Made by a program: the position numbers and the translations under genes. A DNA stretch of 64,000 nt from Ensifer sp. LC163 (GTDB lineage Bacteria; Pseudomonadota; Alphaproteobacteria; Rhizobiales; Rhizobiaceae), in assembly GCF_001695855.1 (NCBI RefSeq), contig NZ_MBSS01000005.1:62001-126000 (forward strand). Reading direction: 5' to 3'. The notes below the pieces were generated by a model. The model saw only the letters and a program-made list of their open reading frames with translations, was not told the origin of the DNA and made no database searches. Shown piece by piece: positions 1 to 64,000 of the stretch. Each line of letters starts with the position of its first letter. The first letter of the stretch is position 1.

Positions 1-1158
1 GGTGAACTCGGCAAGAAGATCTCCGACGTGGTCGCGGCCGACCTCAAGCGCTCGGGGCTGTTTGCGCCGATCGATCGCGGCGCCTTCATCGAAAAGATCA
101 GCAACCCCGACGCCGCTCCGCGGTTCGAGGACTGGAAGGTCATCAACGCCCAGGCGCTCGTCACCGGTCGCGTGACGCAGGAGGCTGACGGCCGATTGAA
201 GGCGGAGTTCCGGCTTTGGGACACGTTTGCGGGCACGCAGATGACCGGCCAGCAGTTCTTCACCCAGCCTGAAAACTGGCGCCGTGTCGCGCATATCATC
301 GCCGATGCGATCTATGAGCGGATCACCGGCGAAAAGGGTTATTTCGATACACGTGTCGTCTATGTCGCCGAAAGCGGCCCGAAGACCGCCCGCAAGCGCC
401 AGCTTGCGATCATGGACCAGGATGGCGCAAATCCCCGCGCGCTCACCAACTCCAACGACCTCGTTCTGACGCCGCGCTTCTCGCCGAACCGTCAGGAAGT
501 CACTTACATGTCGTTCGAAAACAACCAGCCGCGCGTCTACCTGCTGCAGCTGGAAACCGGGCAGCGCGAGGTGGTCGGCAATTTCCCGGGCATGACCTTC
601 TCGCCGCGTTTCTCGCCGGACGGCCAGCGCGTGATCATGAGCCTGCAGCAGGAGGGCAACGCCAACATCTACACGATGGACCTGCGCTCACGCACGACAA
701 CGCGCCTCACCAGCACGGCGGCGATCGATACGGCGCCTTCCTATTCGCCGGACGGTAGCCAGATCGCCTTCGAAAGCGACCGCGGCGGCCGCCAGCAGAT
801 CTACGTTATGGGTGCCGACGGCTCCGGCCAGCGCCGCATTTCCTTCGGCGACGGCTCCTATTCGACGCCGGTCTGGTCTCCGCGTGGCGACCTGATCGCC
901 TTCACCAAGCAATCCGGCGGCAAGTTTTCGATCGGCGTGATGAAGACCGACGGTTCGGGCGAACGCATCCTGACCACGGGCTTCCACAACGAAGGCCCGA
1001 CCTGGGCGCCGAACGGCCGCGTGCTGATGTTCTTCCGCCAGAACGCCGGTGCCGGCGGACCGCAACTCTACTCGATCGACCTCACCGGCTACAACGAGCA
1101 GGCCGTCCCGACGCAGGGCTTTGCCTCGGACCCGGCCTGGTCTCCGCGGCTTGAATAG
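1..1158 (+). CDS. tolB: Tol-Pal system beta-propeller protein TolB (5' end cut by window)
   Basis: Periplasmic TolB, which links the inner-membrane TolQRA motor to Pal and outer-membrane constriction at division. The reading frame is already open at base 1, so the signal peptide and first part of the N-terminal domain lie outside the window. Visible are the end of the N-terminal TolB domain and then repeated WD-like blades marked by the motif F/Y-SPDG or SPRG (for example [31 protein letters not shown]), the usual six-bladed propeller. It ends in WSPRLE. pal and cpoB follow on the same strand, as in most proteobacteria. Identification is secure. Confidence 0.97.
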
Positions 1159-1253
1159 CAGGCTCGCCTTTGCGGCGGGGATTGTGGCAGTGACGCCGCT
1201 TTCTCGCCGCAAAGTGCTGGTCTAGCAGGCGCCGCGCTTAAATTATCGATTTG

Positions 1254-1261
1254 TTAACCAT
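1254..1261 (+). promoter_or_regulatory. Possible CtrA half-site TTAACCAT upstream of pal
   Basis: The octamer TTAACCAT sits 80 bases before the pal start. It matches the extended CtrA half-site known from alphaproteobacteria; ctrA itself lies in this window. A second TTAACC follows about 25 bases later (near 1278). Whether CtrA binds here is inference. Confidence 0.4.
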
Positions 1262-1340
1262 AACTGTTGAAAAGCGATTAACCGCTTCCGGTTACAGTCT
1301 GGCAACCGTGAATTCAGACACTTCTCAAGGAGACCGGCGC

Positions 1341-1874
1341 ATGAGCCGAATTGACACCCCGGCCGCAGGCCGCATGCAGACCATCGCTCGCAACCCGGTC
1401 ATGATCGCACTTGTCATGACCCTTGCCATCGCTGGCTGCGCCTCGAAGAAGAACCTTCCGAACAACGCCAACGAGCTCGGTCTCGGCGGCGCTGGTTCCG
1501 CAACGCCGGGTTCGCAGCAGGACTTCACCGTCAATGTCGGCGACCGCATCTTCTTCGACACGGACTCGACCTCGATCCGCGCCGATGCCCAGCAGACGCT
1601 CGACCGCCAGGCTCAGTGGCTTGCCAAGTACCCGAACTACGCCGTCACCGTCGAAGGTCATGCCGACGAACGCGGCACCCGCGAATACAACCTGGCACTC
1701 GGCGCTCGCCGCGCTGCTTCCACCAAGGACTATCTGATCTCGCGCGGCGTTCCTGCCAACCGCCTGAAGACGATCTCCTACGGCAAGGAAAAGCCGGTCG
1801 CCGTTTGCGACGACATCTCGTGCTGGTCGCAGAACCGCCGCGCCGTAACCGTCCTCGGTGGCGCCGGCATGTGA
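1341..1874 (+). CDS. pal: Peptidoglycan-associated lipoprotein Pal
   Basis: Outer-membrane lipoprotein that binds peptidoglycan through an OmpA-like domain and interacts with TolB. The 177-residue protein has a hydrophobic signal segment ending in a lipobox LAIAGC, so Cys33 would be lipidated. The OmpA-family C-terminal domain follows from about residue 70, with the motif VEGHADERGTREYN that carries the peptidoglycan-binding Asp and Arg. The start was chosen at the ATG that has AAGGAG at 1327-1332, eight bases upstream; an earlier in-frame start would add about 30 residues before the signal peptide. A clear terminator follows. Confidence 0.97.
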   Translation: MSRIDTPAAGRMQTIARNPVMIALVMTLAIAGCASKKNLPNNANELGLGGAGSATPGSQQDFTVNVGDRIFFDTDSTSIRADAQQTLDRQAQWLAKYPNYAVTVEGHADERGTREYNLALGARRAASTKDYLISRGVPANRLKTISYGKEKPVAVCDDISCWSQNRRAVTVLGGAGM

Positions 1875-1900
1875 TCTTCCGATCACGCATCGCTAAATTA

Positions 1901-1933
1901 AAAGGGCGGCCTTGTGCCGCCCTTTGCTTTTTT
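1901..1933 (+). terminator. Rho-independent terminator after pal
   Basis: Inverted repeat AAAGGGCGGC / GCCGCCCTTT around a short loop, followed by a run of T after an intervening GC. It would end tolB-pal transcripts before cpoB. Confidence 0.85.
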
Positions 1934-2071
1934 ACCACACTTTGGCCGAACTCCGTTGCTTTTTCAGGGTAATTGGAAAACTGTGCGGCAATCATCCAGA
2001 TGAATCGGCGAGATGTATTGCGGGCCCCGATTCCAGGGTGGGAAAACCGGTATTCGAACAGGACAAATGAA

Positions 2072-3103
2072 ATGAAGAAATTTGTCGTGGCTGGACTGCT
2101 TGGTCTCGCGGCCCTTTCGGGCTTTGGCCAGACAGTAAACGCCATGCCGCTTTCCGGGCTTTCGGCCCGAACGACAAACGCCGACACGGCAGGCTCGCAC
2201 AGTCTTCCCGTCGTGAAGGTACAGGCCTCCGAGACCACACGGGTCGGGCAACTTGAAGAACAGATCCGCTCGCTCAACGGGCGTATCGAAGAAATGAGCT
2301 TCCAGCTTCTGCAGATGCAGGAGCAGATCCGGAAGTTCCAGGAGGACAACGAGTTCCGCTTCCAGGATCTGGAAAGCGGCAAGGCCTCCCCCAAGAAGAG
2401 CGGCGCACTGCAGACGCCGAAGTCCAGCGATCAGGCGTCCGTCACCCCGGGGGTGACGGATAGCCAGACGATGGCGCCTGTCGATCCCGGCACCGGCATG
2501 GCCGCATCGGGCACCAATCAGGGCGCACCCGGTGCCGCACCTCCGACGACGCTCGGACAGATTGTCTTTGACGAGAGCGGCAATCCCATTTCGACCACGA
2601 CTGACGCACAGCCGGGCGCCAATGCCACGCCTCCCGGTGTCGATACCGGCGTGGCACTTCCGGGCAACAGTGGCGGGCTCAACGCCAACCCGGATAGCGA
2701 GCAGCAGACGGCAGCGCTCGACAACCCCGGCGACCTCTATCAGTCGGCCTATGGCCACGTGCTTTCCGGCGACTACAGCACCGCCGAGCAGGAATTCCGC
2801 GACTATCTCGACGTGTTCCCGCAGGGCGAAAAGGCAGCCGATGCCAGCTTCTGGATGGGCGAGGCGCAGTATTCGCAGGGCAAATACAGCGAAGCCGCCA
2901 AGACGTTCCTGAATGCGCACCAGGCGCACGCCAAGTCGCCGAAGGCTCCGGAGATGCTTTTGAAACTCGGCATGTCGCTCGGCGCACTCGACAACAAGGA
3001 AACCGCCTGCGCCACCTTGCGCGAGGTGAACAAGCGCTACCCGAAGGCCTCACCGGCCGTGCGCGCAAAGGTGACGAGCGAGCAAAGCCGCTTTGGCTGC
3101 TGA
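2072..3103 (+). CDS. cpoB: Cell division coordinator CpoB (YbgF)
   Basis: Periplasmic TPR protein that couples Tol-Pal action with peptidoglycan synthesis during division. The 343-residue protein starts with a signal peptide (MKKFVVAGLLGLAALSGFG), followed by a coiled-coil segment at about residues 55-95 (LEEQIRSLNGRIEEMSFQL), a low-complexity Pro/Gly/Thr-rich linker and C-terminal tetratricopeptide repeats from about residue 215 (YGHVLSGDYSTAEQEF, GEAQYSQGKYSEAAKTF). The ATG at 2072 was chosen because it places the signal peptide at the N-terminus. The last 11 bases overlap tilS. Confidence 0.93.
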   Translation: MKKFVVAGLLGLAALSGFGQTVNAMPLSGLSARTTNADTAGSHSLPVVKVQASETTRVGQLEEQIRSLNGRIEEMSFQLLQMQEQIRKFQEDNEFRFQDLESGKASPKKSGALQTPKSSDQASVTPGVTDSQTMAPVDPGTGMAASGTNQGAPGAAPPTTLGQIVFDESGNPISTTTDAQPGANATPPGVDTGVALPGNSGGLNANPDSEQQTAALDNPGDLYQSAYGHVLSGDYSTAEQEFRDYLDVFPQGEKAADASFWMGEAQYSQGKYSEAAKTFLNAHQAHAKSPKAPEMLLKLGMSLGALDNKETACATLREVNKRYPKASPAVRAKVTSEQSRFGC

Positions 3104-4433
3104 GACGCAAGTCAACCTGGCCGTTCTCGAAACGGCGAAACGATTTCTTTCATCCTTCAATCGGCCGGCCCGATTGCTCGTAGCCGTCTCCGGCGGCAGC
3201 GATTCCAAAGGACTGCTTCTCGCCCTAAACAGGATGATCGAGGCAACCGGCAATGCCGACCTTTCCCTTGCTGCCTGCACGGTCGATCATGCCCTGAGGC
3301 CCGGCTCGGCCGACGAAGCGGAGGCCGTGGCCGGCTTCTGCGCCAGCCTTGGCATCGCGCATGTCACCAAACGCTGGGATGGCCCAAAACCCTCCGCCGG
3401 AATTCAGGCCGCCGCGCGCGAAAAGCGCTATCAGCTGCTGGCGAGCGCTGTCGATGATCTTGGCGCCACTTGCATCGTCACCGGACATACGCTCGACGAC
3501 CAGCGCGAGACGATCCTGATGCGGTCCGAGCGCGGGCAGGGACCCGGCGGCGCAGGAATGGCCGACGAAACGCTCTACGACAGACGCTTCTGGGTGTTGC
3601 GCCCGTTCCTCGGCCTGCGTCGCGCCGACATCCGGGCATTTCTTACCGCCGAGGGCGTCGGCTGGTTCGACGATCCGAGCAACGTCAATATGCGTTTCGA
3701 GCGGGTGCGAACCCGCGAGCGCCTCGCTGACGCAGATGACGAAGCGGTTGCCACATGGGACGCGGCTTTCCGGGCCCGCTCATCGGTGAGGGCGGCCGCC
3801 TGGCTCGAGCTTCACGCTCGCGTTCACGAAAGCTTGGTCGTAAGCGTTGCCGATGCTGCTGTCGCCGGATGTGTCGACGCCGACTGCCGGCGCGCACTTC
3901 TGGCGATGGCGACTGTCGTCGGCGGTCGGACGCATCCCTTGGCCGCGGACACGGTCACGCGACTGGTGGCGTTCCTTGAGCGGGGCGAGCCGGGGCGGCT
4001 GACCGCTGGGCGGGTGGTGTTCGATAGGCGCGCGACCGGCCTTTACCTCTATCGCGAGGCACGCGATCTGCCGCTTCTGGTGCTGAGGCCCGGCGCGACC
4101 GGTATCTGGGATGGCCGCTTTACGGTTGGAAATGTCGGAAATGGCATGGTGCAGATAAGCGCTGCTGGCGATGGCGGCCTGCAACAGGAGAGACTTATTG
4201 CCGCAGGACTGCCACCGGGCGTTGCCAAGCGGGCGTCGTTTTCCGCGCCTCATGTTGTATCCACTGACGACAATTGCATCGCGGAAGCCCACATTGAGCC
4301 TCGCATTGGCCCCTACGACACCTTTTTGCCAGGTTTCGACCTGATCATGGCAGACATGATTGCCGGATTGTTCGGGCGTCAGCCCTATGTTCGGTCGCCG
4401 GTTCACGATCTGTTGACAGAAATGGAACGGTAG
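3093..4433 (+). CDS. tilS: tRNA(Ile)-lysidine synthase TilS
   Basis: ATP-dependent ligase that attaches lysine to C34 of the CAU anticodon of tRNA-Ile2, changing its decoding to AUA. The N-type PP-loop SGGSDS lies at residues 33-38 and the adjacent motif GHTLDDQRETILMR is typical of the family. Length (446 residues) fits the long proteobacterial form with an extra C-terminal region. The start appears to be TTG, overlapping the end of cpoB by 11 bases; the next in-frame Met comes after the PP-loop, so it cannot be the start. The overlap suggests translational coupling with cpoB. Confidence 0.9.
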   Translation: MAAETQVNLAVLETAKRFLSSFNRPARLLVAVSGGSDSKGLLLALNRMIEATGNADLSLAACTVDHALRPGSADEAEAVAGFCASLGIAHVTKRWDGPKPSAGIQAAAREKRYQLLASAVDDLGATCIVTGHTLDDQRETILMRSERGQGPGGAGMADETLYDRRFWVLRPFLGLRRADIRAFLTAEGVGWFDDPSNVNMRFERVRTRERLADADDEAVATWDAAFRARSSVRAAAWLELHARVHESLVVSVADAAVAGCVDADCRRALLAMATVVGGRTHPLAADTVTRLVAFLERGEPGRLTAGRVVFDRRATGLYLYREARDLPLLVLRPGATGIWDGRFTVGNVGNGMVQISAAGDGGLQQERLIAAGLPPGVAKRASFSAPHVVSTDDNCIAEAHIEPRIGPYDTFLPGFDLIMADMIAGLFGRQPYVRSPVHDLLTEMER

Positions 4434-4445
4434 TTGGCGGTTTGC

Positions 4446-4477
4446 CTTGGCAAGGCGCCGCCAGAACCCTATGTTAG
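4446..4477 (+). promoter_or_regulatory. RpoH-type heat-shock promoter of ftsH
   Basis: CTTGGC at 4446-4451, 16 bases, then CCTATGTTAG at 4468-4477. This fits the alphaproteobacterial RpoH consensus CTTGAA-N16/17-CYTATNTNNG, the -10 part matching at every fixed position and the -35 part at four of six. The predicted transcript would start about 50 bases before the ftsH ATG. ftsH is a classic heat-shock gene and rpoH is in this window. Confidence 0.65.
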
Positions 4478-4533
4478 GGGCAAGAAAGCGGCCCGGCGAA
4501 ATGTGCGGGTTGTGACAGGTTCCGGGGAGTTCG

Positions 4534-6477
<1,944 letters not shown>

Positions 6478-6505
6478 CGGCTTTGGTTCAGGCGCTTATC
6501 TCAAG

Positions 6506-6538
6506 AGCCGCCGCGCCGGAGGGTGCGGCGGCTTTTTG
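6506..6538 (+). terminator. Rho-independent terminator after ftsH
   Basis: Stem AGCCGCCGC / GCGGCGGCT with a short loop followed by TTTTT. Confidence 0.9.
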
Positions 6539-6791
6539 TTGCCCCGCACCGAATTGCACTTGGTAACGCGATGTAATGATTTCTGATGCTATCGTCGCTG
6601 CCGTTTGCATTGGTTTTGTGTCAAAGAAGAATCGAAATGCTCTCAGCCTTTGCTTCGGTGTCGAAGTGATGGGCGAGCAACGGCAACAGCCGGAATGATA
6701 TGAGGTCTGGTCGATGAAACCCAGTCGCGGCGCGCGCAGACAGGTGAAGCAGGCAAAGCCGGCATTGACCCAGCAGAACGATGGAGTTCTT
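6539..6791. other. Non-coding stretch between ftsH and glmM
   Basis: About 250 bases with no convincing gene. The frame of glmM stays open for 26 codons upstream of its start, but the conserved protein begins at 6792. The stretch presumably carries the glmM promoter; I see no clear operator. Confidence 0.5.
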
Positions 6792-8144
6792 ATGAAGCGC
6801 AAGTATTTCGGCACGGACGGTATCCGCGGTCAGTCCAACATTTTTCCGATGACGCCGGATCTCGCCATGCGGGTCGGCATCGCCGTTGGCACGATCTTCC
6901 GAAATGGCGCCCACCGCCACCGGGTGGTGATCGGCAAGGACACGCGTCTTTCCGGCTATATGCTTGAAAACGCCATGGTCGCCGGCTTCACTGCGGCAGG
7001 TCTCGACGTGTTTCTGCTCGGACCGATCCCGACGCCCGGCGTTGCCATGCTGACGCGCTCGCTACGCGCGGATATCGGCGTGATGATCTCGGCGTCACAC
7101 AATCCGTTCCAGGACAATGGCATCAAGCTGTTCGGCCCTGACGGCTACAAGCTCTCCGACGATATCGAAGCCAAGATCGAAGCGCTGCTCGACCAGGATC
7201 TGTCGGGACAGCTCGCGAAGGCCGAAGACATCGGCCGCGCCAAGCGCGTCGACGGCGACATTTATCGTTATCTCGAACATGCCAAGCGCACTCTGCCGCG
7301 CGACGTCACCCTTCAGGGCCTGCGCATCGCCATCGATTGCGCCAACGGCGCCGCCTACAAGGTGGCACCCCAGGCGCTGTGGGAACTCGGCGCCGAAGTG
7401 GTGACGATCGGCACAGAGCCGAACGGGGTGAACATCAACCTCGATTGCGGCTCGACCCACCCGGCAGCGCTTTCCAGAAAAGTGCATGAGGTGCGTGCCG
7501 ATATCGGCATCGCGCTCGACGGTGACGCCGACCGGGTTCTGATCGTTGACGAAAACGGAACGGTCATCGACGGCGACCAGCTGATGGCTGTGATCGCCGA
7601 CAGCTGGGCCGAGGACGGCACGCTGCGCGGCGGCGCGATTGCGGCGACGGTCATGTCCAATCTGGGCCTGGAGCGTTACCTCAAGGGTCGTGGCATCGAC
7701 CTGCATCGCACAAAGGTCGGCGACCGCTATGTCGTCGAGCAGATGCGCCAGGAGGGGTTGAATGTCGGTGGTGAGCAGTCCGGCCACATCGTGCTGTCGG
7801 ACTTCGGCACGACCGGTGACGGTCTCGTGGCCGCGCTGCAGATCCTTGCGGTGGTCAAGCGCCTCGGCAAGCCGGTGAGCGAGGTTTGCCATCGCTTCGA
7901 GCCGGTGCCGCAGGTGCTGAAGAACGTGCGGGTTTCGGCCGGTAAGCCGCTCGAGGACGCAACCGTGCGGCAGGCGATCGCCGATGCCGAAGCCGAGCTT
8001 GCCAAGTCCGGCCGCCTGCTGATCCGTCCGTCAGGGACGGAGCCGCTGATCCGGGTGATGGCCGAAGGCGATGACCGCAGCCAGGTCGAGCGGATCGTCG
8101 ACGGGCTGATCAATGTCATCGGCAGCGCGCGCAACGCTGCCTAA
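6792..8144 (+). CDS. glmM: Phosphoglucosamine mutase GlmM
   Basis: Converts glucosamine-6-phosphate to glucosamine-1-phosphate for UDP-GlcNAc, hence peptidoglycan and LPS. The 450-residue length is exactly typical. Start [13 protein letters not shown] is the family N-terminus, with GGAG at 6783. The active-site phosphoserine motif [12 protein letters not shown] places the catalytic serine at Ser102, the metal loop DGDADR is present, and the C-terminal phosphate-binding motif [12 protein letters not shown] is intact. The stop codon lies at the edge of a palindromic repeat. Confidence 0.98.
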
Positions 8145-8243
8145 AGCTTTCCAGGAAAAGTGCGCAGCGGTTTTCCGTCAGGAAATGCGTAAAACAAAGA
8201 GATAGAGCGTTTCTGCGATTCCATCTAAACCGGAAACGCTCTG
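8143..8243 (+). repeat. Palindromic repeat family A, copy 1
   Basis: Contains the family A core AAAAGTGCGCAGCGGTTTT flanked by inverted arms (TTTCC / GGAAA), followed by a second hairpin AGAGCGTTTC / GAAACGCTCT at 8204-8242. It is almost identical to the inverted copy at 62188-62258 and related to copies at 13443, 22867 and 30713. It begins at the glmM stop codon. Confidence 0.8.
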
Positions 8244-8371
8244 AAAGCACACATCCGGCAGTTTCCTCCAGGGCTGGTGAGATTCACCGGCCTTTTCTTT
8301 GTCCGCCAAAGAACAACATGCAACAGCTTGGAGTATTAACGTTCGTTAATGCACACGGTAAACTTTTGTAG

Positions 8372-8386
8372 TTAATCGGAGCTTAA
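8372..8386 (+). promoter_or_regulatory. Putative CtrA binding box (TTAA-N7-TTAA)
   Basis: Exact TTAA-N7-TTAA about 90 bases before the first Omp25-like gene. A near match with a six-base gap lies at 8336-8349. The same box type precedes the second porin-like gene. CtrA binding is inference. Confidence 0.55.
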
Positions 8387-8473
8387 CCTTTCCCCCTCAT
8401 TATCCATAGCCAACGTCAGGATTTGGACGCCATTTTCATGGTGCGCCAAGCAACGAATGTATTGGAGTGGGCC

Positions 8474-9310
8474 ATGAAGAGAATTTTGAGTGGCGTTGTT
8501 GCAGTCTTGCTCAGCGGCACAGCAGCTTTTGCTGCCGACATTTACCAACCCCCCGTGGAAGCACCGATCGTCGAGCAGCCGGCTGAAGTGATCCAGACCA
8601 GCGGCTGGTATTTGCGTGGCGACGTCGGTTATGCCTGGAACAAACTGCGGGGTGCGCATTTCTACCAGGGGGGGCCGAGCGGCTCCATAACCGACTTCGA
8701 ATCGGCCGATATCGATGACTCCTGGGTGATTGGCGGCGGTGTCGGTTACCAGTTCAACAACTACCTGCGCACCGACGTCACGCTCGACTACTGGGGCGAC
8801 GGCGACTTTACCGGCTCGACCTTAGGCGAATGCGGCAGCTTCCCGGGCGAGCCCTGCAGGTCGCGCGATGTAAGCTCGGTTTCCGCCTGGAGCCTGATGG
8901 CCAACGCCTATGTCGACATCGGCACCTACGGCGCCTTCACCCCTTATGTCGGCGCCGGTATCGGTGCCACGCACGTCAAGTGGGGCAAGCTGCGCAACAC
9001 CAGCTGCGTAATCGGGGACCCCAGCAGATGCGACCCGACGACGGAGCACGATGGCGAGAGCAAGTGGCGCTTTACCTACGCGCTCATGGCCGGTACTGCC
9101 ATCGACCTGACCTGCAATCTCAAGGCAGATGTCGGCTACCGCTTCCGCCAGGTCGATGATGGCAACATGTTCGGCTACGCCAACGGTGGCGGTCCGGGTT
9201 CCGACGAGGGCTTCTACATCCATGAGGCGCGCGCCGGTCTGCGTTACTCCTTCGGCAATGTCTGCGAAGTTCCTTACGAACCGCCGCCGGAGCCGATCGT
9301 CTACAAGTAA
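8474..9310 (+). CDS. Omp25/RopB-like outer membrane beta-barrel protein
   Basis: Small eight-stranded outer membrane barrel of the Brucella Omp25/Omp31 and Rhizobium RopB type. The 278-residue protein starts with a signal peptide (MKRILSGVVAVLLSGTAAFA, cleaved before ADIYQ), then a proline-rich linker, then alternating amphipathic strands with WYLRGDVGYAWNK, GGGVGYQFNNYLRTDVTLDYWG and a C-terminal strand ending before a short Pro-rich tail. GGAG lies at 8464-8467. Its neighbour at 9501 is a paralogue in the same orientation. Such proteins stabilise the rhizobial outer membrane; the exact role of this one is not visible. Confidence 0.85.
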   Translation: MKRILSGVVAVLLSGTAAFAADIYQPPVEAPIVEQPAEVIQTSGWYLRGDVGYAWNKLRGAHFYQGGPSGSITDFESADIDDSWVIGGGVGYQFNNYLRTDVTLDYWGDGDFTGSTLGECGSFPGEPCRSRDVSSVSAWSLMANAYVDIGTYGAFTPYVGAGIGATHVKWGKLRNTSCVIGDPSRCDPTTEHDGESKWRFTYALMAGTAIDLTCNLKADVGYRFRQVDDGNMFGYANGGGPGSDEGFYIHEARAGLRYSFGNVCEVPYEPPPEPIVYK

Positions 9311-9331
9311 GCGACGCAATACCGAAAATCG

Positions 9332-9357
9332 CAAAGGCCGCCCTTGGGCGGTCTTTG
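9332..9357 (+). terminator. Terminator after first Omp25-like gene
   Basis: Inverted repeat AAAGGCCGCCC / GGGCGGTCTTT with a two-base loop, followed by a T-rich stretch. Confidence 0.8.
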
Positions 9358-9398
9358 TCGTCTTGCCCAAAGCTTTGCGCAACTCCTAACGGGCATGG

Positions 9399-9413
9399 TT
9401 AACCGGGAGTTAA
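9399..9413 (+). promoter_or_regulatory. Putative CtrA binding box (TTAA-N7-TTAA)
   Basis: Exact TTAA-N7-TTAA with inverted symmetry (GGTTAACC and GTTAACC), about 90 bases before the second Omp25-like gene. A further GTTAAC half-site follows at 9428-9433. It matches the placement seen in front of the first paralogue. Confidence 0.55.
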
Positions 9414-9500
9414 CCTCCGTCTGCAATAGTTAACGCCGAACAAAGCAGCCGGTGGGTGCAGCCCGTCCGGAGACGGTAATTGCAGCGAAAGGGCATGGGC

Positions 9501-10334
9501 ATGGAATGGCGAAACGGGATCTGCGGAGCCGCGTTCATCGGTCTGTTCCTCTCAGGTCCTGCGCTTGCCGCAGACGAGGCGCTGATCGACGCCCCCGAAA
9601 TCACGATTGCCCGGGAAGCAACCGGCAGCAGCGGCCTCTATCTGCGTGGTGACATCGGTTACGGCGGCTGGCGCGACGAGGGCGATCCCTCCTACCGCAC
9701 CTTCGACGCGGGAACCGGCAGCTACAGCAATATTCCCTTCGACGGTGCACGCTTCGGCAAGCCGCTTTCGGGCACGATCGGCCTCGGCTACCAGATCACC
9801 GACACCTTCCGCGCTGACCTCACGGCCGATTATTTCGAGGGTCGCTTCGACGGCTCGTCGCTTGGCGCCAACCCCTGCGCCGGGCAGGGGGCGGGCACGT
9901 CCTGCGCCTTTTCCACGACGGCAGATTTTTCCGCGCTGGGCCTGATGGCGAACGCCTATGTCGACTTCGGAACCCTGGCCGGCTTCACGCCCTATCTCGG
10001 CGCCGGTATCGGCGCGACCAATCTGCGCTGGAATACAGCATTTGCGAGCGAGAGTTGCGTTGCTGGTGGCGGCGCCTGCGCCGGTGCTCCGGCCACAACC
10101 TCATTTGACGGTCGCGACAGCTGGCGCTTCACCTATGCGCTGATGGCCGGCGTCTCCTACGATCTGAGCGATCGCCTGAAGCTCGATGTCGGCTACCGCT
10201 ATTCGCATATCGGCGACGGCGAGATGTTCGGCTTCGGCGCCGAGGCGCTTGCCGGGGCGAGCGGCGCAAAAGGCTTCGACGACGGTCTTTCCCGTCACGA
10301 GATCAGAGCGGGCCTGCGGTTCTCGTTCTGGTAA
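9501..10334 (+). CDS. Omp25/RopB-like outer membrane beta-barrel protein, paralogue
   Basis: Second barrel protein of the same family (277 residues). Signal peptide MEWRNGICGAAFIGLFLSG with cleavage after ALA, then GLYLRGDIGYGGWRDEG, a cysteine-containing surface loop, and the shared signature LMANAYVDFGTLAGFTPYLGAGIGATN that is nearly the same as in the upstream paralogue. It ends in a terminal aromatic residue (RFSFW), the classic outer-membrane insertion signal, unlike its neighbour. Start 9501 was preferred over 9495 and a TTG at 9480 because AAAGG at 9488 is well spaced from it. Confidence 0.85.
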   Translation: MEWRNGICGAAFIGLFLSGPALAADEALIDAPEITIAREATGSSGLYLRGDIGYGGWRDEGDPSYRTFDAGTGSYSNIPFDGARFGKPLSGTIGLGYQITDTFRADLTADYFEGRFDGSSLGANPCAGQGAGTSCAFSTTADFSALGLMANAYVDFGTLAGFTPYLGAGIGATNLRWNTAFASESCVAGGGACAGAPATTSFDGRDSWRFTYALMAGVSYDLSDRLKLDVGYRYSHIGDGEMFGFGAEALAGASGAKGFDDGLSRHEIRAGLRFSFW

Positions 10335-10449
10335 CAATCGGTCGGCGGGTATGGTTCTGCCTTTGCTGATCTTGCCCCCGGCGCCATAAATTTTCTCGAT
10401 TGCGACACAAGTCGCTTGACTTCCTTCCGGACCCGCAATATTTCCGACG

Positions 10450-10498
10450 GCGGGACACCCTTCCCCAACGAAGGGCTATCTATCTGGAAGGATAGCAC
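10450..10498 (+). promoter_or_regulatory. serC-type RNA leader (two hairpins at the ribosome binding site)
   Basis: Directly before serC are two adjacent hairpins: CCCTTC / GAAGGG (10458-10475) and CTATC / GATAG (10476-10495). The loop and 3' arm of the second contain the Shine-Dalgarno GGAAGGA, so pairing would mask it. Position and layout fit the published serC RNA motif of alphaproteobacteria, a cis-regulatory candidate found upstream of serC. I am assigning it from memory of that motif, not from a covariance search. Confidence 0.6.
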
Positions 10499-11677
10499 AT
10501 GACGAAGCCTGCCAAGCCGGACACCCGTCCGAACAACACCCATTTTTCTTCTGGCCCTTGCTCGAAGCGCCCCGGTTGGTCGCTCGATGCTCTCTCCGAC
10601 GCTCCGCTCGGTCGTTCGCACCGCGCCAAGGTCGGCAAGACGAAGCTCAAGCAGGCCATCGATCTTACCCGTGACATTCTTGAAGTGCCGGCCGATTACC
10701 GCATCGGCATCGTGCCGGCTTCCGATACCGGCGCCGTCGAAATGGCGCTCTGGTCGATGCTCGGCCAGCGTGGCGTCGACATGGTCGCCTGGGAAAGCTT
10801 TGGCGCCGGCTGGGTGACCGACGTTGTCAAGCAGCTGAAGCTCGCCGATGTGCGCAAGTTCGAAGCCGGTTACGGCGAACTTCCCGATCTCTCCAAGATC
10901 GATTTCGACCGTGACGTCGTCTTCACCTGGAACGGCACCACTTCGGGCGTCCGCGTTCCGAACGCCGACTTCATTCCGGCCGACCGCAAGGGCCTGACCA
11001 TTTGCGACGCGACGTCTGCCGCCTTTGCGCAGAACCTCGATTTCGCCAAGCTCGATGTCGTTACCTTCTCCTGGCAGAAGGTTCTCGGCGGCGAGGGTGC
11101 ACACGGCGTCATCATTCTTTCGCCGCGTGCCGTCGAGCGCCTGCTGACCTACGTTCCGGCCTGGCCGCTGCCGAAGATCTTCCGCATGACTTCCGGCGGC
11201 AAGCTGATCGAAGGCATCTTCACCGGCGAGACCATCAACACGCCGTCGATGCTCTGCGTCGAAGACTATATCGACGCGCTCGTCTGGGCTGAGAAGGTTG
11301 GCGGGCTCAAGGGTCTGATGGCGCGTGCCGACGCCAATGCCAAGGTGATCTTCGACTTCGTTGCAGCCAACGGCTGGATCGCCAATCTGGCGGTCAAGGA
11401 CGAGACCCGCTCCAATACGTCGGTCTGCCTGAAGATAGCCGACAAGGACGTCGCAGCACTTGATGCGGACGGACAGGCGGCCTTTGCCAAGGGCGTCGTT
11501 GCCCTGCTCGAAAAGGAAGGTGTCGCGTTCGACGTCGGCCATTATCGCGACGCACCTTCCGGTCTCAGAATCTGGGCCGGCGCCACGATCGAGGCATCCG
11601 ACATGGCAGCGCTGATGCCGTGGCTGACCTGGGCTTTCGAGACCCAGAAGGCGACGCTGTCGCAGGCAGCGGCCTGA
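10499..11677 (+). CDS. serC: Phosphoserine transaminase SerC
   Basis: PLP enzyme that converts 3-phosphohydroxypyruvate to phosphoserine, the second step of serine biosynthesis. The 392-residue protein shows [13 protein letters not shown] at the N-terminus, typical of the alphaproteobacterial subtype, and the PLP lysine in [13 protein letters not shown]. It is followed 86 bases later by serA, the preceding enzyme of the pathway, so both genes are probably one transcript. The ribosome binding site GGAAGGA lies inside a leader hairpin. Confidence 0.96.
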
Positions 11678-11763
11678 TCCAAGTGATCCGCTTCGCTCTC
11701 GATGGGGAGCGAAGCCCTTGTACCGCATTCCCGTTCAGACCTGATCTTTTCAAGGAGGCCATC

Positions 11764-13359
11764 ATGGCACCTCGCGTTCTCGTATCCGACGAACTGTCGG
11801 AAACCGCCGTCCAGATCTTCCGCGACCGCGGCGTCGACGTCGATTTCCAGCCGAAGCTCGGCAAGGACAAGGACAAGCTTGCCGAAATCATCGGCAACTA
11901 TGACGGCCTTGCCATCCGCTCGGCCACCAAGGCGACCGAGAAGCTGATCGCGGCTGCGACCAACCTCAAGGTCATCGGCCGCGCCGGCATCGGCGTCGAC
12001 AATGTCGATATCCCGGCGGCCTCGCGCCGCGGTATCATCGTCATGAACACGCCTTTCGGCAATTCGATCACCACCGCCGAACACGCGATAGCGCTGCTTT
12101 TTGCCGTTGCTCGCCAGCTTCCGGCCGCCGATACCTCGACGCAGGCCGGCAAGTGGGAGAAGTCCCGCTTCATGGGTGTCGAAATCACCGGCAAGATGCT
12201 CGGCGTCATCGGCGCCGGCAACATCGGCTCGATCGTCTGCTCGCGCGCCATCGGCCTCAAGATGCACGTGCTGGCCTATGACCCGTTCCTGTCGAAGGAG
12301 CGTGCCGAGGAAATGGGCGTCACCAAGGTCGAGCTCGACGAGCTGCTGGCGCAGGCCGACTTCATCACCCTGCACGTGCCGCTGACGGACAAGACCCGCA
12401 GCATCCTGAATGCCGAAGCGCTTGCCAAGACCAAGCCGGGTGTGCGCATCATCAACTGCGCCCGTGGCGGTCTCGTCGACGAGAAGGCGCTGGCCGACGC
12501 GATCAAGTCCGGCCATGTCGCCGGCGCCGGCTTCGACGTGTTCGAGGTCGAGCCGGCAACGGAAAGCCCGCTCTTCGGCCTGCCGAACGTCGTCTGCACC
12601 CCGCATCTCGGCGCCTCCACCACGGAAGCGCAGGAGAACGTTGCCCTGCAGGTTGCCGAACAGATGTCGGACTATCTCATCAAGGGTGCCGTCTCCAACG
12701 CGATCAACATGCCCTCGATCACTGCCGAAGAAGCGCCGATCCTGAAACCCTTCATCCGGCTTGCCGACGTGCTTGGCGCCTTCGTCGGCCAGGTGACCGA
12801 AAGCGCGATCAAGGAAATCGAGATCCTTTACGACGGTGCGACCGCGTCGATGAACACCAAGGCGCTGACCAGCGCCGTGCTCGCCGGCCTCATCCGGCCG
12901 CAGGTTGCCGACGTCAACATGGTTTCGGCACCGATCATGATCAAGGAAAAGGGCATCATCCTTTCTGAGGTCAAGCGCGACAAGACCGGCGTCTTCGACG
13001 GCTACATCAAGTTGACGGTCAAGACCGCCAACCAGACCCGCTCGGTCGCCGGCACGGTGTTCTCCGACGGCAAGCCGCGCTTCATCCAGATCAAGGGCAT
13101 CAACCTTGACGCGGATGTCGGCAGCCATATGGTCTACATCACCAACACAGACGTTCCGGGGATGATCGGCTTCATCGGCATGACGCTCGGTGATGCCGGC
13201 GTCAACATTGCCAACTTCCAGCTCGGGCGCGAGAAGGAAGCCGGCGACGCGATCGCACTGCTCTATGTTGACGGCCCGGTTTCCGAGGTCGTGCTTGACA
13301 AGCTGCGCGCCAACGCCGCTATCCGCCAGGCAAAGCCGCTGGTGTTCAACGTCGAATGA
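11764..13359 (+). CDS. serA: D-3-phosphoglycerate dehydrogenase SerA
   Basis: Catalyses the first step of serine biosynthesis. The 531-residue protein is the long form: an N-terminal substrate/NAD-binding pair of domains with the Rossmann motif GVIGAGNIG at about residue 147, catalytic Arg in NCARGGLVDE and His in TPHLGAST, then an intervening domain (from about residue 315) and a C-terminal ACT domain (from about 455: DVPGMIGFIGMTLGDAGVNIANF) that commonly senses serine. Start 11764 has an excellent AAGGAGG at 11751. A longer upstream extension in frame is not conserved. Confidence 0.97.
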   Translation: MAPRVLVSDELSETAVQIFRDRGVDVDFQPKLGKDKDKLAEIIGNYDGLAIRSATKATEKLIAAATNLKVIGRAGIGVDNVDIPAASRRGIIVMNTPFGNSITTAEHAIALLFAVARQLPAADTSTQAGKWEKSRFMGVEITGKMLGVIGAGNIGSIVCSRAIGLKMHVLAYDPFLSKERAEEMGVTKVELDELLAQADFITLHVPLTDKTRSILNAEALAKTKPGVRIINCARGGLVDEKALADAIKSGHVAGAGFDVFEVEPATESPLFGLPNVVCTPHLGASTTEAQENVALQVAEQMSDYLIKGAVSNAINMPSITAEEAPILKPFIRLADVLGAFVGQVTESAIKEIEILYDGATASMNTKALTSAVLAGLIRPQVADVNMVSAPIMIKEKGIILSEVKRDKTGVFDGYIKLTVKTANQTRSVAGTVFSDGKPRFIQIKGINLDADVGSHMVYITNTDVPGMIGFIGMTLGDAGVNIANFQLGREKEAGDAIALLYVDGPVSEVVLDKLRANAAIRQAKPLVFNVE

Positions 13360-13373
13360 GCACCGATGCATCA

Positions 13374-13401
13374 GCCTTGCCCGCCGGGTGGTGGGCGAGG
13401 C
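13374..13401 (+). terminator. Hairpin after serA, probable terminator
   Basis: Inverted repeat GCCTTGCCC / GGGCGAGGC with a short loop, 14 bases after the serA stop. It lacks a poly-T tail. Confidence 0.5.
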
Positions 13402-13442
13402 TTGCGGGCGCAAACCGGGCATGATTTTCGGGCCGATGCGCT

Positions 13443-13547
13443 GAGCATGTCGCGCAAAAGTGCGCAGCGGTTTTGCGATAACGACATGCGCAGAAACACG
13501 AGCTAAAGCGCAGCAAGCGAATCCTATAGATCGCGATGCGCTTTAGC
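13443..13547 (+). repeat. Palindromic repeat family A, copy 2
   Basis: Contains AGCATGTCGCGCAAAAGTG and GCAGCGGTTTTGCGATAACG followed by a hairpin of AAAGCGCA.. / ..TGCGCTTT type. It is nearly identical over about 60 bases to the copy at 30713. Confidence 0.8.
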
Positions 13548-13638
13548 GAACGGCCTGCTTTGCGACAAACGGCCAAGATTAAACTCGAGAACGACCAGGA
13601 ACGCATCGGGACAAGCCGGTGCGTTCTTTCGGTTTGAA

Positions 13639-14160
13639 ATGTTGATGACAGCCATGGCAGGACAGACATTCCGCTGGCGCGAAGCCAGCCTTCCCGATCT
13701 CGTTTCGGTCTCTGAAATTCAGCTGGTGGTACATGAGGCGTTTCCCGAGGACGGCCACGTGCTTGCCGACCGGCTGGAGTTGAGCCCAGAGGGCTGCTTC
13801 ATGCTGGAGGTCGGCGGCGTTGCCCAGGGCTATGTGCTGAGCCATCCCTGGGTCAGGCGGGCGCCGCCCTCGCTGAACTCGATGCTGGGAGAGATCCCGG
13901 CAGCCGCCGACACCTGGTACATTCACGATCTGGCGCTGTTACCGGAGACGCGCGGATCCGGGGCAGGGGGCAACGTCGTCCCGTTGCTTGCCGATATCGC
14001 CCGGTCGGAAGGCTATCGCTCGATGTCGCTGGTCTCGGTCAACGGCTCGCGCGGCTTCTGGGAGCGGCAAGGGTTTTCGGTCCGCATGGACGCGCGGCTT
14101 GCAAGCAAGCTTGCAAGCTACGGCGAAGATGCAGTCTACATGGAACGCGCACTCGCCTGA
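13639..14160 (+). CDS. GNAT family N-acetyltransferase
   Basis: Acetyl-CoA-dependent transferase of unknown substrate. The 173-residue protein has the GNAT core: LALLPETRGSGAGGNVVPLLADIARSEG corresponds to the acetyl-CoA pyrophosphate-binding motif A (R/Q-x-x-G-x-G), and VNGSRGFWERQGF to the C-terminal motif B. Starts at 13639, 13645 and 13654 are all possible; none has a strong ribosome binding site. It stands alone between two repeat elements. Confidence 0.8.
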   Translation: MLMTAMAGQTFRWREASLPDLVSVSEIQLVVHEAFPEDGHVLADRLELSPEGCFMLEVGGVAQGYVLSHPWVRRAPPSLNSMLGEIPAAADTWYIHDLALLPETRGSGAGGNVVPLLADIARSEGYRSMSLVSVNGSRGFWERQGFSVRMDARLASKLASYGEDAVYMERALA

Positions 14161-14168
14161 AACAACTA

Positions 14169-14271
14169 CTGCATAATTCCTTAAATCGGAATCGATTTAA
14201 GGACGAAATTATGCAGCAACTCAAAGTGTTACAGCGACCTTTGCGCGTCTCAACAGACGCGCGGCGCTGTA
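14169..14271 (+). repeat. Palindromic repeat family B, copy 1 (two modules)
   Basis: Module 1 (14169-14216) is CTGCATAAT..ATTATGCAG with an inner inverted repeat CCTTAAATC / GATTTAAGG. Module 2 (14230-14271) is TACAGCG..CGCTGTA with inner GCGCGTCT / AGACGCGC. Related copies lie at 26592 and 28365 (inverted) and a single-module copy at 30878. Confidence 0.8.
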
Positions 14272-14295
14272 AGGCGCCGGCTCGGCCGGCGCCTT
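14271..14295 (+). terminator. Strong GC hairpin downstream of acetyltransferase
   Basis: Stem AAGGCGCCGGC / GCCGGCGCCTT with a three-base loop. It could terminate the acetyltransferase transcript and the facing chemoreceptor remnant; no poly-T tail. Confidence 0.5.
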
Positions 14296-14319
14296 AGTCT
14301 CGGTTGTGCCCCTATGGAA

Positions 14320-14530
14320 TCAGGCCGCATGACGGGCGGCAGGACGCCACTGCTTTTCCTCGACGGTGAAATGCGCCAGCCGGCCGGCGAGAACGCTGCT
14401 TTCCGAGGCGAGCGTCTGGCTGGCAGCCGAGGTCTGCTCCACCATCGCGGCGTTCTGCTGCGTCATCTGATCCATCTGGTTGACGGCGGTGTTGATCTCG
14501 CGAAGCCCGACCGACTGTTCGCCGTCAGCA
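14320..14530 (-). pseudogene. 3' remnant of a methyl-accepting chemotaxis protein gene
   Basis: Reading the minus strand from about 14530 to the stop at 14320-14322 gives a chemoreceptor C-terminus: EQSVGLREINTAVNQMDQ, then QQNAAMVEQTSAASQTL, then LAGRLAHFTVEEKQW and a stop after RHAA. These are the last about 70 residues of the signalling domain of rhizobial Mcp proteins. No start, no hairpin-tip region and no receptor sequence precede it; upstream of 14530 similarity ends in AT-rich DNA. It is therefore a deletion remnant. It can be missed because it has no start codon. Confidence 0.8.
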
Positions 14531-14692
14531 AGTAGATACGTGTCGAAATTCTAATATTTTTCACTGCCTTAGCCCCGGGAAGAAAATCTGGGTCGGACAG
14601 AAACATTCATCTGCTAACCAAGCCTTAAAGTGTCTCCCCAGGTCTAGAGATTGCAATACGGGCACTTCACTACGCAGGCGCGCAGGTTGGTA

Positions 14693-15577
14693 TCAGTGCT
14701 TCGGCCGACCCTTCTCAGCAATGGCGATGCCGCCGAGAACAAGCAGCAAGGCGATGAAATGGAAGGTATGGAATGTCTCGCCGACCAGCATCACCGACAG
14801 CAACGTGCCGAAGACCGGGATGGCATTGATGAAGAGCCCGGCACGGTTGGCGCCGATCATCTCGACGCCGCGCACGTAGAGCACCTGCGACATCAACGAC
14901 GGGAATATGGCGGCGTAGAGGACGATGATCCAGCCGGTCATGTCAGGAACGATCGCCGTGCCGTTGCCGATTTCCCAGAACAGCAGCGGAACGGCGCTGA
15001 GCAGCGCGCCGAAGGCGGGGGCCGCGATGAAGCTCTGCCAATGCATCGCGGGCTTCCAGCGCAGTGCGACGGTATAGGCGGCATAAACGATGCAGGCGGC
15101 AATCATCAGGGCGTCGCCGAAATTGAACTCCAACTGCAGCAGGCTGGCGATGTCGCCGTGCGCGGCGGTGATCAGCACGCCGACCAGCGTCACGGTGAAG
15201 CCGATCACCTGGGCGATCGAAGCGCGGGTCCGAAACAGCATGAAGTTGAACAGGAAGATCAGCATCGGAATGCCGGCCTGCAGGATGACGGCGTTGATCG
15301 CGCTCGTATATTTCAGCGCGGAATAGAGCAGGGCGTTGAAGGTGGTGAAGCCGATCGCCCCATAGGCGAGCAGCTGCAGCCAATGCTGCTTGATCTTCTC
15401 CCAGTCGCGACGGATCTGCGGCGTCATCAGCACGAGGATGACGAGGAGCGCAAACACCCAGCGAAGGGTCGTCAACATCATCGGACTGACATGCCCGACG
15501 GCCATTTTTCCGGCCACGGAATTGCCGCCCCAGAAGAGTGCTGTGACGCAGAGATAGAAATAGGCCCTGGAATTCAC
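14693..15577 (-). CDS. DMT superfamily (EamA) permease
   Basis: Inner membrane transporter of the drug/metabolite family, substrate unknown. The 294-residue protein has ten hydrophobic helices in two EamA repeats; the first begins YLCVTALFWGGNSVAGKMA, the second at about residue 150 (DALMIAACIVYAAYTVALRW). The start codon appears to be GTG. It is divergent from purA and lies alone. Confidence 0.85.
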   Translation of the reverse strand: MNSRAYFYLCVTALFWGGNSVAGKMAVGHVSPMMLTTLRWVFALLVILVLMTPQIRRDWEKIKQHWLQLLAYGAIGFTTFNALLYSALKYTSAINAVILQAGIPMLIFLFNFMLFRTRASIAQVIGFTVTLVGVLITAAHGDIASLLQLEFNFGDALMIAACIVYAAYTVALRWKPAMHWQSFIAAPAFGALLSAVPLLFWEIGNGTAIVPDMTGWIIVLYAAIFPSLMSQVLYVRGVEMIGANRAGLFINAIPVFGTLLSVMLVGETFHTFHFIALLLVLGGIAIAEKGRPKH

Positions 15578-15784
15578 GATGCTGCAACCTGCTGGGATGA
15601 CGGGGATCGATTGCCGAAAGGGCGGGAGAGACGCCAGATATAGGCGCTAAATCCAGCGCTTGTCATGCAAAAAGGGCGGAACGCCCGTCATAACGGGGTC
15701 GCTTTCCCGGAGACAACACAGTATAGATGCGCGGGTTTTGAGAACAGCGCAACCCTACTTGCGCCCGTCAACAGGAAGAGAATT

Positions 15785-17083
15785 ATGACGAATGTCGTGG
15801 TGGTCGGATCCCAGTGGGGTGATGAAGGCAAAGGCAAGATTGTAGATTGGCTCTCGGAACGCGCGGATATCGTCGTGCGCTTTCAGGGCGGTCACAACGC
15901 CGGCCATACCCTGGTGATCGACGGCGTCAGCTACAAGCTGTCGCTGCTTCCGTCCGGCGTCGTGCGTCCCGGCAAGCTCGCCGTCATCGGCAACGGCGTC
16001 GTCATCGACCCGCATGCGTTGATCGCCGAGATCGACAAGCTCGGCAAGCAGGGCGTCACGATTACCCCGGAGAACCTGCGCGTTGCCGACAACGCCACGC
16101 TCATTCTCTCGCTGCACCGCGAACTCGACGGCATCCGCGAAGACGCCGCCTCCAACAGCGGCACCAAGATCGGCACCACCCGCCGCGGCATCGGCCCGGC
16201 CTATGAAGACAAGGTCGGTCGCCGTGCGATCCGCGTGATGGACCTTGCCGATCTCGAAACCCTGCCGGCCAAGGTCGATCGCCTGCTGACGCACCACAAC
16301 GCGCTGCGTCGCGGCCTCGGCGAGCCGGAGATCAGCCATGATGCGATCATGCTCGAACTGTCTTCGGTTGCCGACAAGGTCCTGCCGTTCATGGACACCG
16401 TTTGGGTGCTGCTCGACAAGGCCCGGCGCAAGGGCGCCCGCATCCTGTTCGAAGGCGCACAGGGCACGTTGCTCGATATCGACCACGGCACCTATCCGTT
16501 CGTCACCTCGTCCAACACCGTTGCCGGCCAGGCAGCGGCCGGTTCGGGCATGGGCCCGGGCTCGCTCGGCTACATCCTCGGCATCACCAAGGCCTACACG
16601 ACGCGCGTCGGCGAGGGACCGTTCCCGACCGAGCTGCATGACGAGATCGGTCAGTTCCTCGGCGAACGCGGCCACGAGTTCGGCACGGTCACCGGGCGCA
16701 AGCGCCGTTGCGGCTGGTTCGATGCTGCGCTCGTCCGCCAGTCGGTTGCCGCCAACGGCATCACCGGCATCGCATTGACCAAGCTCGACGTCCTCGATGG
16801 CCTCGATGAACTGAAGATCTGCGTCGGATATACTCTCGACGGACAGCAGATCGACCATCTTCCGGCAAGCCAGGCGCAGCAAGCTTCGGCAAAGCCAGTC
16901 TATATTACACTCGAAGGCTGGAAGGAATCGACTGTCGGCGCACGCAGCTGGGCAGATCTTCCGGCACAGGCGATCAAGTATGTTCGCCAGGTCGAAGAAC
17001 TCATCGGCGCACCCGTGGCTCTTCTTTCGACCAGCCCGGAGCGGGACGACACGATACTTGTGACGGACCCCTTTGAGGACTAG
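15785..17083 (+). CDS. purA: Adenylosuccinate synthetase PurA
   Basis: GTP-dependent enzyme that joins IMP and aspartate on the way to AMP. The 432-residue length is typical. The N-terminal motif [11 protein letters not shown] holds the general base Asp13, and GGHNAGHT holds His41. The GTP-binding TKLDVLDG and the C-terminal segment end as in the family. AGGAAG lies about ten bases before the ATG. Confidence 0.98.
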
Positions 17084-17146
17084 TGTCGGCGGACTGACAT
17101 TGCGTCGTGATCGCAAACACATGCCTGAGCGTATGAGAAAGTTCTG

Positions 17147-19363
17147 ATGGCGGATTTTGTTGCAGTTATTCGCAGGACCGTTGACGGCCTGTCGGAAAAC
17201 ACACCTGAAATGCGGGATAAGGTCTACGAGAAGGCGCGCGCCGCCGTGCGTCGCCAGCTCGAGAACATGAATCCGCGTCCGTCGGATGATATGATCAATC
17301 GTCAGTTGGCGAAGCTCGAAAACGCGATCGGGGAGGTCGACAGCGAATATGCTGAGGCCCTCCCGGCGATCGACCGGGTCGAGCCAGAGGCTGAGGTTGT
17401 GGAAACGGCCGAGCCGGTGGCGGCGGAACCGGTGGAAGCTGTCGAGGCGCCTGTCGAACAGGTCGAGGCCGAGAGCGAGCCGGCGACGGCCGCTGCCGAA
17501 CAGCCGGCGCCGGAAGCCGTCAGCGATGCCGAGCCCCTGCCGGTCGAAGCACCGGCCGAATATGCCGAGGTAGCAGCCGAACAGGTCGAAGTCGCCGAGG
17601 AGCAGCCCGTGACGACCTGGGAGCCGCCCGTCGAGGACGAGCTGCCGGTCGCTGCTGAGGTGCACGACGAGGAAATCGTCGCGGCCGCCGAGCCTGCGGC
17701 TGAAGATAGCTATGACCATGCTCCGGTTGCCCCGGCAATCGAGCCTGAACCCGAGCCGGTTGAGGAAGTGACGTGGGATGCGCCCGCTGCCGAACCTGCC
17801 GCGGAAACGCCGGCGCGCTCGGAATGGGAACTGCCTGACTGGGAAGACACGAAGTCCGCTCCTGCGCCTGCCGCGCTGGATGCAAGACCGGCCGACGTGG
17901 TTGACGATGCCGGCACGCCTGAGCTTCTGGGCATGCATCCGGTCGAGGAAAAGCCTGTAGAAATCGAACCGGCGGCGCCGAAGGCGGATGCCAGCCGTTC
18001 GTGGTCGTTCGACGACGACGATCCCTTTGCCTCGATTACCGAACGTCCGGCGCAAAAGGCCAGCGACGCCGAAATTTCCGATTGGTCATGGCCGGTCGAA
18101 AAGACATCGCCGGCGCCAGCCGCGGGCTCGGCCGAGACCGCAAGCCAACAGGAGCGTGCGGGTACGGCCTGGGATCACATCGACGATCTTCTCGGTCTTG
18201 AAGGCGGTGCGACCACGGCGGCGGGAGCCGCAATGGGCAAAGATGCCGATCGCGGCATCGAGATGCCAGCAGCCGCCCCTTCGCGCCCCACGTCTTACCG
18301 CACGACGCCGAAGCCTTCGCGCTTCAGCATCAAGCGCTTGGCCGTTGCCGCAGGCCTGCTGCTCGCGCTCGGTGGCGGAGGCTTTGCCTACTGGCAGAAC
18401 CGGGAAGCGAGCAATGCCTGGATCTCCGGCGTGGTGGCATCGATAACATCAGCTGTTTCCAGCTCGGGCGAGACACCCGCTGAACAAAGCACGCCTCCGG
18501 CGCAAACCGGCGAGACCGCCGTGCAACAACCCGGCGCGCATGACGACACGGCTGTCCCGGACGACACGTCGACGAAATTTACCCAGCGCCTGCTTGCCGA
18601 TGGCTCGGAAACGGATGCCGGCCCGGCCGTCGTGAACGGTGAAAGCGCCGCGCAGGAAGGCAAGTCCGTCGCACCGCAGACCGAGGCCGGAAAGCCGCAG
18701 GAAAATGTTGCCGGCACGCCCGGTGCCGAAGCCGGAACGCCCGCCGCAGGCCAGCAGCCCGGCGCACAGCCGGCGCAGCCGGATGTGGCTGTTGCCAACG
18801 GCGAGAAGATGTTCCTCTACGAGGAGCGGCTCGGCCAATCCTCTCCGACGGCCATTCCGGGAACGGTCGCCTGGTCGGTCAAGGAGGAGTCTCCGGGGGG
18901 CGACGCCAAGCCGGAACCGGCAATCCAGGCTCAGATCACCGTCCCGGATCGCGGGCTGACGGCTCTGATGACGATCAAGCGTAATGCGGATCCGTCCCTG
19001 CCGGCGAGCCACGTGATCGAGTTCGTGTTCTCGCTGCCGCAGAACTTCGAGGGCGGGGCCATCGACGGCGTGCAGCGTGTTTCGATGAAGCGGACGGAGC
19101 AGGATCGCGGCGATGCGCTGATCGCAGTGCCCGCCAAGATCACCGACGACTTCCACATGATCGCGCTCAACGACCTTGCCGAAGCGGTCGGCAGCAACAC
19201 CGAGCTGCTGCGCAGCCGCGGCTGGATCGATATCCCGCTGACATACCGGAATGGCCGTCGTGCACTGCTGACGCTCGAAAAGGGCCAGAGCGGCAACGAG
19301 GCTTTCAGCCAGGCTATGCGCGCCTGGGGATCGTCAGGCAACACGGCGGCGACCGGGCAGTAA
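17147..19363 (+). CDS. Large Ala/Glu/Pro-rich single-pass membrane protein, function unknown
   Basis: A 738-residue protein conserved, as far as I recall, only in Rhizobiales-like genomes. Residues 1-65 form a charged helical domain (ADFVAVIRRTVDGLSENTP, then RRQLENMNPRPSDDMINRQL). Residues 70-370 are a low-complexity acidic Ala/Glu/Pro/Val region. A single transmembrane helix at about 395-415 (LAVAAGLLLALGGGGFAYW) follows a basic segment, so the N-terminus should be cytoplasmic. Another disordered Gln/Pro/Gly-rich stretch leads to a folded C-terminal domain from about residue 555 (KMFLYEERLGQS, DRGLTALMTIKRNADPSLPA) that should be periplasmic. It lies between purA and the facing rpoH. I do not recognise a function. 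Confidence 0.75.
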   Translation: MADFVAVIRRTVDGLSENTPEMRDKVYEKARAAVRRQLENMNPRPSDDMINRQLAKLENAIGEVDSEYAEALPAIDRVEPEAEVVETAEPVAAEPVEAVEAPVEQVEAESEPATAAAEQPAPEAVSDAEPLPVEAPAEYAEVAAEQVEVAEEQPVTTWEPPVEDELPVAAEVHDEEIVAAAEPAAEDSYDHAPVAPAIEPEPEPVEEVTWDAPAAEPAAETPARSEWELPDWEDTKSAPAPAALDARPADVVDDAGTPELLGMHPVEEKPVEIEPAAPKADASRSWSFDDDDPFASITERPAQKASDAEISDWSWPVEKTSPAPAAGSAETASQQERAGTAWDHIDDLLGLEGGATTAAGAAMGKDADRGIEMPAAAPSRPTSYRTTPKPSRFSIKRLAVAAGLLLALGGGGFAYWQNREASNAWISGVVASITSAVSSSGETPAEQSTPPAQTGETAVQQPGAHDDTAVPDDTSTKFTQRLLADGSETDAGPAVVNGESAAQEGKSVAPQTEAGKPQENVAGTPGAEAGTPAAGQQPGAQPAQPDVAVANGEKMFLYEERLGQSSPTAIPGTVAWSVKEESPGGDAKPEPAIQAQITVPDRGLTALMTIKRNADPSLPASHVIEFVFSLPQNFEGGAIDGVQRVSMKRTEQDRGDALIAVPAKITDDFHMIALNDLAEAVGSNTELLRSRGWIDIPLTYRNGRRALLTLEKGQSGNEAFSQAMRAWGSSGNTAATGQ

Positions 19364-19390
19364 CGCCGGACAGGTCGAACGGAAGGCAAC

Positions 19391-19422
19391 AAAAAACCCG
19401 GCGAGAACCTCGCCGGGTTTTT
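19391..19422. terminator. Bidirectional terminator between the unknown membrane protein and rpoH
   Basis: AAAAAACCCGGCGAG / CTCGCCGGGTTTTT, a perfect stem with A-tract and T-tract on the two sides, serving both converging genes. Confidence 0.9.
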
Positions 19423-19446
19423 CGTGTCGATTCTATCAGTCCTGGA

Positions 19447-20352
19447 TTACGCGCCTTCAACGACGCGCAAGGCTTGGGCGCGCTCCAGCGCCGCCTTGCG
19501 GACAGCGTCCTGAACCTTTTCAAAGGCCCTGACTTCGATCTGGCGCACCCGCTCGCGGCTGATATCGAACTCGGTCGACAGGTCTTCGAGCGTCAACGGA
19601 TCCTCGGTGAGGCGACGCGCCTCGAAGATGCGGCGTTCACGATCGTTGAGCACCTTCATCGCGTTTGCCAGCAAGGCCTTGCGGCTGTCGAGTTCGTCCT
19701 GCTCGATCAGGATCTGTTCCTGGTTGTCGTGGTCGTCGACGAGCCAATCCTGCCATTGTCCGGATTCGCCTTCGCTTGCCTTGATCGGGGCGTTCAGCGA
19801 AGCATCGCCGGACAGGCGACGGTTCATCGAGATGACTTCGTCCTCGCTGACCTTCAGCGTCGTGGCGATTTCCTTGACATGTTCGGGCTTCAGGTCGCCT
19901 TCGTCGAGCGCCTGGATCTTGCCCTTGAGGCGACGCAGGTTGAAGAACAGCCGCTTCTGGTTGGCAGTGGTGCCCATCTTTACCAGCGACCAGGAGCGCA
20001 GGATGTATTCCTGGATGGCAGCCTTGATCCACCACATCGCGTAGGTCGCGAGGCGGAAGCCGCGATCAGGCTCGAACTTCTTGACGGCCTGCATCAGGCC
20101 GACGTTGCCCTCAGACACGACTTCGCCGATCGGCAGGCCATAGCCGCGATAGCCCATCGCGATCTTGGCGACGAGGCGCAGGTGGCTGGTGACGAGCTTG
20201 TGAGCGGCGTTGCGGTCATCGTGCTCCTGATACCGCTTGGCGAGCATGTACTCTTCCTGCGGCTCGAGCATGGGAAATTTGCGGATTTCGTCGAGATAGC
20301 GATTGAGGCCGCCTTCACCAGCGGCAATGGACGGCAAATTGTTTCGGGCCAT
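19447..20352 (-). CDS. rpoH: RNA polymerase heat-shock sigma factor RpoH
   Basis: Alternative sigma-32 factor that directs heat-shock transcription. The 301-residue protein shows region 2 (HKLVTSHLRLVAKIA, YAMWWIKAAIQEYILRSW), the RpoH-specific box near QKRLFFNLRR, and region 4 with its helix-turn-helix (LTLEDLSTEFDISRERVRQIE). It is most like the main rhizobial RpoH1. A promoter with RpoH features lies upstream, suggesting autoregulation, and the leader carries a hairpin at its 5' end. Confidence 0.97.
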   Translation of the reverse strand: MARNNLPSIAAGEGGLNRYLDEIRKFPMLEPQEEYMLAKRYQEHDDRNAAHKLVTSHLRLVAKIAMGYRGYGLPIGEVVSEGNVGLMQAVKKFEPDRGFRLATYAMWWIKAAIQEYILRSWSLVKMGTTANQKRLFFNLRRLKGKIQALDEGDLKPEHVKEIATTLKVSEDEVISMNRRLSGDASLNAPIKASEGESGQWQDWLVDDHDNQEQILIEQDELDSRKALLANAMKVLNDRERRIFEARRLTEDPLTLEDLSTEFDISRERVRQIEVRAFEKVQDAVRKAALERAQALRVVEGA

Positions 20353-20400
20353 GAAGCACCCCCTCTATAGTCTCCGGCCTCCGGGCGGCAGGCCGGGCAT

Positions 20401-20423
20401 GTGGGTCTTCGTCAAGACCCCAC
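20401..20423 (-). promoter_or_regulatory. Hairpin at the predicted 5' end of the rpoH transcript
   Basis: Inverted repeat GTGGGTCTT / AAGACC(C)CAC with a four-base loop and one bulge, between rluD and rpoH. If transcription starts from the promoter just upstream, the stem would sit at the very start of the leader. It could stabilise the messenger or act in translation control; it could also be an rluD terminator without a T-tract. Confidence 0.45.
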
Positions 20424-20430
20424 GAGGCTA

Positions 20431-20461
20431 CAAAATAAGTACGGCGAAAGCATGATTCAAG
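20431..20461 (-). promoter_or_regulatory. Predicted RpoH-type promoter of rpoH
   Basis: On the minus strand CTTGAA is followed after 16 bases by CTTATTTTG, close to the alphaproteobacterial RpoH consensus CTTGAA-N16/17-CYTATNTNNG (last G missing). The same bases also give a fair sigma-70 match, TTGAAT-N17-TATTTT. Predicted start about 70 bases before the rpoH ATG. Confidence 0.55.
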
Positions 20462-20560
20462 GAGTCCGGTTTCACTAACATGTGACGCCGGAGGCGAGAC
20501 AGATCACGAATAGAGGCGCATCTAAGATTGGAATCGCCCGGTCGAATTTCAAGGGGAGCG

Positions 20561-21589
20561 TTACGCTCCACCCCGCAGGGCCTCGACCAGGGCTTCCATG
20601 TCTTCAGGCATCGGGGCCTCGAAGTGCATGATCTCGCCGGTCGAGGGATGCTCGAACTGCAGCATGAAGGCGTGCAGGGCCTGTCGATGAAACTGATTGA
20701 CCACCGACTTTGCCGCCTCCGGCAGGAGATTGGCCTTGGTGCGGAAGGCTGCGCCATATTCCGGGTCGCCGATCAGCGGGTGGCCGATATGGGCCATATG
20801 CACACGGATCTGGTGGGTGCGTCCGGTCTCGAGGTGGCATTCGACTGTTGATGCCAGGCTGGTGCCGTCGGGCTTTTCCAGATAGCGCTCGACAACCTCG
20901 TAATGGGTGATCGCCTCGCGGGCGTCGTCGCTGTCCTCGCGCTTCACCGCGCGCTTGGTGCGGTCCCCCGCTCGGCCGAGAGGGGCGTCGATGGTCCCCT
21001 TCAACTGGCGCGGCCGTCCCCAGACGACGGCCCGGTAGGCGCGCTCGAGCGGGCCGGTGCGGCCGTGATCGGCAAACTGGTCCGACAGATGGCGATGGGC
21101 GGCGTCGTTCTTGGCGACGACCATGACCCCGCTCGTTTCCTTGTCGAGGCGATGGACGATGCCGGGCCGCTTGACGCCGCCGATGCCCGAGAGGCTGTTG
21201 CCGCAATGGTGAATGAGTGCGTTGACGAGCGTGCCCGTCCAGTTGCCGGCGCCGGGATGGACGACGAGGCCGGCCGGCTTGCACAGGACGATGAGATGGT
21301 CGTCCTCATAGAGCACGTCGAGCGGGATGTCCTCGCCCTTTGGCTCCGGATCTTCCGGCTCGGGCAGGTCGATCTCGAAATGGTCGCCTGGCTGGACCTT
21401 CTTCTTCGGTTCCGTCACCGGCTTGCCGTTGATCGAAACGGCACCCTGCTCGATCAGGCTCTTGATCCGGTTGCGGGAAAATTCGCCCGAAAGCGCCTCG
21501 GTCAGGAAGGAATCGAGCCGCCCTGCGGCGTCCTCGCCCGCCGTCAGGACTTTCCTATTGGCTGCTGCTTGTTTAAAGGGGTCGTTCAT
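20561..21589 (-). CDS. rluD: 23S rRNA pseudouridine synthase, RluD family
   Basis: Isomerises uridines in helix 69 of 23S rRNA if it is true RluD. The 342-residue protein has an N-terminal S4 RNA-binding domain (residues 18-85, RLDSFLTEALSGEFSRNRIKSLI) and the catalytic domain with HRLDKETSG, whose Asp is the nucleophile, and the family motif GRTHQIRVHMAHIGHPLIGD. It is divergent from the small membrane protein gene with only 30 bases between starts. Confidence 0.9.
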   Translation of the reverse strand: MNDPFKQAAANRKVLTAGEDAAGRLDSFLTEALSGEFSRNRIKSLIEQGAVSINGKPVTEPKKKVQPGDHFEIDLPEPEDPEPKGEDIPLDVLYEDDHLIVLCKPAGLVVHPGAGNWTGTLVNALIHHCGNSLSGIGGVKRPGIVHRLDKETSGVMVVAKNDAAHRHLSDQFADHGRTGPLERAYRAVVWGRPRQLKGTIDAPLGRAGDRTKRAVKREDSDDAREAITHYEVVERYLEKPDGTSLASTVECHLETGRTHQIRVHMAHIGHPLIGDPEYGAAFRTKANLLPEAAKSVVNQFHRQALHAFMLQFEHPSTGEIMHFEAPMPEDMEALVEALRGGA

Positions 21590-21619
21590 TCCGTTTTTAA
21601 ATCCGATAAAAGGCCAGCC

Positions 21620-22003
21620 ATGACCGCGACCGCGCCCGATGACCAGGAAGACAAGCCGCTAGACCCGGCGATGGAGAATGTACGCCGCAAGATGGTGCGG
21701 CTGCAGCTCGTCTCGGCAGGCGTGATGTTGGTCATGCTTATGGCTGTCCTCGGAACGATTGTCTACAAGCTGACCCGCACGGACGAAAACGCGCAGGCGC
21801 AATCCGCAGCCATCGCCGTTCCGAGCGAGGCGCCGGTCAATGCGGTCGCAGCCCTCCCTGCCGGCTTCACGGTGACCAACGTCGCGCTGTCGGGCTCGCA
21901 GGTGCTTTTCTACGGCAATCTGCCCGGCGCCGAGCCGCGTGCCATCGTCTTCGACATCGGTGCTGGCCGCATCGTTGCCGACATCACCGTCAGGACGAAC
22001 TGA
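21620..22003 (+). CDS. Small single-pass membrane protein, DUF6476-like
   Basis: A 127-residue protein: about 25 polar residues, one transmembrane helix at about 29-50 (LVSAGVMLVMLMAVLGTIVYKL) and a soluble domain of about 70 residues (FTVTNVALSGSQVLFYGNLP) predicted outside the cytoplasm. It resembles the alphaproteobacterial family DUF6476, assigned from memory. The next gene starts four bases after its stop, so the two are likely co-transcribed. Function unknown. Confidence 0.75.
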   Translation: MTATAPDDQEDKPLDPAMENVRRKMVRLQLVSAGVMLVMLMAVLGTIVYKLTRTDENAQAQSAAIAVPSEAPVNAVAALPAGFTVTNVALSGSQVLFYGNLPGAEPRAIVFDIGAGRIVADITVRTN

Positions 22004-22007
22004 CGGT

Positions 22008-22844
22008 ATGGCCCCAAGCGCCTCGCCACTGATCCGCATCGATGATCCGGCAGATCCGCGCATCGCCGGGTTCGTGTCGATCAAGGAACGGGACCTGACG
22101 GGCCGGCAGGGCCGCTTCATCGCCGAAGGCACGGTGGTGCTACGCATGCTGGCGGCGGCGCATCACTCCGGCCGCGGGCTTGGGGCCGAGGCCATCCTGC
22201 TTCTTGAAAGCCGCGTGGCCGGCATCGAGGACATTCTGGCGGGATTTCCCGCGGATGTGCCCGTCTATGTCGCGGCGGCACCGGTGTTCGATGCGATTGC
22301 CGGCTTCAACATGCACCGTGGCGTGCTGGCGCTCGGGCGGCGCGACGGCATTGCCGGCCGGGACGTGCTTCTCGCCTCGCTGCCGGCTTCAAGCCTGGTT
22401 CTCGCCGCCTGCGGCATCTCCAATCACGACAATATGGGCTCGCTGTTTCGCAATGCGGCCGCCTTCGGCGTCGACGCGGTGCTGATGGACGAGACGAGCT
22501 GCGATCCGATGTACCGCAAGGCGATCCGCGTTTCCGTCGGCTCGGTGCTGACTGTGCCGTTTGCGCGCGAGGGGTCGGCGGCGTCGCTGATCGAACGGCT
22601 GCAGGACGAGGGATTTGCTATCTGGGGTCTCTCGCCGGCCGGCGAAACCGATATCGGCGGTATACCGCCGGCCATGCGCACCGCCTTGCTCGTCGGGACG
22701 GAAGGGGAGGGGCTGCCGCCGGCCATCCTGAAATCCGTCCGCACCGCGCGCATTCGCCAGCGGCCGGGGCTCGACAGCCTCAATGTCTCGATGGCAGCCG
22801 GGATCGCGCTGCATCAGGTTGCCTTGATCAACGGCCGGATCTGA
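22008..22844 (+). CDS. SpoU/TrmH family RNA methyltransferase
   Basis: Ribose 2'-O-methyltransferase of the SPOUT class acting on rRNA or tRNA. The 278-residue protein carries the knot motifs: LVLAACGISNHDNMGSLFRN (Asn and Arg of motif 1), GTEGEGLPP (motif 2) and SLNVSMAAGIALHQ (motif 3). The N-terminal part (SIKERDLTGRQGRFIAEG) resembles the substrate-binding domain of RlmB/TrmH-like proteins. Target nucleotide cannot be told from sequence. Confidence 0.88.
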   Translation: MAPSASPLIRIDDPADPRIAGFVSIKERDLTGRQGRFIAEGTVVLRMLAAAHHSGRGLGAEAILLLESRVAGIEDILAGFPADVPVYVAAAPVFDAIAGFNMHRGVLALGRRDGIAGRDVLLASLPASSLVLAACGISNHDNMGSLFRNAAAFGVDAVLMDETSCDPMYRKAIRVSVGSVLTVPFAREGSAASLIERLQDEGFAIWGLSPAGETDIGGIPPAMRTALLVGTEGEGLPPAILKSVRTARIRQRPGLDSLNVSMAAGIALHQVALINGRI

Positions 22845-22866
22845 GCCGCGCGGAACGCACGTATAA

Positions 22867-22916
22867 GGCGTGTCGCTATCGCAAAACCGCTGCACACTTT
22901 TGCACGACATGCTTTA
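22867..22916 (-). repeat. Palindromic repeat family A, copy 3 (inverted)
   Basis: Reading the minus strand gives AGCATGTCGTGCAAAAGTG then GCAGCGGTTTTGCG, the family A core without the second hairpin. It supplies or abuts the TAA stop of the coiled-coil gene on the minus strand. Confidence 0.75.
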
Positions 22917-24095
22917 TTCTCGCGACAGGATTTCCTTTGCCCGCTTTGCCAGGCTCCTGCGGCCTGCCGCGTCGTTCGTTTCGTCACCCGCGAGCAGGCT
23001 GAGGATCGGCGAGGCCGCACCTTCGCGCGTTGCCGTCAGCGCCACCATGCCGGCTGCAATTTCGGCCACTTCCTCGCGCAAGGCATCGTCATGGGCGGCG
23101 GTCCTGGAATTGGTCAGGCGTTCCGACAGGGCGGTTGCGCGGTTCTTGAGTTCGTCGGAAAGGGCGACAGTTTCCCGCCGCGTCGCGACCGGTTGCTCGG
23201 TGAGCTGCGCAGGGCGGGCGGCAGCGCCCTCCGGCGGCTCGTTGCCGCTCGTGCGACGGTCCTTGCGTGCGGGGAAGGCGACACCCGCCGCCCGCAGGGC
23301 CCTGGCTGCATCCCGCATGTCCTGATTCACGTCTTTCACCTTGGTCTTCAGTCGTTCGATTTCATCGGCGCGTCGCTCGAGCGCGCTTTCGCGATCAGCA
23401 CCCGCGGCCAGTTCCCGTGCAAGCTTGTCTTCCAGCCGCTGCAGGCGGCTCTCGTCCCGTGCGAGGAGCAGCGCCATCTCCTTGGCGTGGGCGCTTTCCA
23501 CCTTCAGATCCACGCGCAGCGCCTCGCGCTCGTCGCGCAGGCCCGCAATGCGGCTCTTGAGGTTTTCCACCTCGGTCTCGCGTGCTGCAAGGTCGAGCCG
23601 CAGATTGTCGATATCCGTGGCATGCTGCGCCAGTTGATTGGTGAGCGTCTGGATATTCTCGGTCTTGCCGACATTGTCGCGCTCGACACTTTCGAGCGAT
23701 GCCTTCATGCGCTCCAGCCGCTGATCGAACTGGCGGATCGCCGAACGCATGTCGGCGGCCTCGACGTTCATGTCGGCAAGCTGGGCGTGAAGGTCGGCGT
23801 TCTCGCCACTCAGGCGGCGGGCCTCCTGCAGCGTCTTTTCGTTGGTGAGCATCAGCGAGACGCCCTTGTCGCGCTCGCGCTTCAGGGCTTGAAGCGTGCG
23901 GGCGTTCTCGGCGGCATAGGTGGCGCGGGCGGCATCTTTCTGCGCCCGCACTTCCTGGGGGCTGAGCGGCATGGTCGCCTTCAGGCGGTCCTCGGCAAAG
24001 CGCACGATGCGGCGGTGAATGGCCGGCGCGACGAGAAGGCCGATGATGATCGCCGTCAGGAAGCCCAGGGCAAAGAGGAGCGAGAATTCAATCAC
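22914..24095 (-). CDS. Membrane-anchored coiled-coil protein, function unknown
   Basis: A 393-residue protein with one N-terminal transmembrane helix (residues 3-25, FSLLFALGFLTAIIIGLLVAP) and then about 230 residues of continuous heptad-rich helix (ENADLHAQLADMNVEAADMR, AARETEVENLKSRIAGLRDE), a Pro/Ala linker, and a last helical segment. The start looks like GTG. The layout resembles membrane-tethered coiled-coil proteins involved in envelope or cell shape, but no known family is recognised. The gene ends at a repeat element. Confidence 0.7.
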   Translation of the reverse strand: MIEFSLLFALGFLTAIIIGLLVAPAIHRRIVRFAEDRLKATMPLSPQEVRAQKDAARATYAAENARTLQALKRERDKGVSLMLTNEKTLQEARRLSGENADLHAQLADMNVEAADMRSAIRQFDQRLERMKASLESVERDNVGKTENIQTLTNQLAQHATDIDNLRLDLAARETEVENLKSRIAGLRDEREALRVDLKVESAHAKEMALLLARDESRLQRLEDKLARELAAGADRESALERRADEIERLKTKVKDVNQDMRDAARALRAAGVAFPARKDRRTSGNEPPEGAAARPAQLTEQPVATRRETVALSDELKNRATALSERLTNSRTAAHDDALREEVAEIAAGMVALTATREGAASPILSLLAGDETNDAAGRRSLAKRAKEILSRE

Positions 24096-24253
24096 GAGCT
24101 GGCCGTTTCAAAGCTGGACCGGAAGCAAACGCCCCGCCCGACTGTCACAGTCAGGGCAAGGCGCTTCATATTACTTCCCTGCACTAAACATGACGTTTCG
24201 TGCGCTGCAAGTATTTGAGGCGGGATTTCGCGCAAGCGCCGCCGCCATTAAGG

Positions 24254-24844
24254 TCAGAAGGGGTTCCAGGTCGGATTCTGCGTCATCTTGAGATAGCCGA
24301 CATTGACGCCGAGCCGGGCGCCGATGCCGGTGCGGATCGGAACGACGACGATCTGTTCGTCGGTCAGCACCGTCATGCCGACGCCGGCCACGACATAGGC
24401 CGAACCGGAAACACCACCAAACCGCTTGTAGAGCGACGGCACGCTCGGCAGGTTGTAGACCAGCATCATGGTGCGGCTGCCTTGGCCGCCCCAGTCGATG
24501 CCGAGCGACGGGCCTTGCCAGAAGACATCGTGCTGGCCAGCATTCTTGGTGTTGAGTTCGCCTTCGCCGTAGGTCAGGCCGGCGATAAAGGCGCCGGAGC
24601 CTTCCTGGCCGAGAATGTAGCCGTTCGGCAGGCCATAGCGCTCAAAGGCGCGCTCCACCACCTTGGCGAGACCGCCGGAGGTTTCACCGAAGAAACCGTG
24701 ACCGGCATCGACGATCTCCTGCATCGAATACTGGCTGTTGTTTGCCTGCTGGGCCTGGGCGGCGGATATGGCGCCCGCCATCAGGAACATCGTCGCCAGG
24801 ATAGCGCGGCCAGCCGTCGTGGCCGCCTTCATGATCTGCTGCAT
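24254..24844 (-). CDS. eipA: EipA family periplasmic protein (DUF1134)
   Basis: Periplasmic envelope-integrity protein; the Brucella member EipA is needed for resistance to envelope stress. The 196-residue protein has a signal peptide (cleavage after SAAQA) and the DUF1134 beta-barrel-like domain with GLAKVVERAFERYGLPNGYI, SLGIDWGGQGSRTMMLVYNL and RIGIGARLG-type repeats near the end. The ATG at 24844 has GGAGG five bases upstream. Family assignment is from memory and quite sure. Confidence 0.85.
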   Translation of the reverse strand: MQQIMKAATTAGRAILATMFLMAGAISAAQAQQANNSQYSMQEIVDAGHGFFGETSGGLAKVVERAFERYGLPNGYILGQEGSGAFIAGLTYGEGELNTKNAGQHDVFWQGPSLGIDWGGQGSRTMMLVYNLPSVPSLYKRFGGVSGSAYVVAGVGMTVLTDEQIVVVPIRTGIGARLGVNVGYLKMTQNPTWNPF

Positions 24845-25121
24845 CGTTTCCTCCGTCAGGCGCGAAAATCACTCGCTTGCGGGTTTGCTGTGGCCGGCAT
24901 CGCCTGTGATGGCGCGGCCAGCGGGGGTCTGGACCATTTCCCTGCAATTTGAACCGATGGTCTTAACAATCGGTTTACCAAATGTGGTGTCATTATGATC
25001 CACTGATGAACGGCTGCGCCGGGCAGCCCATGGCTTGCGTCTGTGCGCCTGAGGCATTACCGGCTCTGCTCGAGCGCGTGCCTCATGTCCGCATGCCGAT
25101 GGAACCGAACAAGGAAAGACG

Positions 25122-25775
25122 ATGGCAACGAATCCGAACCTGACATTGACGGGACCCGATCTGGCCGCGCTTCTGTGCAGCCGGGTTTGCCACGACGTTA
25201 TCTCGCCGGTCGGCGCCATCAACAATGGCCTGGAGCTTCTCGACGAGGGCGGTGCCGATGCCGACGCCATGGACCTCATCCGCACCAGCGCGCTCAATGC
25301 GTCGGTCCGCCTGAAGTTCGCGCGTCTCGCCTTCGGCGCATCCGGCTCGGTCGGCGCATCGATCGACACCGGCGAAGCGGAAAAGGCGGCCAAGGATTTT
25401 GCTGCGGCCGAGAAGAAGACCGAGGTCAACTGGCACGGGCCGCGCGCCATCATCGCCAAGAACCGGGTCAAGCTGCTCCTGAACCTCTTCCTCATCGCCT
25501 ATGGCGCGATCCCGCGCGGCGGCGTCATCGACATCACGCTCGAAAATCCCGAGCTCGATGCGGTGTTCACGCTGGTCTGCAAGGGCCGGATGATGCGCGT
25601 GCCGCCGCGGCTGGTCGAACTTCTGTCCGGCACGCCGGAAGAAGCGGTCGATGCACACTCGATCCAACCCTACTACACGGTGCTGCTCGGCGAAGAAGCC
25701 GGCATGACGATCGACGTGGTTTCCACCGGCGAAGAGATCATCTTCACCGCGTGCATGACGCCGGCTGAAGCTTAA
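25122..25775 (+). CDS. chpT: Histidine phosphotransferase ChpT
   Basis: Dimeric phosphotransferase that passes phosphate from the hybrid kinase CckA to CtrA (and CpdR), the core of the alphaproteobacterial cell-cycle relay. The 217-residue protein has the DHp-like helix with the phosphorylatable His24 in CHDVISPVGAINNGLELL, and a degenerate ATPase-like C-terminal domain without an ATP lid. ctrA lies 1.1 kb downstream on the other strand, a typical rhizobial arrangement. Confidence 0.93.
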   Translation: MATNPNLTLTGPDLAALLCSRVCHDVISPVGAINNGLELLDEGGADADAMDLIRTSALNASVRLKFARLAFGASGSVGASIDTGEAEKAAKDFAAAEKKTEVNWHGPRAIIAKNRVKLLLNLFLIAYGAIPRGGVIDITLENPELDAVFTLVCKGRMMRVPPRLVELLSGTPEEAVDAHSIQPYYTVLLGEEAGMTIDVVSTGEEIIFTACMTPAEA

Positions 25776-25807
25776 GGTCGGCACGACTTTATTCTGTTTT
25801 GATACAG

Positions 25808-25843
25808 GTCCGGCGCGGCGTGACAATGGCCCCCGCGCCGGAC
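25808..25843 (+). terminator. Hairpin after chpT, possible terminator
   Basis: Inverted repeat GTCCGGCGCGG / CCGCGCCGGAC with a 14-base loop, 32 bases after the chpT stop; no T-tract. Confidence 0.45.
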
Positions 25844-26040
25844 ATTCGTGTGCCCGCAGTTTGATCGCCTGCTTTTCCCAGTTTCTGGACCGCTCTCTGA
25901 AAAATTAATGTTTTCAGCACGTTAAAAGCTGCCGGAAAGGCTGTGGTAAGGATGATCCGTAACGAAATCTTTGCCAAATTTGTATAGGGTTGTTTCAAGC
26001 GTGCGACTACGCGCGTAGGTAAGTCATGAAGGAGTTGGAC

Positions 26041-26403
26041 ATGCGGCGCTTGATGATTGCCGACGGCTCGGATGTCGTCCGGAAGGTTGGGAAACGTATC
26101 CTGTCCGGGATGGGCTTCCTTGTCTACGAAGCGCCGAGCGGGCTCGAGGCGCTGGTGCGCTGTGAAGCCGAGCTGCCGAACATTCTCGTCGTCGATGCCG
26201 GTTTGGACGGCGCTCTCGATCTCATCGCCAATATCAGGCGGCTGCCGAACGGTGCATCGGTGCGCATCTACTATTGCGTCGTCGAGGCGGACCTGAAGAA
26301 GATGATGGCGGGCAAGCGCGCCGGCGCCGATGACTTCCTGCTGAAGCCCTTCGATCGTAAGATCCTGACAAGCGTCTTTGCCAGCCAGTCGATGGCGGCC
26401 TGA
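26041..26403 (+). CDS. Single-domain response regulator next to ctrA
   Basis: A 120-residue receiver domain without output domain. Asp52 (ILVVDAGLDG) is the expected phosphoacceptor and Lys102 (FLLKPFD) the conserved lysine. The acidic pair is reduced to Asp8 (IADGSD), and the switch Thr/Ser is replaced near Cys79-Val80 (IYYCVVE), so signalling may be unusual. It is not CpdR or DivK by sequence. The ATG at 26041 was chosen because AAGGAG at 26029 is correctly spaced; an ATG at 26026 would overlap that site. Position between chpT and ctrA suggests a link to the same relay (inference). Confidence 0.8.
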   Translation: MRRLMIADGSDVVRKVGKRILSGMGFLVYEAPSGLEALVRCEAELPNILVVDAGLDGALDLIANIRRLPNGASVRIYYCVVEADLKKMMAGKRAGADDFLLKPFDRKILTSVFASQSMAA

Positions 26404-26434
26404 CGCCGAGCGCAACCTGCATCGGATCTGAACG

Positions 26435-26460
26435 AGCCGCGGCAATTGCTGCGGCTTTTT
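26435..26460 (+). terminator. Rho-independent terminator after response regulator
   Basis: AGCCGCGGCAATTGCTGCGGCTTTTT: stem with short loop and five T. Confidence 0.85.
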
Positions 26461-26591
26461 GCTGTCCCGCCTTCGCGCTCTTGCGTGGCGCCAGCGACCA
26501 GGGCCGAGGGCAGGTGGGTGTCGCCACTTCCGCCACGTGTCGCTGCCGCCGTCTGCCCGATAAGGATCCGGTAGCGCCACGAAGCATCTGA

Positions 26592-26695
26592 TACAGCGCC
26601 GCGCGTCAAATATGACGCGCTAAGGACGCTGTAACGCATTAAACCTGCTGCATAATTTTCTCCTTAAATCGATTCCGATTTAAGGAATTATGCAG
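26592..26695 (-). repeat. Palindromic repeat family B, copy 2 (two modules, inverted)
   Basis: Module 2 (26592-26633, TACAGCG..CGCTGTA) followed by module 1 (26648-26695, CTGCATAAT..TTATGCAG with CCTTAAATC / GATTTAAGG). Order is the reverse of copy 1. The rest of 26461-26854 holds no convincing gene. Confidence 0.8.
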
Positions 26696-26752
26696 TAGCC
26701 GAGAGCAGAACAGCAGGACTGCGCCGGTGGGAACGGCGAAGCGTCGGCGGCA

Positions 26753-26783
26753 ACGAAAAAACCCGCCTCAAAGGGCGGGTTCG
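26753..26783 (-). terminator. Rho-independent terminator of ctrA
   Basis: Minus-strand reading AACCCGCCCTTTGAGGCGGGTTTTTT, 70 bases after the ctrA stop. Confidence 0.85.
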
Positions 26784-26854
26784 TTCAAAAAATGTCCGTT
26801 GGCGTCATGCCTGGATATGCGGGTCCATGCCGCGCCCGGAAGAGAGCCTGAAAA

Positions 26855-27556
26855 TCAGGCGGTTTCGGCGTATTCCGCACCATCCGGCTCGCGCAGAACG
26901 TAGCCGCGGCCCCAGACGGTTTCGATGTAGTTGGCACCACCGGCAGCATTGGCAAGTTTCTTGCGCAGCTTGCAGATGAAGACGTCGATGATCTTCAGTT
27001 CCGGCTCGTCCATACCACCGTAGAGGTGGTTGAGGAACATTTCCTTGGTGAGCGTCGTGCCCTTGCGCAGCGAGAGCAGCTCGAGCATCTGGTATTCCTT
27101 GCCGGTGAGGTGGACGCGCTGTCCGCCGACTTCCACCGTCTTGGCATCGAGATTGACGATCAGTTCGCCGGTCGAGATGACCGACTGGGCATGACCCTTG
27201 GAACGGCGGACGATCGCATGGATGCGCGCCACCAGTTCGTCCTTGTGGAACGGCTTGGTCATGTAGTCGTCGGCGCCAAAGCCGAGGCCGCGAACCTTGT
27301 CTTCAATCCCGGCCATGCCCGACAGAATGAGGATTGGCGTCTTCACCTTGGAAAGACGCAGCGTTCTCAAGACCTCGTAACCGGACATATCCGGAAGGTT
27401 GAGGTCGAGAAGGATGATGTCGTAGTCGTAGAGTTTGCCGAGATCGACGCCTTCTTCACCGAGATCGGTGGTGTAAACGTTGAAACTCTCGGACTTGAGC
27501 ATCAGCTCAATGCTCTGAGCCGTTGCGCTGTCGTCTTCAATTAGTAGAACCCGCAT
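26855..27556 (-). CDS. ctrA: Cell cycle master response regulator CtrA
   Basis: OmpR-type transcription factor that controls DNA replication, division and motility genes in alphaproteobacteria. The 233-residue protein starts [18 protein letters not shown], has phosphoacceptor Asp51 in [15 protein letters not shown] and Lys in [10 protein letters not shown], and a winged-helix DNA-binding domain whose recognition helix is in [20 protein letters not shown]. The promoter region upstream has four GANTC methylation sites. chpT, sciP and other cell-cycle genes are neighbours. Confidence 0.98.
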
Positions 27557-27661
27557 ATTCTTCCCCTTTTCCGCCGCCCAAGGTCATCGTGGCCCCCTTA
27601 CGCGATACGGATCCAGTCGTTGCCTGATTTGGAGGCTGCCATCAAATGGTTAACAAATTCT

Positions 27662-27790
27662 GATTCACTCTGGCAAGGTGTATCGAGATTGTTAAATATT
27701 TTTAGCAGTCTCCTGATTTCAAACGTGAATCCAAAACGGCACTTTTCATACGAAACATGAGGAAATGCCGCTATCTGACTCTTCTGACTC
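27662..27790 (-). promoter_or_regulatory. ctrA upstream region with four GANTC (CcrM) sites
   Basis: GANTC occurs at 27662-27666, 27727-27731, 27777-27781 and 27786-27790, four sites in 129 bases where about one per 256 is expected. GGTTAAC at 27649-27655 resembles a CtrA half-site near the gene. CcrM methylation control of ctrA is known in Caulobacter; here it is inferred. The rest of 27557-27998 has no convincing gene. Confidence 0.6.
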
Positions 27791-27998
27791 GTTAATGCCG
27801 GGGCCGTCATATTTCGTGCCTCAGTATTTACGGAGCCTTAAATCATCACGCCTATGATTAACGATGCCCGTAAACGAAAGGTTACCAGCGGTAGGCTTTT
27901 GTTAATATCGCTGTCGATTTTTCGTTTTCTGTCTGTTGGGGCAGGCTCGACGGGCCAAATCAGTAACCGGGGTCTCGTTATCCACGGGAGTATTGCGT

Positions 27999-28349
27999 AT
28001 GAAAGCACGTGAGAGCCTTGTCCGCCTGAAGGAATTTCAGGTCAGGGAGAAGCAGCGTCAGTTGAGCCAGCTTCAGATGATGATGGCTGAGTTCGAACGG
28101 ATGACCAAGGATCTGGAAAATCAGATTGTTTTCGAGGAAAAGAAGTCGGGCATTTCCGATCCCTCGCATTTTGCCTATCCCACTTTCGCCAAGGCTGCTC
28201 GTCAAAGAGCCGACAATCTTCAGGTCTCCATTCGTGAGCTGAAGGCGCAGCAGGACGCTGCCGAACTCGCGCTCGAAGAAGTGCAGGCCGAATATGCGAA
28301 GGCGGCGGCACTCGAGGAACGGGACACGACGACGCGTCTTAGGGCGTAA
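27999..28349 (+). CDS. fliJ: FliJ-like flagellar export protein
   Basis: A 116-residue, entirely helical, charged protein with heptads (ESLVRLKEFQVREKQRQLSQ, then ELKAQQDAAELALEEVQAEY), the size and shape of FliJ, the small coiled-coil component that works with the FliI ATPase in flagellar export. In alphaproteobacteria fliJ often lies near ctrA. Sequence is poorly conserved in this family, so the call rests on shape and position. No other flagellar gene is in the window. Confidence 0.65.
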   Translation: MKARESLVRLKEFQVREKQRQLSQLQMMMAEFERMTKDLENQIVFEEKKSGISDPSHFAYPTFAKAARQRADNLQVSIRELKAQQDAAELALEEVQAEYAKAAALEERDTTTRLRA

Positions 28350-28364
28350 GCCCCTCGACCGTTC

Positions 28365-28467
28365 TACAGCGCCGCGCGTCTAATCAGACGCGTAAAGGTC
28401 GCTGTAGCGCTTTGAATTACTGCATGTTTTTATCCTTAAATCGGATAGGATTTAAGGATACATGCGG
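28365..28467 (-). repeat. Palindromic repeat family B, copy 3 (two modules, inverted)
   Basis: Module 2 at 28365-28406 (TACAGCG..CGCTGTA, inner GCGCGTCT / AGACGCGT) and module 1 at 28420-28467 (CTGCATG..CATGCGG, inner CCTTAAATC / GATTTAAGG). Same order as copy 2. Compensating changes in the outer arm (ATAA to ATGT) keep the palindrome. Confidence 0.8.
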
Positions 28468-28552
28468 TAGGCAGACGATTTTCATTCTTTGTCGGGCGAT
28501 GCCTCTGGCATGGCCCGATCCGGCCCGATCCGGCACGATTGTCACAGCTATG

Positions 28553-28589
28553 AAAAACCCGCCCGACAGCCAGCTGTCGGGCGGGTTTT
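28553..28589. terminator. Bidirectional terminator between fliJ and acetyltransferase
   Basis: AAAAACCCGCCCGACAG / CTGTCGGGCGGGTTTT, a near perfect 15-base stem with A and T tracts. Confidence 0.9.
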
Positions 28590-28626
28590 CCCATTTCGGA
28601 ACTCTGCGAATGTGACGGCGGCCGAC

Positions 28627-28908
28627 TCAGGCCTGGATCACATCCTGCCAGTCGGGGTGGCGCAGCGCCTGCGCGCGCATGAACGGACAGAGCGGGATGA
28701 TCTTCCAGCCGCCCTTGCGCGCTTCGTCGATCGCATGTTTTGCCAGCGCCTGGCCGACGCCCTTGCCGCGCAGCTCGTCGGGAACCAGGGTGTGATCGAC
28801 GATGATCAGTTTCGGCGATGACCGAGAATAGGTCATCTCGCCGGTATATCCCTCGACTGATGTCGAGTAGCGGCCGTGCGACCCGGTCTCTTCATGGGCA
28901 ATATCCAT
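28627..28908 (-). CDS. Small GNAT-like N-acetyltransferase (YjdJ/GtnA type)
   Basis: A 93-residue protein of the minimal Gcn5-like family. It holds the strand-helix core ending in LIIVDHTLVPDELRGKGVGQALAKHAIDEARKGGWKIIPLCPF, including the acetyl-CoA-binding R-G-K-G-V-G loop and the C-terminal Cys-Pro-Phe motif typical of this group. Substrate unknown. Confidence 0.8.
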   Translation of the reverse strand: MDIAHEETGSHGRYSTSVEGYTGEMTYSRSSPKLIIVDHTLVPDELRGKGVGQALAKHAIDEARKGGWKIIPLCPFMRAQALRHPDWQDVIQA

Positions 28909-29120
28909 CTCAGCATCCCTTCACATTCAATGTTTGCGTGTTGCCGACGATGCTATCGCATGACTGCAGCGTTCGAAACCGGTTTGGCGGAAACGGGAGG
29001 AAACGCACTGTCGCCGAAATGGTGCCTTTTGGCAGGCGAGGCGGGCGATGGAAAAGACGAAGACGGCGGCCACCGGAAATCCCGGGGCCGCCGTTCAACC
29101 TATGGCCCTGTCGGGGGCTT

Positions 29121-29396
29121 TTAGTGGCGATATTGCTGGATGCGTGTCGTGCGCAGGCCGGCCAGACCGTGATCGTTGATGGAGGACTGCCAGGACAGGA
29201 ATTCCTCGACAGTGAGGGTATAGCGTTCGCACGCTTCCTCAAGGCTCAAAAGGCCGCCGCGGACAGCGGCAACCACCTCAGCCTTCCTGCGGATAACCCA
29301 GCGCCGGGTATTCGCCGGCGGCAGATCCGCAATCGTCAGAGGGCTGCCATCGGGGCCGATGACATATTTTACACGTGGTCGCATCATTTCGGTCAT
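29121..29396 (-). CDS. sciP: CtrA inhibitor SciP (DUF1153)
   Basis: Small helix-turn-helix protein that in Caulobacter binds CtrA-bound promoters and blocks CtrA-dependent transcription. The 91-residue protein has the highly conserved block RPRVKYVIGPDGSPLTIAD, the basic helix RRWVIRRKAEVVAAV and the HTH region LSLEEACERYTLTVEEFLSW. It is 1.6 kb from ctrA, so regulator and antagonist are near each other here. Confidence 0.92.
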   Translation of the reverse strand: MTEMMRPRVKYVIGPDGSPLTIADLPPANTRRWVIRRKAEVVAAVRGGLLSLEEACERYTLTVEEFLSWQSSINDHGLAGLRTTRIQQYRH

Positions 29397-29882
29397 GGGA
29401 CTCTCTACACAAACTCAAGACCATATGAGCCTGACCTTAGCCCGCCACATTTAACATTTGCCTAAGCCGTCAGTAACGATTTGCTCATAATTTTAAATAC
29501 TTCCGCACACTCCCTCGATCACTTCCGCAACGTCCCGCCGGCGATCGCGACGCCTGTCGCGCTCGACAATAGCCGCCTTATTGTCCGGAAAGCTCTGGAT
29601 TATCGCGGATTTTACATGGGAGCCATGCAATTACCACATTTCACTTTAACTAAAATTCTTGGTAACGAGGCGCCGAAATAAAGGATGAGCGACGTTTGTG
29701 CGCTCCCGATTCATTCTTGGTGCATCGTCATATTTTCACAACCGGTCGCGTTGCTTTCGCGGGCATGCCGGAGAGGGTGGCTGTATTCTGGCTGCCGGGT
29801 GAAGTTCATGCGCCGGATGATTTTCGGGGCCGTTGTATTCTCTCGACCAGGCGCGTTGGCACTGGTGATGTGGTGATCAGAG
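29397..29882. other. Non-coding region between sciP and the LuxR gene
   Basis: About 490 bases, more AT-rich at both ends than its surroundings. It must hold the sciP promoter; TTTAAC near 29449 and TTTAACTAA near 29645 are the only CtrA-like half-sites I see. Short open frames in 29481-29899 lack ribosome binding sites and recognisable content. Confidence 0.4.
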
Positions 29883-30632
29883 ATGAAGGAATCGAATGAC
29901 CCAGCCTTGCTGCGCGAGGCTGAGACGGCGGAGATGATTTCCGAAATCGATACGGCTGCCGTCCGCACCGAATACGAGCTTCTGCATCTGATGCGGCGGT
30001 TGATCGCGCGTTACGGTTTTGGCCATTTCATGATCGCGCGCCTGCCGCTGGCCGAGCAGCAGCGCTTTTCAGAACGCCTGGTGCTGAGCAATTGGCCGTC
30101 CGAGTTGGTGCGCCAATACGACGCCTGCGAGACCTTTCAGTCGAGCGTGCTGGTCGAGCGCCTGCGCGGCACCAAGCTGCCGGTGACCGGCGGCGCCGAG
30201 CTGCTCGACGCCGCCGGCAAGCCAGCCGACGAGGCGATGGTGCACCGGCTACTTGCCCATCCCGAAATGGCGCGTCACTTCGCCGTCCAGTTGCACACCA
30301 GCAGCGGCGACCCCTTCGTCGCCATGCTGTCCGGGCGGCGCGAGCCGCCGGTCGGCGTCGAGCAGGCGACGCTGTATCTCTCGCTCGTTCAACTGTTCGA
30401 ATGCCTCGAGCGCACCTTCGACACCGGCAGCTCGGCGCGTGAAAAGCTGTCGAGCCGCGAGATCGAGTGTCTGCGCTGGGCCGCCGCCGGCAAGAGCAGC
30501 GACGAGATCGCCATCATCCTCGGCATCTCCACCTACACGGTCAGCAGCTATTTCAAGAGCGCGACCCGCAAGCTCGACGCCGTCAACCGCATGCAGGCGA
30601 TCGCCCGCGCCATGCGGCTGAAACTGATCTGA
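29883..30632 (+). CDS. LuxR family transcriptional regulator
   Basis: A 249-residue regulator: N-terminal region of about 165 residues in the position of an autoinducer-binding domain (FGHFMIARLPLAEQQRFSERL, LSNWPSELVRQYD) and a C-terminal LuxR-type helix-turn-helix (LSSREIECLRWAAAGKSSDE, then STYTVSSYFKSATRKLDAVN). No luxI-type synthase is in the window, so it is a LuxR solo here. The pairing with flagellar and CtrA genes recalls VisN/VisR-like motility regulators, but identity is not established. Confidence 0.85.
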   Translation: MKESNDPALLREAETAEMISEIDTAAVRTEYELLHLMRRLIARYGFGHFMIARLPLAEQQRFSERLVLSNWPSELVRQYDACETFQSSVLVERLRGTKLPVTGGAELLDAAGKPADEAMVHRLLAHPEMARHFAVQLHTSSGDPFVAMLSGRREPPVGVEQATLYLSLVQLFECLERTFDTGSSAREKLSSREIECLRWAAAGKSSDEIAIILGISTYTVSSYFKSATRKLDAVNRMQAIARAMRLKLI

Positions 30633-30712
30633 GGCAGGCCCGCCGCGGCCGGCCTTTCGCCATGGCACCGCCCTTGCCGCCGGGCGGACAAGTTTCTATA
30701 TGTCGGCGATTA

Positions 30713-30817
30713 GAGCATGTCGCGCAAAAGTGCGCAGCGGTTTTGCGATAACGACATGCCCAAAGACAGGAACGTAAAGCGCAACAAGCGAATCCTAGAG
30801 ATCGCGACGCGCTTTGG
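30713..30817 (+). repeat. Palindromic repeat family A, copy 4
   Basis: AGCATGTCGCGCAAAAGTG and GCAGCGGTTTTGCGATAACG followed by the second arm AAAGCGCAACAAGCGAATCC, nearly identical to copy 2. Confidence 0.8.
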
Positions 30818-30877
30818 AGCACCCCGCTTTCAAGTGGAACCGCAGGAAGCGGAGAAGATGTTCTGGAATTTTAGTGC

Positions 30878-30919
30878 TGCAGCGATCTTTGCGCGACTGA
30901 TAAGACGCGCGGCGCTGTA
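30878..30919 (+). repeat. Palindromic repeat family B, copy 4 (module 2 only)
   Basis: TGCAGCGATCTTTGCGCG and AAGACGCGCGGCGCTGTA, oriented as copy 1 but lacking the TTAAATC module. It shows that the two modules can occur apart. Confidence 0.75.
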
Positions 30920-31022
30920 GAAGCGAGAGCGGGCCGCGCGCTATTTGCCCGGCATTGCATCGCATGAAGCGTGAAACAGGGGCGAGCGCTGTCGCCGCCA
31001 CCCGAAGGCCGGATTGGATCCC

Positions 31023-32219
31023 GTGAATAGTTTCGATTTTGACCGTAAGCCCGAAGATACGCGTGTCGTCGTCGCCATGTCCGGCGGTGTCGATAGTTCC
31101 GTCGTCGCCGGCCTGCTCAAACGCGAGGGTTATGACGTTCTCGGCATCACGCTGCAGCTTTACGATCATGGCGCTGCCGTGCACCGTGCCGGCTCCTGCT
31201 GCGCCGGCCAGGATATCGACGATGCGCGCCGCGTCTGCGAAACGCTCGGCATCCCCCATTACGTGCTCGACTATGAAGCGCGCTTCCGCGAAACGGTGAT
31301 CAACCCGTTTGCCGAAAGCTATGTCGCCGGCGAAACGCCGATCCCCTGTGTTGCCTGCAACCAGACGGTCAAGTTCGCCGATCTCTTGGCGACCGCCAAG
31401 GAGCTCGGCGCCGATGCGCTGGCGACCGGCCACTATATCCGTTCGCGGCCGAGCCCGAACCCGCGCTATGCCGGCCAGCGGGCGCTCTATCGCCCGACCG
31501 ACGCCGACCGCGACCAGAGCTATTTCCTCTTTGCCACCACGCAGGAGCAGATCGACTATCTGCGCTTCCCGCTCGGCCACCTCTCCAAGGCCGAGACGCG
31601 GGTGCTGGCCGAAGAGATGGGCCTTGTCGTCGCCCAGAAGGCCGACAGCCAGGACATCTGTTTCGTGCCGCAGGGCAAGTACAGCGACATCGTTTCCAAG
31701 CTGAAGCCGAATGCGGCGCTTGCCGGCGAGATCGTGCATCTCGATGGCCGCGTGCTTGGCAGCCATGACGGCATTTTGCACTACACCATCGGCCAGCGCC
31801 GCGGCATCGGCATCGCCACCGGCGAGCCGCTCTATGTCGTCTATCTCGACGCCCGCTCGCGCCGCGTCATCGTCGGCCCCAAGGAAGCGCTGGAAACGCG
31901 CCGGGTTTACCTGCGCGACGTCAACTGGCTGGGCGACGAGGATCTCGAAGTCGTCGCGGCTGCGGGCTTCGACTGCTTCGCCAAGGTCCGCTCCACCCGC
32001 CAGCCGGCGCCCGCCATCCTCAAGCGCGACGCCGAGGGTCTTTATGTCGAGCTTGCCGAGGGCGAAGCCGGCATCGCGCCGGGCCAGGCCTGCGCGCTCT
32101 ATTCCGGCGTCGGCGAAGACGCCCGCGTCTATGGCGGCGGCTTCATCCGCAAATCCGAGCGCGAAGCCGGCGCCGAAGCCGCATTGAAGGTGCTTCTGGC
32201 GGCGCCTGCGGCTGCCTGA
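31023..32219 (+). CDS. mnmA: tRNA-specific 2-thiouridylase MnmA
   Basis: Makes 2-thiouridine at wobble position 34 of tRNAs for Lys, Glu and Gln. The PP-loop motif [10 protein letters not shown] lies near the N-terminus, the two catalytic cysteines are in [11 protein letters not shown] and [10 protein letters not shown], and the C-terminal beta-barrel is complete. The GTG at 31023 ([17 protein letters not shown]) gives the common 398-residue form; a TTG nine bases earlier is an alternative. Confidence 0.95.
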
Positions 32220-32240
32220 GGCAGACATTTCCGATGGCGC

Positions 32241-32261
32241 GGGAAAACTTCACATTTTCCC
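32241..32261 (+). terminator. Hairpin after mnmA
   Basis: GGGAAAA / TTTTCCC with a seven-base loop, 22 bases after the stop; probable terminator. Confidence 0.6.
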
Positions 32262-32272
32262 TGCGACTTGGC

Positions 32273-32301
32273 TTGACACTTGGCTGAACCGGGCCTTATA
32301 A
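32273..32301 (+). promoter_or_regulatory. Sigma-70 promoter of the tRNA-Met gene
   Basis: TTGACA at 32273-32278, exactly 17 bases, then TTATAA at 32296-32301. The tRNA begins about 50 bases downstream. Confidence 0.75.
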
Positions 32302-32353
32302 GCCGCCCGTCCAGTCAAGACGGCTTCACCTTCGAAGCCCTGACGCGGTACCC

Positions 32354-32430
32354 GGCGGAGTAGCTCAGTAGGTTAGAGCAGAGGAATCATAATCCTTGTG
32401 TCGGGGGTTCGAATCCCTCCTCCGCTACCA
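32354..32430 (+). tRNA. tRNA-Met (CAT)
   Basis: Full cloverleaf with encoded CCA: acceptor GGCGGAG / CTCCGCT, D-arm GCTCAGTAGGTTAGAGC, anticodon stem GAGGA / TCCTT with loop ATCATAA and anticodon CAT at 32388-32390, T-arm GGGGGTTCGAATCCCTC. Features look like the elongator Met type (no A1:C72 mismatch of initiators). A CAT anticodon can also be Ile2, the TilS substrate, so a small doubt remains. Confidence 0.93.
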
Positions 32431-32534
32431 ATTTTCTCATTGCGCATGAATGAAACGACAGCATTTCTAAAGTTAGATAGGCTGAATGTTATCGTGACGA
32501 TACCACAAGCGGGCCTGTTCAAGGGTTCGCGTAT

Positions 32535-33407
32535 TCATAGCGGTAGCGCTGCAAGCTCCAATATGAGCTGGTCCTCATCTTCGAGGGGTTGCATCACGTT
32601 CCTGTAAGCGCGTTGCATAAGGCGCGGCGCTTCGTCGTGGTCCGATGCATGGATCATCGTGAACATATGCTTTCCGTTTTGCCCTTCATGCTCGTAGATC
32701 GGAAACGAAAAGACGTTGCGGTATCCAAGCTCCTTCCGGAACCGTTCTTCGAATTCAAACGTCAGCTTGGTTGGTCCGAGTTTCTGTAAAGACTGCCAGT
32801 CGTCTCGTCCCCACCACCGGCGAGGGATGTCAATGTTTTTGGTGAAACCTGCTAACCCTCTCGACATCCACCCCACCCCGAGAAAATAGAAGAGCTCTAT
32901 TTTGTTTTGCCCTGCTGTCTTGTGGGAGGCTAATTTCTGGAGCGTCGCCCACTCACACTCGCACATAAACTGGTCAAGCAAGCAGAACGTAGCGGTCTTG
33001 TCGGTGATCACACCGCTCGCAAGGATGTTATCGATGGATTTATTGAAGTCACCGATCAGCACTTCGTATCGACGAGCTGGTTTTGTCGGTGATTGCTCGT
33101 TCTTCAGAGCTTGCAAGTATCCCGCTCGCTCGGGCTCAAGTTCACACCAGAAGAACTGCCGTAGGAATTTAGGCTCGCTCTCCACCACGAGCTTGGCTGC
33201 CCAGCTCTGAGGATTGGAAGGGTCCTTTGGTGCGGCAAAGCCGTCGATATAGGCGCCGTGTTTCGTAATAAAAACGAAGTACCGCAGGTAACGAGCTATT
33301 AGCTGGGCCTTATTCTCGGTCCAAACTTTGTGCTCTGCGTCTCTCCGCATTTTCATAGGAGAGAGTTGTTGGGGCGCATCGGGAAACAATTCTGGATGTT
33401 TTGCCAT
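32535..33407 (-). CDS. tcmP: Three-Cys-motif partner protein TcmP
   Basis: A 290-residue protein that fits the TcmP family: N-terminal VWTENKAQLIARYLRYFVFI, YIDGFAAP, LDQFMCECEWATLQ and RRWWGRDDW are the shared landmarks as I recall them. TcmP genes are found almost always beside a gene for a three-cysteine-motif protein of the phage Gp37/Gp68 kind, as here. Function is unknown; the distribution suggests mobile DNA or phage conflict. Base composition is more AT-rich and codon usage less biased than in the flanking genes, a sign of transfer. Confidence 0.8.
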   Translation of the reverse strand: MAKHPELFPDAPQQLSPMKMRRDAEHKVWTENKAQLIARYLRYFVFITKHGAYIDGFAAPKDPSNPQSWAAKLVVESEPKFLRQFFWCELEPERAGYLQALKNEQSPTKPARRYEVLIGDFNKSIDNILASGVITDKTATFCLLDQFMCECEWATLQKLASHKTAGQNKIELFYFLGVGWMSRGLAGFTKNIDIPRRWWGRDDWQSLQKLGPTKLTFEFEERFRKELGYRNVFSFPIYEHEGQNGKHMFTMIHASDHDEAPRLMQRAYRNVMQPLEDEDQLILELAALPL

Positions 33408-33445
33408 TCCTCATGGCATTCGATGGCCAGCGATTCGTCAAGGCG

Positions 33446-34279
33446 TCAGGCGGCATTCTCCTCAGGATAGCGCACGATTGGAAACTCACGGATCAGTTGT
33501 CCGTCGAGTAAGCCGCCTCCTTTGCCGAAAGTATCAAGCTCCTTCACTTCGCTGGGTGCCATGCCCTGCTCTTGCACAAGCGGGTTGTTGCCGATTGCGC
33601 CCCACTGTTTGTGGAACGCGGCAATGCCAAGGCGTTGGCAGTCGGATATTACATCGCGTGCCCATTGAGCTAACATTGGCCGTGCGCCGTGGCCGCTTTC
33701 GCCACCGCTGATTAGCCAGTTCGGCTTCGGGTCGTTTTCTGCAATCCGGAGCGGTCCGATGGCAGGTTCGTAGGATATGAACCAAACTGCCGCCGGCACT
33801 TCTGCGATGAAGCGTTTTCGCTGCTCGTACCGGGTTTGGTCCTCGGCAGTGAAGCCGAGCCAAACGTTTGCGTAGCCGTGATCTCCCCAGTCATTTGGCA
33901 GCATCTTGCGGATATTCTGCGGACGCTTGGTCAGAAGCTGCCAATCCAGAGCGGGCGTCGCTTTAATAATGCAGAAAAGCTCCTCACGCCAAACAGGGTC
34001 AGCCTTATTGTCGAAGACGTCAGCTAGTGACGCGCAGAATACTCTCTGGCGACGACCGTGCTGCGCAGCGAACTGTGCAGATTTTTTCTGCCAAATGTGG
34101 GGGGCTTTCCAATAAGCCTCTGTGGTCCGCTTGCGAGGTGAGTTTCCCCATTTCACATGCCCAGATCTTTTCGACCATGCTTCCGCGTAGCAGTTGTCGC
34201 AACCTGGGCTAATGTTCGTGCAACCGGTCCAAGGATTGAACGTGTGATCGGTCCACTCAATCGTTGAGTTCATGGCCAT
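33446..34279 (-). CDS. Phage Gp37/Gp68-type three-cysteine protein (DUF5131)
   Basis: A 277-residue protein with the N-terminal signature IEWTDHTFNPWTGCTNISPG followed by CDNCYAE, giving the three clustered cysteines in C-x6-C-x2-C spacing. Further landmarks are RVFCASLADVFD, WQLLTKRPQNI, WFISYEPAIGPL and WLISGGESGHGARP. The cluster looks like a metal or iron-sulphur site. The ATG at 34279 was chosen because AAGGAG lies seven bases upstream; a longer frame to 34366 has no ribosome site. It is upstream of tcmP by 38 bases in the same direction, so the two form one operon. Confidence 0.82.
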   Translation of the reverse strand: MAMNSTIEWTDHTFNPWTGCTNISPGCDNCYAEAWSKRSGHVKWGNSPRKRTTEAYWKAPHIWQKKSAQFAAQHGRRQRVFCASLADVFDNKADPVWREELFCIIKATPALDWQLLTKRPQNIRKMLPNDWGDHGYANVWLGFTAEDQTRYEQRKRFIAEVPAAVWFISYEPAIGPLRIAENDPKPNWLISGGESGHGARPMLAQWARDVISDCQRLGIAAFHKQWGAIGNNPLVQEQGMAPSEVKELDTFGKGGGLLDGQLIREFPIVRYPEENAA

Positions 34280-34491
34280 CGCGCTACTCCTTGCATCAAA
34301 TCGGTTGCATCGTACCTTCAACTCACATGGTTCCCAAAGATTTAAAATCGACCTTTGAAGGTCCACTAAATGTGCGTTTCAGCCCGGACAGAGGAACTGC
34401 GGGAACTCGCAGCGCATTATCGCTACCGAACGTACCTCTCCGTGACCGGAACGGTCGGTCAAACTGGGACAGGCGGCGATCCTATCCGCAC

Positions 34492-35553
34492 TCACCCATG
34501 ACTATGCCGGTGATGCAGGTCCGGATAATGCGGGTGTTTATGCCGCATCGGTTCGTGCCGGTGCCAGTGGGAATGCGGTTCGGTGACCGGCCCGTCGTGG
34601 CTGTGGGTGTGATGCTCGTCGTGGATATGGGCGTGTTCGTGTTCGAGCGCCTCGTGGGCGTGTTCGTGGTCGTGGCGCTCGGCCAGGTGCATCCAGAGGC
34701 CGAAGGCCATCAGCAGGCCGGCTGAGAGGAATTGTAGGGTGATCGCGTCGCGGAACAGCGCGATCGAAAGCAGTGCGCCGATAAAGGGGGCGAGCGAGAA
34801 ATAGGCGCCGGTTCGCGCCGTGCCGAGATGGCGCAGGCCGAGCATGAACAGCACGAGGCTGATGCCGACGCCGAGGAAGCCGACGAGGGCTGCGGCAGTG
34901 GTGAGGCCGGCAGACGGCAGCGAGGCGCCGAGCGACAGGGCAAGCACGAGGTTGGTGGCGCCGGCGGCCAAGCCCTTGATCATGGCGATCTGGACGGGAT
35001 CGGCGGAGGAGAGCTTGCGCGTCAGATTGTTGTCGATGCCCCAGGCAAGGCAGGCGCCTGATATCAGCAGGCTGCCGCGATCGAGGCTCAGGCCCGCACC
35101 GTTCCACGACAGGAGAACCGCGCCGCAGAGAATTGCGGCTGCCCCCAGCAGCAGCCGGCGATCGACGTTCTCGCGAAACACCAGCCAGGCGATGGCCATC
35201 GTTGCCAGACCCTCGAGGTTCAGGAGCAGCGATCCGGAGGCGGCCGTGGTCTGGGACAGGCCGAACATCAGCAGCAGCGGGCCGAGCACACCGCCGAACA
35301 GGATGACTGACATCAGCCAGGGAATGTCGGCGCGCGCCAGCGGCGCTTCGACGCCATCAAGCCCGACCAGAGCGCGGGCGCGGTGGATGATCGCCAGGCC
35401 AATCCCGGCGCCGAGATAAAGCATGCCCGCCAGCAGCCAGGGATCGACAGCGCCGAGCAGCAGCTTCGAAAGCGGCGTCGAGGCGCCGAAGAGAACGGCC
35501 GAGCCCAAAGCGAGGGGAACGCCGGGCCAGAGGTGGGAATGATCGCTCGACAT
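34492..35553 (-). CDS. DMT family permease with histidine-rich C-terminal tail
   Basis: Ten-helix EamA-type inner-membrane transporter (about residues 10-290) with a last 65 residues that contain 24 histidines (DHEHAHEALEHEHAHIHDEH). Such tails bind Ni, Co, Zn or Cu in metal transporters, so I infer a metal-linked substrate or metal sensing; ordinary DMT permeases lack the tail. Start 35553 (MSSDHSHLWPG) chosen as the shorter form; an ATG at 35580 is possible. It lies just beyond the lower-GC insertion and has normal composition. Confidence 0.8.
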   Translation of the reverse strand: MSSDHSHLWPGVPLALGSAVLFGASTPLSKLLLGAVDPWLLAGMLYLGAGIGLAIIHRARALVGLDGVEAPLARADIPWLMSVILFGGVLGPLLLMFGLSQTTAASGSLLLNLEGLATMAIAWLVFRENVDRRLLLGAAAILCGAVLLSWNGAGLSLDRGSLLISGACLAWGIDNNLTRKLSSADPVQIAMIKGLAAGATNLVLALSLGASLPSAGLTTAAALVGFLGVGISLVLFMLGLRHLGTARTGAYFSLAPFIGALLSIALFRDAITLQFLSAGLLMAFGLWMHLAERHDHEHAHEALEHEHAHIHDEHHTHSHDGPVTEPHSHWHRHEPMRHKHPHYPDLHHRHSHG

Positions 35554-35796
35554 CGCAGACTTTCTGGCAATAGGTGACATCGGCCACGAGGCGGCCGGTG
35601 CGCTCCATCCAAGCAGCTAAGTTTTGCGAAGGGAAGTCTTTGTCGACGTCGGCAAGGGGGCGAGGGTTTCTCCTCCACGCCGATCGGTCGTTCATGCGCC
35701 GGTGTCGGCCACAGGCCGTGTCCGATGCTGGCGAGGAGGTGCTGCCGATATCGGCGCCGCTCAGGCGGCGAACGGAGACGGTGTCCGTGGCTGCGG

Positions 35797-35943
35797 TTAT
35801 TCGTGGATCGACGAGGTGATCACGCTGTAGTCGGGCGCGGTGATATCCGTGCGGTATTGGGACAGGGCAACATGCATGAAGGCGATCACTGCGACCGAGA
35901 AGGCGAGCACTGTGATGGAAACGCCGAAACCGGTCTTGATCAT
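35797..35943 (-). CDS. Short single-pass membrane protein (48 residues)
   Basis: MIKTGFGVSITVLAFSVAVI begins a 48-residue product with one transmembrane helix (about residues 7-27) and a polar tail (SQYRTDITAPDYSVITSSIH). The ATG at 35943 has a strong GGAGGA about seven bases upstream, which is the main support. A longer frame from 35988 lacks such a site. No family recognised. Confidence 0.55.
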   Translation of the reverse strand: MIKTGFGVSITVLAFSVAVIAFMHVALSQYRTDITAPDYSVITSSIHE

Positions 35944-36343
35944 GCCCGTATCCTCCAAGCCTTGTGTTTGTCGATGGGAGACTGTCAAACCGTGGCACGG
36001 AGACTATCGTGTGGCGTCGACTGCGCTGTTCCCCGGGTAACACGCCGTATGGTTACTGATTTCTGAACGGAGAATGCTGTCGGCAAGGCCATCGCCCGAT
36101 CGGCACGGGGAGATCACCATAGCGTGAGACGGGAACGGGGTTGGCGCGGGCCCTTGTTGAAGGCAAGAGCGGCAGCCAGCTTGAAGAATTCGCTTTCGTG
36201 CGTATTGTGGCGAGCCCATGCGCATGCGTTCCGAGATGGCGTTATTGTCTCCCATTGCTGTTTGCGCCTGTGACACTCGCCAGAAGGCGTGCCTTCGTCA
36301 GTGGTTCACGAAAGCGAACGGCCATTTCATAGTGATTTCTCAG
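35944..36343. other. Non-coding stretch
   Basis: About 400 bases between the short membrane protein and the next acetyltransferase. I see no gene, repeat copy or clear regulatory site. Confidence 0.4.
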
Positions 36344-36784
36344 ATGACGATTTCCATTCGTTGTTCCCGTCCCGCCGATTTTCCGCGCACGCTCGATATC
36401 TGGCGCAGCGCCGTCGTTGCGACCCATGACTTTCTCTCAAGCGAAGATTTCGCTGCCATCGAACAGATGGTCGCCACCCAGTACCTGCCGCAGGCGGCGC
36501 TGTGGATTGCTGTCGATGCCGCCGATGTCGCCCTTGGCTTCATGGGCATGAGCGAGGCGCGGATCGACGCCCTGTTCGTCCATGCCGAGGCCCGCGGCGG
36601 CGGTGTCGGGCGCGTGCTGGTAGAACATGCGGCCACGCTGCATCCGGTGCTGACGGTCGATGTCAACGAGCAGAATCGTTCCGGTGCAGGCTTCTACGCC
36701 CGTCTGGGATTTGAAACCACCGGCCGTTCGCCGGTCGATGACGACGGCCGGCCCTATCCGCTGCTGCATCTGCGCCGGGCGTAA
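36344..36784 (+). CDS. GNAT family N-acetyltransferase (YjaB-like)
   Basis: A 146-residue acetyltransferase with IDALFVHAEARGGGVGRVLVEHA as the acetyl-CoA loop and VDVNEQNRSGAGFYARLGFETTGRSPVDDDGRPYPLLHL as the C-terminal motif. The ending DDDGRPYPLLHLRR is typical of the YjaB/YafP branch. Substrate unknown. The ATG at 36344 begins at the conserved first strand (MTISIRCSRPADF). Confidence 0.8.
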   Translation: MTISIRCSRPADFPRTLDIWRSAVVATHDFLSSEDFAAIEQMVATQYLPQAALWIAVDAADVALGFMGMSEARIDALFVHAEARGGGVGRVLVEHAATLHPVLTVDVNEQNRSGAGFYARLGFETTGRSPVDDDGRPYPLLHLRRA

Positions 36785-36813
36785 TCCGGCCGGCCGCTGC
36801 CCGGCTGCCGGTG

Positions 36814-37398
36814 TCAAACGCCGTCTGCGGTGTCGATCTCGATGAAAAACAGCTCGCACGGCGCCGGCGCCTTCAACGTGACGGCAAGCGGCCCGGAGAG
36901 CGTCATGGCGTCGCCGGCCGCAAGCGCAAGCATCTGCCCGTTGGCGTCCAGCGTCACCGCACCGCGATGACAAAAGAGCATGGCGGTGGCAGCCTCGCTC
37001 GCCAGCGAATGCTCGCCCTCGACCGCCAGCCTGCGCACGTGATGCGTCAGCTTGCCTCTCCGTGTCATGACATTGAGGTCGACGATCGTGCCGTCGATCA
37101 GGCTGGCCGAAGTGGCAACGTCGGCGGGAAAGGCAAGGGGTGCATCCGCCTCCGTCAATCGGGCCGGGTCGCGACCGTCGATCAGCAGCGTCATGCCGTT
37201 GCCTCTAAGGATCGACAGCGTGCGGTCGATGCCGGGAAAAGCGGAGAACGGGCCATCGCTTGCGACGGTCGCCATGCTCACCCGCCAGTCAAACTCCGAA
37301 AGCGACGCGCCGTCCGGGAAGACTGATATCTCGATGGTTTCGCCGCCGCCGTTTTTCCAGGGCATGCGCTTGTGGCCGGAGGCGGGCAGGAACTTCAT
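36814..37398 (-). CDS. hutD: HutD family protein
   Basis: Cupin-fold protein of the HutD/Ves family, which accompanies histidine utilisation genes; in Pseudomonas HutD is thought to limit hut expression. The 194-residue protein has the family N-terminus KRMPWKNGGGETIEISVFP and the motif SMATVASDGPFSAFPGIDRTL. Its ATG overlaps the stop of hutH2 by four bases (ATGA), so the genes are translationally coupled. Last gene of the operon. Confidence 0.92.
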   Translation of the reverse strand: MKFLPASGHKRMPWKNGGGETIEISVFPDGASLSEFDWRVSMATVASDGPFSAFPGIDRTLSILRGNGMTLLIDGRDPARLTEADAPLAFPADVATSASLIDGTIVDLNVMTRRGKLTHHVRRLAVEGEHSLASEAATAMLFCHRGAVTLDANGQMLALAAGDAMTLSGPLAVTLKAPAPCELFFIEIDTADGV

Positions 37399-38882
37399 GG
37401 CGTGCTTTCCTGAATGACGAGCCGCATGCGGTCGAAATCCTCGTTCATCGGCCGGTCGTCGGCATAGGCGGGAATGGCGGTCCGGATGCGCTGGTAGAGC
37501 GCCCCGGTGCGTTTCGCCTTGGCGTTTGTGCGCGGCTGCAGGTCGTAGGCCTGGGCGGCGGCCAGAAGCTCGATCGCGAGGATGCGCTCGAGGTTGTCGA
37601 CGATGGCCAGCGCCTTCCAGGCGGCGGGCGTGGCATGTGTCAGGATATCTTCCTGCAGCGCCGAAGTGATGCCGCCATCAAGGCTTGCGGGCGCTGCCAG
37701 CCGGCGATTTTCCGCGGCAAGGGCGGCGGCCGTATATTGGGCGATCATGTAGCCGGAAGAGACGCCGCTGTCGCCGGCGAGAAAGGCGGGCAGGCCGCTG
37801 ACGAGCGGGTTCACCAGCCGGTCGATGCGGCGCTCCGATATGGCCGCAACTTCGGCGACGGCGACCGCGAGGCTGTCCATGGCAAGGCCGAGGGCAGCAC
37901 CCACGGCATGGGCCTGCGAGTGCACCTCCGGCGCCTCCGGCGTGCCGGATACGGCGGGGTTGTCGGTGAGGCTAGCCAACTCCCGGTTCACCACCTCGGC
38001 CACATGGTCGAAGGCGTCGCGGGCCGCACCATGCACATGCGGTACGGCGCGCAGGCTCAAGGGATCCTGCGTGCGCGTGCCGGCGCTTGCTGCCAGCATC
38101 GGGCTATCCGCCAGGAAGTCGCGCAGCGTCTTGCCGACCGCCTGCAGCCCCGGAGAATGGCGCAGTGCCAGCGGGCCGGCGGCAAAGGCATTGGCCTGGC
38201 TGCCGAGGTTTTCATAAGTCAGCGCCGCTGCCGCATCCGCCCAGGCAAAGAGTTTTTGTGCGCGCGACAGCGCCAGCGCTGCCAGGCCGGTGGCGCAAGG
38301 CGTGCCGTTGACGAGGCTCAAGCCCTCCTTGGCCTGCAGGCGCAGGGGCTGCAGCCCAAGCCGTCGCAGCGCCTCGGCACCGCTCAAGGTTTCCCTGCCG
38401 TCGTTTACCGAGCCGTGGCCGATCAGCACGAGGCCGATCGCCGCGGCATGGGTGAGATAGCCGACCGAGCCGCGCGACGGGATATTGGGAATGAGGCCGG
38501 CATTGAGCAGGGCCGTGAGCGCCTCGACCGTTTCGATCCGCACGCCGGAATAACCATGGGCGAAGTTGCCGATCTGGGCGGCCACCACCGCCCGTGCCTC
38601 GGCTCGCCCCAGCGGTTCGCCGACGCCGCAGGCATGGCTGAGGATGATGTTGCGCGACAGCGCTTCCTGGTTTTCCCTGTCGATGATGACATCGCAAAGC
38701 GCGCCGACGCCGGTGTTGATGCCGTAACCGCGGATGCCGCGATCGACCAGCGCCTCGACGACGGCGCGCGCCTTGACGATGCGCTCGCGGGCGGCAGCGG
38801 AAAGCGTCAGCCGGGCGCCGTTTGCGACCGCCGCGATCTCCGTCCAGCTTGCCGGTCCATCAAGGGTGATGGTTTCAGTCAT
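37395..38882 (-). CDS. hutH2: Histidine ammonia-lyase paralogue HutH2, lacking the MIO triad
   Basis: Member of the HAL/PAL fold family (495 residues). Conserved catalytic Tyr53 lies in GYGINTGVGAL, and the region TRTQDPLSLRAVPHVHGAARD matches the family. The loop that should read GSVG-ASG-DLAPL reads GSVG-YLTHAAAIG: residues Ala142-Ser143-Gly144, which cyclise into the MIO electrophile, are missing with no frame break. Normal histidine deamination is therefore unlikely. In Sinorhizobium meliloti a gene named hutH2 follows hutXWV. Start chosen at 38882, where it overlaps the end of hutV by eight bases. Confidence 0.85.
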   Translation of the reverse strand: MTETITLDGPASWTEIAAVANGARLTLSAAARERIVKARAVVEALVDRGIRGYGINTGVGALCDVIIDRENQEALSRNIILSHACGVGEPLGRAEARAVVAAQIGNFAHGYSGVRIETVEALTALLNAGLIPNIPSRGSVGYLTHAAAIGLVLIGHGSVNDGRETLSGAEALRRLGLQPLRLQAKEGLSLVNGTPCATGLAALALSRAQKLFAWADAAAALTYENLGSQANAFAAGPLALRHSPGLQAVGKTLRDFLADSPMLAASAGTRTQDPLSLRAVPHVHGAARDAFDHVAEVVNRELASLTDNPAVSGTPEAPEVHSQAHAVGAALGLAMDSLAVAVAEVAAISERRIDRLVNPLVSGLPAFLAGDSGVSSGYMIAQYTAAALAAENRRLAAPASLDGGITSALQEDILTHATPAAWKALAIVDNLERILAIELLAAAQAYDLQPRTNAKAKRTGALYQRIRTAIPAYADDRPMNEDFDRMRLVIQESTP

Positions 38883-39702
38883 GCGCTTCCGGCCTTCCCT
38901 GGCGACGTTGGACGAAACGGGCGACATAGTCGTTGGCGGGCTTGTCGAGAATATCGTCAGGCGTTCCCACCTGCACCACCTGCCCGTCCTTCAGGATGGC
39001 GTTTTCCGAGCCGATGCGCAAAGCCTCGTCGAGGTCATGGGTGATGAAGACGATGGTCTTCGACAGATTCTGCTGCAACTGCAGCAACTGGTCCTGCATG
39101 TCGGCGCGGATCAACGGATCGAGCGCCGAGAAGGCCTCGTCCATCAGGATGACATCGGTGTCGGCGGCAAGCGCCCGGGCGAGGCCGACGCGCTGCTTCA
39201 TGCCGCCCGACAGCTGGTGCGGGAACTTGGCATCGTAGCCGGAAAGACCGACGGTCTCGATCCATTTCATACCGATGTCGCGGCTGTCGGCCTTGGAGAG
39301 GCCGCGCACGCGCTGGCCGTAGACGACGTTCTGCAGCACGGTGCGGTGCGGCATCAGGGCAAAGCTCTGGAAAACCATGCTGACGCGGTGCATGCGGAAG
39401 GTGCGAAGCGCCTTGGCGTCGAGCTCGAGGATGTTGCTGCCGTCGAACACCACCTGGCCGCTGGTCGGTTCGATCAGCCGGTTGATGTGGCGCACCAGCG
39501 TCGACTTGCCCGATCCGGACAGGCCCATGATGACGAAGATCTTGCCGGCGCCGATCGTCAGGCTGACGTCGTTGAGGCCGACGCTGCAACCGGAGCGGGC
39601 AAGGATCTCTGATTTGTCGAGGCCGTCCTTGGCCATGGCGAGCGCCGCCTTGGCGTCCTGGCCGAAGATCTTGTAGACGTTGCGGATCTCGATATCAGCC
39701 AT
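38875..39702 (-). CDS. hutV: Histidine/betaine ABC transporter ATP-binding protein HutV
   Basis: ATPase of a quaternary-amine/amino-acid (QAT) importer. The 275-residue protein has Walker A GLSGSGKST, signature LSGGMKQRVGLARAL and Walker B VILMDEAFSALDPL, with the long N-terminal extension typical of ProV/OpuAA types but no C-terminal CBS pair. In Sinorhizobium meliloti HutXWV imports histidine and also betaines and proline. It overlaps hutW and hutH2 by eight bases each. Confidence 0.93.
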   Translation of the reverse strand: MADIEIRNVYKIFGQDAKAALAMAKDGLDKSEILARSGCSVGLNDVSLTIGAGKIFVIMGLSGSGKSTLVRHINRLIEPTSGQVVFDGSNILELDAKALRTFRMHRVSMVFQSFALMPHRTVLQNVVYGQRVRGLSKADSRDIGMKWIETVGLSGYDAKFPHQLSGGMKQRVGLARALAADTDVILMDEAFSALDPLIRADMQDQLLQLQQNLSKTIVFITHDLDEALRIGSENAILKDGQVVQVGTPDDILDKPANDYVARFVQRRQGRPEAHD

Positions 39703-40552
39703 TGCGGGGATCCTCCGTCCGGCTCTTGCCGAAACCTTGCGTGATGCGGTCGAGTACGATGGCGAGGATGACGATGCCGATGCCGGCTTCCAGGCCCTTG
39801 CCGACGTCGAGCGTCTGGATGCCGTTCAGCACCTGCTCGCCGAGGCCGCGCGCGCCGATCATCGAGGCGACGACCACCATCGACAGCGCCATCATGATCG
39901 TCTGGTTGAGACCCGCCATGATCGTCGGCGTCGCCAAGGGCAGTTCGACGCCGAAGAGGATCTGGTTGGGACTGCCGCCGAAGGCCGTTGCCGCTTCGAC
40001 GACCTCGTGGTCGACCTGGCGGATGCCGAGGTCGGTGAGCCGGATCAGTGGCGGCACGGCATAGATGATGGTGGCGAGGATCGCCGGCACCTTGCCGAGG
40101 CCGAAGAGCATGAGCGCCGGGATCAGATAGACGAAGCTCGGCATGGTCTGCATCACGTCGAGCACCGGCAGGGTGATGTTGCGCACCAGCCGGCTCTTGG
40201 CGACGAGAATGCCCATGGGCACGCCGATGGCCACCGACACCAGCGTCGCCATCAGCATCAGCGCCAGCGTCTGCATGGTGAGGTCCCAGAGGCCGAGCAC
40301 GCCGACGAAGAACAGCAGCGCACCGACGGCCACGGTCAGCGTCCAGCGCTTGGAGCTTTGCCAGGCGAGCGCCATGAAGGCGAGGATGACGACCCACCAG
40401 GGCAGGCCGCGCAGGATCCATTCGATGAACAGCACGGCTTTCAGAATCACCGCGCTGATCGCCTTGAAGACCCAGCCGTAGCTGCTGACCAGCGTCTGGA
40501 TGAACTCGTTCACCGGCGCGCGGATGGAGAGATTGAGGGAATCCGGAAACAT
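39695..40552 (-). CDS. hutW: Histidine/betaine ABC transporter permease HutW
   Basis: Inner-membrane permease of the HutXWV system. The 285-residue protein has about six to seven helices and the inner-membrane ABC loop EAATAFGGSPNQILFGVELPLA (EAA motif). ATG at 40552 starts the protein at MFPDSLNLSIRAPVNEF, as in ProW-like permeases; the longer frame is Arg/Pro-rich and lies over an intergenic hairpin, so it is not coding. AAGGA precedes the start. Confidence 0.92.
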   Translation of the reverse strand: MFPDSLNLSIRAPVNEFIQTLVSSYGWVFKAISAVILKAVLFIEWILRGLPWWVVILAFMALAWQSSKRWTLTVAVGALLFFVGVLGLWDLTMQTLALMLMATLVSVAIGVPMGILVAKSRLVRNITLPVLDVMQTMPSFVYLIPALMLFGLGKVPAILATIIYAVPPLIRLTDLGIRQVDHEVVEAATAFGGSPNQILFGVELPLATPTIMAGLNQTIMMALSMVVVASMIGARGLGEQVLNGIQTLDVGKGLEAGIGIVILAIVLDRITQGFGKSRTEDPRNG

Positions 40553-40630
40553 CGGATGTCGTTCCTTGCTCGGGCCATGACGGACGCGATACGGCCGCCG
40601 ATGGCGCTTGCCTCGGGATGTCGAAGGGTG

Positions 40631-40701
40631 CGGCCGGCGCGGGTCTGACAGAGCAGCCCTGTCTCGGACAGAGGCGAAGCGCATCGGACCCGCGCCGGCC
40701 G
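40631..40701 (-). promoter_or_regulatory. Long hairpin between hutX and hutW
   Basis: CGGCCGGCGCGGGTCTGA pairs with TCGGACCCGCGCCGGCCG over 18 bases (one G-U type pair) around a 35-base loop. It lies between the binding protein gene and the permease gene. Such stems commonly protect the upstream messenger and raise binding-protein levels; that role is inferred. Confidence 0.6.
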
Positions 40702-40713
40702 ACCGAACGGACT

Positions 40714-41748
40714 TTACTTCAGGCTGGCTTCGATCTTACCGCGGGCCTCGTCGGAGACCCATTTGCCCCAGATGTCGCCCTTGGTCTTCAGGAACTCGGC
40801 CGCTGCCGCTACCGCATCGACCTTCTGGTCGGTCATGTAGGCAAGGCTGCTGTTGACGTCTTCCAGCGGGAAGGTCGCCTTTTCCAGGATGGCGATGATC
40901 TCGGGGGCTTCCTGCGCGAAGGTGCTGTTGACGCCGTAGGAGACGTCGACGGACGGGAAGGCGCAGCCCTCATCGCGCTTGCCGGTGGCGCTCGAAAGCT
41001 CCTTCCAGCAGGCTTCGCTGTAGGCCGGCTCTTCAAGCTGCACGAGCTTGAACTTGCCCATGATCGCGGTCGGCGACCAGTAGTAGAACAGGATCGGTTC
41101 GCCCTGCAGATAGGCCGAGGTGATGGCGGAATCGAGCGCTGTGCCGGTGCCGGGGCGGAAGTTCACATAGGTCTCGCCGAGCTTGTAGGCATCGAGCTTG
41201 GCGGTGCTGACGCCTTCGCAGGTCCAGCCGGACGGGCAATTGAGGAAGCGGCCCTTGGACGGCTCCTCCGGATCGGCGAAGATTTCAACGATCTTGGCGT
41301 CGGAAAGCTGCGACACGCTCTTCAGGTCCGGGGCCTTGGCCTCGATGTTGCGGCTGGCATCGCCCTTGATGACGTATTCCGGCACGAACCAGCCTTCGCT
41401 GGCGCCGACAAAGGTCTTGCCGACGGCGACGACCTTCTTTTCCTCGACGGCCTTGTTCCAGATGTCGGAGCGGCCGAGCCATTCCTCGGCGAAGATCTGG
41501 ACGTCGTTGTTGGCGGTCGCCTGTTCGAGCGTGACCGAGTTGCCGGGGATCGAATCCACCTGGCAGTCGTAGCCCTTGGACAGGATCGTTTTCATCACTT
41601 CGGTGATGAAGGCGCCGCTTTCCCAGTCGATGCCGGCGAAGGTGACGGTCTTGCCGTCGCCGCAATAGGAGGCACTGGCGTTGCCGGCGGAAGCGGCAAG
41701 CACGAGGCCGGTGGCGGCGAGGGTGAGTTTCAGTTTGCTGATCGACAT
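40714..41748 (-). CDS. hutX: Histidine/betaine ABC transporter substrate-binding protein HutX
   Basis: Periplasmic binding protein of the glycine-betaine/proline class. The 344-residue protein has a signal peptide (cleavage near NASA-SYCGDGK) and OpuAC-type landmarks: TVTFAGIDWESGAFITEVMK, IFAEEWLGRSDIWNKA, FYYWSPTAIMGKF (aromatic cage residues). Start 41748 chosen because AGGGG lies about seven bases upstream; an ATG six bases earlier would touch it. hutF ends 34 bases before. Confidence 0.92.
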   Translation of the reverse strand: MSISKLKLTLAATGLVLAASAGNASASYCGDGKTVTFAGIDWESGAFITEVMKTILSKGYDCQVDSIPGNSVTLEQATANNDVQIFAEEWLGRSDIWNKAVEEKKVVAVGKTFVGASEGWFVPEYVIKGDASRNIEAKAPDLKSVSQLSDAKIVEIFADPEEPSKGRFLNCPSGWTCEGVSTAKLDAYKLGETYVNFRPGTGTALDSAITSAYLQGEPILFYYWSPTAIMGKFKLVQLEEPAYSEACWKELSSATGKRDEGCAFPSVDVSYGVNSTFAQEAPEIIAILEKATFPLEDVNSSLAYMTDQKVDAVAAAAEFLKTKGDIWGKWVSDEARGKIEASLK

Positions 41749-41782
41749 GCGCATTCCCCTTTTTTGATATTCGCTTCGATTG

Positions 41783-43159
41783 CTACTTCAGTTTCATGAG
41801 CACCCGCGCGAAGGCGCGGTCGATGTCTTCCTCCAGATGGTGGCGTCCGTTGCGGATCTTCCACTGTCCGGCGACCATGACGTCGCGCACGGTCTCGCCG
41901 CCGAGCGCAAACAGCCAGCGGTCGAGAATCTGATTGCCGCTTGCGGCGGCGACGTACGGATTGGAGCCGTCGAGCACGACGAAATCGGCACGCCAGCCGA
42001 CCGCGATGCCTGCGGTCTTCTGGCCGACCGCCTGGGCTCCGCCCTTGAGGGCTGCATCGAAAATGGTGTGGCCGACCGAGGCGCCCGGGCCGGCGGCAAG
42101 CCGGTTGCGGCGGCGGTCGCGCAGCCGCTGGCCATATTCGAGCAGCCGCAGCTCTTCGGCAACGCTGGTTGCCACATGGCTGTCGGTGCCGATGCCGAGG
42201 CGGCCGTCTTCGGCCATGTAGTCGACGGCGGGAAAAATGCCGTCGCCGAGATTGGCTTCGGTTGCCGGGCAGAGGCCGGCGACCGCGCCGGACCGCGCCA
42301 GCCGCTGTCTCTCCTCGTCGGTCAGATGGGTGGCGTGGATCAAGCACCAGCGCTCGTCGACGGGCATCTCGTCGAGCAGCCATTGAACCGGGCGACGACC
42401 GCTCCAGGCGAGACTGTCCCCGACTTCCTTAGTCTGCTCGGCGACGTGGATGTGGATCGGGCCGTTGACGGGGGCCTGTTCGAGGATCGTGCGCATCTCT
42501 TCCGGCGTCGCGGCGCGCAGCGAATGGATGGCGTAGCCGAGCGTCTGGCCGTTGTCGCGGCAGAGCGGCGCCAGCCGCTCCAGCAGTGCGAGGAAACGAT
42601 CGGGATCATGCAGGAAGGGGCGCTGGCCGGCATTCGGAGCGACGCCGCCGAAATTGGCGTGGGCATAGAAGACCGGCAGATGGGTGAGGCCTATGCCGGT
42701 CGACTGCGCGGCAGCAAGAATGCGCAGGGACATCTCGGCCGGATCGGAATAGGGCGTGCCATCGGCCGTGTGATGCAGGTAATGGAATTCGGCGACATGT
42801 CCGAAGCCGCCCTTCAGCATCTCCATATAGAGCTTGGCGGCGATCGCCTCGACATCGTCGGGGTTCACGAGCCCGACGGTGCGATACATTTCCTCCCGCC
42901 AGGTCCAGAAGCTGTCATCGCCGCTGCCGGCGACCTCGGCGAGGCCCGCCATGGCGCGCTGGAAGGCGTGGGAATGCAGGTTGGCGATGGCGGGGATCAG
43001 CGGCCCGGCAACGCGTTCGTCACCTTCGGCGATCGGCTGGTCGGCCTTGATGGACGCGATCCCGCCCGAAGCGTCGAGCGCAATGGCGACATTCTGCGCC
43101 CAGCCGGTCGGCAGAAGCGCATGGTCGGCGAAGAGCCGGTTGACGGGAAAAGTTGCCAT
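41783..43159 (-). CDS. hutF: Formimidoylglutamate deiminase HutF
   Basis: Zn-dependent amidohydrolase that turns N-formimino-glutamate into N-formyl-glutamate and ammonia in the five-step histidine pathway. The 458-residue protein has the metal motif LHSHAFQRAMAG, the active-site HIHVAEQTKEV, LIHATHLTDEE and GTDSHVATS. First gene of the hut operon, divergent from hutC with a palindrome in between. hutU, hutI and hutG of the main pathway are not in the hut operon here. Confidence 0.95.
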   Translation of the reverse strand: MATFPVNRLFADHALLPTGWAQNVAIALDASGGIASIKADQPIAEGDERVAGPLIPAIANLHSHAFQRAMAGLAEVAGSGDDSFWTWREEMYRTVGLVNPDDVEAIAAKLYMEMLKGGFGHVAEFHYLHHTADGTPYSDPAEMSLRILAAAQSTGIGLTHLPVFYAHANFGGVAPNAGQRPFLHDPDRFLALLERLAPLCRDNGQTLGYAIHSLRAATPEEMRTILEQAPVNGPIHIHVAEQTKEVGDSLAWSGRRPVQWLLDEMPVDERWCLIHATHLTDEERQRLARSGAVAGLCPATEANLGDGIFPAVDYMAEDGRLGIGTDSHVATSVAEELRLLEYGQRLRDRRRNRLAAGPGASVGHTIFDAALKGGAQAVGQKTAGIAVGWRADFVVLDGSNPYVAAASGNQILDRWLFALGGETVRDVMVAGQWKIRNGRHHLEEDIDRAFARVLMKLK

Positions 43160-43179
43160 GTTGCGATTTTCCTGTACGT

Positions 43180-43195
43180 AGTTGTATATGGAACT
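43180..43195. promoter_or_regulatory. Probable HutC operator
   Basis: Imperfect palindrome AGTTGTATATGGAACT (arms AGTT / AACT with central TATAT) 21 bases upstream of the hutF start, between hutF and divergent hutC. GntR/UTRA regulators bind such dyads; assignment to HutC is by position. Confidence 0.5.
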
Positions 43196-43324
43196 ATAGA
43201 TATTTTACGGTGGCGCGCAAGCGCGAAATGAACGAAAAGAATCATTGCCGGATGCGCATGATTTGTTCGCTATCCGGAAAAGACGGGGCAAGAGCTGATG
43301 ACGGCACCCAGGCGAAGGAACGAC

Positions 43325-44041
43325 ATGGCCGCATTCGAGGACGGACCGGTGCCACGCTACGAGGCGGTGAAGCAGTTCATCCGCACCCGCATCGACAGCG
43401 GGGAATGGCCGGCACATCACCGCATCCCTTCCGAAAACGAGATCGTCGCCGATCTCGGCGTCAGCCGCATGACTGCGAACCGGGCGCTGCGAGAGCTGGC
43501 GACCGAAGGCGCGATCACCCGCGTTCAGGGGGTCGGGTCCTTCGTCGCGGCACACAAGGGCAGCACCGCACTTCTGGAGGTGCGCAATATTGCCGACGAG
43601 ATCCGTGAACGCGGCCATGCGCACACCTCGCGCATGACGCTGATGCAGGAAGAGGTGGCGCCTTCGGAAATCGGCTATGCGCTCGGGCTTGCGACGGGAG
43701 CCCGGGTATTCCATTCGATCATGGTCCATTCGGAAAACGGCCTGCCGATCCAGATCGAAGACCGGTTCGTCAACCCGGCCATCTGCCCGAAATATATGGA
43801 GCAGGATTTTCGCGACATGACGCCGAACGCCTATCTGACGGCGGTCGCACCGATCACCCGTACCGAACAGATCGTCGAGGCGGTCTCGCCGCAACCTTGG
43901 GAATGCAAGCTGCTCGGCATCGATCGTAACGAGCCCTGCCTGATGATCCGGCGTCGCACCTGGTCCGACACTGCCAATGTGACGACGGCGCGCCTTCTTT
44001 ATCCTGGAACGCGTTATCGCCTTGAAGGTGTGTCGCAATAG
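43325..44041 (+). CDS. hutC: Histidine utilisation repressor HutC (GntR/UTRA)
   Basis: Transcriptional repressor usually released by urocanate. The protein has an N-terminal winged helix (RIPSENEIVADLGVSRMTANRALREL) and a C-terminal UTRA ligand domain (GARVFHSIMVHSENGLPIQIEDRF, then the HutC signature TEQIVEAVSPQPWECKLLGI and CLMIRRRTWS). ATG at 43325 has AAGGA in place and gives 238 residues; an ATG at 43298 gives 247. Divergent from the hut operon. Confidence 0.92.
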   Translation: MAAFEDGPVPRYEAVKQFIRTRIDSGEWPAHHRIPSENEIVADLGVSRMTANRALRELATEGAITRVQGVGSFVAAHKGSTALLEVRNIADEIRERGHAHTSRMTLMQEEVAPSEIGYALGLATGARVFHSIMVHSENGLPIQIEDRFVNPAICPKYMEQDFRDMTPNAYLTAVAPITRTEQIVEAVSPQPWECKLLGIDRNEPCLMIRRRTWSDTANVTTARLLYPGTRYRLEGVSQ

Positions 44042-44104
44042 CCGGCAGACCCGCTCGGTCGATTCGGAAGTTGGCATGGTGCCGGATGTGAGAAAGGCAA
44101 CACT

Positions 44105-47032
44105 ATGGTTGAAGACGCGCTGAAGCTTCGCACGCAGCTGCCAAGGCCCGATGTGACGTCTGAGGACGCGTCGCGCATTCTTTCGGAGCATTTCGGCCTC
44201 TCCGGCGCCTTGACCGAACTGGGAAGCCAGCAGGATCGCAACTATCGGATCGACACCGGCGAGGCGCGGTTCGTGCTGAAGATCTGCCAGGCGGCCTATG
44301 ACCTGCAGGAGCTGCAGGCCCAGAACGCCGCCTTGCTGCATCTCGCCCGCCAGGCCGGCTCGGTGCGGGCGTCGCAGGTCGTGCGCGCGCTCGACGGCAA
44401 CGACATCGTCGAGGTGACGGTGCGCGGCGAGGCCTATCGCGTTCGTCTGCTGACCTATCTCGATGGCGTGCCGCTGACGCGGCGCAAGTATCTGGCGGCG
44501 GAAACGGTGGCTGCACTCGGCGACATCGCCGGGCGGCTGGCGGTGGCGCTCCGTGATTTCGATCATCCGGGCCTTGACCGTGAACTGCAATGGGACCTGC
44601 GGCACGCCGCACCGGTCGCACTGCACCTGCTTGCCGCCATGACCGACGAGGGCCTGAAGAAACGAATTGCCGAGGCCATGGTCGGGGCCATGCGCCGGCT
44701 TCAACCCCTGACAGCCGATCTGCGCATCCAGGCCATCCACCACGACGTCACCGACGACAATGTCGTTGGTCAGCCGGATACCGCCGGCAGACCGATCCCG
44801 GATGGCGTCATTGATTTCGGCGATATTCTGAAGGGCTGGCTCGTCGCCGAACTGGCGGTCACCTGCGCCTCGCTGCTGCACCATGCCGATGGCGATCCTC
44901 TCTTCATTCTGCCGGCCGTCCGGGCCTTTCACGCGGTCTGCCCGCTTGAGGAAAGCGAACTGAAGGCGTTGTGGCCGTTGATCGTCGCGCGCGCCGCGGT
45001 CCTGGTCGCCAGTTCCGAACAGCAGCTCACCATCGACCCCGACAACGCCTATGTGCAGGGCAACGCCGCGCATGAGCGCGAGATCTTCGACGTTGCCGTC
45101 TCCGTGCGGCCGGCCCTGATGCAACATGCGATCTTGCGTGCCGTCGATGCGGCACCGGAGGCGACGACGCCGGTGGTCGGCGAGGGACTGCTCATCGAGA
45201 TAGAGCCGGCCGGCGTGCGCCAGATCGATCTTTCGATCCTGAGCCCCTTGCTTCCCGAGGAGCGCTGGCAGCACGATGGCCTTCCAACCTCGCTGCTGCA
45301 GACGGCGGCGCATGCGATCGGCATGGCGTCGACCCGCTATGGCGAGTATCGGCTGACCGAGAGCACGCTTCGGGCATCGACGCCGGCGCCAACCTTCGCG
45401 CTGCATGTCGATCTCTGCCTGCCGACCGGCACCGTCGTCAGGGCACCTTTTGCCGGCCGAACCGAATGGCATGACGGGCGGATGGTCCTGAACGGTCCTT
45501 CAGTGGTTCTCCACCTCTCCGGTCTCGAGCCGCCTGAAGATACGGATGAGACCGTCGCCGCCGGCATGCCGATCGGCGTGGCGGTCGAGGCCGGCCACGG
45601 GCTCGGCCTGATGCGGGTGCAGCTCTGCCGCGAGCCGGGGCTGATTCCACCGCTGTTTGCTCCGGCCCGCCAGGCGGACGCCTGGCGCGTGCTCTGCCCG
45701 TCACCATCAGGCATCCTCGGATTCGACTGCGATGCGCCCAGGCCCCATGCTGCCGACCTCCTTGATCGCCGTCAGCAGCATTTCGCCAAGCCGCAGAAGA
45801 ACTACTACCGCACGCCGCCGCAGATCGAGCGCGGCTGGAAGGAGCACCTGTTCGACGTCGAGGGCCGGGCCTATCTCGACATGGTCAACAACGTCACCAT
45901 CCTTGGCCACGGACATCCGCGGCTGGCGGCCGCGGTCGGCCGGCAATGGTCGCTGCTCAACACCAATTCGCGTTTCCACTATGCCTCGGTCGCCGAGTTT
46001 TCCGAACGGCTTGCAGCACTTGCGCCTGATGGCCTCGATACGGTCTTCCTCGTCAACAGCGGCTCGGAAGCCAACGATCTCGCCTTGCGGCTTGCCTGGG
46101 CCTTTTCCGGCCAGCGCAACGTCGTCAGCCTGCTCGAAGCCTATCACGGCTGGACGGTGGCGAGCGACGCGGTCTCGACCTCGATCGCCGACAATCCGCA
46201 GGCACTCAGCACCCGTCCCGACTGGGTGCATGCGGTGGTGGCGCCCAACACCTATCGTGGCCCGTTCCGGGGATCCGACACGACCGACAATTATGTGCGA
46301 TCGGTGGCGACCAAGCTGCGCGAACTGGAGGACGGGGGCCAAGGCCTTGCCGGTTTCATCTGCGAGCCGGTCTATGGCAATGCCGGCGGCATTCCCCTGC
46401 CGAAAGGCTACCTCGACGCCGTCTATGCCATGGTCCGGCAGCGCGGCGGCGTCTGCATCGCCGATGAGGTGCAGGTCGGCTACAGCAGGCTCGGGGACTA
46501 TTTCTGGGGGTTTGAGGAGCAGGGCGTGGTGCCCGATATTATCACCGTCGCCAAGGGCATGGGCAATGGCCATCCGCTCGGGGCCGTCATCACCCGGCGC
46601 GAGATTGCCGACGCGTTGGAGAAGGAAGGCTATTTCTTCTCGTCGTCTGGCGGCAGTCCGGTCAGTTCCGTCGTTGGGCTCACGGTGCTCGATCTTCTCG
46701 AAGAGGAGAAACTGCAGGAGAATGCGCGTGTCGTCGGCGGCTACCTCAAGACGAGGCTCGAAGCGCTGGAACAGCGCTTTCCGCTCGTCGGCGCCGTGCA
46801 CGGCATGGGGCTTTATCTCGGCGTCGAGTTCGTCCGCGATCGCGAAACGCTGGAACCGGCAACGGAAGAGACCGCTGCCATCTGCGATCGTCTCCTTGAA
46901 CTCGGTGTCATCATGCAGCCGACCGGCGACCATCTGAACGTCTTGAAGATCAAGCCGCCGCTCTGCCTCAGCCGGGAAAGCGCTGACTTCTTCGCCGACA
47001 TGCTGACACGGGTCCTGGAGGAGGGCTGGTAG
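44105..47032 (+). CDS. Kinase / M23-like / class-III PLP enzyme fusion (975 residues)
   Basis: Three domains in one chain. Residues about 20-330: aminoglycoside-phosphotransferase/hydroxylysine-kinase-like fold with catalytic loop IHHDVTDDN (His212-Asp214-Asn219) and VIDFGD. Residues about 400-560: remnant of a LytM/M23 domain in which the metal ligands are lost (Ala432 for the first His, LMRVQL for HLHLQL; Asp436 kept). Residues about 575-975: class-III aminotransferase fold with PLP Lys817 in TVAKGMGNGHP. Kinase plus class-III enzyme is the pair of human hydroxylysine kinase and phospho-hydroxylysine phospho-lyase, so phosphorylation of an amino alcohol followed by phosphate elimination is inferred. 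A paralogue lies at 58537. Confidence 0.85.
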   Translation: MVEDALKLRTQLPRPDVTSEDASRILSEHFGLSGALTELGSQQDRNYRIDTGEARFVLKICQAAYDLQELQAQNAALLHLARQAGSVRASQVVRALDGNDIVEVTVRGEAYRVRLLTYLDGVPLTRRKYLAAETVAALGDIAGRLAVALRDFDHPGLDRELQWDLRHAAPVALHLLAAMTDEGLKKRIAEAMVGAMRRLQPLTADLRIQAIHHDVTDDNVVGQPDTAGRPIPDGVIDFGDILKGWLVAELAVTCASLLHHADGDPLFILPAVRAFHAVCPLEESELKALWPLIVARAAVLVASSEQQLTIDPDNAYVQGNAAHEREIFDVAVSVRPALMQHAILRAVDAAPEATTPVVGEGLLIEIEPAGVRQIDLSILSPLLPEERWQHDGLPTSLLQTAAHAIGMASTRYGEYRLTESTLRASTPAPTFALHVDLCLPTGTVVRAPFAGRTEWHDGRMVLNGPSVVLHLSGLEPPEDTDETVAAGMPIGVAVEAGHGLGLMRVQLCREPGLIPPLFAPARQADAWRVLCPSPSGILGFDCDAPRPHAADLLDRRQQHFAKPQKNYYRTPPQIERGWKEHLFDVEGRAYLDMVNNVTILGHGHPRLAAAVGRQWSLLNTNSRFHYASVAEFSERLAALAPDGLDTVFLVNSGSEANDLALRLAWAFSGQRNVVSLLEAYHGWTVASDAVSTSIADNPQALSTRPDWVHAVVAPNTYRGPFRGSDTTDNYVRSVATKLRELEDGGQGLAGFICEPVYGNAGGIPLPKGYLDAVYAMVRQRGGVCIADEVQVGYSRLGDYFWGFEEQGVVPDIITVAKGMGNGHPLGAVITRREIADALEKEGYFFSSSGGSPVSSVVGLTVLDLLEEEKLQENARVVGGYLKTRLEALEQRFPLVGAVHGMGLYLGVEFVRDRETLEPATEETAAICDRLLELGVIMQPTGDHLNVLKIKPPLCLSRESADFFADMLTRVLEEGW

Positions 47033-47058
47033 GGAGCAGTCCCGCCGACGGAGATCTC

Positions 47059-48378
47059 TTACCAGCCGGCGAAGTCGGCGAGCACCGCGTCGGAAACGCG
47101 GCCGGCTGCGACATCGCCCAAAGCGCGGTCGAGGATGTCGAGCGCCCGGTCGATGTCCGTGTCCGATATGGTCAGCGGCGGCGTCATTTCCAGCACATTG
47201 GCGTTCATGCCGACATAATAGACGACGAGGCCGAGTTCATAGGCGCGGTAGATCAGCTTGGCGGTTTCTCGCGCTGCCGGCGCCCGGCTGTTGCGGTCGG
47301 CAATCAGCTCCACCCCCGAGGCCAGGCCGCGTCCGCGCACGTCGCCGATCAGGGCGTGGCGCCCGGAAAGGTGGCGCAGGCCTTCGCGCAGGCGCTCGCC
47401 CTTTCGGTGGGCGGCCTCGACCAGACCCTCCCGGTCGATGGTTTCGAGCACGGCAAGGCCGGCGGCCGTCGAGACCGGGTTGCCATGCAGGGTCTGCATC
47501 GCAAAGGCCGTGGCGCAGTCCATGATCTCGGCCGGGCCGATCGCTGCCGAAAGCGGCAGCCCGCCGCCGAGCCCTTTACCGATCGTCAGGATATCGGGCA
47601 CGAAGTCCTCGTGCTCGAAGCAATGCATCCTGCCGCTGCGGCCGAGCCCGACCTTGACCTCGTCGCAGACGACGAGAATGCCGTGTTGCCGGCACAGGTC
47701 GGTGAATTTTTTGAAGAACCCCTCCGGCGGCACGATCAGCCCACCGTCCGACTGGATCGGCTCGATGAAGGCGCAGCCGATCTGTTCCGGGGTCGCGGTC
47801 GTTGCGAACCGCTGTTTCAGGAGGTCGAGGATCGCGTCGCCGGTGACATCACCCTGGTAGGGTCGATAGGGGTCGGGGTAGGGCAGCAGGATCAGGCCTT
47901 CCGCCTTGGCCGCGCCCGCCTGGACGCTATGGCCGGAAAAGGCCATCGAGCCGGTGGTGCAGCCGTGATAGGCGCCGACAAAGGAAATGACGCCGGTGCG
48001 GCCGGTGGCCTTCGCGATCGCCCGGAAGACCACCTCGTTGGCGTCCGAGCCGGAATGGCCGAACCAGACCTTGCTTCGTCCCTTGCCAGGGAAAAGGCTG
48101 AGCAGTTTTTCCGCAAGAGCGGTCGCCGGTGCGTTGGCGGCGGACAAAACGCTTGCGCCCGCCGGGTTGGCGACGGCCCGCGATACGGCCTCGACGAGTG
48201 CGGGATGGCCATAGCCAAGGCTCGCAGCACCCCACGCACCGGAAAAATCGATCAGCTCGCGACCGTTCTCCTCCATGAGGCGTGCGCCGCGGCCGCCAGC
48301 GATGGCGAGTGGAAAGAAACGCAGCTTCTGCAGGCCGGCAATCGCCTGTCCGTCCCTGGCGTAGAGGCCTTCGGTCAC
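47059..48378 (-). CDS. Class-III aspartate aminotransferase family protein
   Basis: PLP transaminase of the 4-aminobutyrate/diamine type (439 residues). Landmarks: GSDANEVVFRAIAKATGR, GAYHGCTTGSMAFSGH, FIEPIQSDGG, VCDEVKVGLGRSG and PLP lysine in TIGKGLGGGLPLSA. A GTG at 48378 overlaps the stop of the upstream amidohydrolase gene in a GTGA and has GGGGAG in place, so it is preferred to a TTG at 48411. Substrate is likely an omega-amine; partner genes are the glutamine-synthetase-like and amidohydrolase genes of the same operon. Confidence 0.87.
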   Translation of the reverse strand: MTEGLYARDGQAIAGLQKLRFFPLAIAGGRGARLMEENGRELIDFSGAWGAASLGYGHPALVEAVSRAVANPAGASVLSAANAPATALAEKLLSLFPGKGRSKVWFGHSGSDANEVVFRAIAKATGRTGVISFVGAYHGCTTGSMAFSGHSVQAGAAKAEGLILLPYPDPYRPYQGDVTGDAILDLLKQRFATTATPEQIGCAFIEPIQSDGGLIVPPEGFFKKFTDLCRQHGILVVCDEVKVGLGRSGRMHCFEHEDFVPDILTIGKGLGGGLPLSAAIGPAEIMDCATAFAMQTLHGNPVSTAAGLAVLETIDREGLVEAAHRKGERLREGLRHLSGRHALIGDVRGRGLASGVELIADRNSRAPAARETAKLIYRAYELGLVVYYVGMNANVLEMTPPLTISDTDIDRALDILDRALGDVAAGRVSDAVLADFAGW

Positions 48379-49196
48379 CGGCGGCACTCCCCAAGACTCG
48401 TCTGGAGACAACGGGTCAGTCGCTCGCCCCAGGCTGTGACGCCGGTATCGGTATCGATCAGGTCATGCCTGACTTCGATCAGCACGCCCGGCAGCTTGCG
48501 CGCGTCGGCATGCACCGGCACTGTATAGTCCTCGTCCGGATGAATATTGTAGGGCTCGTTGTCGCCGATCGTCAGCTGCTCTTCGGTGCTCAAGTCCCGG
48601 ATCAAAGACTGCGCGAAAGCCTCGGCGTCACGATAGAGAATACCCGCCTGCCACGGCCGTGGCTTGCCGAAATAGACCGGGGTGAAGCTGTGCACGCCGA
48701 CGACGAACGGCCGCTCGCCTTTCGCTTCGAGCAGGTCGAGGCGTCGGGAAACCGCGTCGGCGAAGGGCGTGAACAGCGTATCAATCCGCTGCTTTCGCTC
48801 CGCTTCAGTGAGATCCCTGTTTGCCGGGATCTCCGTCGTTTCGCTCACTTGCGGAATGAAGGACGGCGCCGAAAGCGGGCGGTTGCAGTCGATCACCAGC
48901 CTTGAATAGTTGGTGAAGAACAGCGGCGCGTCGAGGCTGAGGCTCAAATGCTGAGCGAGCGCTAAGGCCCCGATGTCCCAGGCGATATGGCGCCGGCGCT
49001 CGTGTTCGGGCAGGCCCATGTCGTCGAGTGCACGCGGCATGCGGTTGGACGCATGCTCGCATAAAAGCAGGAACGGCGATTTTCCGTCCGGATTGAACAC
49101 CGCATAGGGCGGCGGCTCGTCGATCGCCAGAAGCGGCTGGCGAGGGTCGTGCCGTCCGTGTCGGTCGGGGCTCTTGATGGCCGTTGTCGAAGTCAT
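48375..49196 (-). CDS. N-formylglutamate amidohydrolase family protein
   Basis: Zn hydrolase of the FGase family (273 residues) with LLLCEHASNRMPRAL, HIAWDIGALALAQHLS, RLVIDCNRP and GVHSFTPVYFGKPRPW. True FGase (HutG2) would finish histidine breakdown by cutting the formylglutamate made by HutF, 7 kb away. In this operon it lies between a transaminase and a glutamine-synthetase-like gene, so hydrolysis of a gamma-glutamyl or other N-acyl intermediate is equally possible. Confidence 0.85.
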   Translation of the reverse strand: MTSTTAIKSPDRHGRHDPRQPLLAIDEPPPYAVFNPDGKSPFLLLCEHASNRMPRALDDMGLPEHERRRHIAWDIGALALAQHLSLSLDAPLFFTNYSRLVIDCNRPLSAPSFIPQVSETTEIPANRDLTEAERKQRIDTLFTPFADAVSRRLDLLEAKGERPFVVGVHSFTPVYFGKPRPWQAGILYRDAEAFAQSLIRDLSTEEQLTIGDNEPYNIHPDEDYTVPVHADARKLPGVLIEVRHDLIDTDTGVTAWGERLTRCLQTSLGECRR

Positions 49197-49211
49197 GGGA
49201 GCCTATCCGTA

Positions 49212-50558
49212 TCAGTAGACGGCCGCGTAGCGGGCGCAGAGTTCGTCGGGAGAGAGGCCATCGACGATCTCGATTTCCTTGCGCTTCATCGCGACGTAGC
49301 AATCGAGGAAGTCCTTGGCGAACCAGCCAGTCACCACCGTGTCTTCGGCAAGTGTTTCGAGCGCTTCCGGCAGGCTTGCAGGCAGGCGGCGGATGCCGAG
49401 CTTCTTCTGGTCCTCGTCGGAGAAATCGGAGGGATCCGAGTTGATCAGCGGCGGCTGTTCGAGGCCGGCCCTGATGCCTTCGAGACCGGCCCTCAGCAGG
49501 ACGGCCAGCGACAGGTGCGGGCTGGCGCAGGCGTCGGCGGCGCGGTACTCCATGTTGAACTGCTTGGCCGGGTTGCTGCCGGGCAGGTCGAGCGTCGGAC
49601 AGATCCTGAGCGTCGCCTCGCGGTTCTTCTCGCCAAGGCAGGTATAGGCAGCGCTCCAGTGGTGCGGAACGAGGCGCATGTAGGACAGCACCGACGGGGC
49701 GGTGAAGGCGGTCAGCGCCGGCAGGTGGCGGATGACGCCGGCGGCGAAGGATCCGGCGACCTTCGACAGGCGACCGGGGCGCGAGGCGTCGAAGGTGACG
49801 GGGCTGCCGTCGAGATCGGTAAAGCTGACATGCAGGTGCACGCCGTTGCCGACGCCGTTGGCACTCGTCTTCGGTGCGAAGCTGGCGTTCCAGCGGAAGA
49901 GGGCGGCCACTTCCTTGGTGACGGCGCGGATCGTCGCGCCGCGATCGGCCGCGGTCAGCGCATCCGCCGGGCGGCAGGTGATCTCAAACTGGTCCTTGCC
50001 GTATTCCGGCAGGAACATTTCCGGGTCGGCGCCCGCTTCCTGCAGCGCCGCCATCAACAGCGGGCCGAAGGGTTCGGCACGGCGCTGGGCGCGCAGGCCG
50101 AAGGACGGCGCGTCGGGCCAGTCGACGCCGAGAAGCTGGAACTCCTGCTCGACGGCGGAGATGACTTTCAGGCCGGCCTCGCGCTCGAACTCTTGAAGCG
50201 TGCGCTTGAGGAAGCTGCGTACGCAGCACTCCCAAGGGTCGCCTTTGAGGTCGGTGATATCGGAATGATAGAAATGCAGCGGCGTGACGTCGGGCAGGCA
50301 GGTGATGCGCGCCTTGCTGGCGGGGTCGGCCATCAGTCGGAGGTCGCCGGCCGAGCCCCAGGGATTGTTCTCGGCGATCTGGTCGAAGGGCGTCAGCGCC
50401 AGATTGGCCGGCACCCAGCCGACGCCCTTGCGCAGATAGTCGTCGATCTGCGAGGCGGCGAAGCTGCGGCCGCGGGTGATGCCGGCGATGTCGGTGGTGA
50501 CGAAGGTCGCGAGTTCCGTCAGCGCGGAATGAGCCTTGCCGTTGTTGTTCTCGGTCAT
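49212..50558 (-). CDS. Glutamine synthetase family protein (PuuA-like gamma-glutamyl ligase)
   Basis: ATP-dependent ligase of the GlnA fold, 448 residues. Active-site strands are present: ISAVEQEFQLLGV, the metal/ammonia pocket NGVGNGVHLHVSF, CLGEKNREATLRI and NMEYRAADACASPHL. It lacks the adenylylation segment of housekeeping GlnA and resembles PuuA and methylglutamate-type ligases that join glutamate to an amine. ATG at 50558 has GAGGGG upstream. It lies in an operon with an isochorismatase-like hydrolase. Confidence 0.85.
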   Translation of the reverse strand: MTENNNGKAHSALTELATFVTTDIAGITRGRSFAASQIDDYLRKGVGWVPANLALTPFDQIAENNPWGSAGDLRLMADPASKARITCLPDVTPLHFYHSDITDLKGDPWECCVRSFLKRTLQEFEREAGLKVISAVEQEFQLLGVDWPDAPSFGLRAQRRAEPFGPLLMAALQEAGADPEMFLPEYGKDQFEITCRPADALTAADRGATIRAVTKEVAALFRWNASFAPKTSANGVGNGVHLHVSFTDLDGSPVTFDASRPGRLSKVAGSFAAGVIRHLPALTAFTAPSVLSYMRLVPHHWSAAYTCLGEKNREATLRICPTLDLPGSNPAKQFNMEYRAADACASPHLSLAVLLRAGLEGIRAGLEQPPLINSDPSDFSDEDQKKLGIRRLPASLPEALETLAEDTVVTGWFAKDFLDCYVAMKRKEIEIVDGLSPDELCARYAAVY

Positions 50559-50594
50559 GAATTCCCCTCTTGTCTCAAGATTTTCGACGGCGGC

Positions 50595-51257
50595 TCAGGC
50601 TTGGCGCAGGCCATGAAGGCGGTTGACGACGGTGTCTGTATCGGTGGTCCAGCAGTAGCCGGAATAGGCGCGAAGGGCACCTTCGTGGCGCTCGGGGCTG
50701 TAGGTCGCGCAGGCGTCGTTGACGACGGTAACGAGATAGCCGCGGTCGGCGGCGTCGCGCACGGCCATGTCGACGCACTGGTCGGTGATGACGCCGGCGA
50801 TGATCAGGTAGCGGGTGTTGAGGTTGCGCAGGATGTAGTCGATGTTGGTGGAGTTGAAGACGCCGGAAGACGTCTTCGGCAGCACGATCTCGTTGTCTAC
50901 AGGCGCCAGTTCGGGAATGACCTGGCCCTCGGGCGAGCCCTTCGGCACATGCATGTCGGACAGCTTGTGGTCGAGCGAGCGGTCGCGGCCGTCAAGCGTC
51001 AGGCTCTCGATGACGGTGTGCAGCACTTCGCAACCGGCCTTGCGCGCGGCTTCGAGGATGCGGACCTGGTTTGGGATGACGGTCTGGCGCAGCCGCTTGT
51101 GATAGTAGCTGTCGGCGTCCTGCGGATGGGTCGGATCAAGATTGGGTTCGCACCAGATGCGCTGCATGTCGACGAACAGCACGGAGGTGCGGCCGCGCTC
51201 GTAGTCGCTGTCGCGTCTTAGCATGTCGTCCCCGACCTTTACTGTAACGGCACTCAT
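50595..51257 (-). CDS. Isochorismatase-like cysteine hydrolase
   Basis: Cysteine amidohydrolase fold, 220 residues. The catalytic triad is intact: Asp in LFVDMQRIW, Lys in VLPKTSSGVFNST and Cys in AGVITDQCVDMAVRDA. Members cleave amides such as carbamoyl-, maleamyl- or nicotinamide-type compounds. The ATG at 51257 has GAGGAGA upstream. It is probably the first or second gene of the minus-strand operon after the RpiR gene. Confidence 0.85.
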   Translation of the reverse strand: MSAVTVKVGDDMLRRDSDYERGRTSVLFVDMQRIWCEPNLDPTHPQDADSYYHKRLRQTVIPNQVRILEAARKAGCEVLHTVIESLTLDGRDRSLDHKLSDMHVPKGSPEGQVIPELAPVDNEIVLPKTSSGVFNSTNIDYILRNLNTRYLIIAGVITDQCVDMAVRDAADRGYLVTVVNDACATYSPERHEGALRAYSGYCWTTDTDTVVNRLHGLRQA

Positions 51258-51300
51258 TGGGATTCTCCTCGGTTGTGGTTTTTGCCTTTCGGCAAGCGTG

Positions 51301-52182
51301 TCAGCGGCCGTCGTCGACGTTCGGGTTGAGGGCATCTTCGGTGATGGCGTAGCCGCGTCGCAGCTCCTCCATCTTCTCGATGCGGGCGCGTGATTGGGTG
51401 GCGAGACGGGCCGTCAGCGCGGCGATCAGCGCTTCGGTCTGGGCGATGGCCGGCACCATCGTGTCATAGGGCGAGACGGTGTCGACCGGTGCCGTCAGCG
51501 TGACGGTGGCAAAATCGGCGATCGGCGAAAGCCAGCGGTCGGTGAACAGCACGATGCGTGCGCCCTGTGCGGCCGCCCGCCGGGCGAAGCGAATGGTGTC
51601 GTTCTGGTAGCGGCGGTAATCGTAGACGAAGAGCACGTCGCGTTTGCCGAGATCGACGAGCTGGTCGACCTGATCGGCCTGGCTGCCGTTGATCCAGCGG
51701 GTGTCGCCGCGCAGCTGCTTCATATGCGACCAGAGCAGGCCGGCGAGAAAGCCGCTGAAACGGCCGCCGAGGCAATGGACGCGGGCGCTCGTGTCGGCGG
51801 CCGCATCGACCGCTGCCTCAAAATCCTCCGAGGGCAACATCTGCATCGAGGATTCGAGTGCATGGATGCTGGCGCGCAGGAAGTATTGGTAGAAATTTTC
51901 CTGCTCCAGCGACGGACGGCGCTCGTCCAGCATCGACAGCGGCGAACTCATGCGCTCCTGCACTTCGCCGAGCAGCGCCTGTTGAAACTCAGGATAACCC
52001 TCGAAACCAAGCTTGTTGGCAAAGCGCACGACGGTCGGATTGCTGACCCCCGCCGACGAGGCCAGATAGGCAACGGTATTCAGTCCCGCCGCCGGATAGT
52101 TCGACAGGAGCTGCCGCACGATCTTCAGTTCCGATCGCGTGAAGGTAATAGCCCCTTCAGTCAGTCGATCCCGGATTGCCAC
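51301..52182 (-). CDS. MurR/RpiR family transcriptional regulator
   Basis: One-domain HTH_6 (residues about 1-80, GLNTVAYLASSAGVSNPTVV with FANKLGFEGYPEFQ) and a SIS sugar-isomerase-like ligand domain (VHCLGGRFSGFLAGLLWSHM, DVLFVYDYRRYQNDTIRFAR). The start GTG at 52182 is preferred since GGGAGG lies eight bases before it; longer frames to 52278 run into the promoter. It sits between the catabolic operon and the divergent ABC operon, so it most likely controls both. Confidence 0.87.
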   Translation of the reverse strand: MAIRDRLTEGAITFTRSELKIVRQLLSNYPAAGLNTVAYLASSAGVSNPTVVRFANKLGFEGYPEFQQALLGEVQERMSSPLSMLDERRPSLEQENFYQYFLRASIHALESSMQMLPSEDFEAAVDAAADTSARVHCLGGRFSGFLAGLLWSHMKQLRGDTRWINGSQADQVDQLVDLGKRDVLFVYDYRRYQNDTIRFARRAAAQGARIVLFTDRWLSPIADFATVTLTAPVDTVSPYDTMVPAIAQTEALIAALTARLATQSRARIEKMEELRRGYAITEDALNPNVDDGR

Positions 52183-52360
52183 GATTTCCGCCTCCCAAAA
52201 ATGATGGCTTGAACCCCAGTTTCTAATTTTTGTTACATAATTGCTAGCAGAGAATGTTTTTTGAAACAAGATTGACATTTGATCGAGAAGAGATAACTTT
52301 CATTTCGGGAACTGGCCCGAGCCAAAAACAACGGCGGGCCGACAATTCGGGGGAATGCAG

Positions 52361-54238
52361 ATGGTTCGCGTCAGGCGAGAAACCGTCGTCGGTATCCTTT
52401 TAACGTCGTTGCCGCTTTTGCTGGCCGCTGCTGTCGCCTCGCTGGCCTTTCCAGGCAGCGGCGAGCGCCTCGTTACGCTGTTCATGATCAACGTGATCGC
52501 GGTGGTCGGTATCGGTATGTATGCCGGCAATTCGGGCATCGTTTCCTTCGGCCATGTCGGCTTCATGGCGATCGGCGCCTATGCGTCGGGCCTTCTGACC
52601 ATCAACCCGATCGTTCAGAAGACGGCGCTGCCGCACCTGCCGGAATGGCTGGCCGGCATCGGCATGCCGTTCCTGCCGGCGCTTGCCGTGGCGCTCGTGG
52701 TCGTGGCATTGGTTGCCGTCCTCATCGGCATTCCCGTCGCGCGCCTTGCCGGATCGTCGGCGTCGATCGCGACGCTCGGTTTTCTCGTGATCGTCCATGT
52801 CGTGCTCGTTGCCTCGACCGACATCACCCGTGGCAGCCAGACCTTCTTCGGCATTCCGCGCGCGGTCAATCTGTGGGTGGCGCTGCCTTTTGCCGTGGCC
52901 GCAATCGCCATTGCCCGTCTCTATCGGGATTCAAGCGCGGGCTTGAAGCTCAGGGCTTCACGCGAGGACGAGATCGCCTCGACCGCCGTCGGCGTCAACG
53001 TCAAGCTCCATCGTTTTGTCGGCTGGGTGCTCGGCGCTATTCTGGCGGGTGCGGCCGGCGCGCTGCTTGCCCATTTCCTCGGCGCCTTCTCGCCCAAGGA
53101 CTTTTATTTCAACCTGACCTTCGTTCTGCTCGCCATGCTGATACTTGGCGGCGTCACCACCGTCTCGGGTGCCGTCGGCGGCACGGCCGTGATCATGCTG
53201 ATCGTCGAGCTTCTGCGCAAACTCGAAGGCGGCGTCGATCTTGGTTTCGTCACGCTGCCAACCGTTTTTGGTCTCACGGATATCGGCATCGGCGTCGCGA
53301 TCCTGGTGGTGATGTACCGCCTGCAGGACGGGCTCTTCGGCGTCAGGGAGCTGGACGAGCGTTTTGGCTGGCTGAAGCGCTTTACCCCGAAGGCTGCGAC
53401 ATCCTCTGACGGTACGCAAAAGATTGCTGCTATCCCGCCGGGCGGAACGCTCAAGGTCGAGAATCTCGGCAAGAAATTCGCCGGCCTCGTTGCGCTGGAA
53501 AACGCCAATTTCGAGATCAAACCGGGCCTGGTCACCGGTCTGATCGGCCCGAACGGAGCCGGCAAGTCGACCCTGATCAACAGCGTTTCGGGCGTCGTGC
53601 CGCCGTCGAGCGGCCGCGTGCTAATCGACGGCAAGGACATCGCATCGCTGCCGGTCCACGCCGTTCCGGTTGCTGGCCTTGCGCGTACCTTCCAGAATAT
53701 CCGCCTGTTCAAGAACCTGACCGTACTTGAGAACGTCACGGTGGCGGCAAGCGCGCTGAAGGGCAGTGGCGAGGACCCTATGGAAAGCGCCCGGCTGGTG
53801 CTGGCCGAGGTGGGGCTCGACGGCTTTTCCGATCAGCTTGCCGGTACGCTGTCCTATGGCGCGCAACGTCGTCTCGAGATCGCCCGTGCGCTGGCTCTGA
53901 AGCCGCGCTACCTGTTGCTCGATGAGCCGGCGGCCGGGATGAACCCTGCCGAAACGCAGGAGCTGATGCATGTGCTCGACCGCATCCGCACGAAATACCG
54001 CCTCGGCCTGCTCGTCGTCGAGCATGACCTGAAGCTGATCATGCGGCTCTGCGACATCGTCGTTGTCCTGAACAAGGGCCAGCAGATTGCCATCGGCACG
54101 CCGGCGGAGATCCAGGCCAATCCCCATGTGATCGAAGCGTATATCGGCCGTCGCCGCTCGTCGGCGCAGGCGCCCCGCGGCGCCGTCGAGACTACCAGCC
54201 CCCAGGCAGGCATCAGCGGCCTTCACAATCCAGCTTGA
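52361..54238 (+). CDS. Fused branched-chain-type ABC permease and ATPase (LivM-LivG)
   Basis: Residues 1-335 are a LivM-type permease with about nine to ten helices (GIVSFGHVGFMAIGAYASG is the LivM hallmark). Residues 365-605 are a LivG-type ATPase with Walker A GPNGAGKSTL, signature LSYGAQRRLEIARAL and LLLDEPAAGMNP. A linker joins them. LivM-LivG fusions are known in rhizobial HAAT systems but are less common than separate genes. ATG at 52361 has GGGGGA upstream. Confidence 0.92.
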   Translation: MVRVRRETVVGILLTSLPLLLAAAVASLAFPGSGERLVTLFMINVIAVVGIGMYAGNSGIVSFGHVGFMAIGAYASGLLTINPIVQKTALPHLPEWLAGIGMPFLPALAVALVVVALVAVLIGIPVARLAGSSASIATLGFLVIVHVVLVASTDITRGSQTFFGIPRAVNLWVALPFAVAAIAIARLYRDSSAGLKLRASREDEIASTAVGVNVKLHRFVGWVLGAILAGAAGALLAHFLGAFSPKDFYFNLTFVLLAMLILGGVTTVSGAVGGTAVIMLIVELLRKLEGGVDLGFVTLPTVFGLTDIGIGVAILVVMYRLQDGLFGVRELDERFGWLKRFTPKAATSSDGTQKIAAIPPGGTLKVENLGKKFAGLVALENANFEIKPGLVTGLIGPNGAGKSTLINSVSGVVPPSSGRVLIDGKDIASLPVHAVPVAGLARTFQNIRLFKNLTVLENVTVAASALKGSGEDPMESARLVLAEVGLDGFSDQLAGTLSYGAQRRLEIARALALKPRYLLLDEPAAGMNPAETQELMHVLDRIRTKYRLGLLVVEHDLKLIMRLCDIVVVLNKGQQIAIGTPAEIQANPHVIEAYIGRRRSSAQAPRGAVETTSPQAGISGLHNPA

Positions 54239-54272
54239 TCAGCAAACGAAATCAGAAAGAGGGAGCTTACCG

Positions 54273-55436
54273 ATGAAATCGAACCTTAGGGCCCTGTGCC
54301 TCACCACCGTACTTAGCGGCTTCGTGCTGTCGCCACTGCCGGCGCTTGCCGAGGACTTGGTCATCGGCCTTGCCACCGCCCAGACCGGCGGCCTTGCTCC
54401 CTACGACCAGCCGTCGCTGAAGGGCCTGGAGATGGCTGTCGAGGAAATCAACGCGGCCGGGGGCGCTGCCGGCAAGTTCCCGATCAAGCTGGTGGCCAAG
54501 GATACCCGCTCCGACGCCGCCCAGACGGCGCTGGTGGCGCAGGAGCTGGTCGATCAGGGTGTCAAGATCATGATCACGCCCTGCGATGCCGATCCGTCGA
54601 TCGCCGCCGGCCAGGTGACGCAGGCAGCGCAAATCCCGGCCTTCTCGTTCTGCGCCACGACCCCGACCATGCCGCTTGCCGTCGGCGATTACATGTTCGG
54701 CAACTATCCCGCCGACAACGTCCAGGCCTCGGTGCTTGCTACCTACGCCGTCGAGAAGGGCTACAAGAAGGCCTATATCCTCAAGTCTCCTGACAGCGCC
54801 TATACGCTGAAGCTTCCGGAATATTTCGGCGAAGCCTTCAAGGCCAAGGGCGGTGAGCTTCTCGGCGAAGGCACGTTCAGCATGGGCCAGCAGGATTTCG
54901 GCGCCGAAGTCACCAAGATCAAGGCGATGAACCCGGCGCCCGATGTCATCATGACCGCTGCCTACGAGCCCGATTTCCCGGCCTTCATCCGCCAGCTGCG
55001 CGGTGCTGGCGTGACCATCCCGATCCTCGGCAGCGACGGCATCGACTCGCCGACGACCTTCGGCCTTGGCGCCACCGTCGACGGCGTGGTCTTCACCACG
55101 GCCGGCTTTGCCAGTGAAGGCAGCCCGCTCGCCGACTTCAATGTCAAGTACAAGGAAAAGTTCGGCCAAGTGCCGGATACCGTCTACATCGCCAACGGCT
55201 ACGATCTCGGCAAGGTCATCGACGCAGCGGTGACCGAAGCCAACAGCATCGACCCGGTCGCCATCCGCAACGCCATCGCCTCGCTCGAAAACGTCCAGGG
55301 CGTTACCGGCCCGATCAGCTATGCCGGCACGCAAGGCATGCCGTTGCGCTCGGTCTCGCTGGTCCGCATCGAAGGCGGCAACCGCGAACTGATCAGCCAG
55401 GGCGTTCCGGCCGCGGCCGATATTCCGGCCCCCTGA
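54273..55436 (+). CDS. Branched-chain-type ABC transporter substrate-binding protein
   Basis: Periplasmic binding protein of the LivJ/Peripla_BP_6 class, 387 residues, signal peptide MKSNLRALCLTTVLSGFVLS with cleavage after ALA. Landmarks: IGLATAQTGGLAPYDQPSLKG, LVAKDTRSDAAQTALVAQEL, ITPCDADPSIAAGQV, and YVANGYD-type end. Ligand cannot be told from sequence; the neighbouring enzymes suggest an amino compound. Second gene of the transport operon. Confidence 0.9.
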   Translation: MKSNLRALCLTTVLSGFVLSPLPALAEDLVIGLATAQTGGLAPYDQPSLKGLEMAVEEINAAGGAAGKFPIKLVAKDTRSDAAQTALVAQELVDQGVKIMITPCDADPSIAAGQVTQAAQIPAFSFCATTPTMPLAVGDYMFGNYPADNVQASVLATYAVEKGYKKAYILKSPDSAYTLKLPEYFGEAFKAKGGELLGEGTFSMGQQDFGAEVTKIKAMNPAPDVIMTAAYEPDFPAFIRQLRGAGVTIPILGSDGIDSPTTFGLGATVDGVVFTTAGFASEGSPLADFNVKYKEKFGQVPDTVYIANGYDLGKVIDAAVTEANSIDPVAIRNAIASLENVQGVTGPISYAGTQGMPLRSVSLVRIEGGNRELISQGVPAAADIPAP

Positions 55437-55527
55437 ACCGTCGCCGCTTGCGGTCTCCGGCAAGGGTGCCGGAGATCGATCGGCCGCAACTGGCCGCTTC
55501 GCAATCCATGGCAAGGACTTTGCCCCG

Positions 55528-56265
55528 ATGATGCACAGTGAAATTCCAGCTCAGAAGCCCTTGCTCGAGGTCAGCGGCCTTAAGGTCGCCTATGGTGCCG
55601 TCGAGGCGTTGAAGGGCGTCGATCTCACCGTCGGCAAGGGACAGATCGTCACGCTGCTCGGTGCCAACGGTGCCGGCAAGAGCTCGACGCTGAATGCACT
55701 GGTGGGCCTGGCGGCAAAGAAGGCGGGGCGGGTTTCCTTCAACGGCCAGGACATTTCCGGCCTGCCGCCGGAACAGATCGTCAGGCTCGGCATGACGCTG
55801 ACGCCGGAAGGCCGACGCATCTTTCCAAGCCTGACGGTGGACGAACACCTGTTGCTCGGCGGCGCCATGCACAAGGCGCGCGGCGCGATCTCCGACGTGC
55901 GCGAAGACATGCTGTCACGCTTCCCGATCCTGAAGGAGCGCCTCGGCCAGAAGGCGGGTTCGCTCTCCGGGGGCGAGCAGCAGATGCTGGCAATCGCCCG
56001 CTCGATGATGTCGTCGCCCGACCTGCTGCTGCTCGACGAACCGTCGCTTGGCCTCGCGCCGCAGGTGGTCGATCTGATCTTCGACCTGATCGCCGGTCTG
56101 CGCCAGAAAGGTCTGACGATCCTGCTCGTCGAGCAGAACGTCGCGCTTTCGCTTGAAATCGCCGACGCCGGCTATGTCATGGCGAACGGACGCATCGTGC
56201 TCTCCGGCACCGCCGCCGAGCTTCGCAACTCAACCGAAATCCAGGGTGCCTATCTCGGCGCTTGA
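55528..56265 (+). CDS. livF: Branched-chain-type ABC transporter ATPase LivF
   Basis: 245-residue LivF with Walker A GANGAGKSS, signature LSGGEQQMLAIARSMM and LLLDEPSLGLAPQVV, ending in the typical LRNSTEIQGAYLGA. Third gene of the operon; livH follows 25 bases later. Confidence 0.92.
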   Translation: MMHSEIPAQKPLLEVSGLKVAYGAVEALKGVDLTVGKGQIVTLLGANGAGKSSTLNALVGLAAKKAGRVSFNGQDISGLPPEQIVRLGMTLTPEGRRIFPSLTVDEHLLLGGAMHKARGAISDVREDMLSRFPILKERLGQKAGSLSGGEQQMLAIARSMMSSPDLLLLDEPSLGLAPQVVDLIFDLIAGLRQKGLTILLVEQNVALSLEIADAGYVMANGRIVLSGTAAELRNSTEIQGAYLGA

Positions 56266-56290
56266 GGCCGGGGGCAAAGAGGTCACAACG

Positions 56291-57178
56291 ATGGACATGT
56301 TCCTGCAGCAGCTGGTCAACGCGCTGAGCCTCGGCGGCACCTATGCGCTTCTCGCGCTTGGGCTCGCGGTCGTCTTCTCGATCATGGGGCTGATCAATTT
56401 CGCCCATGGCGAACTGATGACGGCGGCCGGCTACGGCTTATGTTTCGCCCTGCTGCTGGGCCTGCCGTTCCCGCTCGCCATCTTCGGCGCGCTGATGATT
56501 GCCGTAGTGCTCGCCATGCTGATGGAGCGCGTCGCCTTCCGGCCGGTGCGCGGTGCCAGCGGCACGACGCTGCTTCTCACCAGCTTTGCCGTCAGCGCCA
56601 TCCTGCGCGTCATCTTCCAGAATTTCATTTCGGCGCGGCCGAAACCGGTGCCGATGCCGGAGAGCTTTTCCGGAACGATCGAGATCGGCGGTCTCCATCT
56701 CGGCCTCATCCAGGGCACGTCGATCCTTGTCACCGTCATCATGCTCGTCGGGCTCAACCTCTTCCTGCGCACGACCGTTCTCGGTCGGGCGATGCGCGCG
56801 GCGTCTGAGGATTTCGCCATCGTCCGGCTGATGGGCATTCGCGCCAATGCCGTGGTGGCGACTGCCTTTGCGATTTCCGGCCTGCTGGCGGGTGTGGCAG
56901 GCATTCTCTGGGTGGCGCAACGCGGCAGCGTCGATCCGCTGATGGGTTTCCTGCCGGTGTTGAAGGCTTTCATCGCCGCGATCATCGGCGGGCTCGGCAG
57001 CCTTTCCGGTGCCGTTGCCGGCGGCTTCCTGCTCGGCTTCATCGAGGTGTTCCTGCAGGCCTATCTGCCCGAAAGCCTGCTCAGCTACCGCGATGCCTTC
57101 ACCATCCTGCTCGTCATCGGCGTGCTTCTCTTCGCGCCGCAGGGGCTGCTTGCGCGCAAGACGATCGTCAAGCTCTGA
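56291..57178 (+). CDS. livH: Branched-chain-type ABC transporter permease LivH
   Basis: 295-residue permease with eight helices. Landmarks: NALSLGGTYALLALGLAVVF, INFAHGELMTAAGYG and the LivH C-terminal loop FKAFIAAIIGGLGSLSGAVAGGF. ATG at 56291 has AAAGAGG upstream. It completes the HAAT importer with the fused LivMG, binding protein and LivF. Confidence 0.92.
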   Translation: MDMFLQQLVNALSLGGTYALLALGLAVVFSIMGLINFAHGELMTAAGYGLCFALLLGLPFPLAIFGALMIAVVLAMLMERVAFRPVRGASGTTLLLTSFAVSAILRVIFQNFISARPKPVPMPESFSGTIEIGGLHLGLIQGTSILVTVIMLVGLNLFLRTTVLGRAMRAASEDFAIVRLMGIRANAVVATAFAISGLLAGVAGILWVAQRGSVDPLMGFLPVLKAFIAAIIGGLGSLSGAVAGGFLLGFIEVFLQAYLPESLLSYRDAFTILLVIGVLLFAPQGLLARKTIVKL

Positions 57179-57208
57179 TCGCCAGAGCGATCATTTCAAC
57201 TCGAAAGC

Positions 57209-57240
57209 AAAGGCCGTGAGGGTTTTCTCTCGCGGCCTTT
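57209..57240 (+). terminator. Rho-independent terminator after livH
   Basis: AAAGGCCGTGAG / CTCGCGGCCTTT with TTT loop and following T-rich bases. Confidence 0.85.
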
Positions 57241-57362
57241 GCATTTGCTTGAAGGGTATTCTTTCCGGCGAATGCCCTGTGGCGACGAACCGGTCCAAGG
57301 AACGCAAGCGCGGGGCGGGCGCACCGCTTGCCGTCGCCGACGATTGCGCCGGGTGCCAACAC

Positions 57363-57396
57363 AAAAAAAACGCCGCGGGGAGGAGCCCGCGGCGTT
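57363..57396 (-). terminator. Rho-independent terminator of the binding-protein gene at 57417
   Basis: Minus-strand reading AACGCCGCGGG / CCCGCGGCGTT followed by eight T; 20 bases past the stop. Confidence 0.9.
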
Positions 57397-57416
57397 CGAT
57401 GGCGTGGAGCGTGCAA

Positions 57417-58427
57417 TCAGCGCGCCGGCGGCGCGTACATCAGACCGCCCTGGCTCCACAGCTTGTTGAGGCCGCGGTCGATCTTGAGCGCGCTGTCCTT
57501 GCCGAGATGTTTTTCGAAAACCTCGCCGTAGTTGCCGACGGCGGAGATCGCCTGGAAGGCCCATGTCGGACCGAGGCCCAGCGCCTTGCCGGCCTCGTTG
57601 TCGATGCCGAGAAAGCGCTTCTGGCCGACGGTGCCGCTTTCCTGCAGCTTGGCGGCGTTCTCCTTGGTGATGCCCAGCTCTTCGGCTTCGATCATCGCGA
57701 ACAATGTCCAGCGCACGACCTTGAACCACTGCTCGTCACCCTGGCGAACGGCCGGTCCGAGCGGTTCCTTCGAGATGACTTCGGGCAGCACGACGAAGCG
57801 GTCCGGGTCGTTCAGTGTCAGGCGCTGGGCGTAGAGCGCCGAGGCGTCGGTCGAATAGACGTCGCAACGTGCGGTGTTGAAGGCCTGGACCGTCTGGTCG
57901 GGCTTTTCAAACGCGATGACCTGGTACTGGATGTTGTTAGAGCTGAAGTAGTCGGCCATGTTCTGCTCGGTGGTCGTGCCGGTTTCCGTGCAGATGGAGG
58001 CACCCGAGAGTTCCTTGACGCTCTTCACGCCGAGGTCGTTACGCACCATGAAGGCTTGGCCGTCATAGTAGTTGACGCCGACGAAGCTCATGCCGAGATC
58101 GCTGTCGCGCGACAGCGTCCAGGTGGTCTGGCGCGACAGCAGATCGACTTCGCCCGACTGCAACGCGGTGAAGCGCTCCTTGGTCGAGAGCGGCACATAT
58201 TTCACCTTGTCCGGGTTGCCGAGCGCGGCGGCGGCGACCGCGCGGCAGAAGTCGATGTCGAAGCCGCTCCATTCGCCCTTATCGTTCGGCGCGGAAAAGC
58301 CGAGCACGCCCTGGCTGACGCCACAGCGGAGTTCACCGCGTTCCTTGACGACATCGAGCGTGGCAGCGCTGGCTGCCGTTCCGGCGAGAAATGCCGCACT
58401 GGCAAGTGCTAGAATTCCTGATTTCAT
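57417..58427 (-). CDS. Polar amino acid ABC transporter binding protein, AapJ-like
   Basis: Periplasmic binding protein of the SBP_bac_3 class, 336 residues, signal peptide ending in AASA. Landmarks: RGELRCGVSQGVLGFSAPND, WSGFDIDFCRAVAAAALG, SICTETGTTTEQNM and YAVRQGDEQW-like. It is closest to AapJ of the general L-amino-acid transporter, but no permease or ATPase of that type is in the window, so it is an orphan that must use a transporter coded elsewhere or serve as a sensor. Confidence 0.88.
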   Translation of the reverse strand: MKSGILALASAAFLAGTAASAATLDVVKERGELRCGVSQGVLGFSAPNDKGEWSGFDIDFCRAVAAAALGNPDKVKYVPLSTKERFTALQSGEVDLLSRQTTWTLSRDSDLGMSFVGVNYYDGQAFMVRNDLGVKSVKELSGASICTETGTTTEQNMADYFSSNNIQYQVIAFEKPDQTVQAFNTARCDVYSTDASALYAQRLTLNDPDRFVVLPEVISKEPLGPAVRQGDEQWFKVVRWTLFAMIEAEELGITKENAAKLQESGTVGQKRFLGIDNEAGKALGLGPTWAFQAISAVGNYGEVFEKHLGKDSALKIDRGLNKLWSQGGLMYAPPAR

Positions 58428-58536
58428 TGTCCTGTTCTCCTCTTGTTATGCTGTTATGAAGGCATGCGTCTTCGATGCCGGGGCGCGTGCGCGTCCCGGC
58501 CAACTGGTTTTGGTTTCGGCGTTGTTCTGCTCGACC

Positions 58537-61500
58537 TCAGCCGAGCTTCTTGCTCACATCCGCAAAGGTCTCCTCGAGAACCGCGAGCAGATGGTCGGCA
58601 TCGCGCTTCGAGAAGATCATCGGCGGGCGCATCTTCAAGACGTTGTCATGCGGCCCTTCGGTGCCCATCAGTACGCCGCGCTGGCGTGCGCCGTTGGAAA
58701 CCGCCCGGGCAAATTCGGTGGCGGGCGCCTTGGTCTTGCGATCGCTGACCAGTTCGATGCCGAGGAACAGCCCCATGCCACGGACGTCGCCGATCACCTC
58801 GTAACGCGCCTGCATCGCACGGAAGGAGTTGATGAGATAGTTGCCGATGGCAAATGCGTTGCCGCGCAGGTCCTGGCCCTCGATGACGTCGAGCACCGCA
58901 AGGCCGACGGCGCAGGAAACCGGGTTTCCGCCGAAAGTGTTGAAGTACTCCATACCGTTGTTGAAGCTGTCGGTGACCTCGCGGGTGGTGACGACGGCCG
59001 CCAGCGGATGGCCGTCGCCGATCGGCTTGCCCATGGTGACGATGTCGGGAACCACGCCCTGGGTCTCGAAGGCCCACCAATGGCTGCCGACACGGCCGAA
59101 GCCGACCTGGACCTCGTCGGCGATGCAGACGCCGCCGGCATCGCGCACCAGGCGATAGACTTCCTTGAGGTAGCCATCGGGCAGGAACACCTGGCCGGCG
59201 ACGCTCGGGATCGATTCCGCGATGAAGAAGCCGAGGCCCTCGCCCTTCGCCTGCATGGCGGCGATCTGTTCGGCGACGCTTTCGGCAAAACGCTTGCCGT
59301 GTTCCTCGGCCGGCCAGTCGGCGGGCGCGCGATAGCTGTCGGGAACGGCAGCGACATGGACATGCGGCTTCGGGCCCTTGCCGCCCTTGCGACGGAATTT
59401 GTAGGGGCTGATGTCGATCAGCTCCTGCGTCGTGCCGTGATAGGACCAGTCGAGCGTAATCGCATTTTCGCGGCCCGTATGCGTGCGCATCAGGCGCAGC
59501 GCCAGGCTGTTGGCCTCCGAGCCGCTGTTGACGAAGCCGGCGACCGTCAACTCCCCAGGTAGCGTCGCCGTCAGCCGTTCGGCATAGGCGACGATGTTGT
59601 CGTGCAGATAGCGGGTATTGGTGTTGAGGATCGCCGCCTGCTTGGCCATCGCCTCGACGACTGCGGGATGGGCGTGGCCGATGTGGCAGACATTGTTGAA
59701 GCAGTCGAGATAGGCGCGGCCGCTGTCGTCGATCAGCCAGACACCTTCGCCGCGCACGAACTTGATCGGCTTCTCGTAGGAGATCGACAGGTTCGGCAGC
59801 AGCAATTCCTTGCGCAGCTTGACGATCTCGTCATGCGCACGACCGCTCTTGGTATAAAACTCCTCGGCAATGCCGGCAAAGGTGCGCGCATCGGGGAAGA
59901 GTTCGCCCCAGACGTCGAGATATTGCGGTTCGCCGACGCCGAGGATTTCGGTCGCCGAAAGGCTGGTATCGATCGAAAGCTGCAGGTGCAGGTGCGGCGC
60001 CCAGCCGCCGTTCTCCTTTGGGGCACCCATTTCACCGACGAGCGCGCCGGCTTCCAGCCTGTCGCCAGCCTTGATCCGGCCCATCGCCTCGTGCGCCAGA
60101 TGACCCCAGAGCGACACGAAGGGCGGGCAGCCCTCCGGCTCGTGACGAAGCGCAATCAGGCAACCGTAACCGAGCGGGTCTTTTTCGATCTCGACGCTGA
60201 CGACAGTGGCGGCGATCGGCGTGAACACCTTGGTGCCGGCCGCCATGAACAGGTCGAGCCCGAGATGGCAGGTACGGCGGGTATTCTCGATCAGCCGCGA
60301 GACGAACATCTCGCCGGAATAGACGGTGCGGGGCTCGCCCCAGGGGCCGACGCCGAGATCGATGCCGTTCTCGCGGCAATAGTCTTCCCAGATCGCCTGC
60401 GCTTCATCCGGTTGTTCGCCGGCGGATTTCACCGTCATCGGATGGTTCGGGTCGCCATAGGGCACGAGGGCTGCTGGATAGGTCGCGGCCGGGCGTTCGA
60501 GCAGCGGCGCAAGCGTCTTGCGGTTGCCGGCGATCCAGGCAGTAACGCCATGCGCGCCGGGGGCTGCCGCAAAGCCGCAGGCCTTGCGCAGGATCGCGGT
60601 GGCGAAGCGTGGGTTCATCCGGTCGAGCTTGCGCAACAGCGTCCAGGCCGGCTTTTCGCTGATGGCGAGATAGGGGTTGTCGGCCGTGTGGGCGCGACGC
60701 GAGGCCGAGATTGTCACCGAGGTGACGAGCCGCATGGCGATGAGGTCGAAGAGCAGATCGACTTCTTCCTCGAGCAGCGGATATTCCGTGTGGTAGCCGC
60801 GGGCGATCGCGGCCGTGGCGCCGATCGGATCGGGATGGTCGAGACCGGCATAGGCGGCCGCGATTGCAACCTCGGCGATGACGGGCGCATAGAGCGCGTC
60901 GCCGAAGTCGATCAGCCCGGAGATGCGGTCATGATCGGCCTTGTCGACGAGCACGTTCCAGTCGTTGGCGTCGTTGTGGATGACGGCCGAACGCAGCGTC
61001 GCCAGTTTCGGCTCCACCGTCCTCGCAAAGCGGGCAAGAAAACGCTCGAGCATCGCCCGGTCTTCAGGGGCCGCAACATGGCCCAGCCTGTCCTTGGAAC
61101 GGCCGGCCCTGCGAATGTCCCAGTCGAGGTCGCGCAGCGCGCCCGGATGCATGAAGCCTTTCAACGCGGCGTCGAAGCGGCCAAGCATTTGGCCGAGCGA
61201 TTGGAGCGCGCCGGCGCTGCGACCGGTTTCGGCGAGCGGGACACCCGACACCCAGCTGACGAGACGCAGCCTGTGGCGGACGCCGTGGGCGCTGGTGGTT
61301 TCGGCAAGGCTGCTGCCGGCCAATGTCGGCCGGATGTGCGGCACCGGCAATTCGGCGGCAAAGGTTCCGACATGGTTGAGCAGCGCCGTCTGGAAGTCGC
61401 TCTCGACCTCGGGCTCGGCGGCATTGACAATCTTCAGGATATAGGTGGCACCGTCTGCGGCCTCGACCTTGAAGTTCTGGTCGCGTTCGCTGGCGAGCAG

Positions 61501-61593
61501 CGAAAGCGTACCGGAAAGGCCGTAATGCTGCTGGAGCAGTCCCGCAGCCTGGTCGATGGAAAAGTCTGGTGTCGTCTTCAGCATATCGTTCAT
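58537..61593 (-). CDS. Kinase / LytM-M23 / class-III PLP enzyme fusion (1018 residues)
   Basis: Same three-domain plan as the gene at 44105. Residues about 15-330: APH/hydroxylysine-kinase-like domain with IHNDANDWN and LIDFGDALY. Residues about 420-560: M23 domain with complete metal ligands His443-Asp447 (HLGLD) and His534/His536 (HLHLQ). Residues about 600-1010: class-III aminotransferase fold with PLP Lys856 in [18 protein letters not shown] at 61593 has GAGGG upstream; longer frames lack one. It is divergent from an Lrp regulator gene with a perfect dyad in the intergenic region. Reaction inferred: kinase plus phospho-lyase. Confidence 0.86.
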
Positions 61594-61651
61594 GGGAACC
61601 CTCGTCATACAGGCAGAGTTGCACGAGCCGCCGACGCATGCATCCGGCAAT

Positions 61652-61670
61652 ATGCCGGTTGCACCGGCAT
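61652..61670. promoter_or_regulatory. Perfect dyad in the fusion/lrp intergenic region
   Basis: ATGCCGG-N5-CCGGCAT, a perfect seven-base inverted repeat 59 bases from the fusion start and 50 from the Lrp start. A further half copy CATCCGGCA lies at 61640. TATAAT at 61677 is a candidate -10 for the Lrp gene. Likely operator of the neighbouring Lrp regulator. Confidence 0.55.
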
Positions 61671-61719
61671 TATGTTTATAATAACCGTCATCTTGTCGGC
61701 GCACTCGGAGGCGGAAACC

Positions 61720-62154
61720 ATGCAGGACATCGACGCGATCGACCGGACGATCCTGAGCATCCTGTCGCGGGAAGCGCGCATCCCGATGAAGTCGCTGGCG
61801 GGCCGGATCGGGCTTTCCAGAAGTGCGACGACGGAGCGTGTCACCCGTCTGGAAAAGGCGGGCATCATCCGCGGCTACCGCGCCGATATCGGCCAGCTTG
61901 AAGAGGGGCAGATCCAGGCTTTCCTGCTCGTCACTTTGCAGCGCACGCCATCGATCGGCGTGCTCGATCGGCTCGCCGGCTTCTCGTCAGTACGCAAGGT
62001 TTCGTCCGTCAGCGGCCAGCTCGATCTGGTCGTCGAGGTCGAGGTCGGTTCCATCAACGCGTTGAACGAACTGCGCAACGAGGTGGCGACCATGGACAAT
62101 GTCGAGGACCTGACGACGTCGATCGTGCTCAGGCGGGATATCGAAAGAAGCTGA
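61720..62154 (+). CDS. Lrp/AsnC family transcriptional regulator
   Basis: 144-residue regulator with N-terminal HTH (IDRTILSILSREARIPMKSL, LSRSATTERVTRLEKAGIIRG) and C-terminal RAM ligand domain (QAFLLVTLQRTPSIGVLDRL, VSGQLDLVVEVEVGSINALN). GGAGG at 61707. Divergent from the fusion gene, so it probably controls it in response to an amino acid. Confidence 0.9.
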   Translation: MQDIDAIDRTILSILSREARIPMKSLAGRIGLSRSATTERVTRLEKAGIIRGYRADIGQLEEGQIQAFLLVTLQRTPSIGVLDRLAGFSSVRKVSSVSGQLDLVVEVEVGSINALNELRNEVATMDNVEDLTTSIVLRRDIERS

Positions 62155-62187
62155 GGTTCTGGGGCTTTCCGTCTTAGGCGGCGTTAT

Positions 62188-62258
62188 CGAAAGCTCCCTG
62201 TTTGTTTTTACGCATATCCTGACGGAAAACCGCTACGCACTTTTCCTGGAAAAGCTTA
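62188..62258 (-). repeat. Palindromic repeat family A, copy 5 (inverted)
   Basis: Minus-strand reading AGCTTTTCCAGGAAAAGTG, then GTAGCGGTTTTCCGTCAGGA and TGCGTAAAAACAAA: nearly the same as copy 1 at 8143. Confidence 0.8.
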
Positions 62259-62263
62259 GCGCC

Positions 62264-63202
62264 TCAGCCTTCGCTCAGCATCTCCGCCTCACCAGCGAAG
62301 CGTTCGACCAGAGTGCGGCGCATGCGGCCGATGTCGCGCATCGGCGGCTCGCCGAAGTGGCGGGCGTATTCGCGGCTGAACTGCGACTGGCTCTCGTAAC
62401 CGACCTGATGGCCGGCATCTCCGGCATCGAGGCGTTCTTCCAGCATCAGGCGCCGCGCCTCCTGCAGCCGCAGTTGCTTCTGGTACTGCAACGGGCTCAT
62501 CGCGGTGATCGCCTTGAAATGGTGGTGCAGCGACGAAACGCTCATGCTGACGCGGCTTGCGAGGTCATCGATGCGCAGTGGCCGGGAATAGTGCTCCTTC
62601 AGCCAGGCGACGGCGCGACCGACCTGATGCGGTTGGCTGTCGGCGGTCGCCATCTGTCGCAGGCGATGGCCATGCGGGCCGGTCAGCAGGCGGTAAAGGA
62701 TCTCCTGTTCGATCAGCGGCAGGAGCGCCGGAATGTCGTCGGGCCGGTCGAGCAGGCGCAGCAGCTGGAGCGCGGCGTCTTCGAGATCGGCGGTGATCTT
62801 GCTGACTGTCATGCCGCGCGCCGTTGCGGCAGGCGCCGGCAGTTGCGGTAGCGAGGCGACCAGCGCCTGGATCTTGCCGCGGTCTAGCGTGAAGGCCATG
62901 CTGAGATAGGGTTCTTGCGCCGAGGCCTGACAGACCTGGGAGAGAACGGGGAGATCGATCGACGTCAACAGATAGTCGGATGCGCCGTAGATCAGCGTTT
63001 CCTCGCCGAGGATCACGCGCTTGGCGCCCTGCACGATGATCGCCAGGCTTGGCCTGTAGGCAGAACAGTTGACCGGGGCGTCGCCGCCATGACGATGGAG
63101 TGTCAGACCGGAAATGCCGGTCATGTGGTCGCCGTCCGTTTCGGCGAACCGGGCAATGACGTCGATCATCTCGGGGCGGGAGGTCTGTCGCGTGGCTGTC
63201 AT
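62264..63202 (-). CDS. AraC family transcriptional regulator (AraC_N type)
   Basis: 312-residue regulator with an N-terminal AraC_N domain (YRPSLAIIVQGAKRVILGEE, YLLTSIDLPVLSQV) and C-terminal double helix-turn-helix (RIDDLASRVSMSVSSLHHHF, SPLQYQKQLRLQEARRLML). Regulators of this subtype often sit divergent from and control an oxidoreductase, as with the alcohol dehydrogenase here. Confidence 0.9.
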   Translation of the reverse strand: MTATRQTSRPEMIDVIARFAETDGDHMTGISGLTLHRHGGDAPVNCSAYRPSLAIIVQGAKRVILGEETLIYGASDYLLTSIDLPVLSQVCQASAQEPYLSMAFTLDRGKIQALVASLPQLPAPAATARGMTVSKITADLEDAALQLLRLLDRPDDIPALLPLIEQEILYRLLTGPHGHRLRQMATADSQPHQVGRAVAWLKEHYSRPLRIDDLASRVSMSVSSLHHHFKAITAMSPLQYQKQLRLQEARRLMLEERLDAGDAGHQVGYESQSQFSREYARHFGEPPMRDIGRMRRTLVERFAGEAEMLSEG

Positions 63203-63419
63203 AATCTTCTGTCTTTCCAGCGGCTTAGCATTGTCTGAGGCGATGCTCAGATAGGGCCTCGGCGTGCCAACTCCAGGACGTCTATCTCAATCTTGCAGGA
63301 TCGTGCAAAAACTTTGCAGGATCGCTCTAACGCTTTGCGGTCGGCGCACCCATAGTCCTTGCTGCGATCTGCCGGGAACGCTCCGGCTTTTCGCATCTCC
63401 CAAAATGAAGGACAGACTG

Positions 63420-64000
63420 ATGGCCATTGCAAGAGGATATGCGGCGACCGATGCGTCGAAACCGCTTACGCCCTTCACCTTCGAACGTCGCGAGCCGCGC
63501 GACGACGACGTGGTGATCGACATCAAATATTGCGGCGTCTGCCACTCCGACATTCACCAGGCACGCAACGAATGGGGCAACTCGGTCTTCCCGATGGTCC
63601 CTGGCCACGAAATCGTCGGCATCGTCACCGCCGTCGGCTCCAAAGTCACCAAGTTTAGGGTGGGCGACCGCGCCGGCGTCGGCTGCTTCGTCGATTCCTG
63701 CACCACCTGCGCGACGCGCGACATCGACCTGGAACATTACCTGCCGGGTCTGGTGGTGACGTATAACGGCGTCGAGGCGGACGGCAAGACCGCGACGCAG
63801 GGCGGATACTCCGACAGCATCGTCGTGAGGGAAGGCTACGTGCTGTCGATTCCGGAAAACCTGCCGCTGGATGCGGCAGCACCGCTGCTGTGCGCCGGCA
63901 TCACGCTCTATTCGCCGCTTCGCCACTGGAAGGCCGGTCCCGGCAAGAAGGTCGCGATCGTCGGCATGGGCGGCCTCGGCCACATGGGCGTGAAGATTGC
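63420..64000 (+). CDS. Zinc-type alcohol dehydrogenase, AdhA/YahK-like (3' end cut by window)
   Basis: NAD(P)-dependent medium-chain alcohol dehydrogenase. Visible are the catalytic-zinc segment [17 protein letters not shown] and the start of the Rossmann fold [13 protein letters not shown]. The lobe that binds structural zinc shows only two of the usual four cysteines ([18 protein letters not shown]). Start 63420 chosen since AAGGA lies seven bases upstream; an ATG at 63405 would contain it. The frame is still open at the end of the window. Confidence 0.88.

What the first reader, a model, noticed from the sequence alone, without database searches (positions are those of the whole stretch)
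44105..61593. Two kinase / M23-like / class-III PLP enzyme giant fusions bracket one catabolic island
Seen: genes at 44105-47032 (975 residues) and 58537-61593 (1018 residues) share the order APH-type kinase, LytM-like domain, class-III aminotransferase fold, all with intact kinase (HHDxxxxN or HNDxxxxN) and PLP-lysine motifs. Known: hydroxylysine kinase (APH fold) and phospho-hydroxylysine or phospho-ethanolamine phospho-lyase (class III) act in sequence. Inferred: each protein phosphorylates an amino alcohol or hydroxy amino acid and then eliminates phosphate and ammonia, channelling the intermediate. Two diverged copies in one locus with two kinds of amino-acid uptake protein suggest two related substrates.
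Basis: partly seen in the sequence, partly recalled or inferred. Interest (0 to 1): 0.78.

Follow-up and report, generated by a model that had tools for sequence, protein, structure and literature searches.

The report
Two differently specialised kinase–phospho-lyase fusions
Two very large bacterial enzymes that probably break down hydroxylated amines, by adding a phosphate and then splitting it off, sit in one locus; gene neighbours of relatives suggest that one of them uses hydroxylysine, a modified amino acid of collagen, while the other has turned to a different substrate.

Summary
Both fusions are real: 44105-47032 (+, FUS1, 975 aa) and 58537-61593 (minus strand, FUS2, 1018 aa). Each matches, over its whole length, a known NCBIfam family without assigned function (PRK06149, PRK06148). 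Kinase and PLP motifs are intact, and the PLP domains are nearest to phospho-lyases (human ETNPPL), so 'phosphorylate, then eliminate' fits but is untested. New here: (1) the M23/LytM domain is intact in FUS2 (89 of 89 relatives aligned) and dead in FUS1 (0 of 161 keep the first zinc His); the lyase pocket motif differs too. (2) Fusions close to FUS2 sit with beta-galactosidases of three families, an MGH1/GH63-like glycosidase, L-piperidine-6-carboxylate dehydrogenase or saccharopine-type genes, which points to (glycosyl)hydroxylysine; one FUS2-class gene lies in such an operon, most do not. (3) FUS1 has varied neighbours (hut, purU, agmatine/polyamine, lysine-oxidation genes); its substrate is open. 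(4) The 'island' between the two is a module that mostly occurs without fusions; in three other Sinorhizobium/Ensifer genomes FUS1 and FUS2 are neighbours without it. Everything about function is inference from families and context.

The parts
44105..47032 (+). FUS1: kinase - dead M23-like domain - class-III PLP phospho-lyase-like fusion (PRK06149 family)
44216..44896 (+). FUS1 APH-type kinase domain (residues 38-264), HHDVTDDN motif
45323..45628 (+). FUS1 degenerate M23-like beta domain (about residues 407-508)
   Evidence: homology to FUS2 M23 domain by hhalign; first zinc His absent in 161 of 161 relatives; beta strands in the model
45821..47017 (+). FUS1 class-III PLP domain (residues 573-971)
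58537..61593 (-). FUS2: kinase - intact M23 domain - class-III PLP phospho-lyase-like fusion (PRK06148 family)
60775..61500 (-). FUS2 APH-type kinase domain, HNDANDWN motif
59971..60267 (-). FUS2 M23 domain with HLGLD, GHL and HLH ligand motifs
   Evidence: Pfam M23 44.9 bits, cut-off 28.7; five ligand positions kept in 89 of 89 FUS2-class proteins
58570..59769 (-). FUS2 class-III PLP domain
57417..58427 (-). AapJ-like amino-acid substrate-binding protein downstream of FUS2
   Evidence: SBP_bac_3; next to 8 of 17 FUS2-class loci
61720..62154 (+). Lrp/AsnC-type regulator divergent from FUS2
   Evidence: read in the ORF; annotated Lrp/AsnC beside FUS2-class genes in 4 of 4 named records read
43298..44041 (+). 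hutC repressor just upstream of FUS1, same strand
   Evidence: TIGR02018 299 bits, cut-off 220
37395..43159 (-). hutH, hutV/W/X-type transporter genes, hutF
   Evidence: hutF TIGR02022 706 bits, cut-off 413; hutH and transporter by annotation of the matching S. meliloti locus
47059..57178 (.). island between the fusions: class-III racemase-like enzyme, FGase-like amidohydrolase, glutamine-synthetase-like ligase, isochorismatase-type hydrolase, RpiR regulator, Liv-type ABC transporter
   Evidence: module seen elsewhere mostly without a fusion

Best explanation
Each fusion phosphorylates the hydroxyl of a compound ending in R-CH(OH)-CH2-NH2 with its APH-type kinase domain; its PLP domain then eliminates phosphate and ammonia and leaves the aldehyde R-CH2-CHO (inferred from the families). 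FUS2 most likely acts on 5-hydroxylysine and gives 2-aminoadipate semialdehyde, which the genome's own L-piperidine-6-carboxylate dehydrogenase could oxidise; its intact M23 domain may release hydroxylysine from imported peptides (proposal only). FUS1 is a diverged relative with a dead M23 domain and a different lyase pocket motif; it most likely handles another beta-hydroxy amine, perhaps a polyamine or guanidine compound. Shown: domains, kept and lost motifs, tree position, neighbours. Inferred: every reaction, both substrates, the role of the M23 domain, any channelling.
Against: No activity is known for either protein. Of 17 FUS2-class loci only 1 has one of the four glycosidase types nearby and none has P6C dehydrogenase; the window locus itself has none. 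FUS2 is 42% identical to the third fusion, so transfer of the substrate is uncertain. The glycosidase queries came from L116, L039/L219 and L132, so the counts are partly circular. The tree node that separates FUS1 from the rest has support 0.616 only. Human ETNPPL, an ethanolamine-phosphate enzyme, groups with the FUS2 side (0.878), and no PHYKPL or HYKK sequence was available to compare. 16 of 100 FUS1 loci have P6C dehydrogenase nearby, so lysine-type substrates are not excluded for FUS1 either.
Confidence: 0.5

Rival explanations
1. FUS2 acts on ethanolamine or isopropanolamine (phosphorylated, then split to acetaldehyde or propanal), as human ETNPPL does with phosphoethanolamine.
For: ETNPPL is the nearest solved structure for both proteins and the ISPYKF motif of ETNPPL is kept in FUS2. 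ETNPPL makes acetaldehyde, ammonium and phosphate (PMC8233209, passages).
Against: Glycosidase, P6C dehydrogenase and saccharopine-type neighbours of related fusions have no role with ethanolamine. Ethanolamine kinases belong to another Pfam family (recalled).
Confidence: 0.2
2. FUS1 and FUS2 act on two stereoisomers or derivatives of hydroxylysine, FUS1 too being a lysine-type enzyme.
For: 16 of 100 FUS1 loci carry a P6C dehydrogenase gene nearby (L159 816 bits, cut-off 730), with a pipecolate-oxidase-like gene below its cut-off (460 of 600 bits).
Against: In those loci the genes lie behind a small gene and an opposite LysR gene, not in one operon with FUS1. Other FUS1 loci have hut, purU or agmatine/polyamine neighbours. 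The pocket motif differs.
Confidence: 0.2
3. The island and the fusions form one pathway for a single compound.
For: A fusion lies beside or inside the same module in Paracoccus, L106/L224, L226, L111/L228, L113, L122 and L127, in several on the same strand.
Against: 37 of 40 fetched isochorismatase places have no fusion in the stretch (stretches reach about 10 kb each way), and FUS1 and FUS2 occur together without the island in L053, L146, L203 and L044.
Confidence: 0.2
4. The PLP domains are ordinary transaminases and the kinase domains serve something else.
For: Database names say 'aminotransferase'; fold matches to transaminases and racemases are also very high.
Against: Phospho-lyases are the nearest relatives by sequence, fold and tree; kinase and lyase genes stand side by side when unfused.
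Confidence: 0.08

Closest known systems
NCBIfam PRK06149 (NF004800) and PRK06148 (NF004799)
   Same: Whole-length matches above the curated cut-offs for FUS1 and FUS2.
   Different: Nothing; they are members. The families carry no function ('aminotransferase', 'hypothetical protein').
Human O-phosphoethanolamine phospho-lyase ETNPPL (6tor)
   Same: Nearest solved relative of both PLP domains; shares NTN[ST]R, and with FUS2 also ISPYKF.
   Different: No kinase or M23 domain; FUS1 lacks the ISPYK Lys.
Animal hydroxylysine kinase (HYKK) plus 5-phosphohydroxylysine phospho-lyase (PHYKPL)
   Same: Proposed chemistry of FUS2: kinase, then phospho-lyase, to 2-aminoadipate semialdehyde (pathway in PMC5200902, passages). 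Bacterial bi- and trifunctional fusions were, as I recall, mentioned in Veiga-da-Cunha et al. 2012; the paper is not held.
   Different: Two separate proteins in animals; no M23 domain.
Phospho-lyase A1RDF1 of Arthrobacter (5g4i)
   Same: Bacterial class-III phospho-lyase; second-best match of FUS2.
   Different: Standalone; lacks ISPYKF; groups with the unfused pair lyases in the tree. For FUS1 its fold score is tied with racemases and decarboxylases.
PbfA, (R)-1-hydroxy-2-aminoethylphosphonate ammonia-lyase
   Same: Class-III PLP lyase doing a 1,2-elimination (PMC8154272, passages).
   Different: No kinase; NCBIfam scores 195 (FUS1) and 233 (FUS2) bits, cut-off 525.

Membership tests
PRK06149 (FUS1) | whole-length match above the curated cut-off of 973 bits | tested here: met
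   1571 bits over residues 3-975
PRK06148 (FUS2) | whole-length match above the curated cut-off of 1128 bits | tested here: met
   1658 bits over profile 1-1013 of 1015
Class-III PLP phospho-lyases (ETNPPL type) | nearest solved relative is a phospho-lyase | tested here: met
   FUS2; FUS1: nearest is 6tor only, 5g4i tied with others
Class-III PLP phospho-lyases (ETNPPL type) | releases phosphate and ammonia from a phosphorylated amine | not testable with these tools
   needs an assay
Hydroxylysine kinase / phospho-lyase | APH-type kinase with intact catalytic motifs | tested here: met
Hydroxylysine kinase / phospho-lyase | sequence nearer to HYKK and PHYKPL than to other members | not tested
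   no such sequence at hand; FUS2 kinase against PDB sequences gave 0 matches at E<=0.01
Hydroxylysine kinase / phospho-lyase | acts on 5-hydroxylysine | not testable with these tools
   context only
Peptidase M23 (FUS2) | zinc ligands HxxxD and HxH, and the second active-site His | tested here: met
   HLGLD, GHL, HLH; 89 of 89 relatives; Pfam above cut-off
Peptidase M23 (FUS1) | zinc ligands HxxxD and HxH | tested here: not met
   first His in 0 of 161, last His in 1 of 161; no Pfam match in the window protein

The most novel reading that the evidence does not exclude
FUS2 and the third fusion of this genome are the core of an undescribed bacterial pathway for the collagen sugar-amino acid glucosyl-galactosyl-hydroxylysine: glycosidases strip the sugars, the M23 domain (M23 peptidases favour glycine-rich peptides, recalled) clips hydroxylysine out of collagen-type peptides, and kinase and lyase of the same chain turn it into 2-aminoadipate semialdehyde. 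FUS1 is an offshoot that kept the dead peptidase fold as a spacer and moved to hydroxylated guanidines or polyamines, for example plant hydroxyagmatines.
Probability: 0.25. Interest if true: 0.75.

Novelty: new variant of a known kind. Interest (0 to 1): 0.55.

Why it matters
Three-domain proteins of this kind are frequent in rhizobia and relatives and are named 'aminotransferase' or 'hypothetical protein'. The context found here gives testable substrates: hydroxylysine and its collagen glycosides for the FUS2 side, another amine for FUS1, and octopamine-type phenylethanolamines for the unfused pair. It also poses a clean question on domain evolution: why a peptidase fold is kept but switched off in one class and strictly conserved in the other. 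If right, kinase plus phospho-lyase would be a general bacterial way of removing the nitrogen of 1-amino-2-alcohols.

Tried and rejected
Rejected: the fusions as recent duplicates of each other (32% identical; separate branches). Rejected: LytM-like domain active in both. Rejected: island as an obligatory partner of the fusions. Left open: what the island does. Clustering its neighbours in 40 loci gave, by eye, an M20-type peptidase family in 6 loci, Lrp-type genes in 4, and a saccharopine-dehydrogenase-like gene in 2, for which no NCBIfam family appeared at E<=1e-60.

Led nowhere: FUS2 kinase domain against PDB sequences, 0 matches at E<=0.01. FUS2 M23 segment against PDB sequences, 11 matches at E<=1: 8 named M23 peptidase or lysostaphin, 1 TagE, 1 'Internal protein' (9k2v, E 2.7e-4), 1 ribosomal uL2m (E 0.27). 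The two whole-model fold searches list PLP-domain matches, so the kinase and M23 folds were not tested by fold. Ten paper searches, judged from the listings and from passages of five papers, showed no paper that tests such a fusion; one 2026 paper names, by annotation, a hydroxylysine kinase and a 4-aminobutyrate aminotransferase gene in an operon with an Lrp regulator in Herbaspirillum (PMC13275390, passages). Many subscription papers, among them Veiga-da-Cunha et al. 2012, are not held.

Limits: genes in fetched loci were called with my own script; it missed hutC in L145, which tblastn found. Neighbour names without a family search are by eye. In 6 of the 100 a further gene that looks by eye like a GH2 beta-mannosidase lies 2 to 5 genes upstream (family 41); it did not pass the filter of the glycosidase count.
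Full report
What is there. The window lies in an Ensifer-like genome (closest listed proteins are from Ensifer, 93% for FUS1 and 95% for FUS2). FUS1 (44105-47032 +) and FUS2 (58537-61593 -) both read APH kinase, middle beta domain, class-III PLP domain. Each matches one NCBIfam model over its whole length, so the architecture is already catalogued; the function is not. AlphaFold2 models have mean pLDDT 87.5 and 85.9.

The two are differently specialised. I aligned 272 long relatives, 161 FUS1-class, 89 FUS2-class and 22 others; many are near copies of one another. The kinase and PLP residues checked are kept in 161 of 161 FUS1; in FUS2-class one fragment lacks the kinase part; among the others two have Tyr for the kinase His and two fragments have gaps. 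The five M23 positions are intact in 89 of 89 FUS2-class proteins and in 18 of the 22 others; the remaining four lack the domain. In FUS1 the first His is missing in 161 of 161 and the last in 160 of 161, although the Asp is kept in 141. Profile comparison shows that FUS1's middle domain is still related to the M23 domain of FUS2 (97.2%). The Lys of ISPYKF, shared with ETNPPL, is present in 89 of 89 FUS2-class and 21 of 22 others and in 0 of 161 FUS1. That Lys cannot be needed for phospho-lyase chemistry as such, since 5g4i lacks it. So FUS2 keeps a peptidase site, FUS1 does not, and the lyase pockets differ.

What FUS2 may use. In the four named FUS2-class records read, a divergent Lrp/AsnC gene is annotated beside it, and an AapJ-like amino-acid-binding protein gene is near 8 of 17 FUS2-class loci. 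The substrate clue comes from relatives. In L116 a GH2 beta-galactosidase gene, a bifunctional fusion without M23 domain and an L-piperidine-6-carboxylate dehydrogenase gene (824 bits, cut-off 730) stand side by side, with galT, galK, aldose epimerase and a sodium symporter nearby. In L120 the GH2 and fusion genes are 3 bp apart, and a saccharopine-dehydrogenase gene and an alanine-dehydrogenase-fold gene lie about 3 to 5 kb on. L115 has the GH2 and fusion genes. The third fusion stands, in the own genome (L039 with L219), in S. meliloti pSymB (L060) and in L133, in a co-oriented block: LacI, binding protein, permease, SDR, fusion, sugar-type ABC transporter, MGH1/GH63-like glycosidase, LacI, GH42 beta-galactosidase. 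In L132 a GH1 gene lies between the permease and SDR genes. In L121 a FUS2-class gene (68% to FUS2) with AapJ is followed by the LacI (74%), binding-protein (80%), permease (70%), GH1 (62%) and SDR (59%) genes of that block.

Control. One of the four glycosidase types is found in 7 of 8 loci of the third-fusion and LacZ-linked kind, in 1 of 17 FUS2-class loci, and in 0 of 155 others (100 FUS1, 11 other fusions, 40 isochorismatase places, 4 unfused pairs). The queries came from L116, L039/L219 and L132, so those loci match by construction; L060, L133, L115, L120 and L121 do not, though the first four are relatives of the source loci. Glucose-alpha-1,2-galactose is the disaccharide on collagen hydroxylysine (PMC8626586, passages), and hydroxylysine kinase plus phospho-lyase leads to 2-aminoadipate semialdehyde, which a dehydrogenase turns into aminoadipate (PMC5200902, passages). 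The own genome has one P6C dehydrogenase gene, far from the window (C7). Hydroxylysine is the reading that fits these partners best; for FUS2 itself it is carried over from relatives.

The M23 domain. A cytosolic peptidase joined to a hydroxylysine-splitting pair could release hydroxylysine from imported peptides; the LacZ-linked fusions do without it. This is a proposal only.

FUS1. In 100 loci, at least four of them seen twice: hutC directly upstream on the same strand in 15 (L145 adds one); purU within six genes upstream in 54, directly upstream in 46; a P1-type peptidase gene in 44; a LysR gene in 20, a pipecolate-oxidase-like gene (below its cut-off where tested) in 19, and P6C dehydrogenase in 16; an amidohydrolase and potABCD-type operon in 8. 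In four genomes of another class agmatine-deiminase-type genes follow FUS1, in one with aguB between them; aguA was confirmed by family search in L101 and aguB in L099 and L048. The mixture fits a basic beta-hydroxy amine but proves none.

The island. I fetched 40 of the isochorismatase places listed; 33 of the 40 also have both the FGase-like and the ligase gene, and 3 have a fusion in the stretch (L224, L226, L228; two of these are cut by the end of the stretch). Elsewhere fusions do lie beside or inside it. In S. meliloti Ak57 (L053), S. medicae (L146) and Ensifer sp. USDA 6670 (L203) the order is hutC, FUS1, AapJ, FUS2 with no island, and in L044 the fusions are tail to tail 30 bp apart; in L142-L145, L147 and L148 no FUS2 follows FUS1. 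The bracketing is most simply an insertion of the island between neighbours, though loss elsewhere is possible.

Unfused pair. Contig C19 holds kinase and lyase genes next to each other inside a homoprotocatechuate cluster; HpaD, HpaE and HpaH are over their cut-offs and HpaB-2 is a partial match of a gene cut by the end of the stretch. Of five places with only the PLP part in the family search that I fetched, four are such pairs (L040, L135, L136, L137) and one is a 777-aa fusion (L134). Taking the nitrogen off octopamine-type amines would give 4-hydroxyphenylacetaldehyde, the entry to that pathway; this is inference.

Verdict. Nothing catalytic is shown.

Noticed in passing
L040 8710-11014 (G000:C19); L135, L136, L137: Unfused APH-type kinase gene next to a phospho-lyase-type gene inside a homoprotocatechuate (hpa) cluster: predicted catabolism of octopamine-type phenylethanolamines.
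   Followed up: partly
L039 3-12902 with L219 15210-18385 (G000:C66); L060; L133: Third fusion in a co-oriented block with two transporters, an SDR, MGH1/GH63-like and GH42 glycosidase genes: candidate locus for glycosyl-hydroxylysine use.
   Followed up: yes
window 47059-57178: RpiR / Liv-ABC / isochorismatase / FGase-like / glutamine-synthetase-like / class-III racemase-like module, recurrent in alphaproteobacterial genomes, function unknown; the racemase-like protein resembles alpha-amino-epsilon-caprolactam racemases.
   Followed up: partly
L167-L217 (many Rhizobium FUS1 loci): purU (formyltetrahydrofolate deformylase) lies just upstream of FUS1 on the same strand in 46 of 100 loci; no explanation found.
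   Followed up: no
L134 8774-11107: A 777-aa kinase + lyase fusion without M23 domain in a Rhizobiaceae genome; its lyase groups with the unfused pair lyases and 5g4i in the tree.
   Followed up: no
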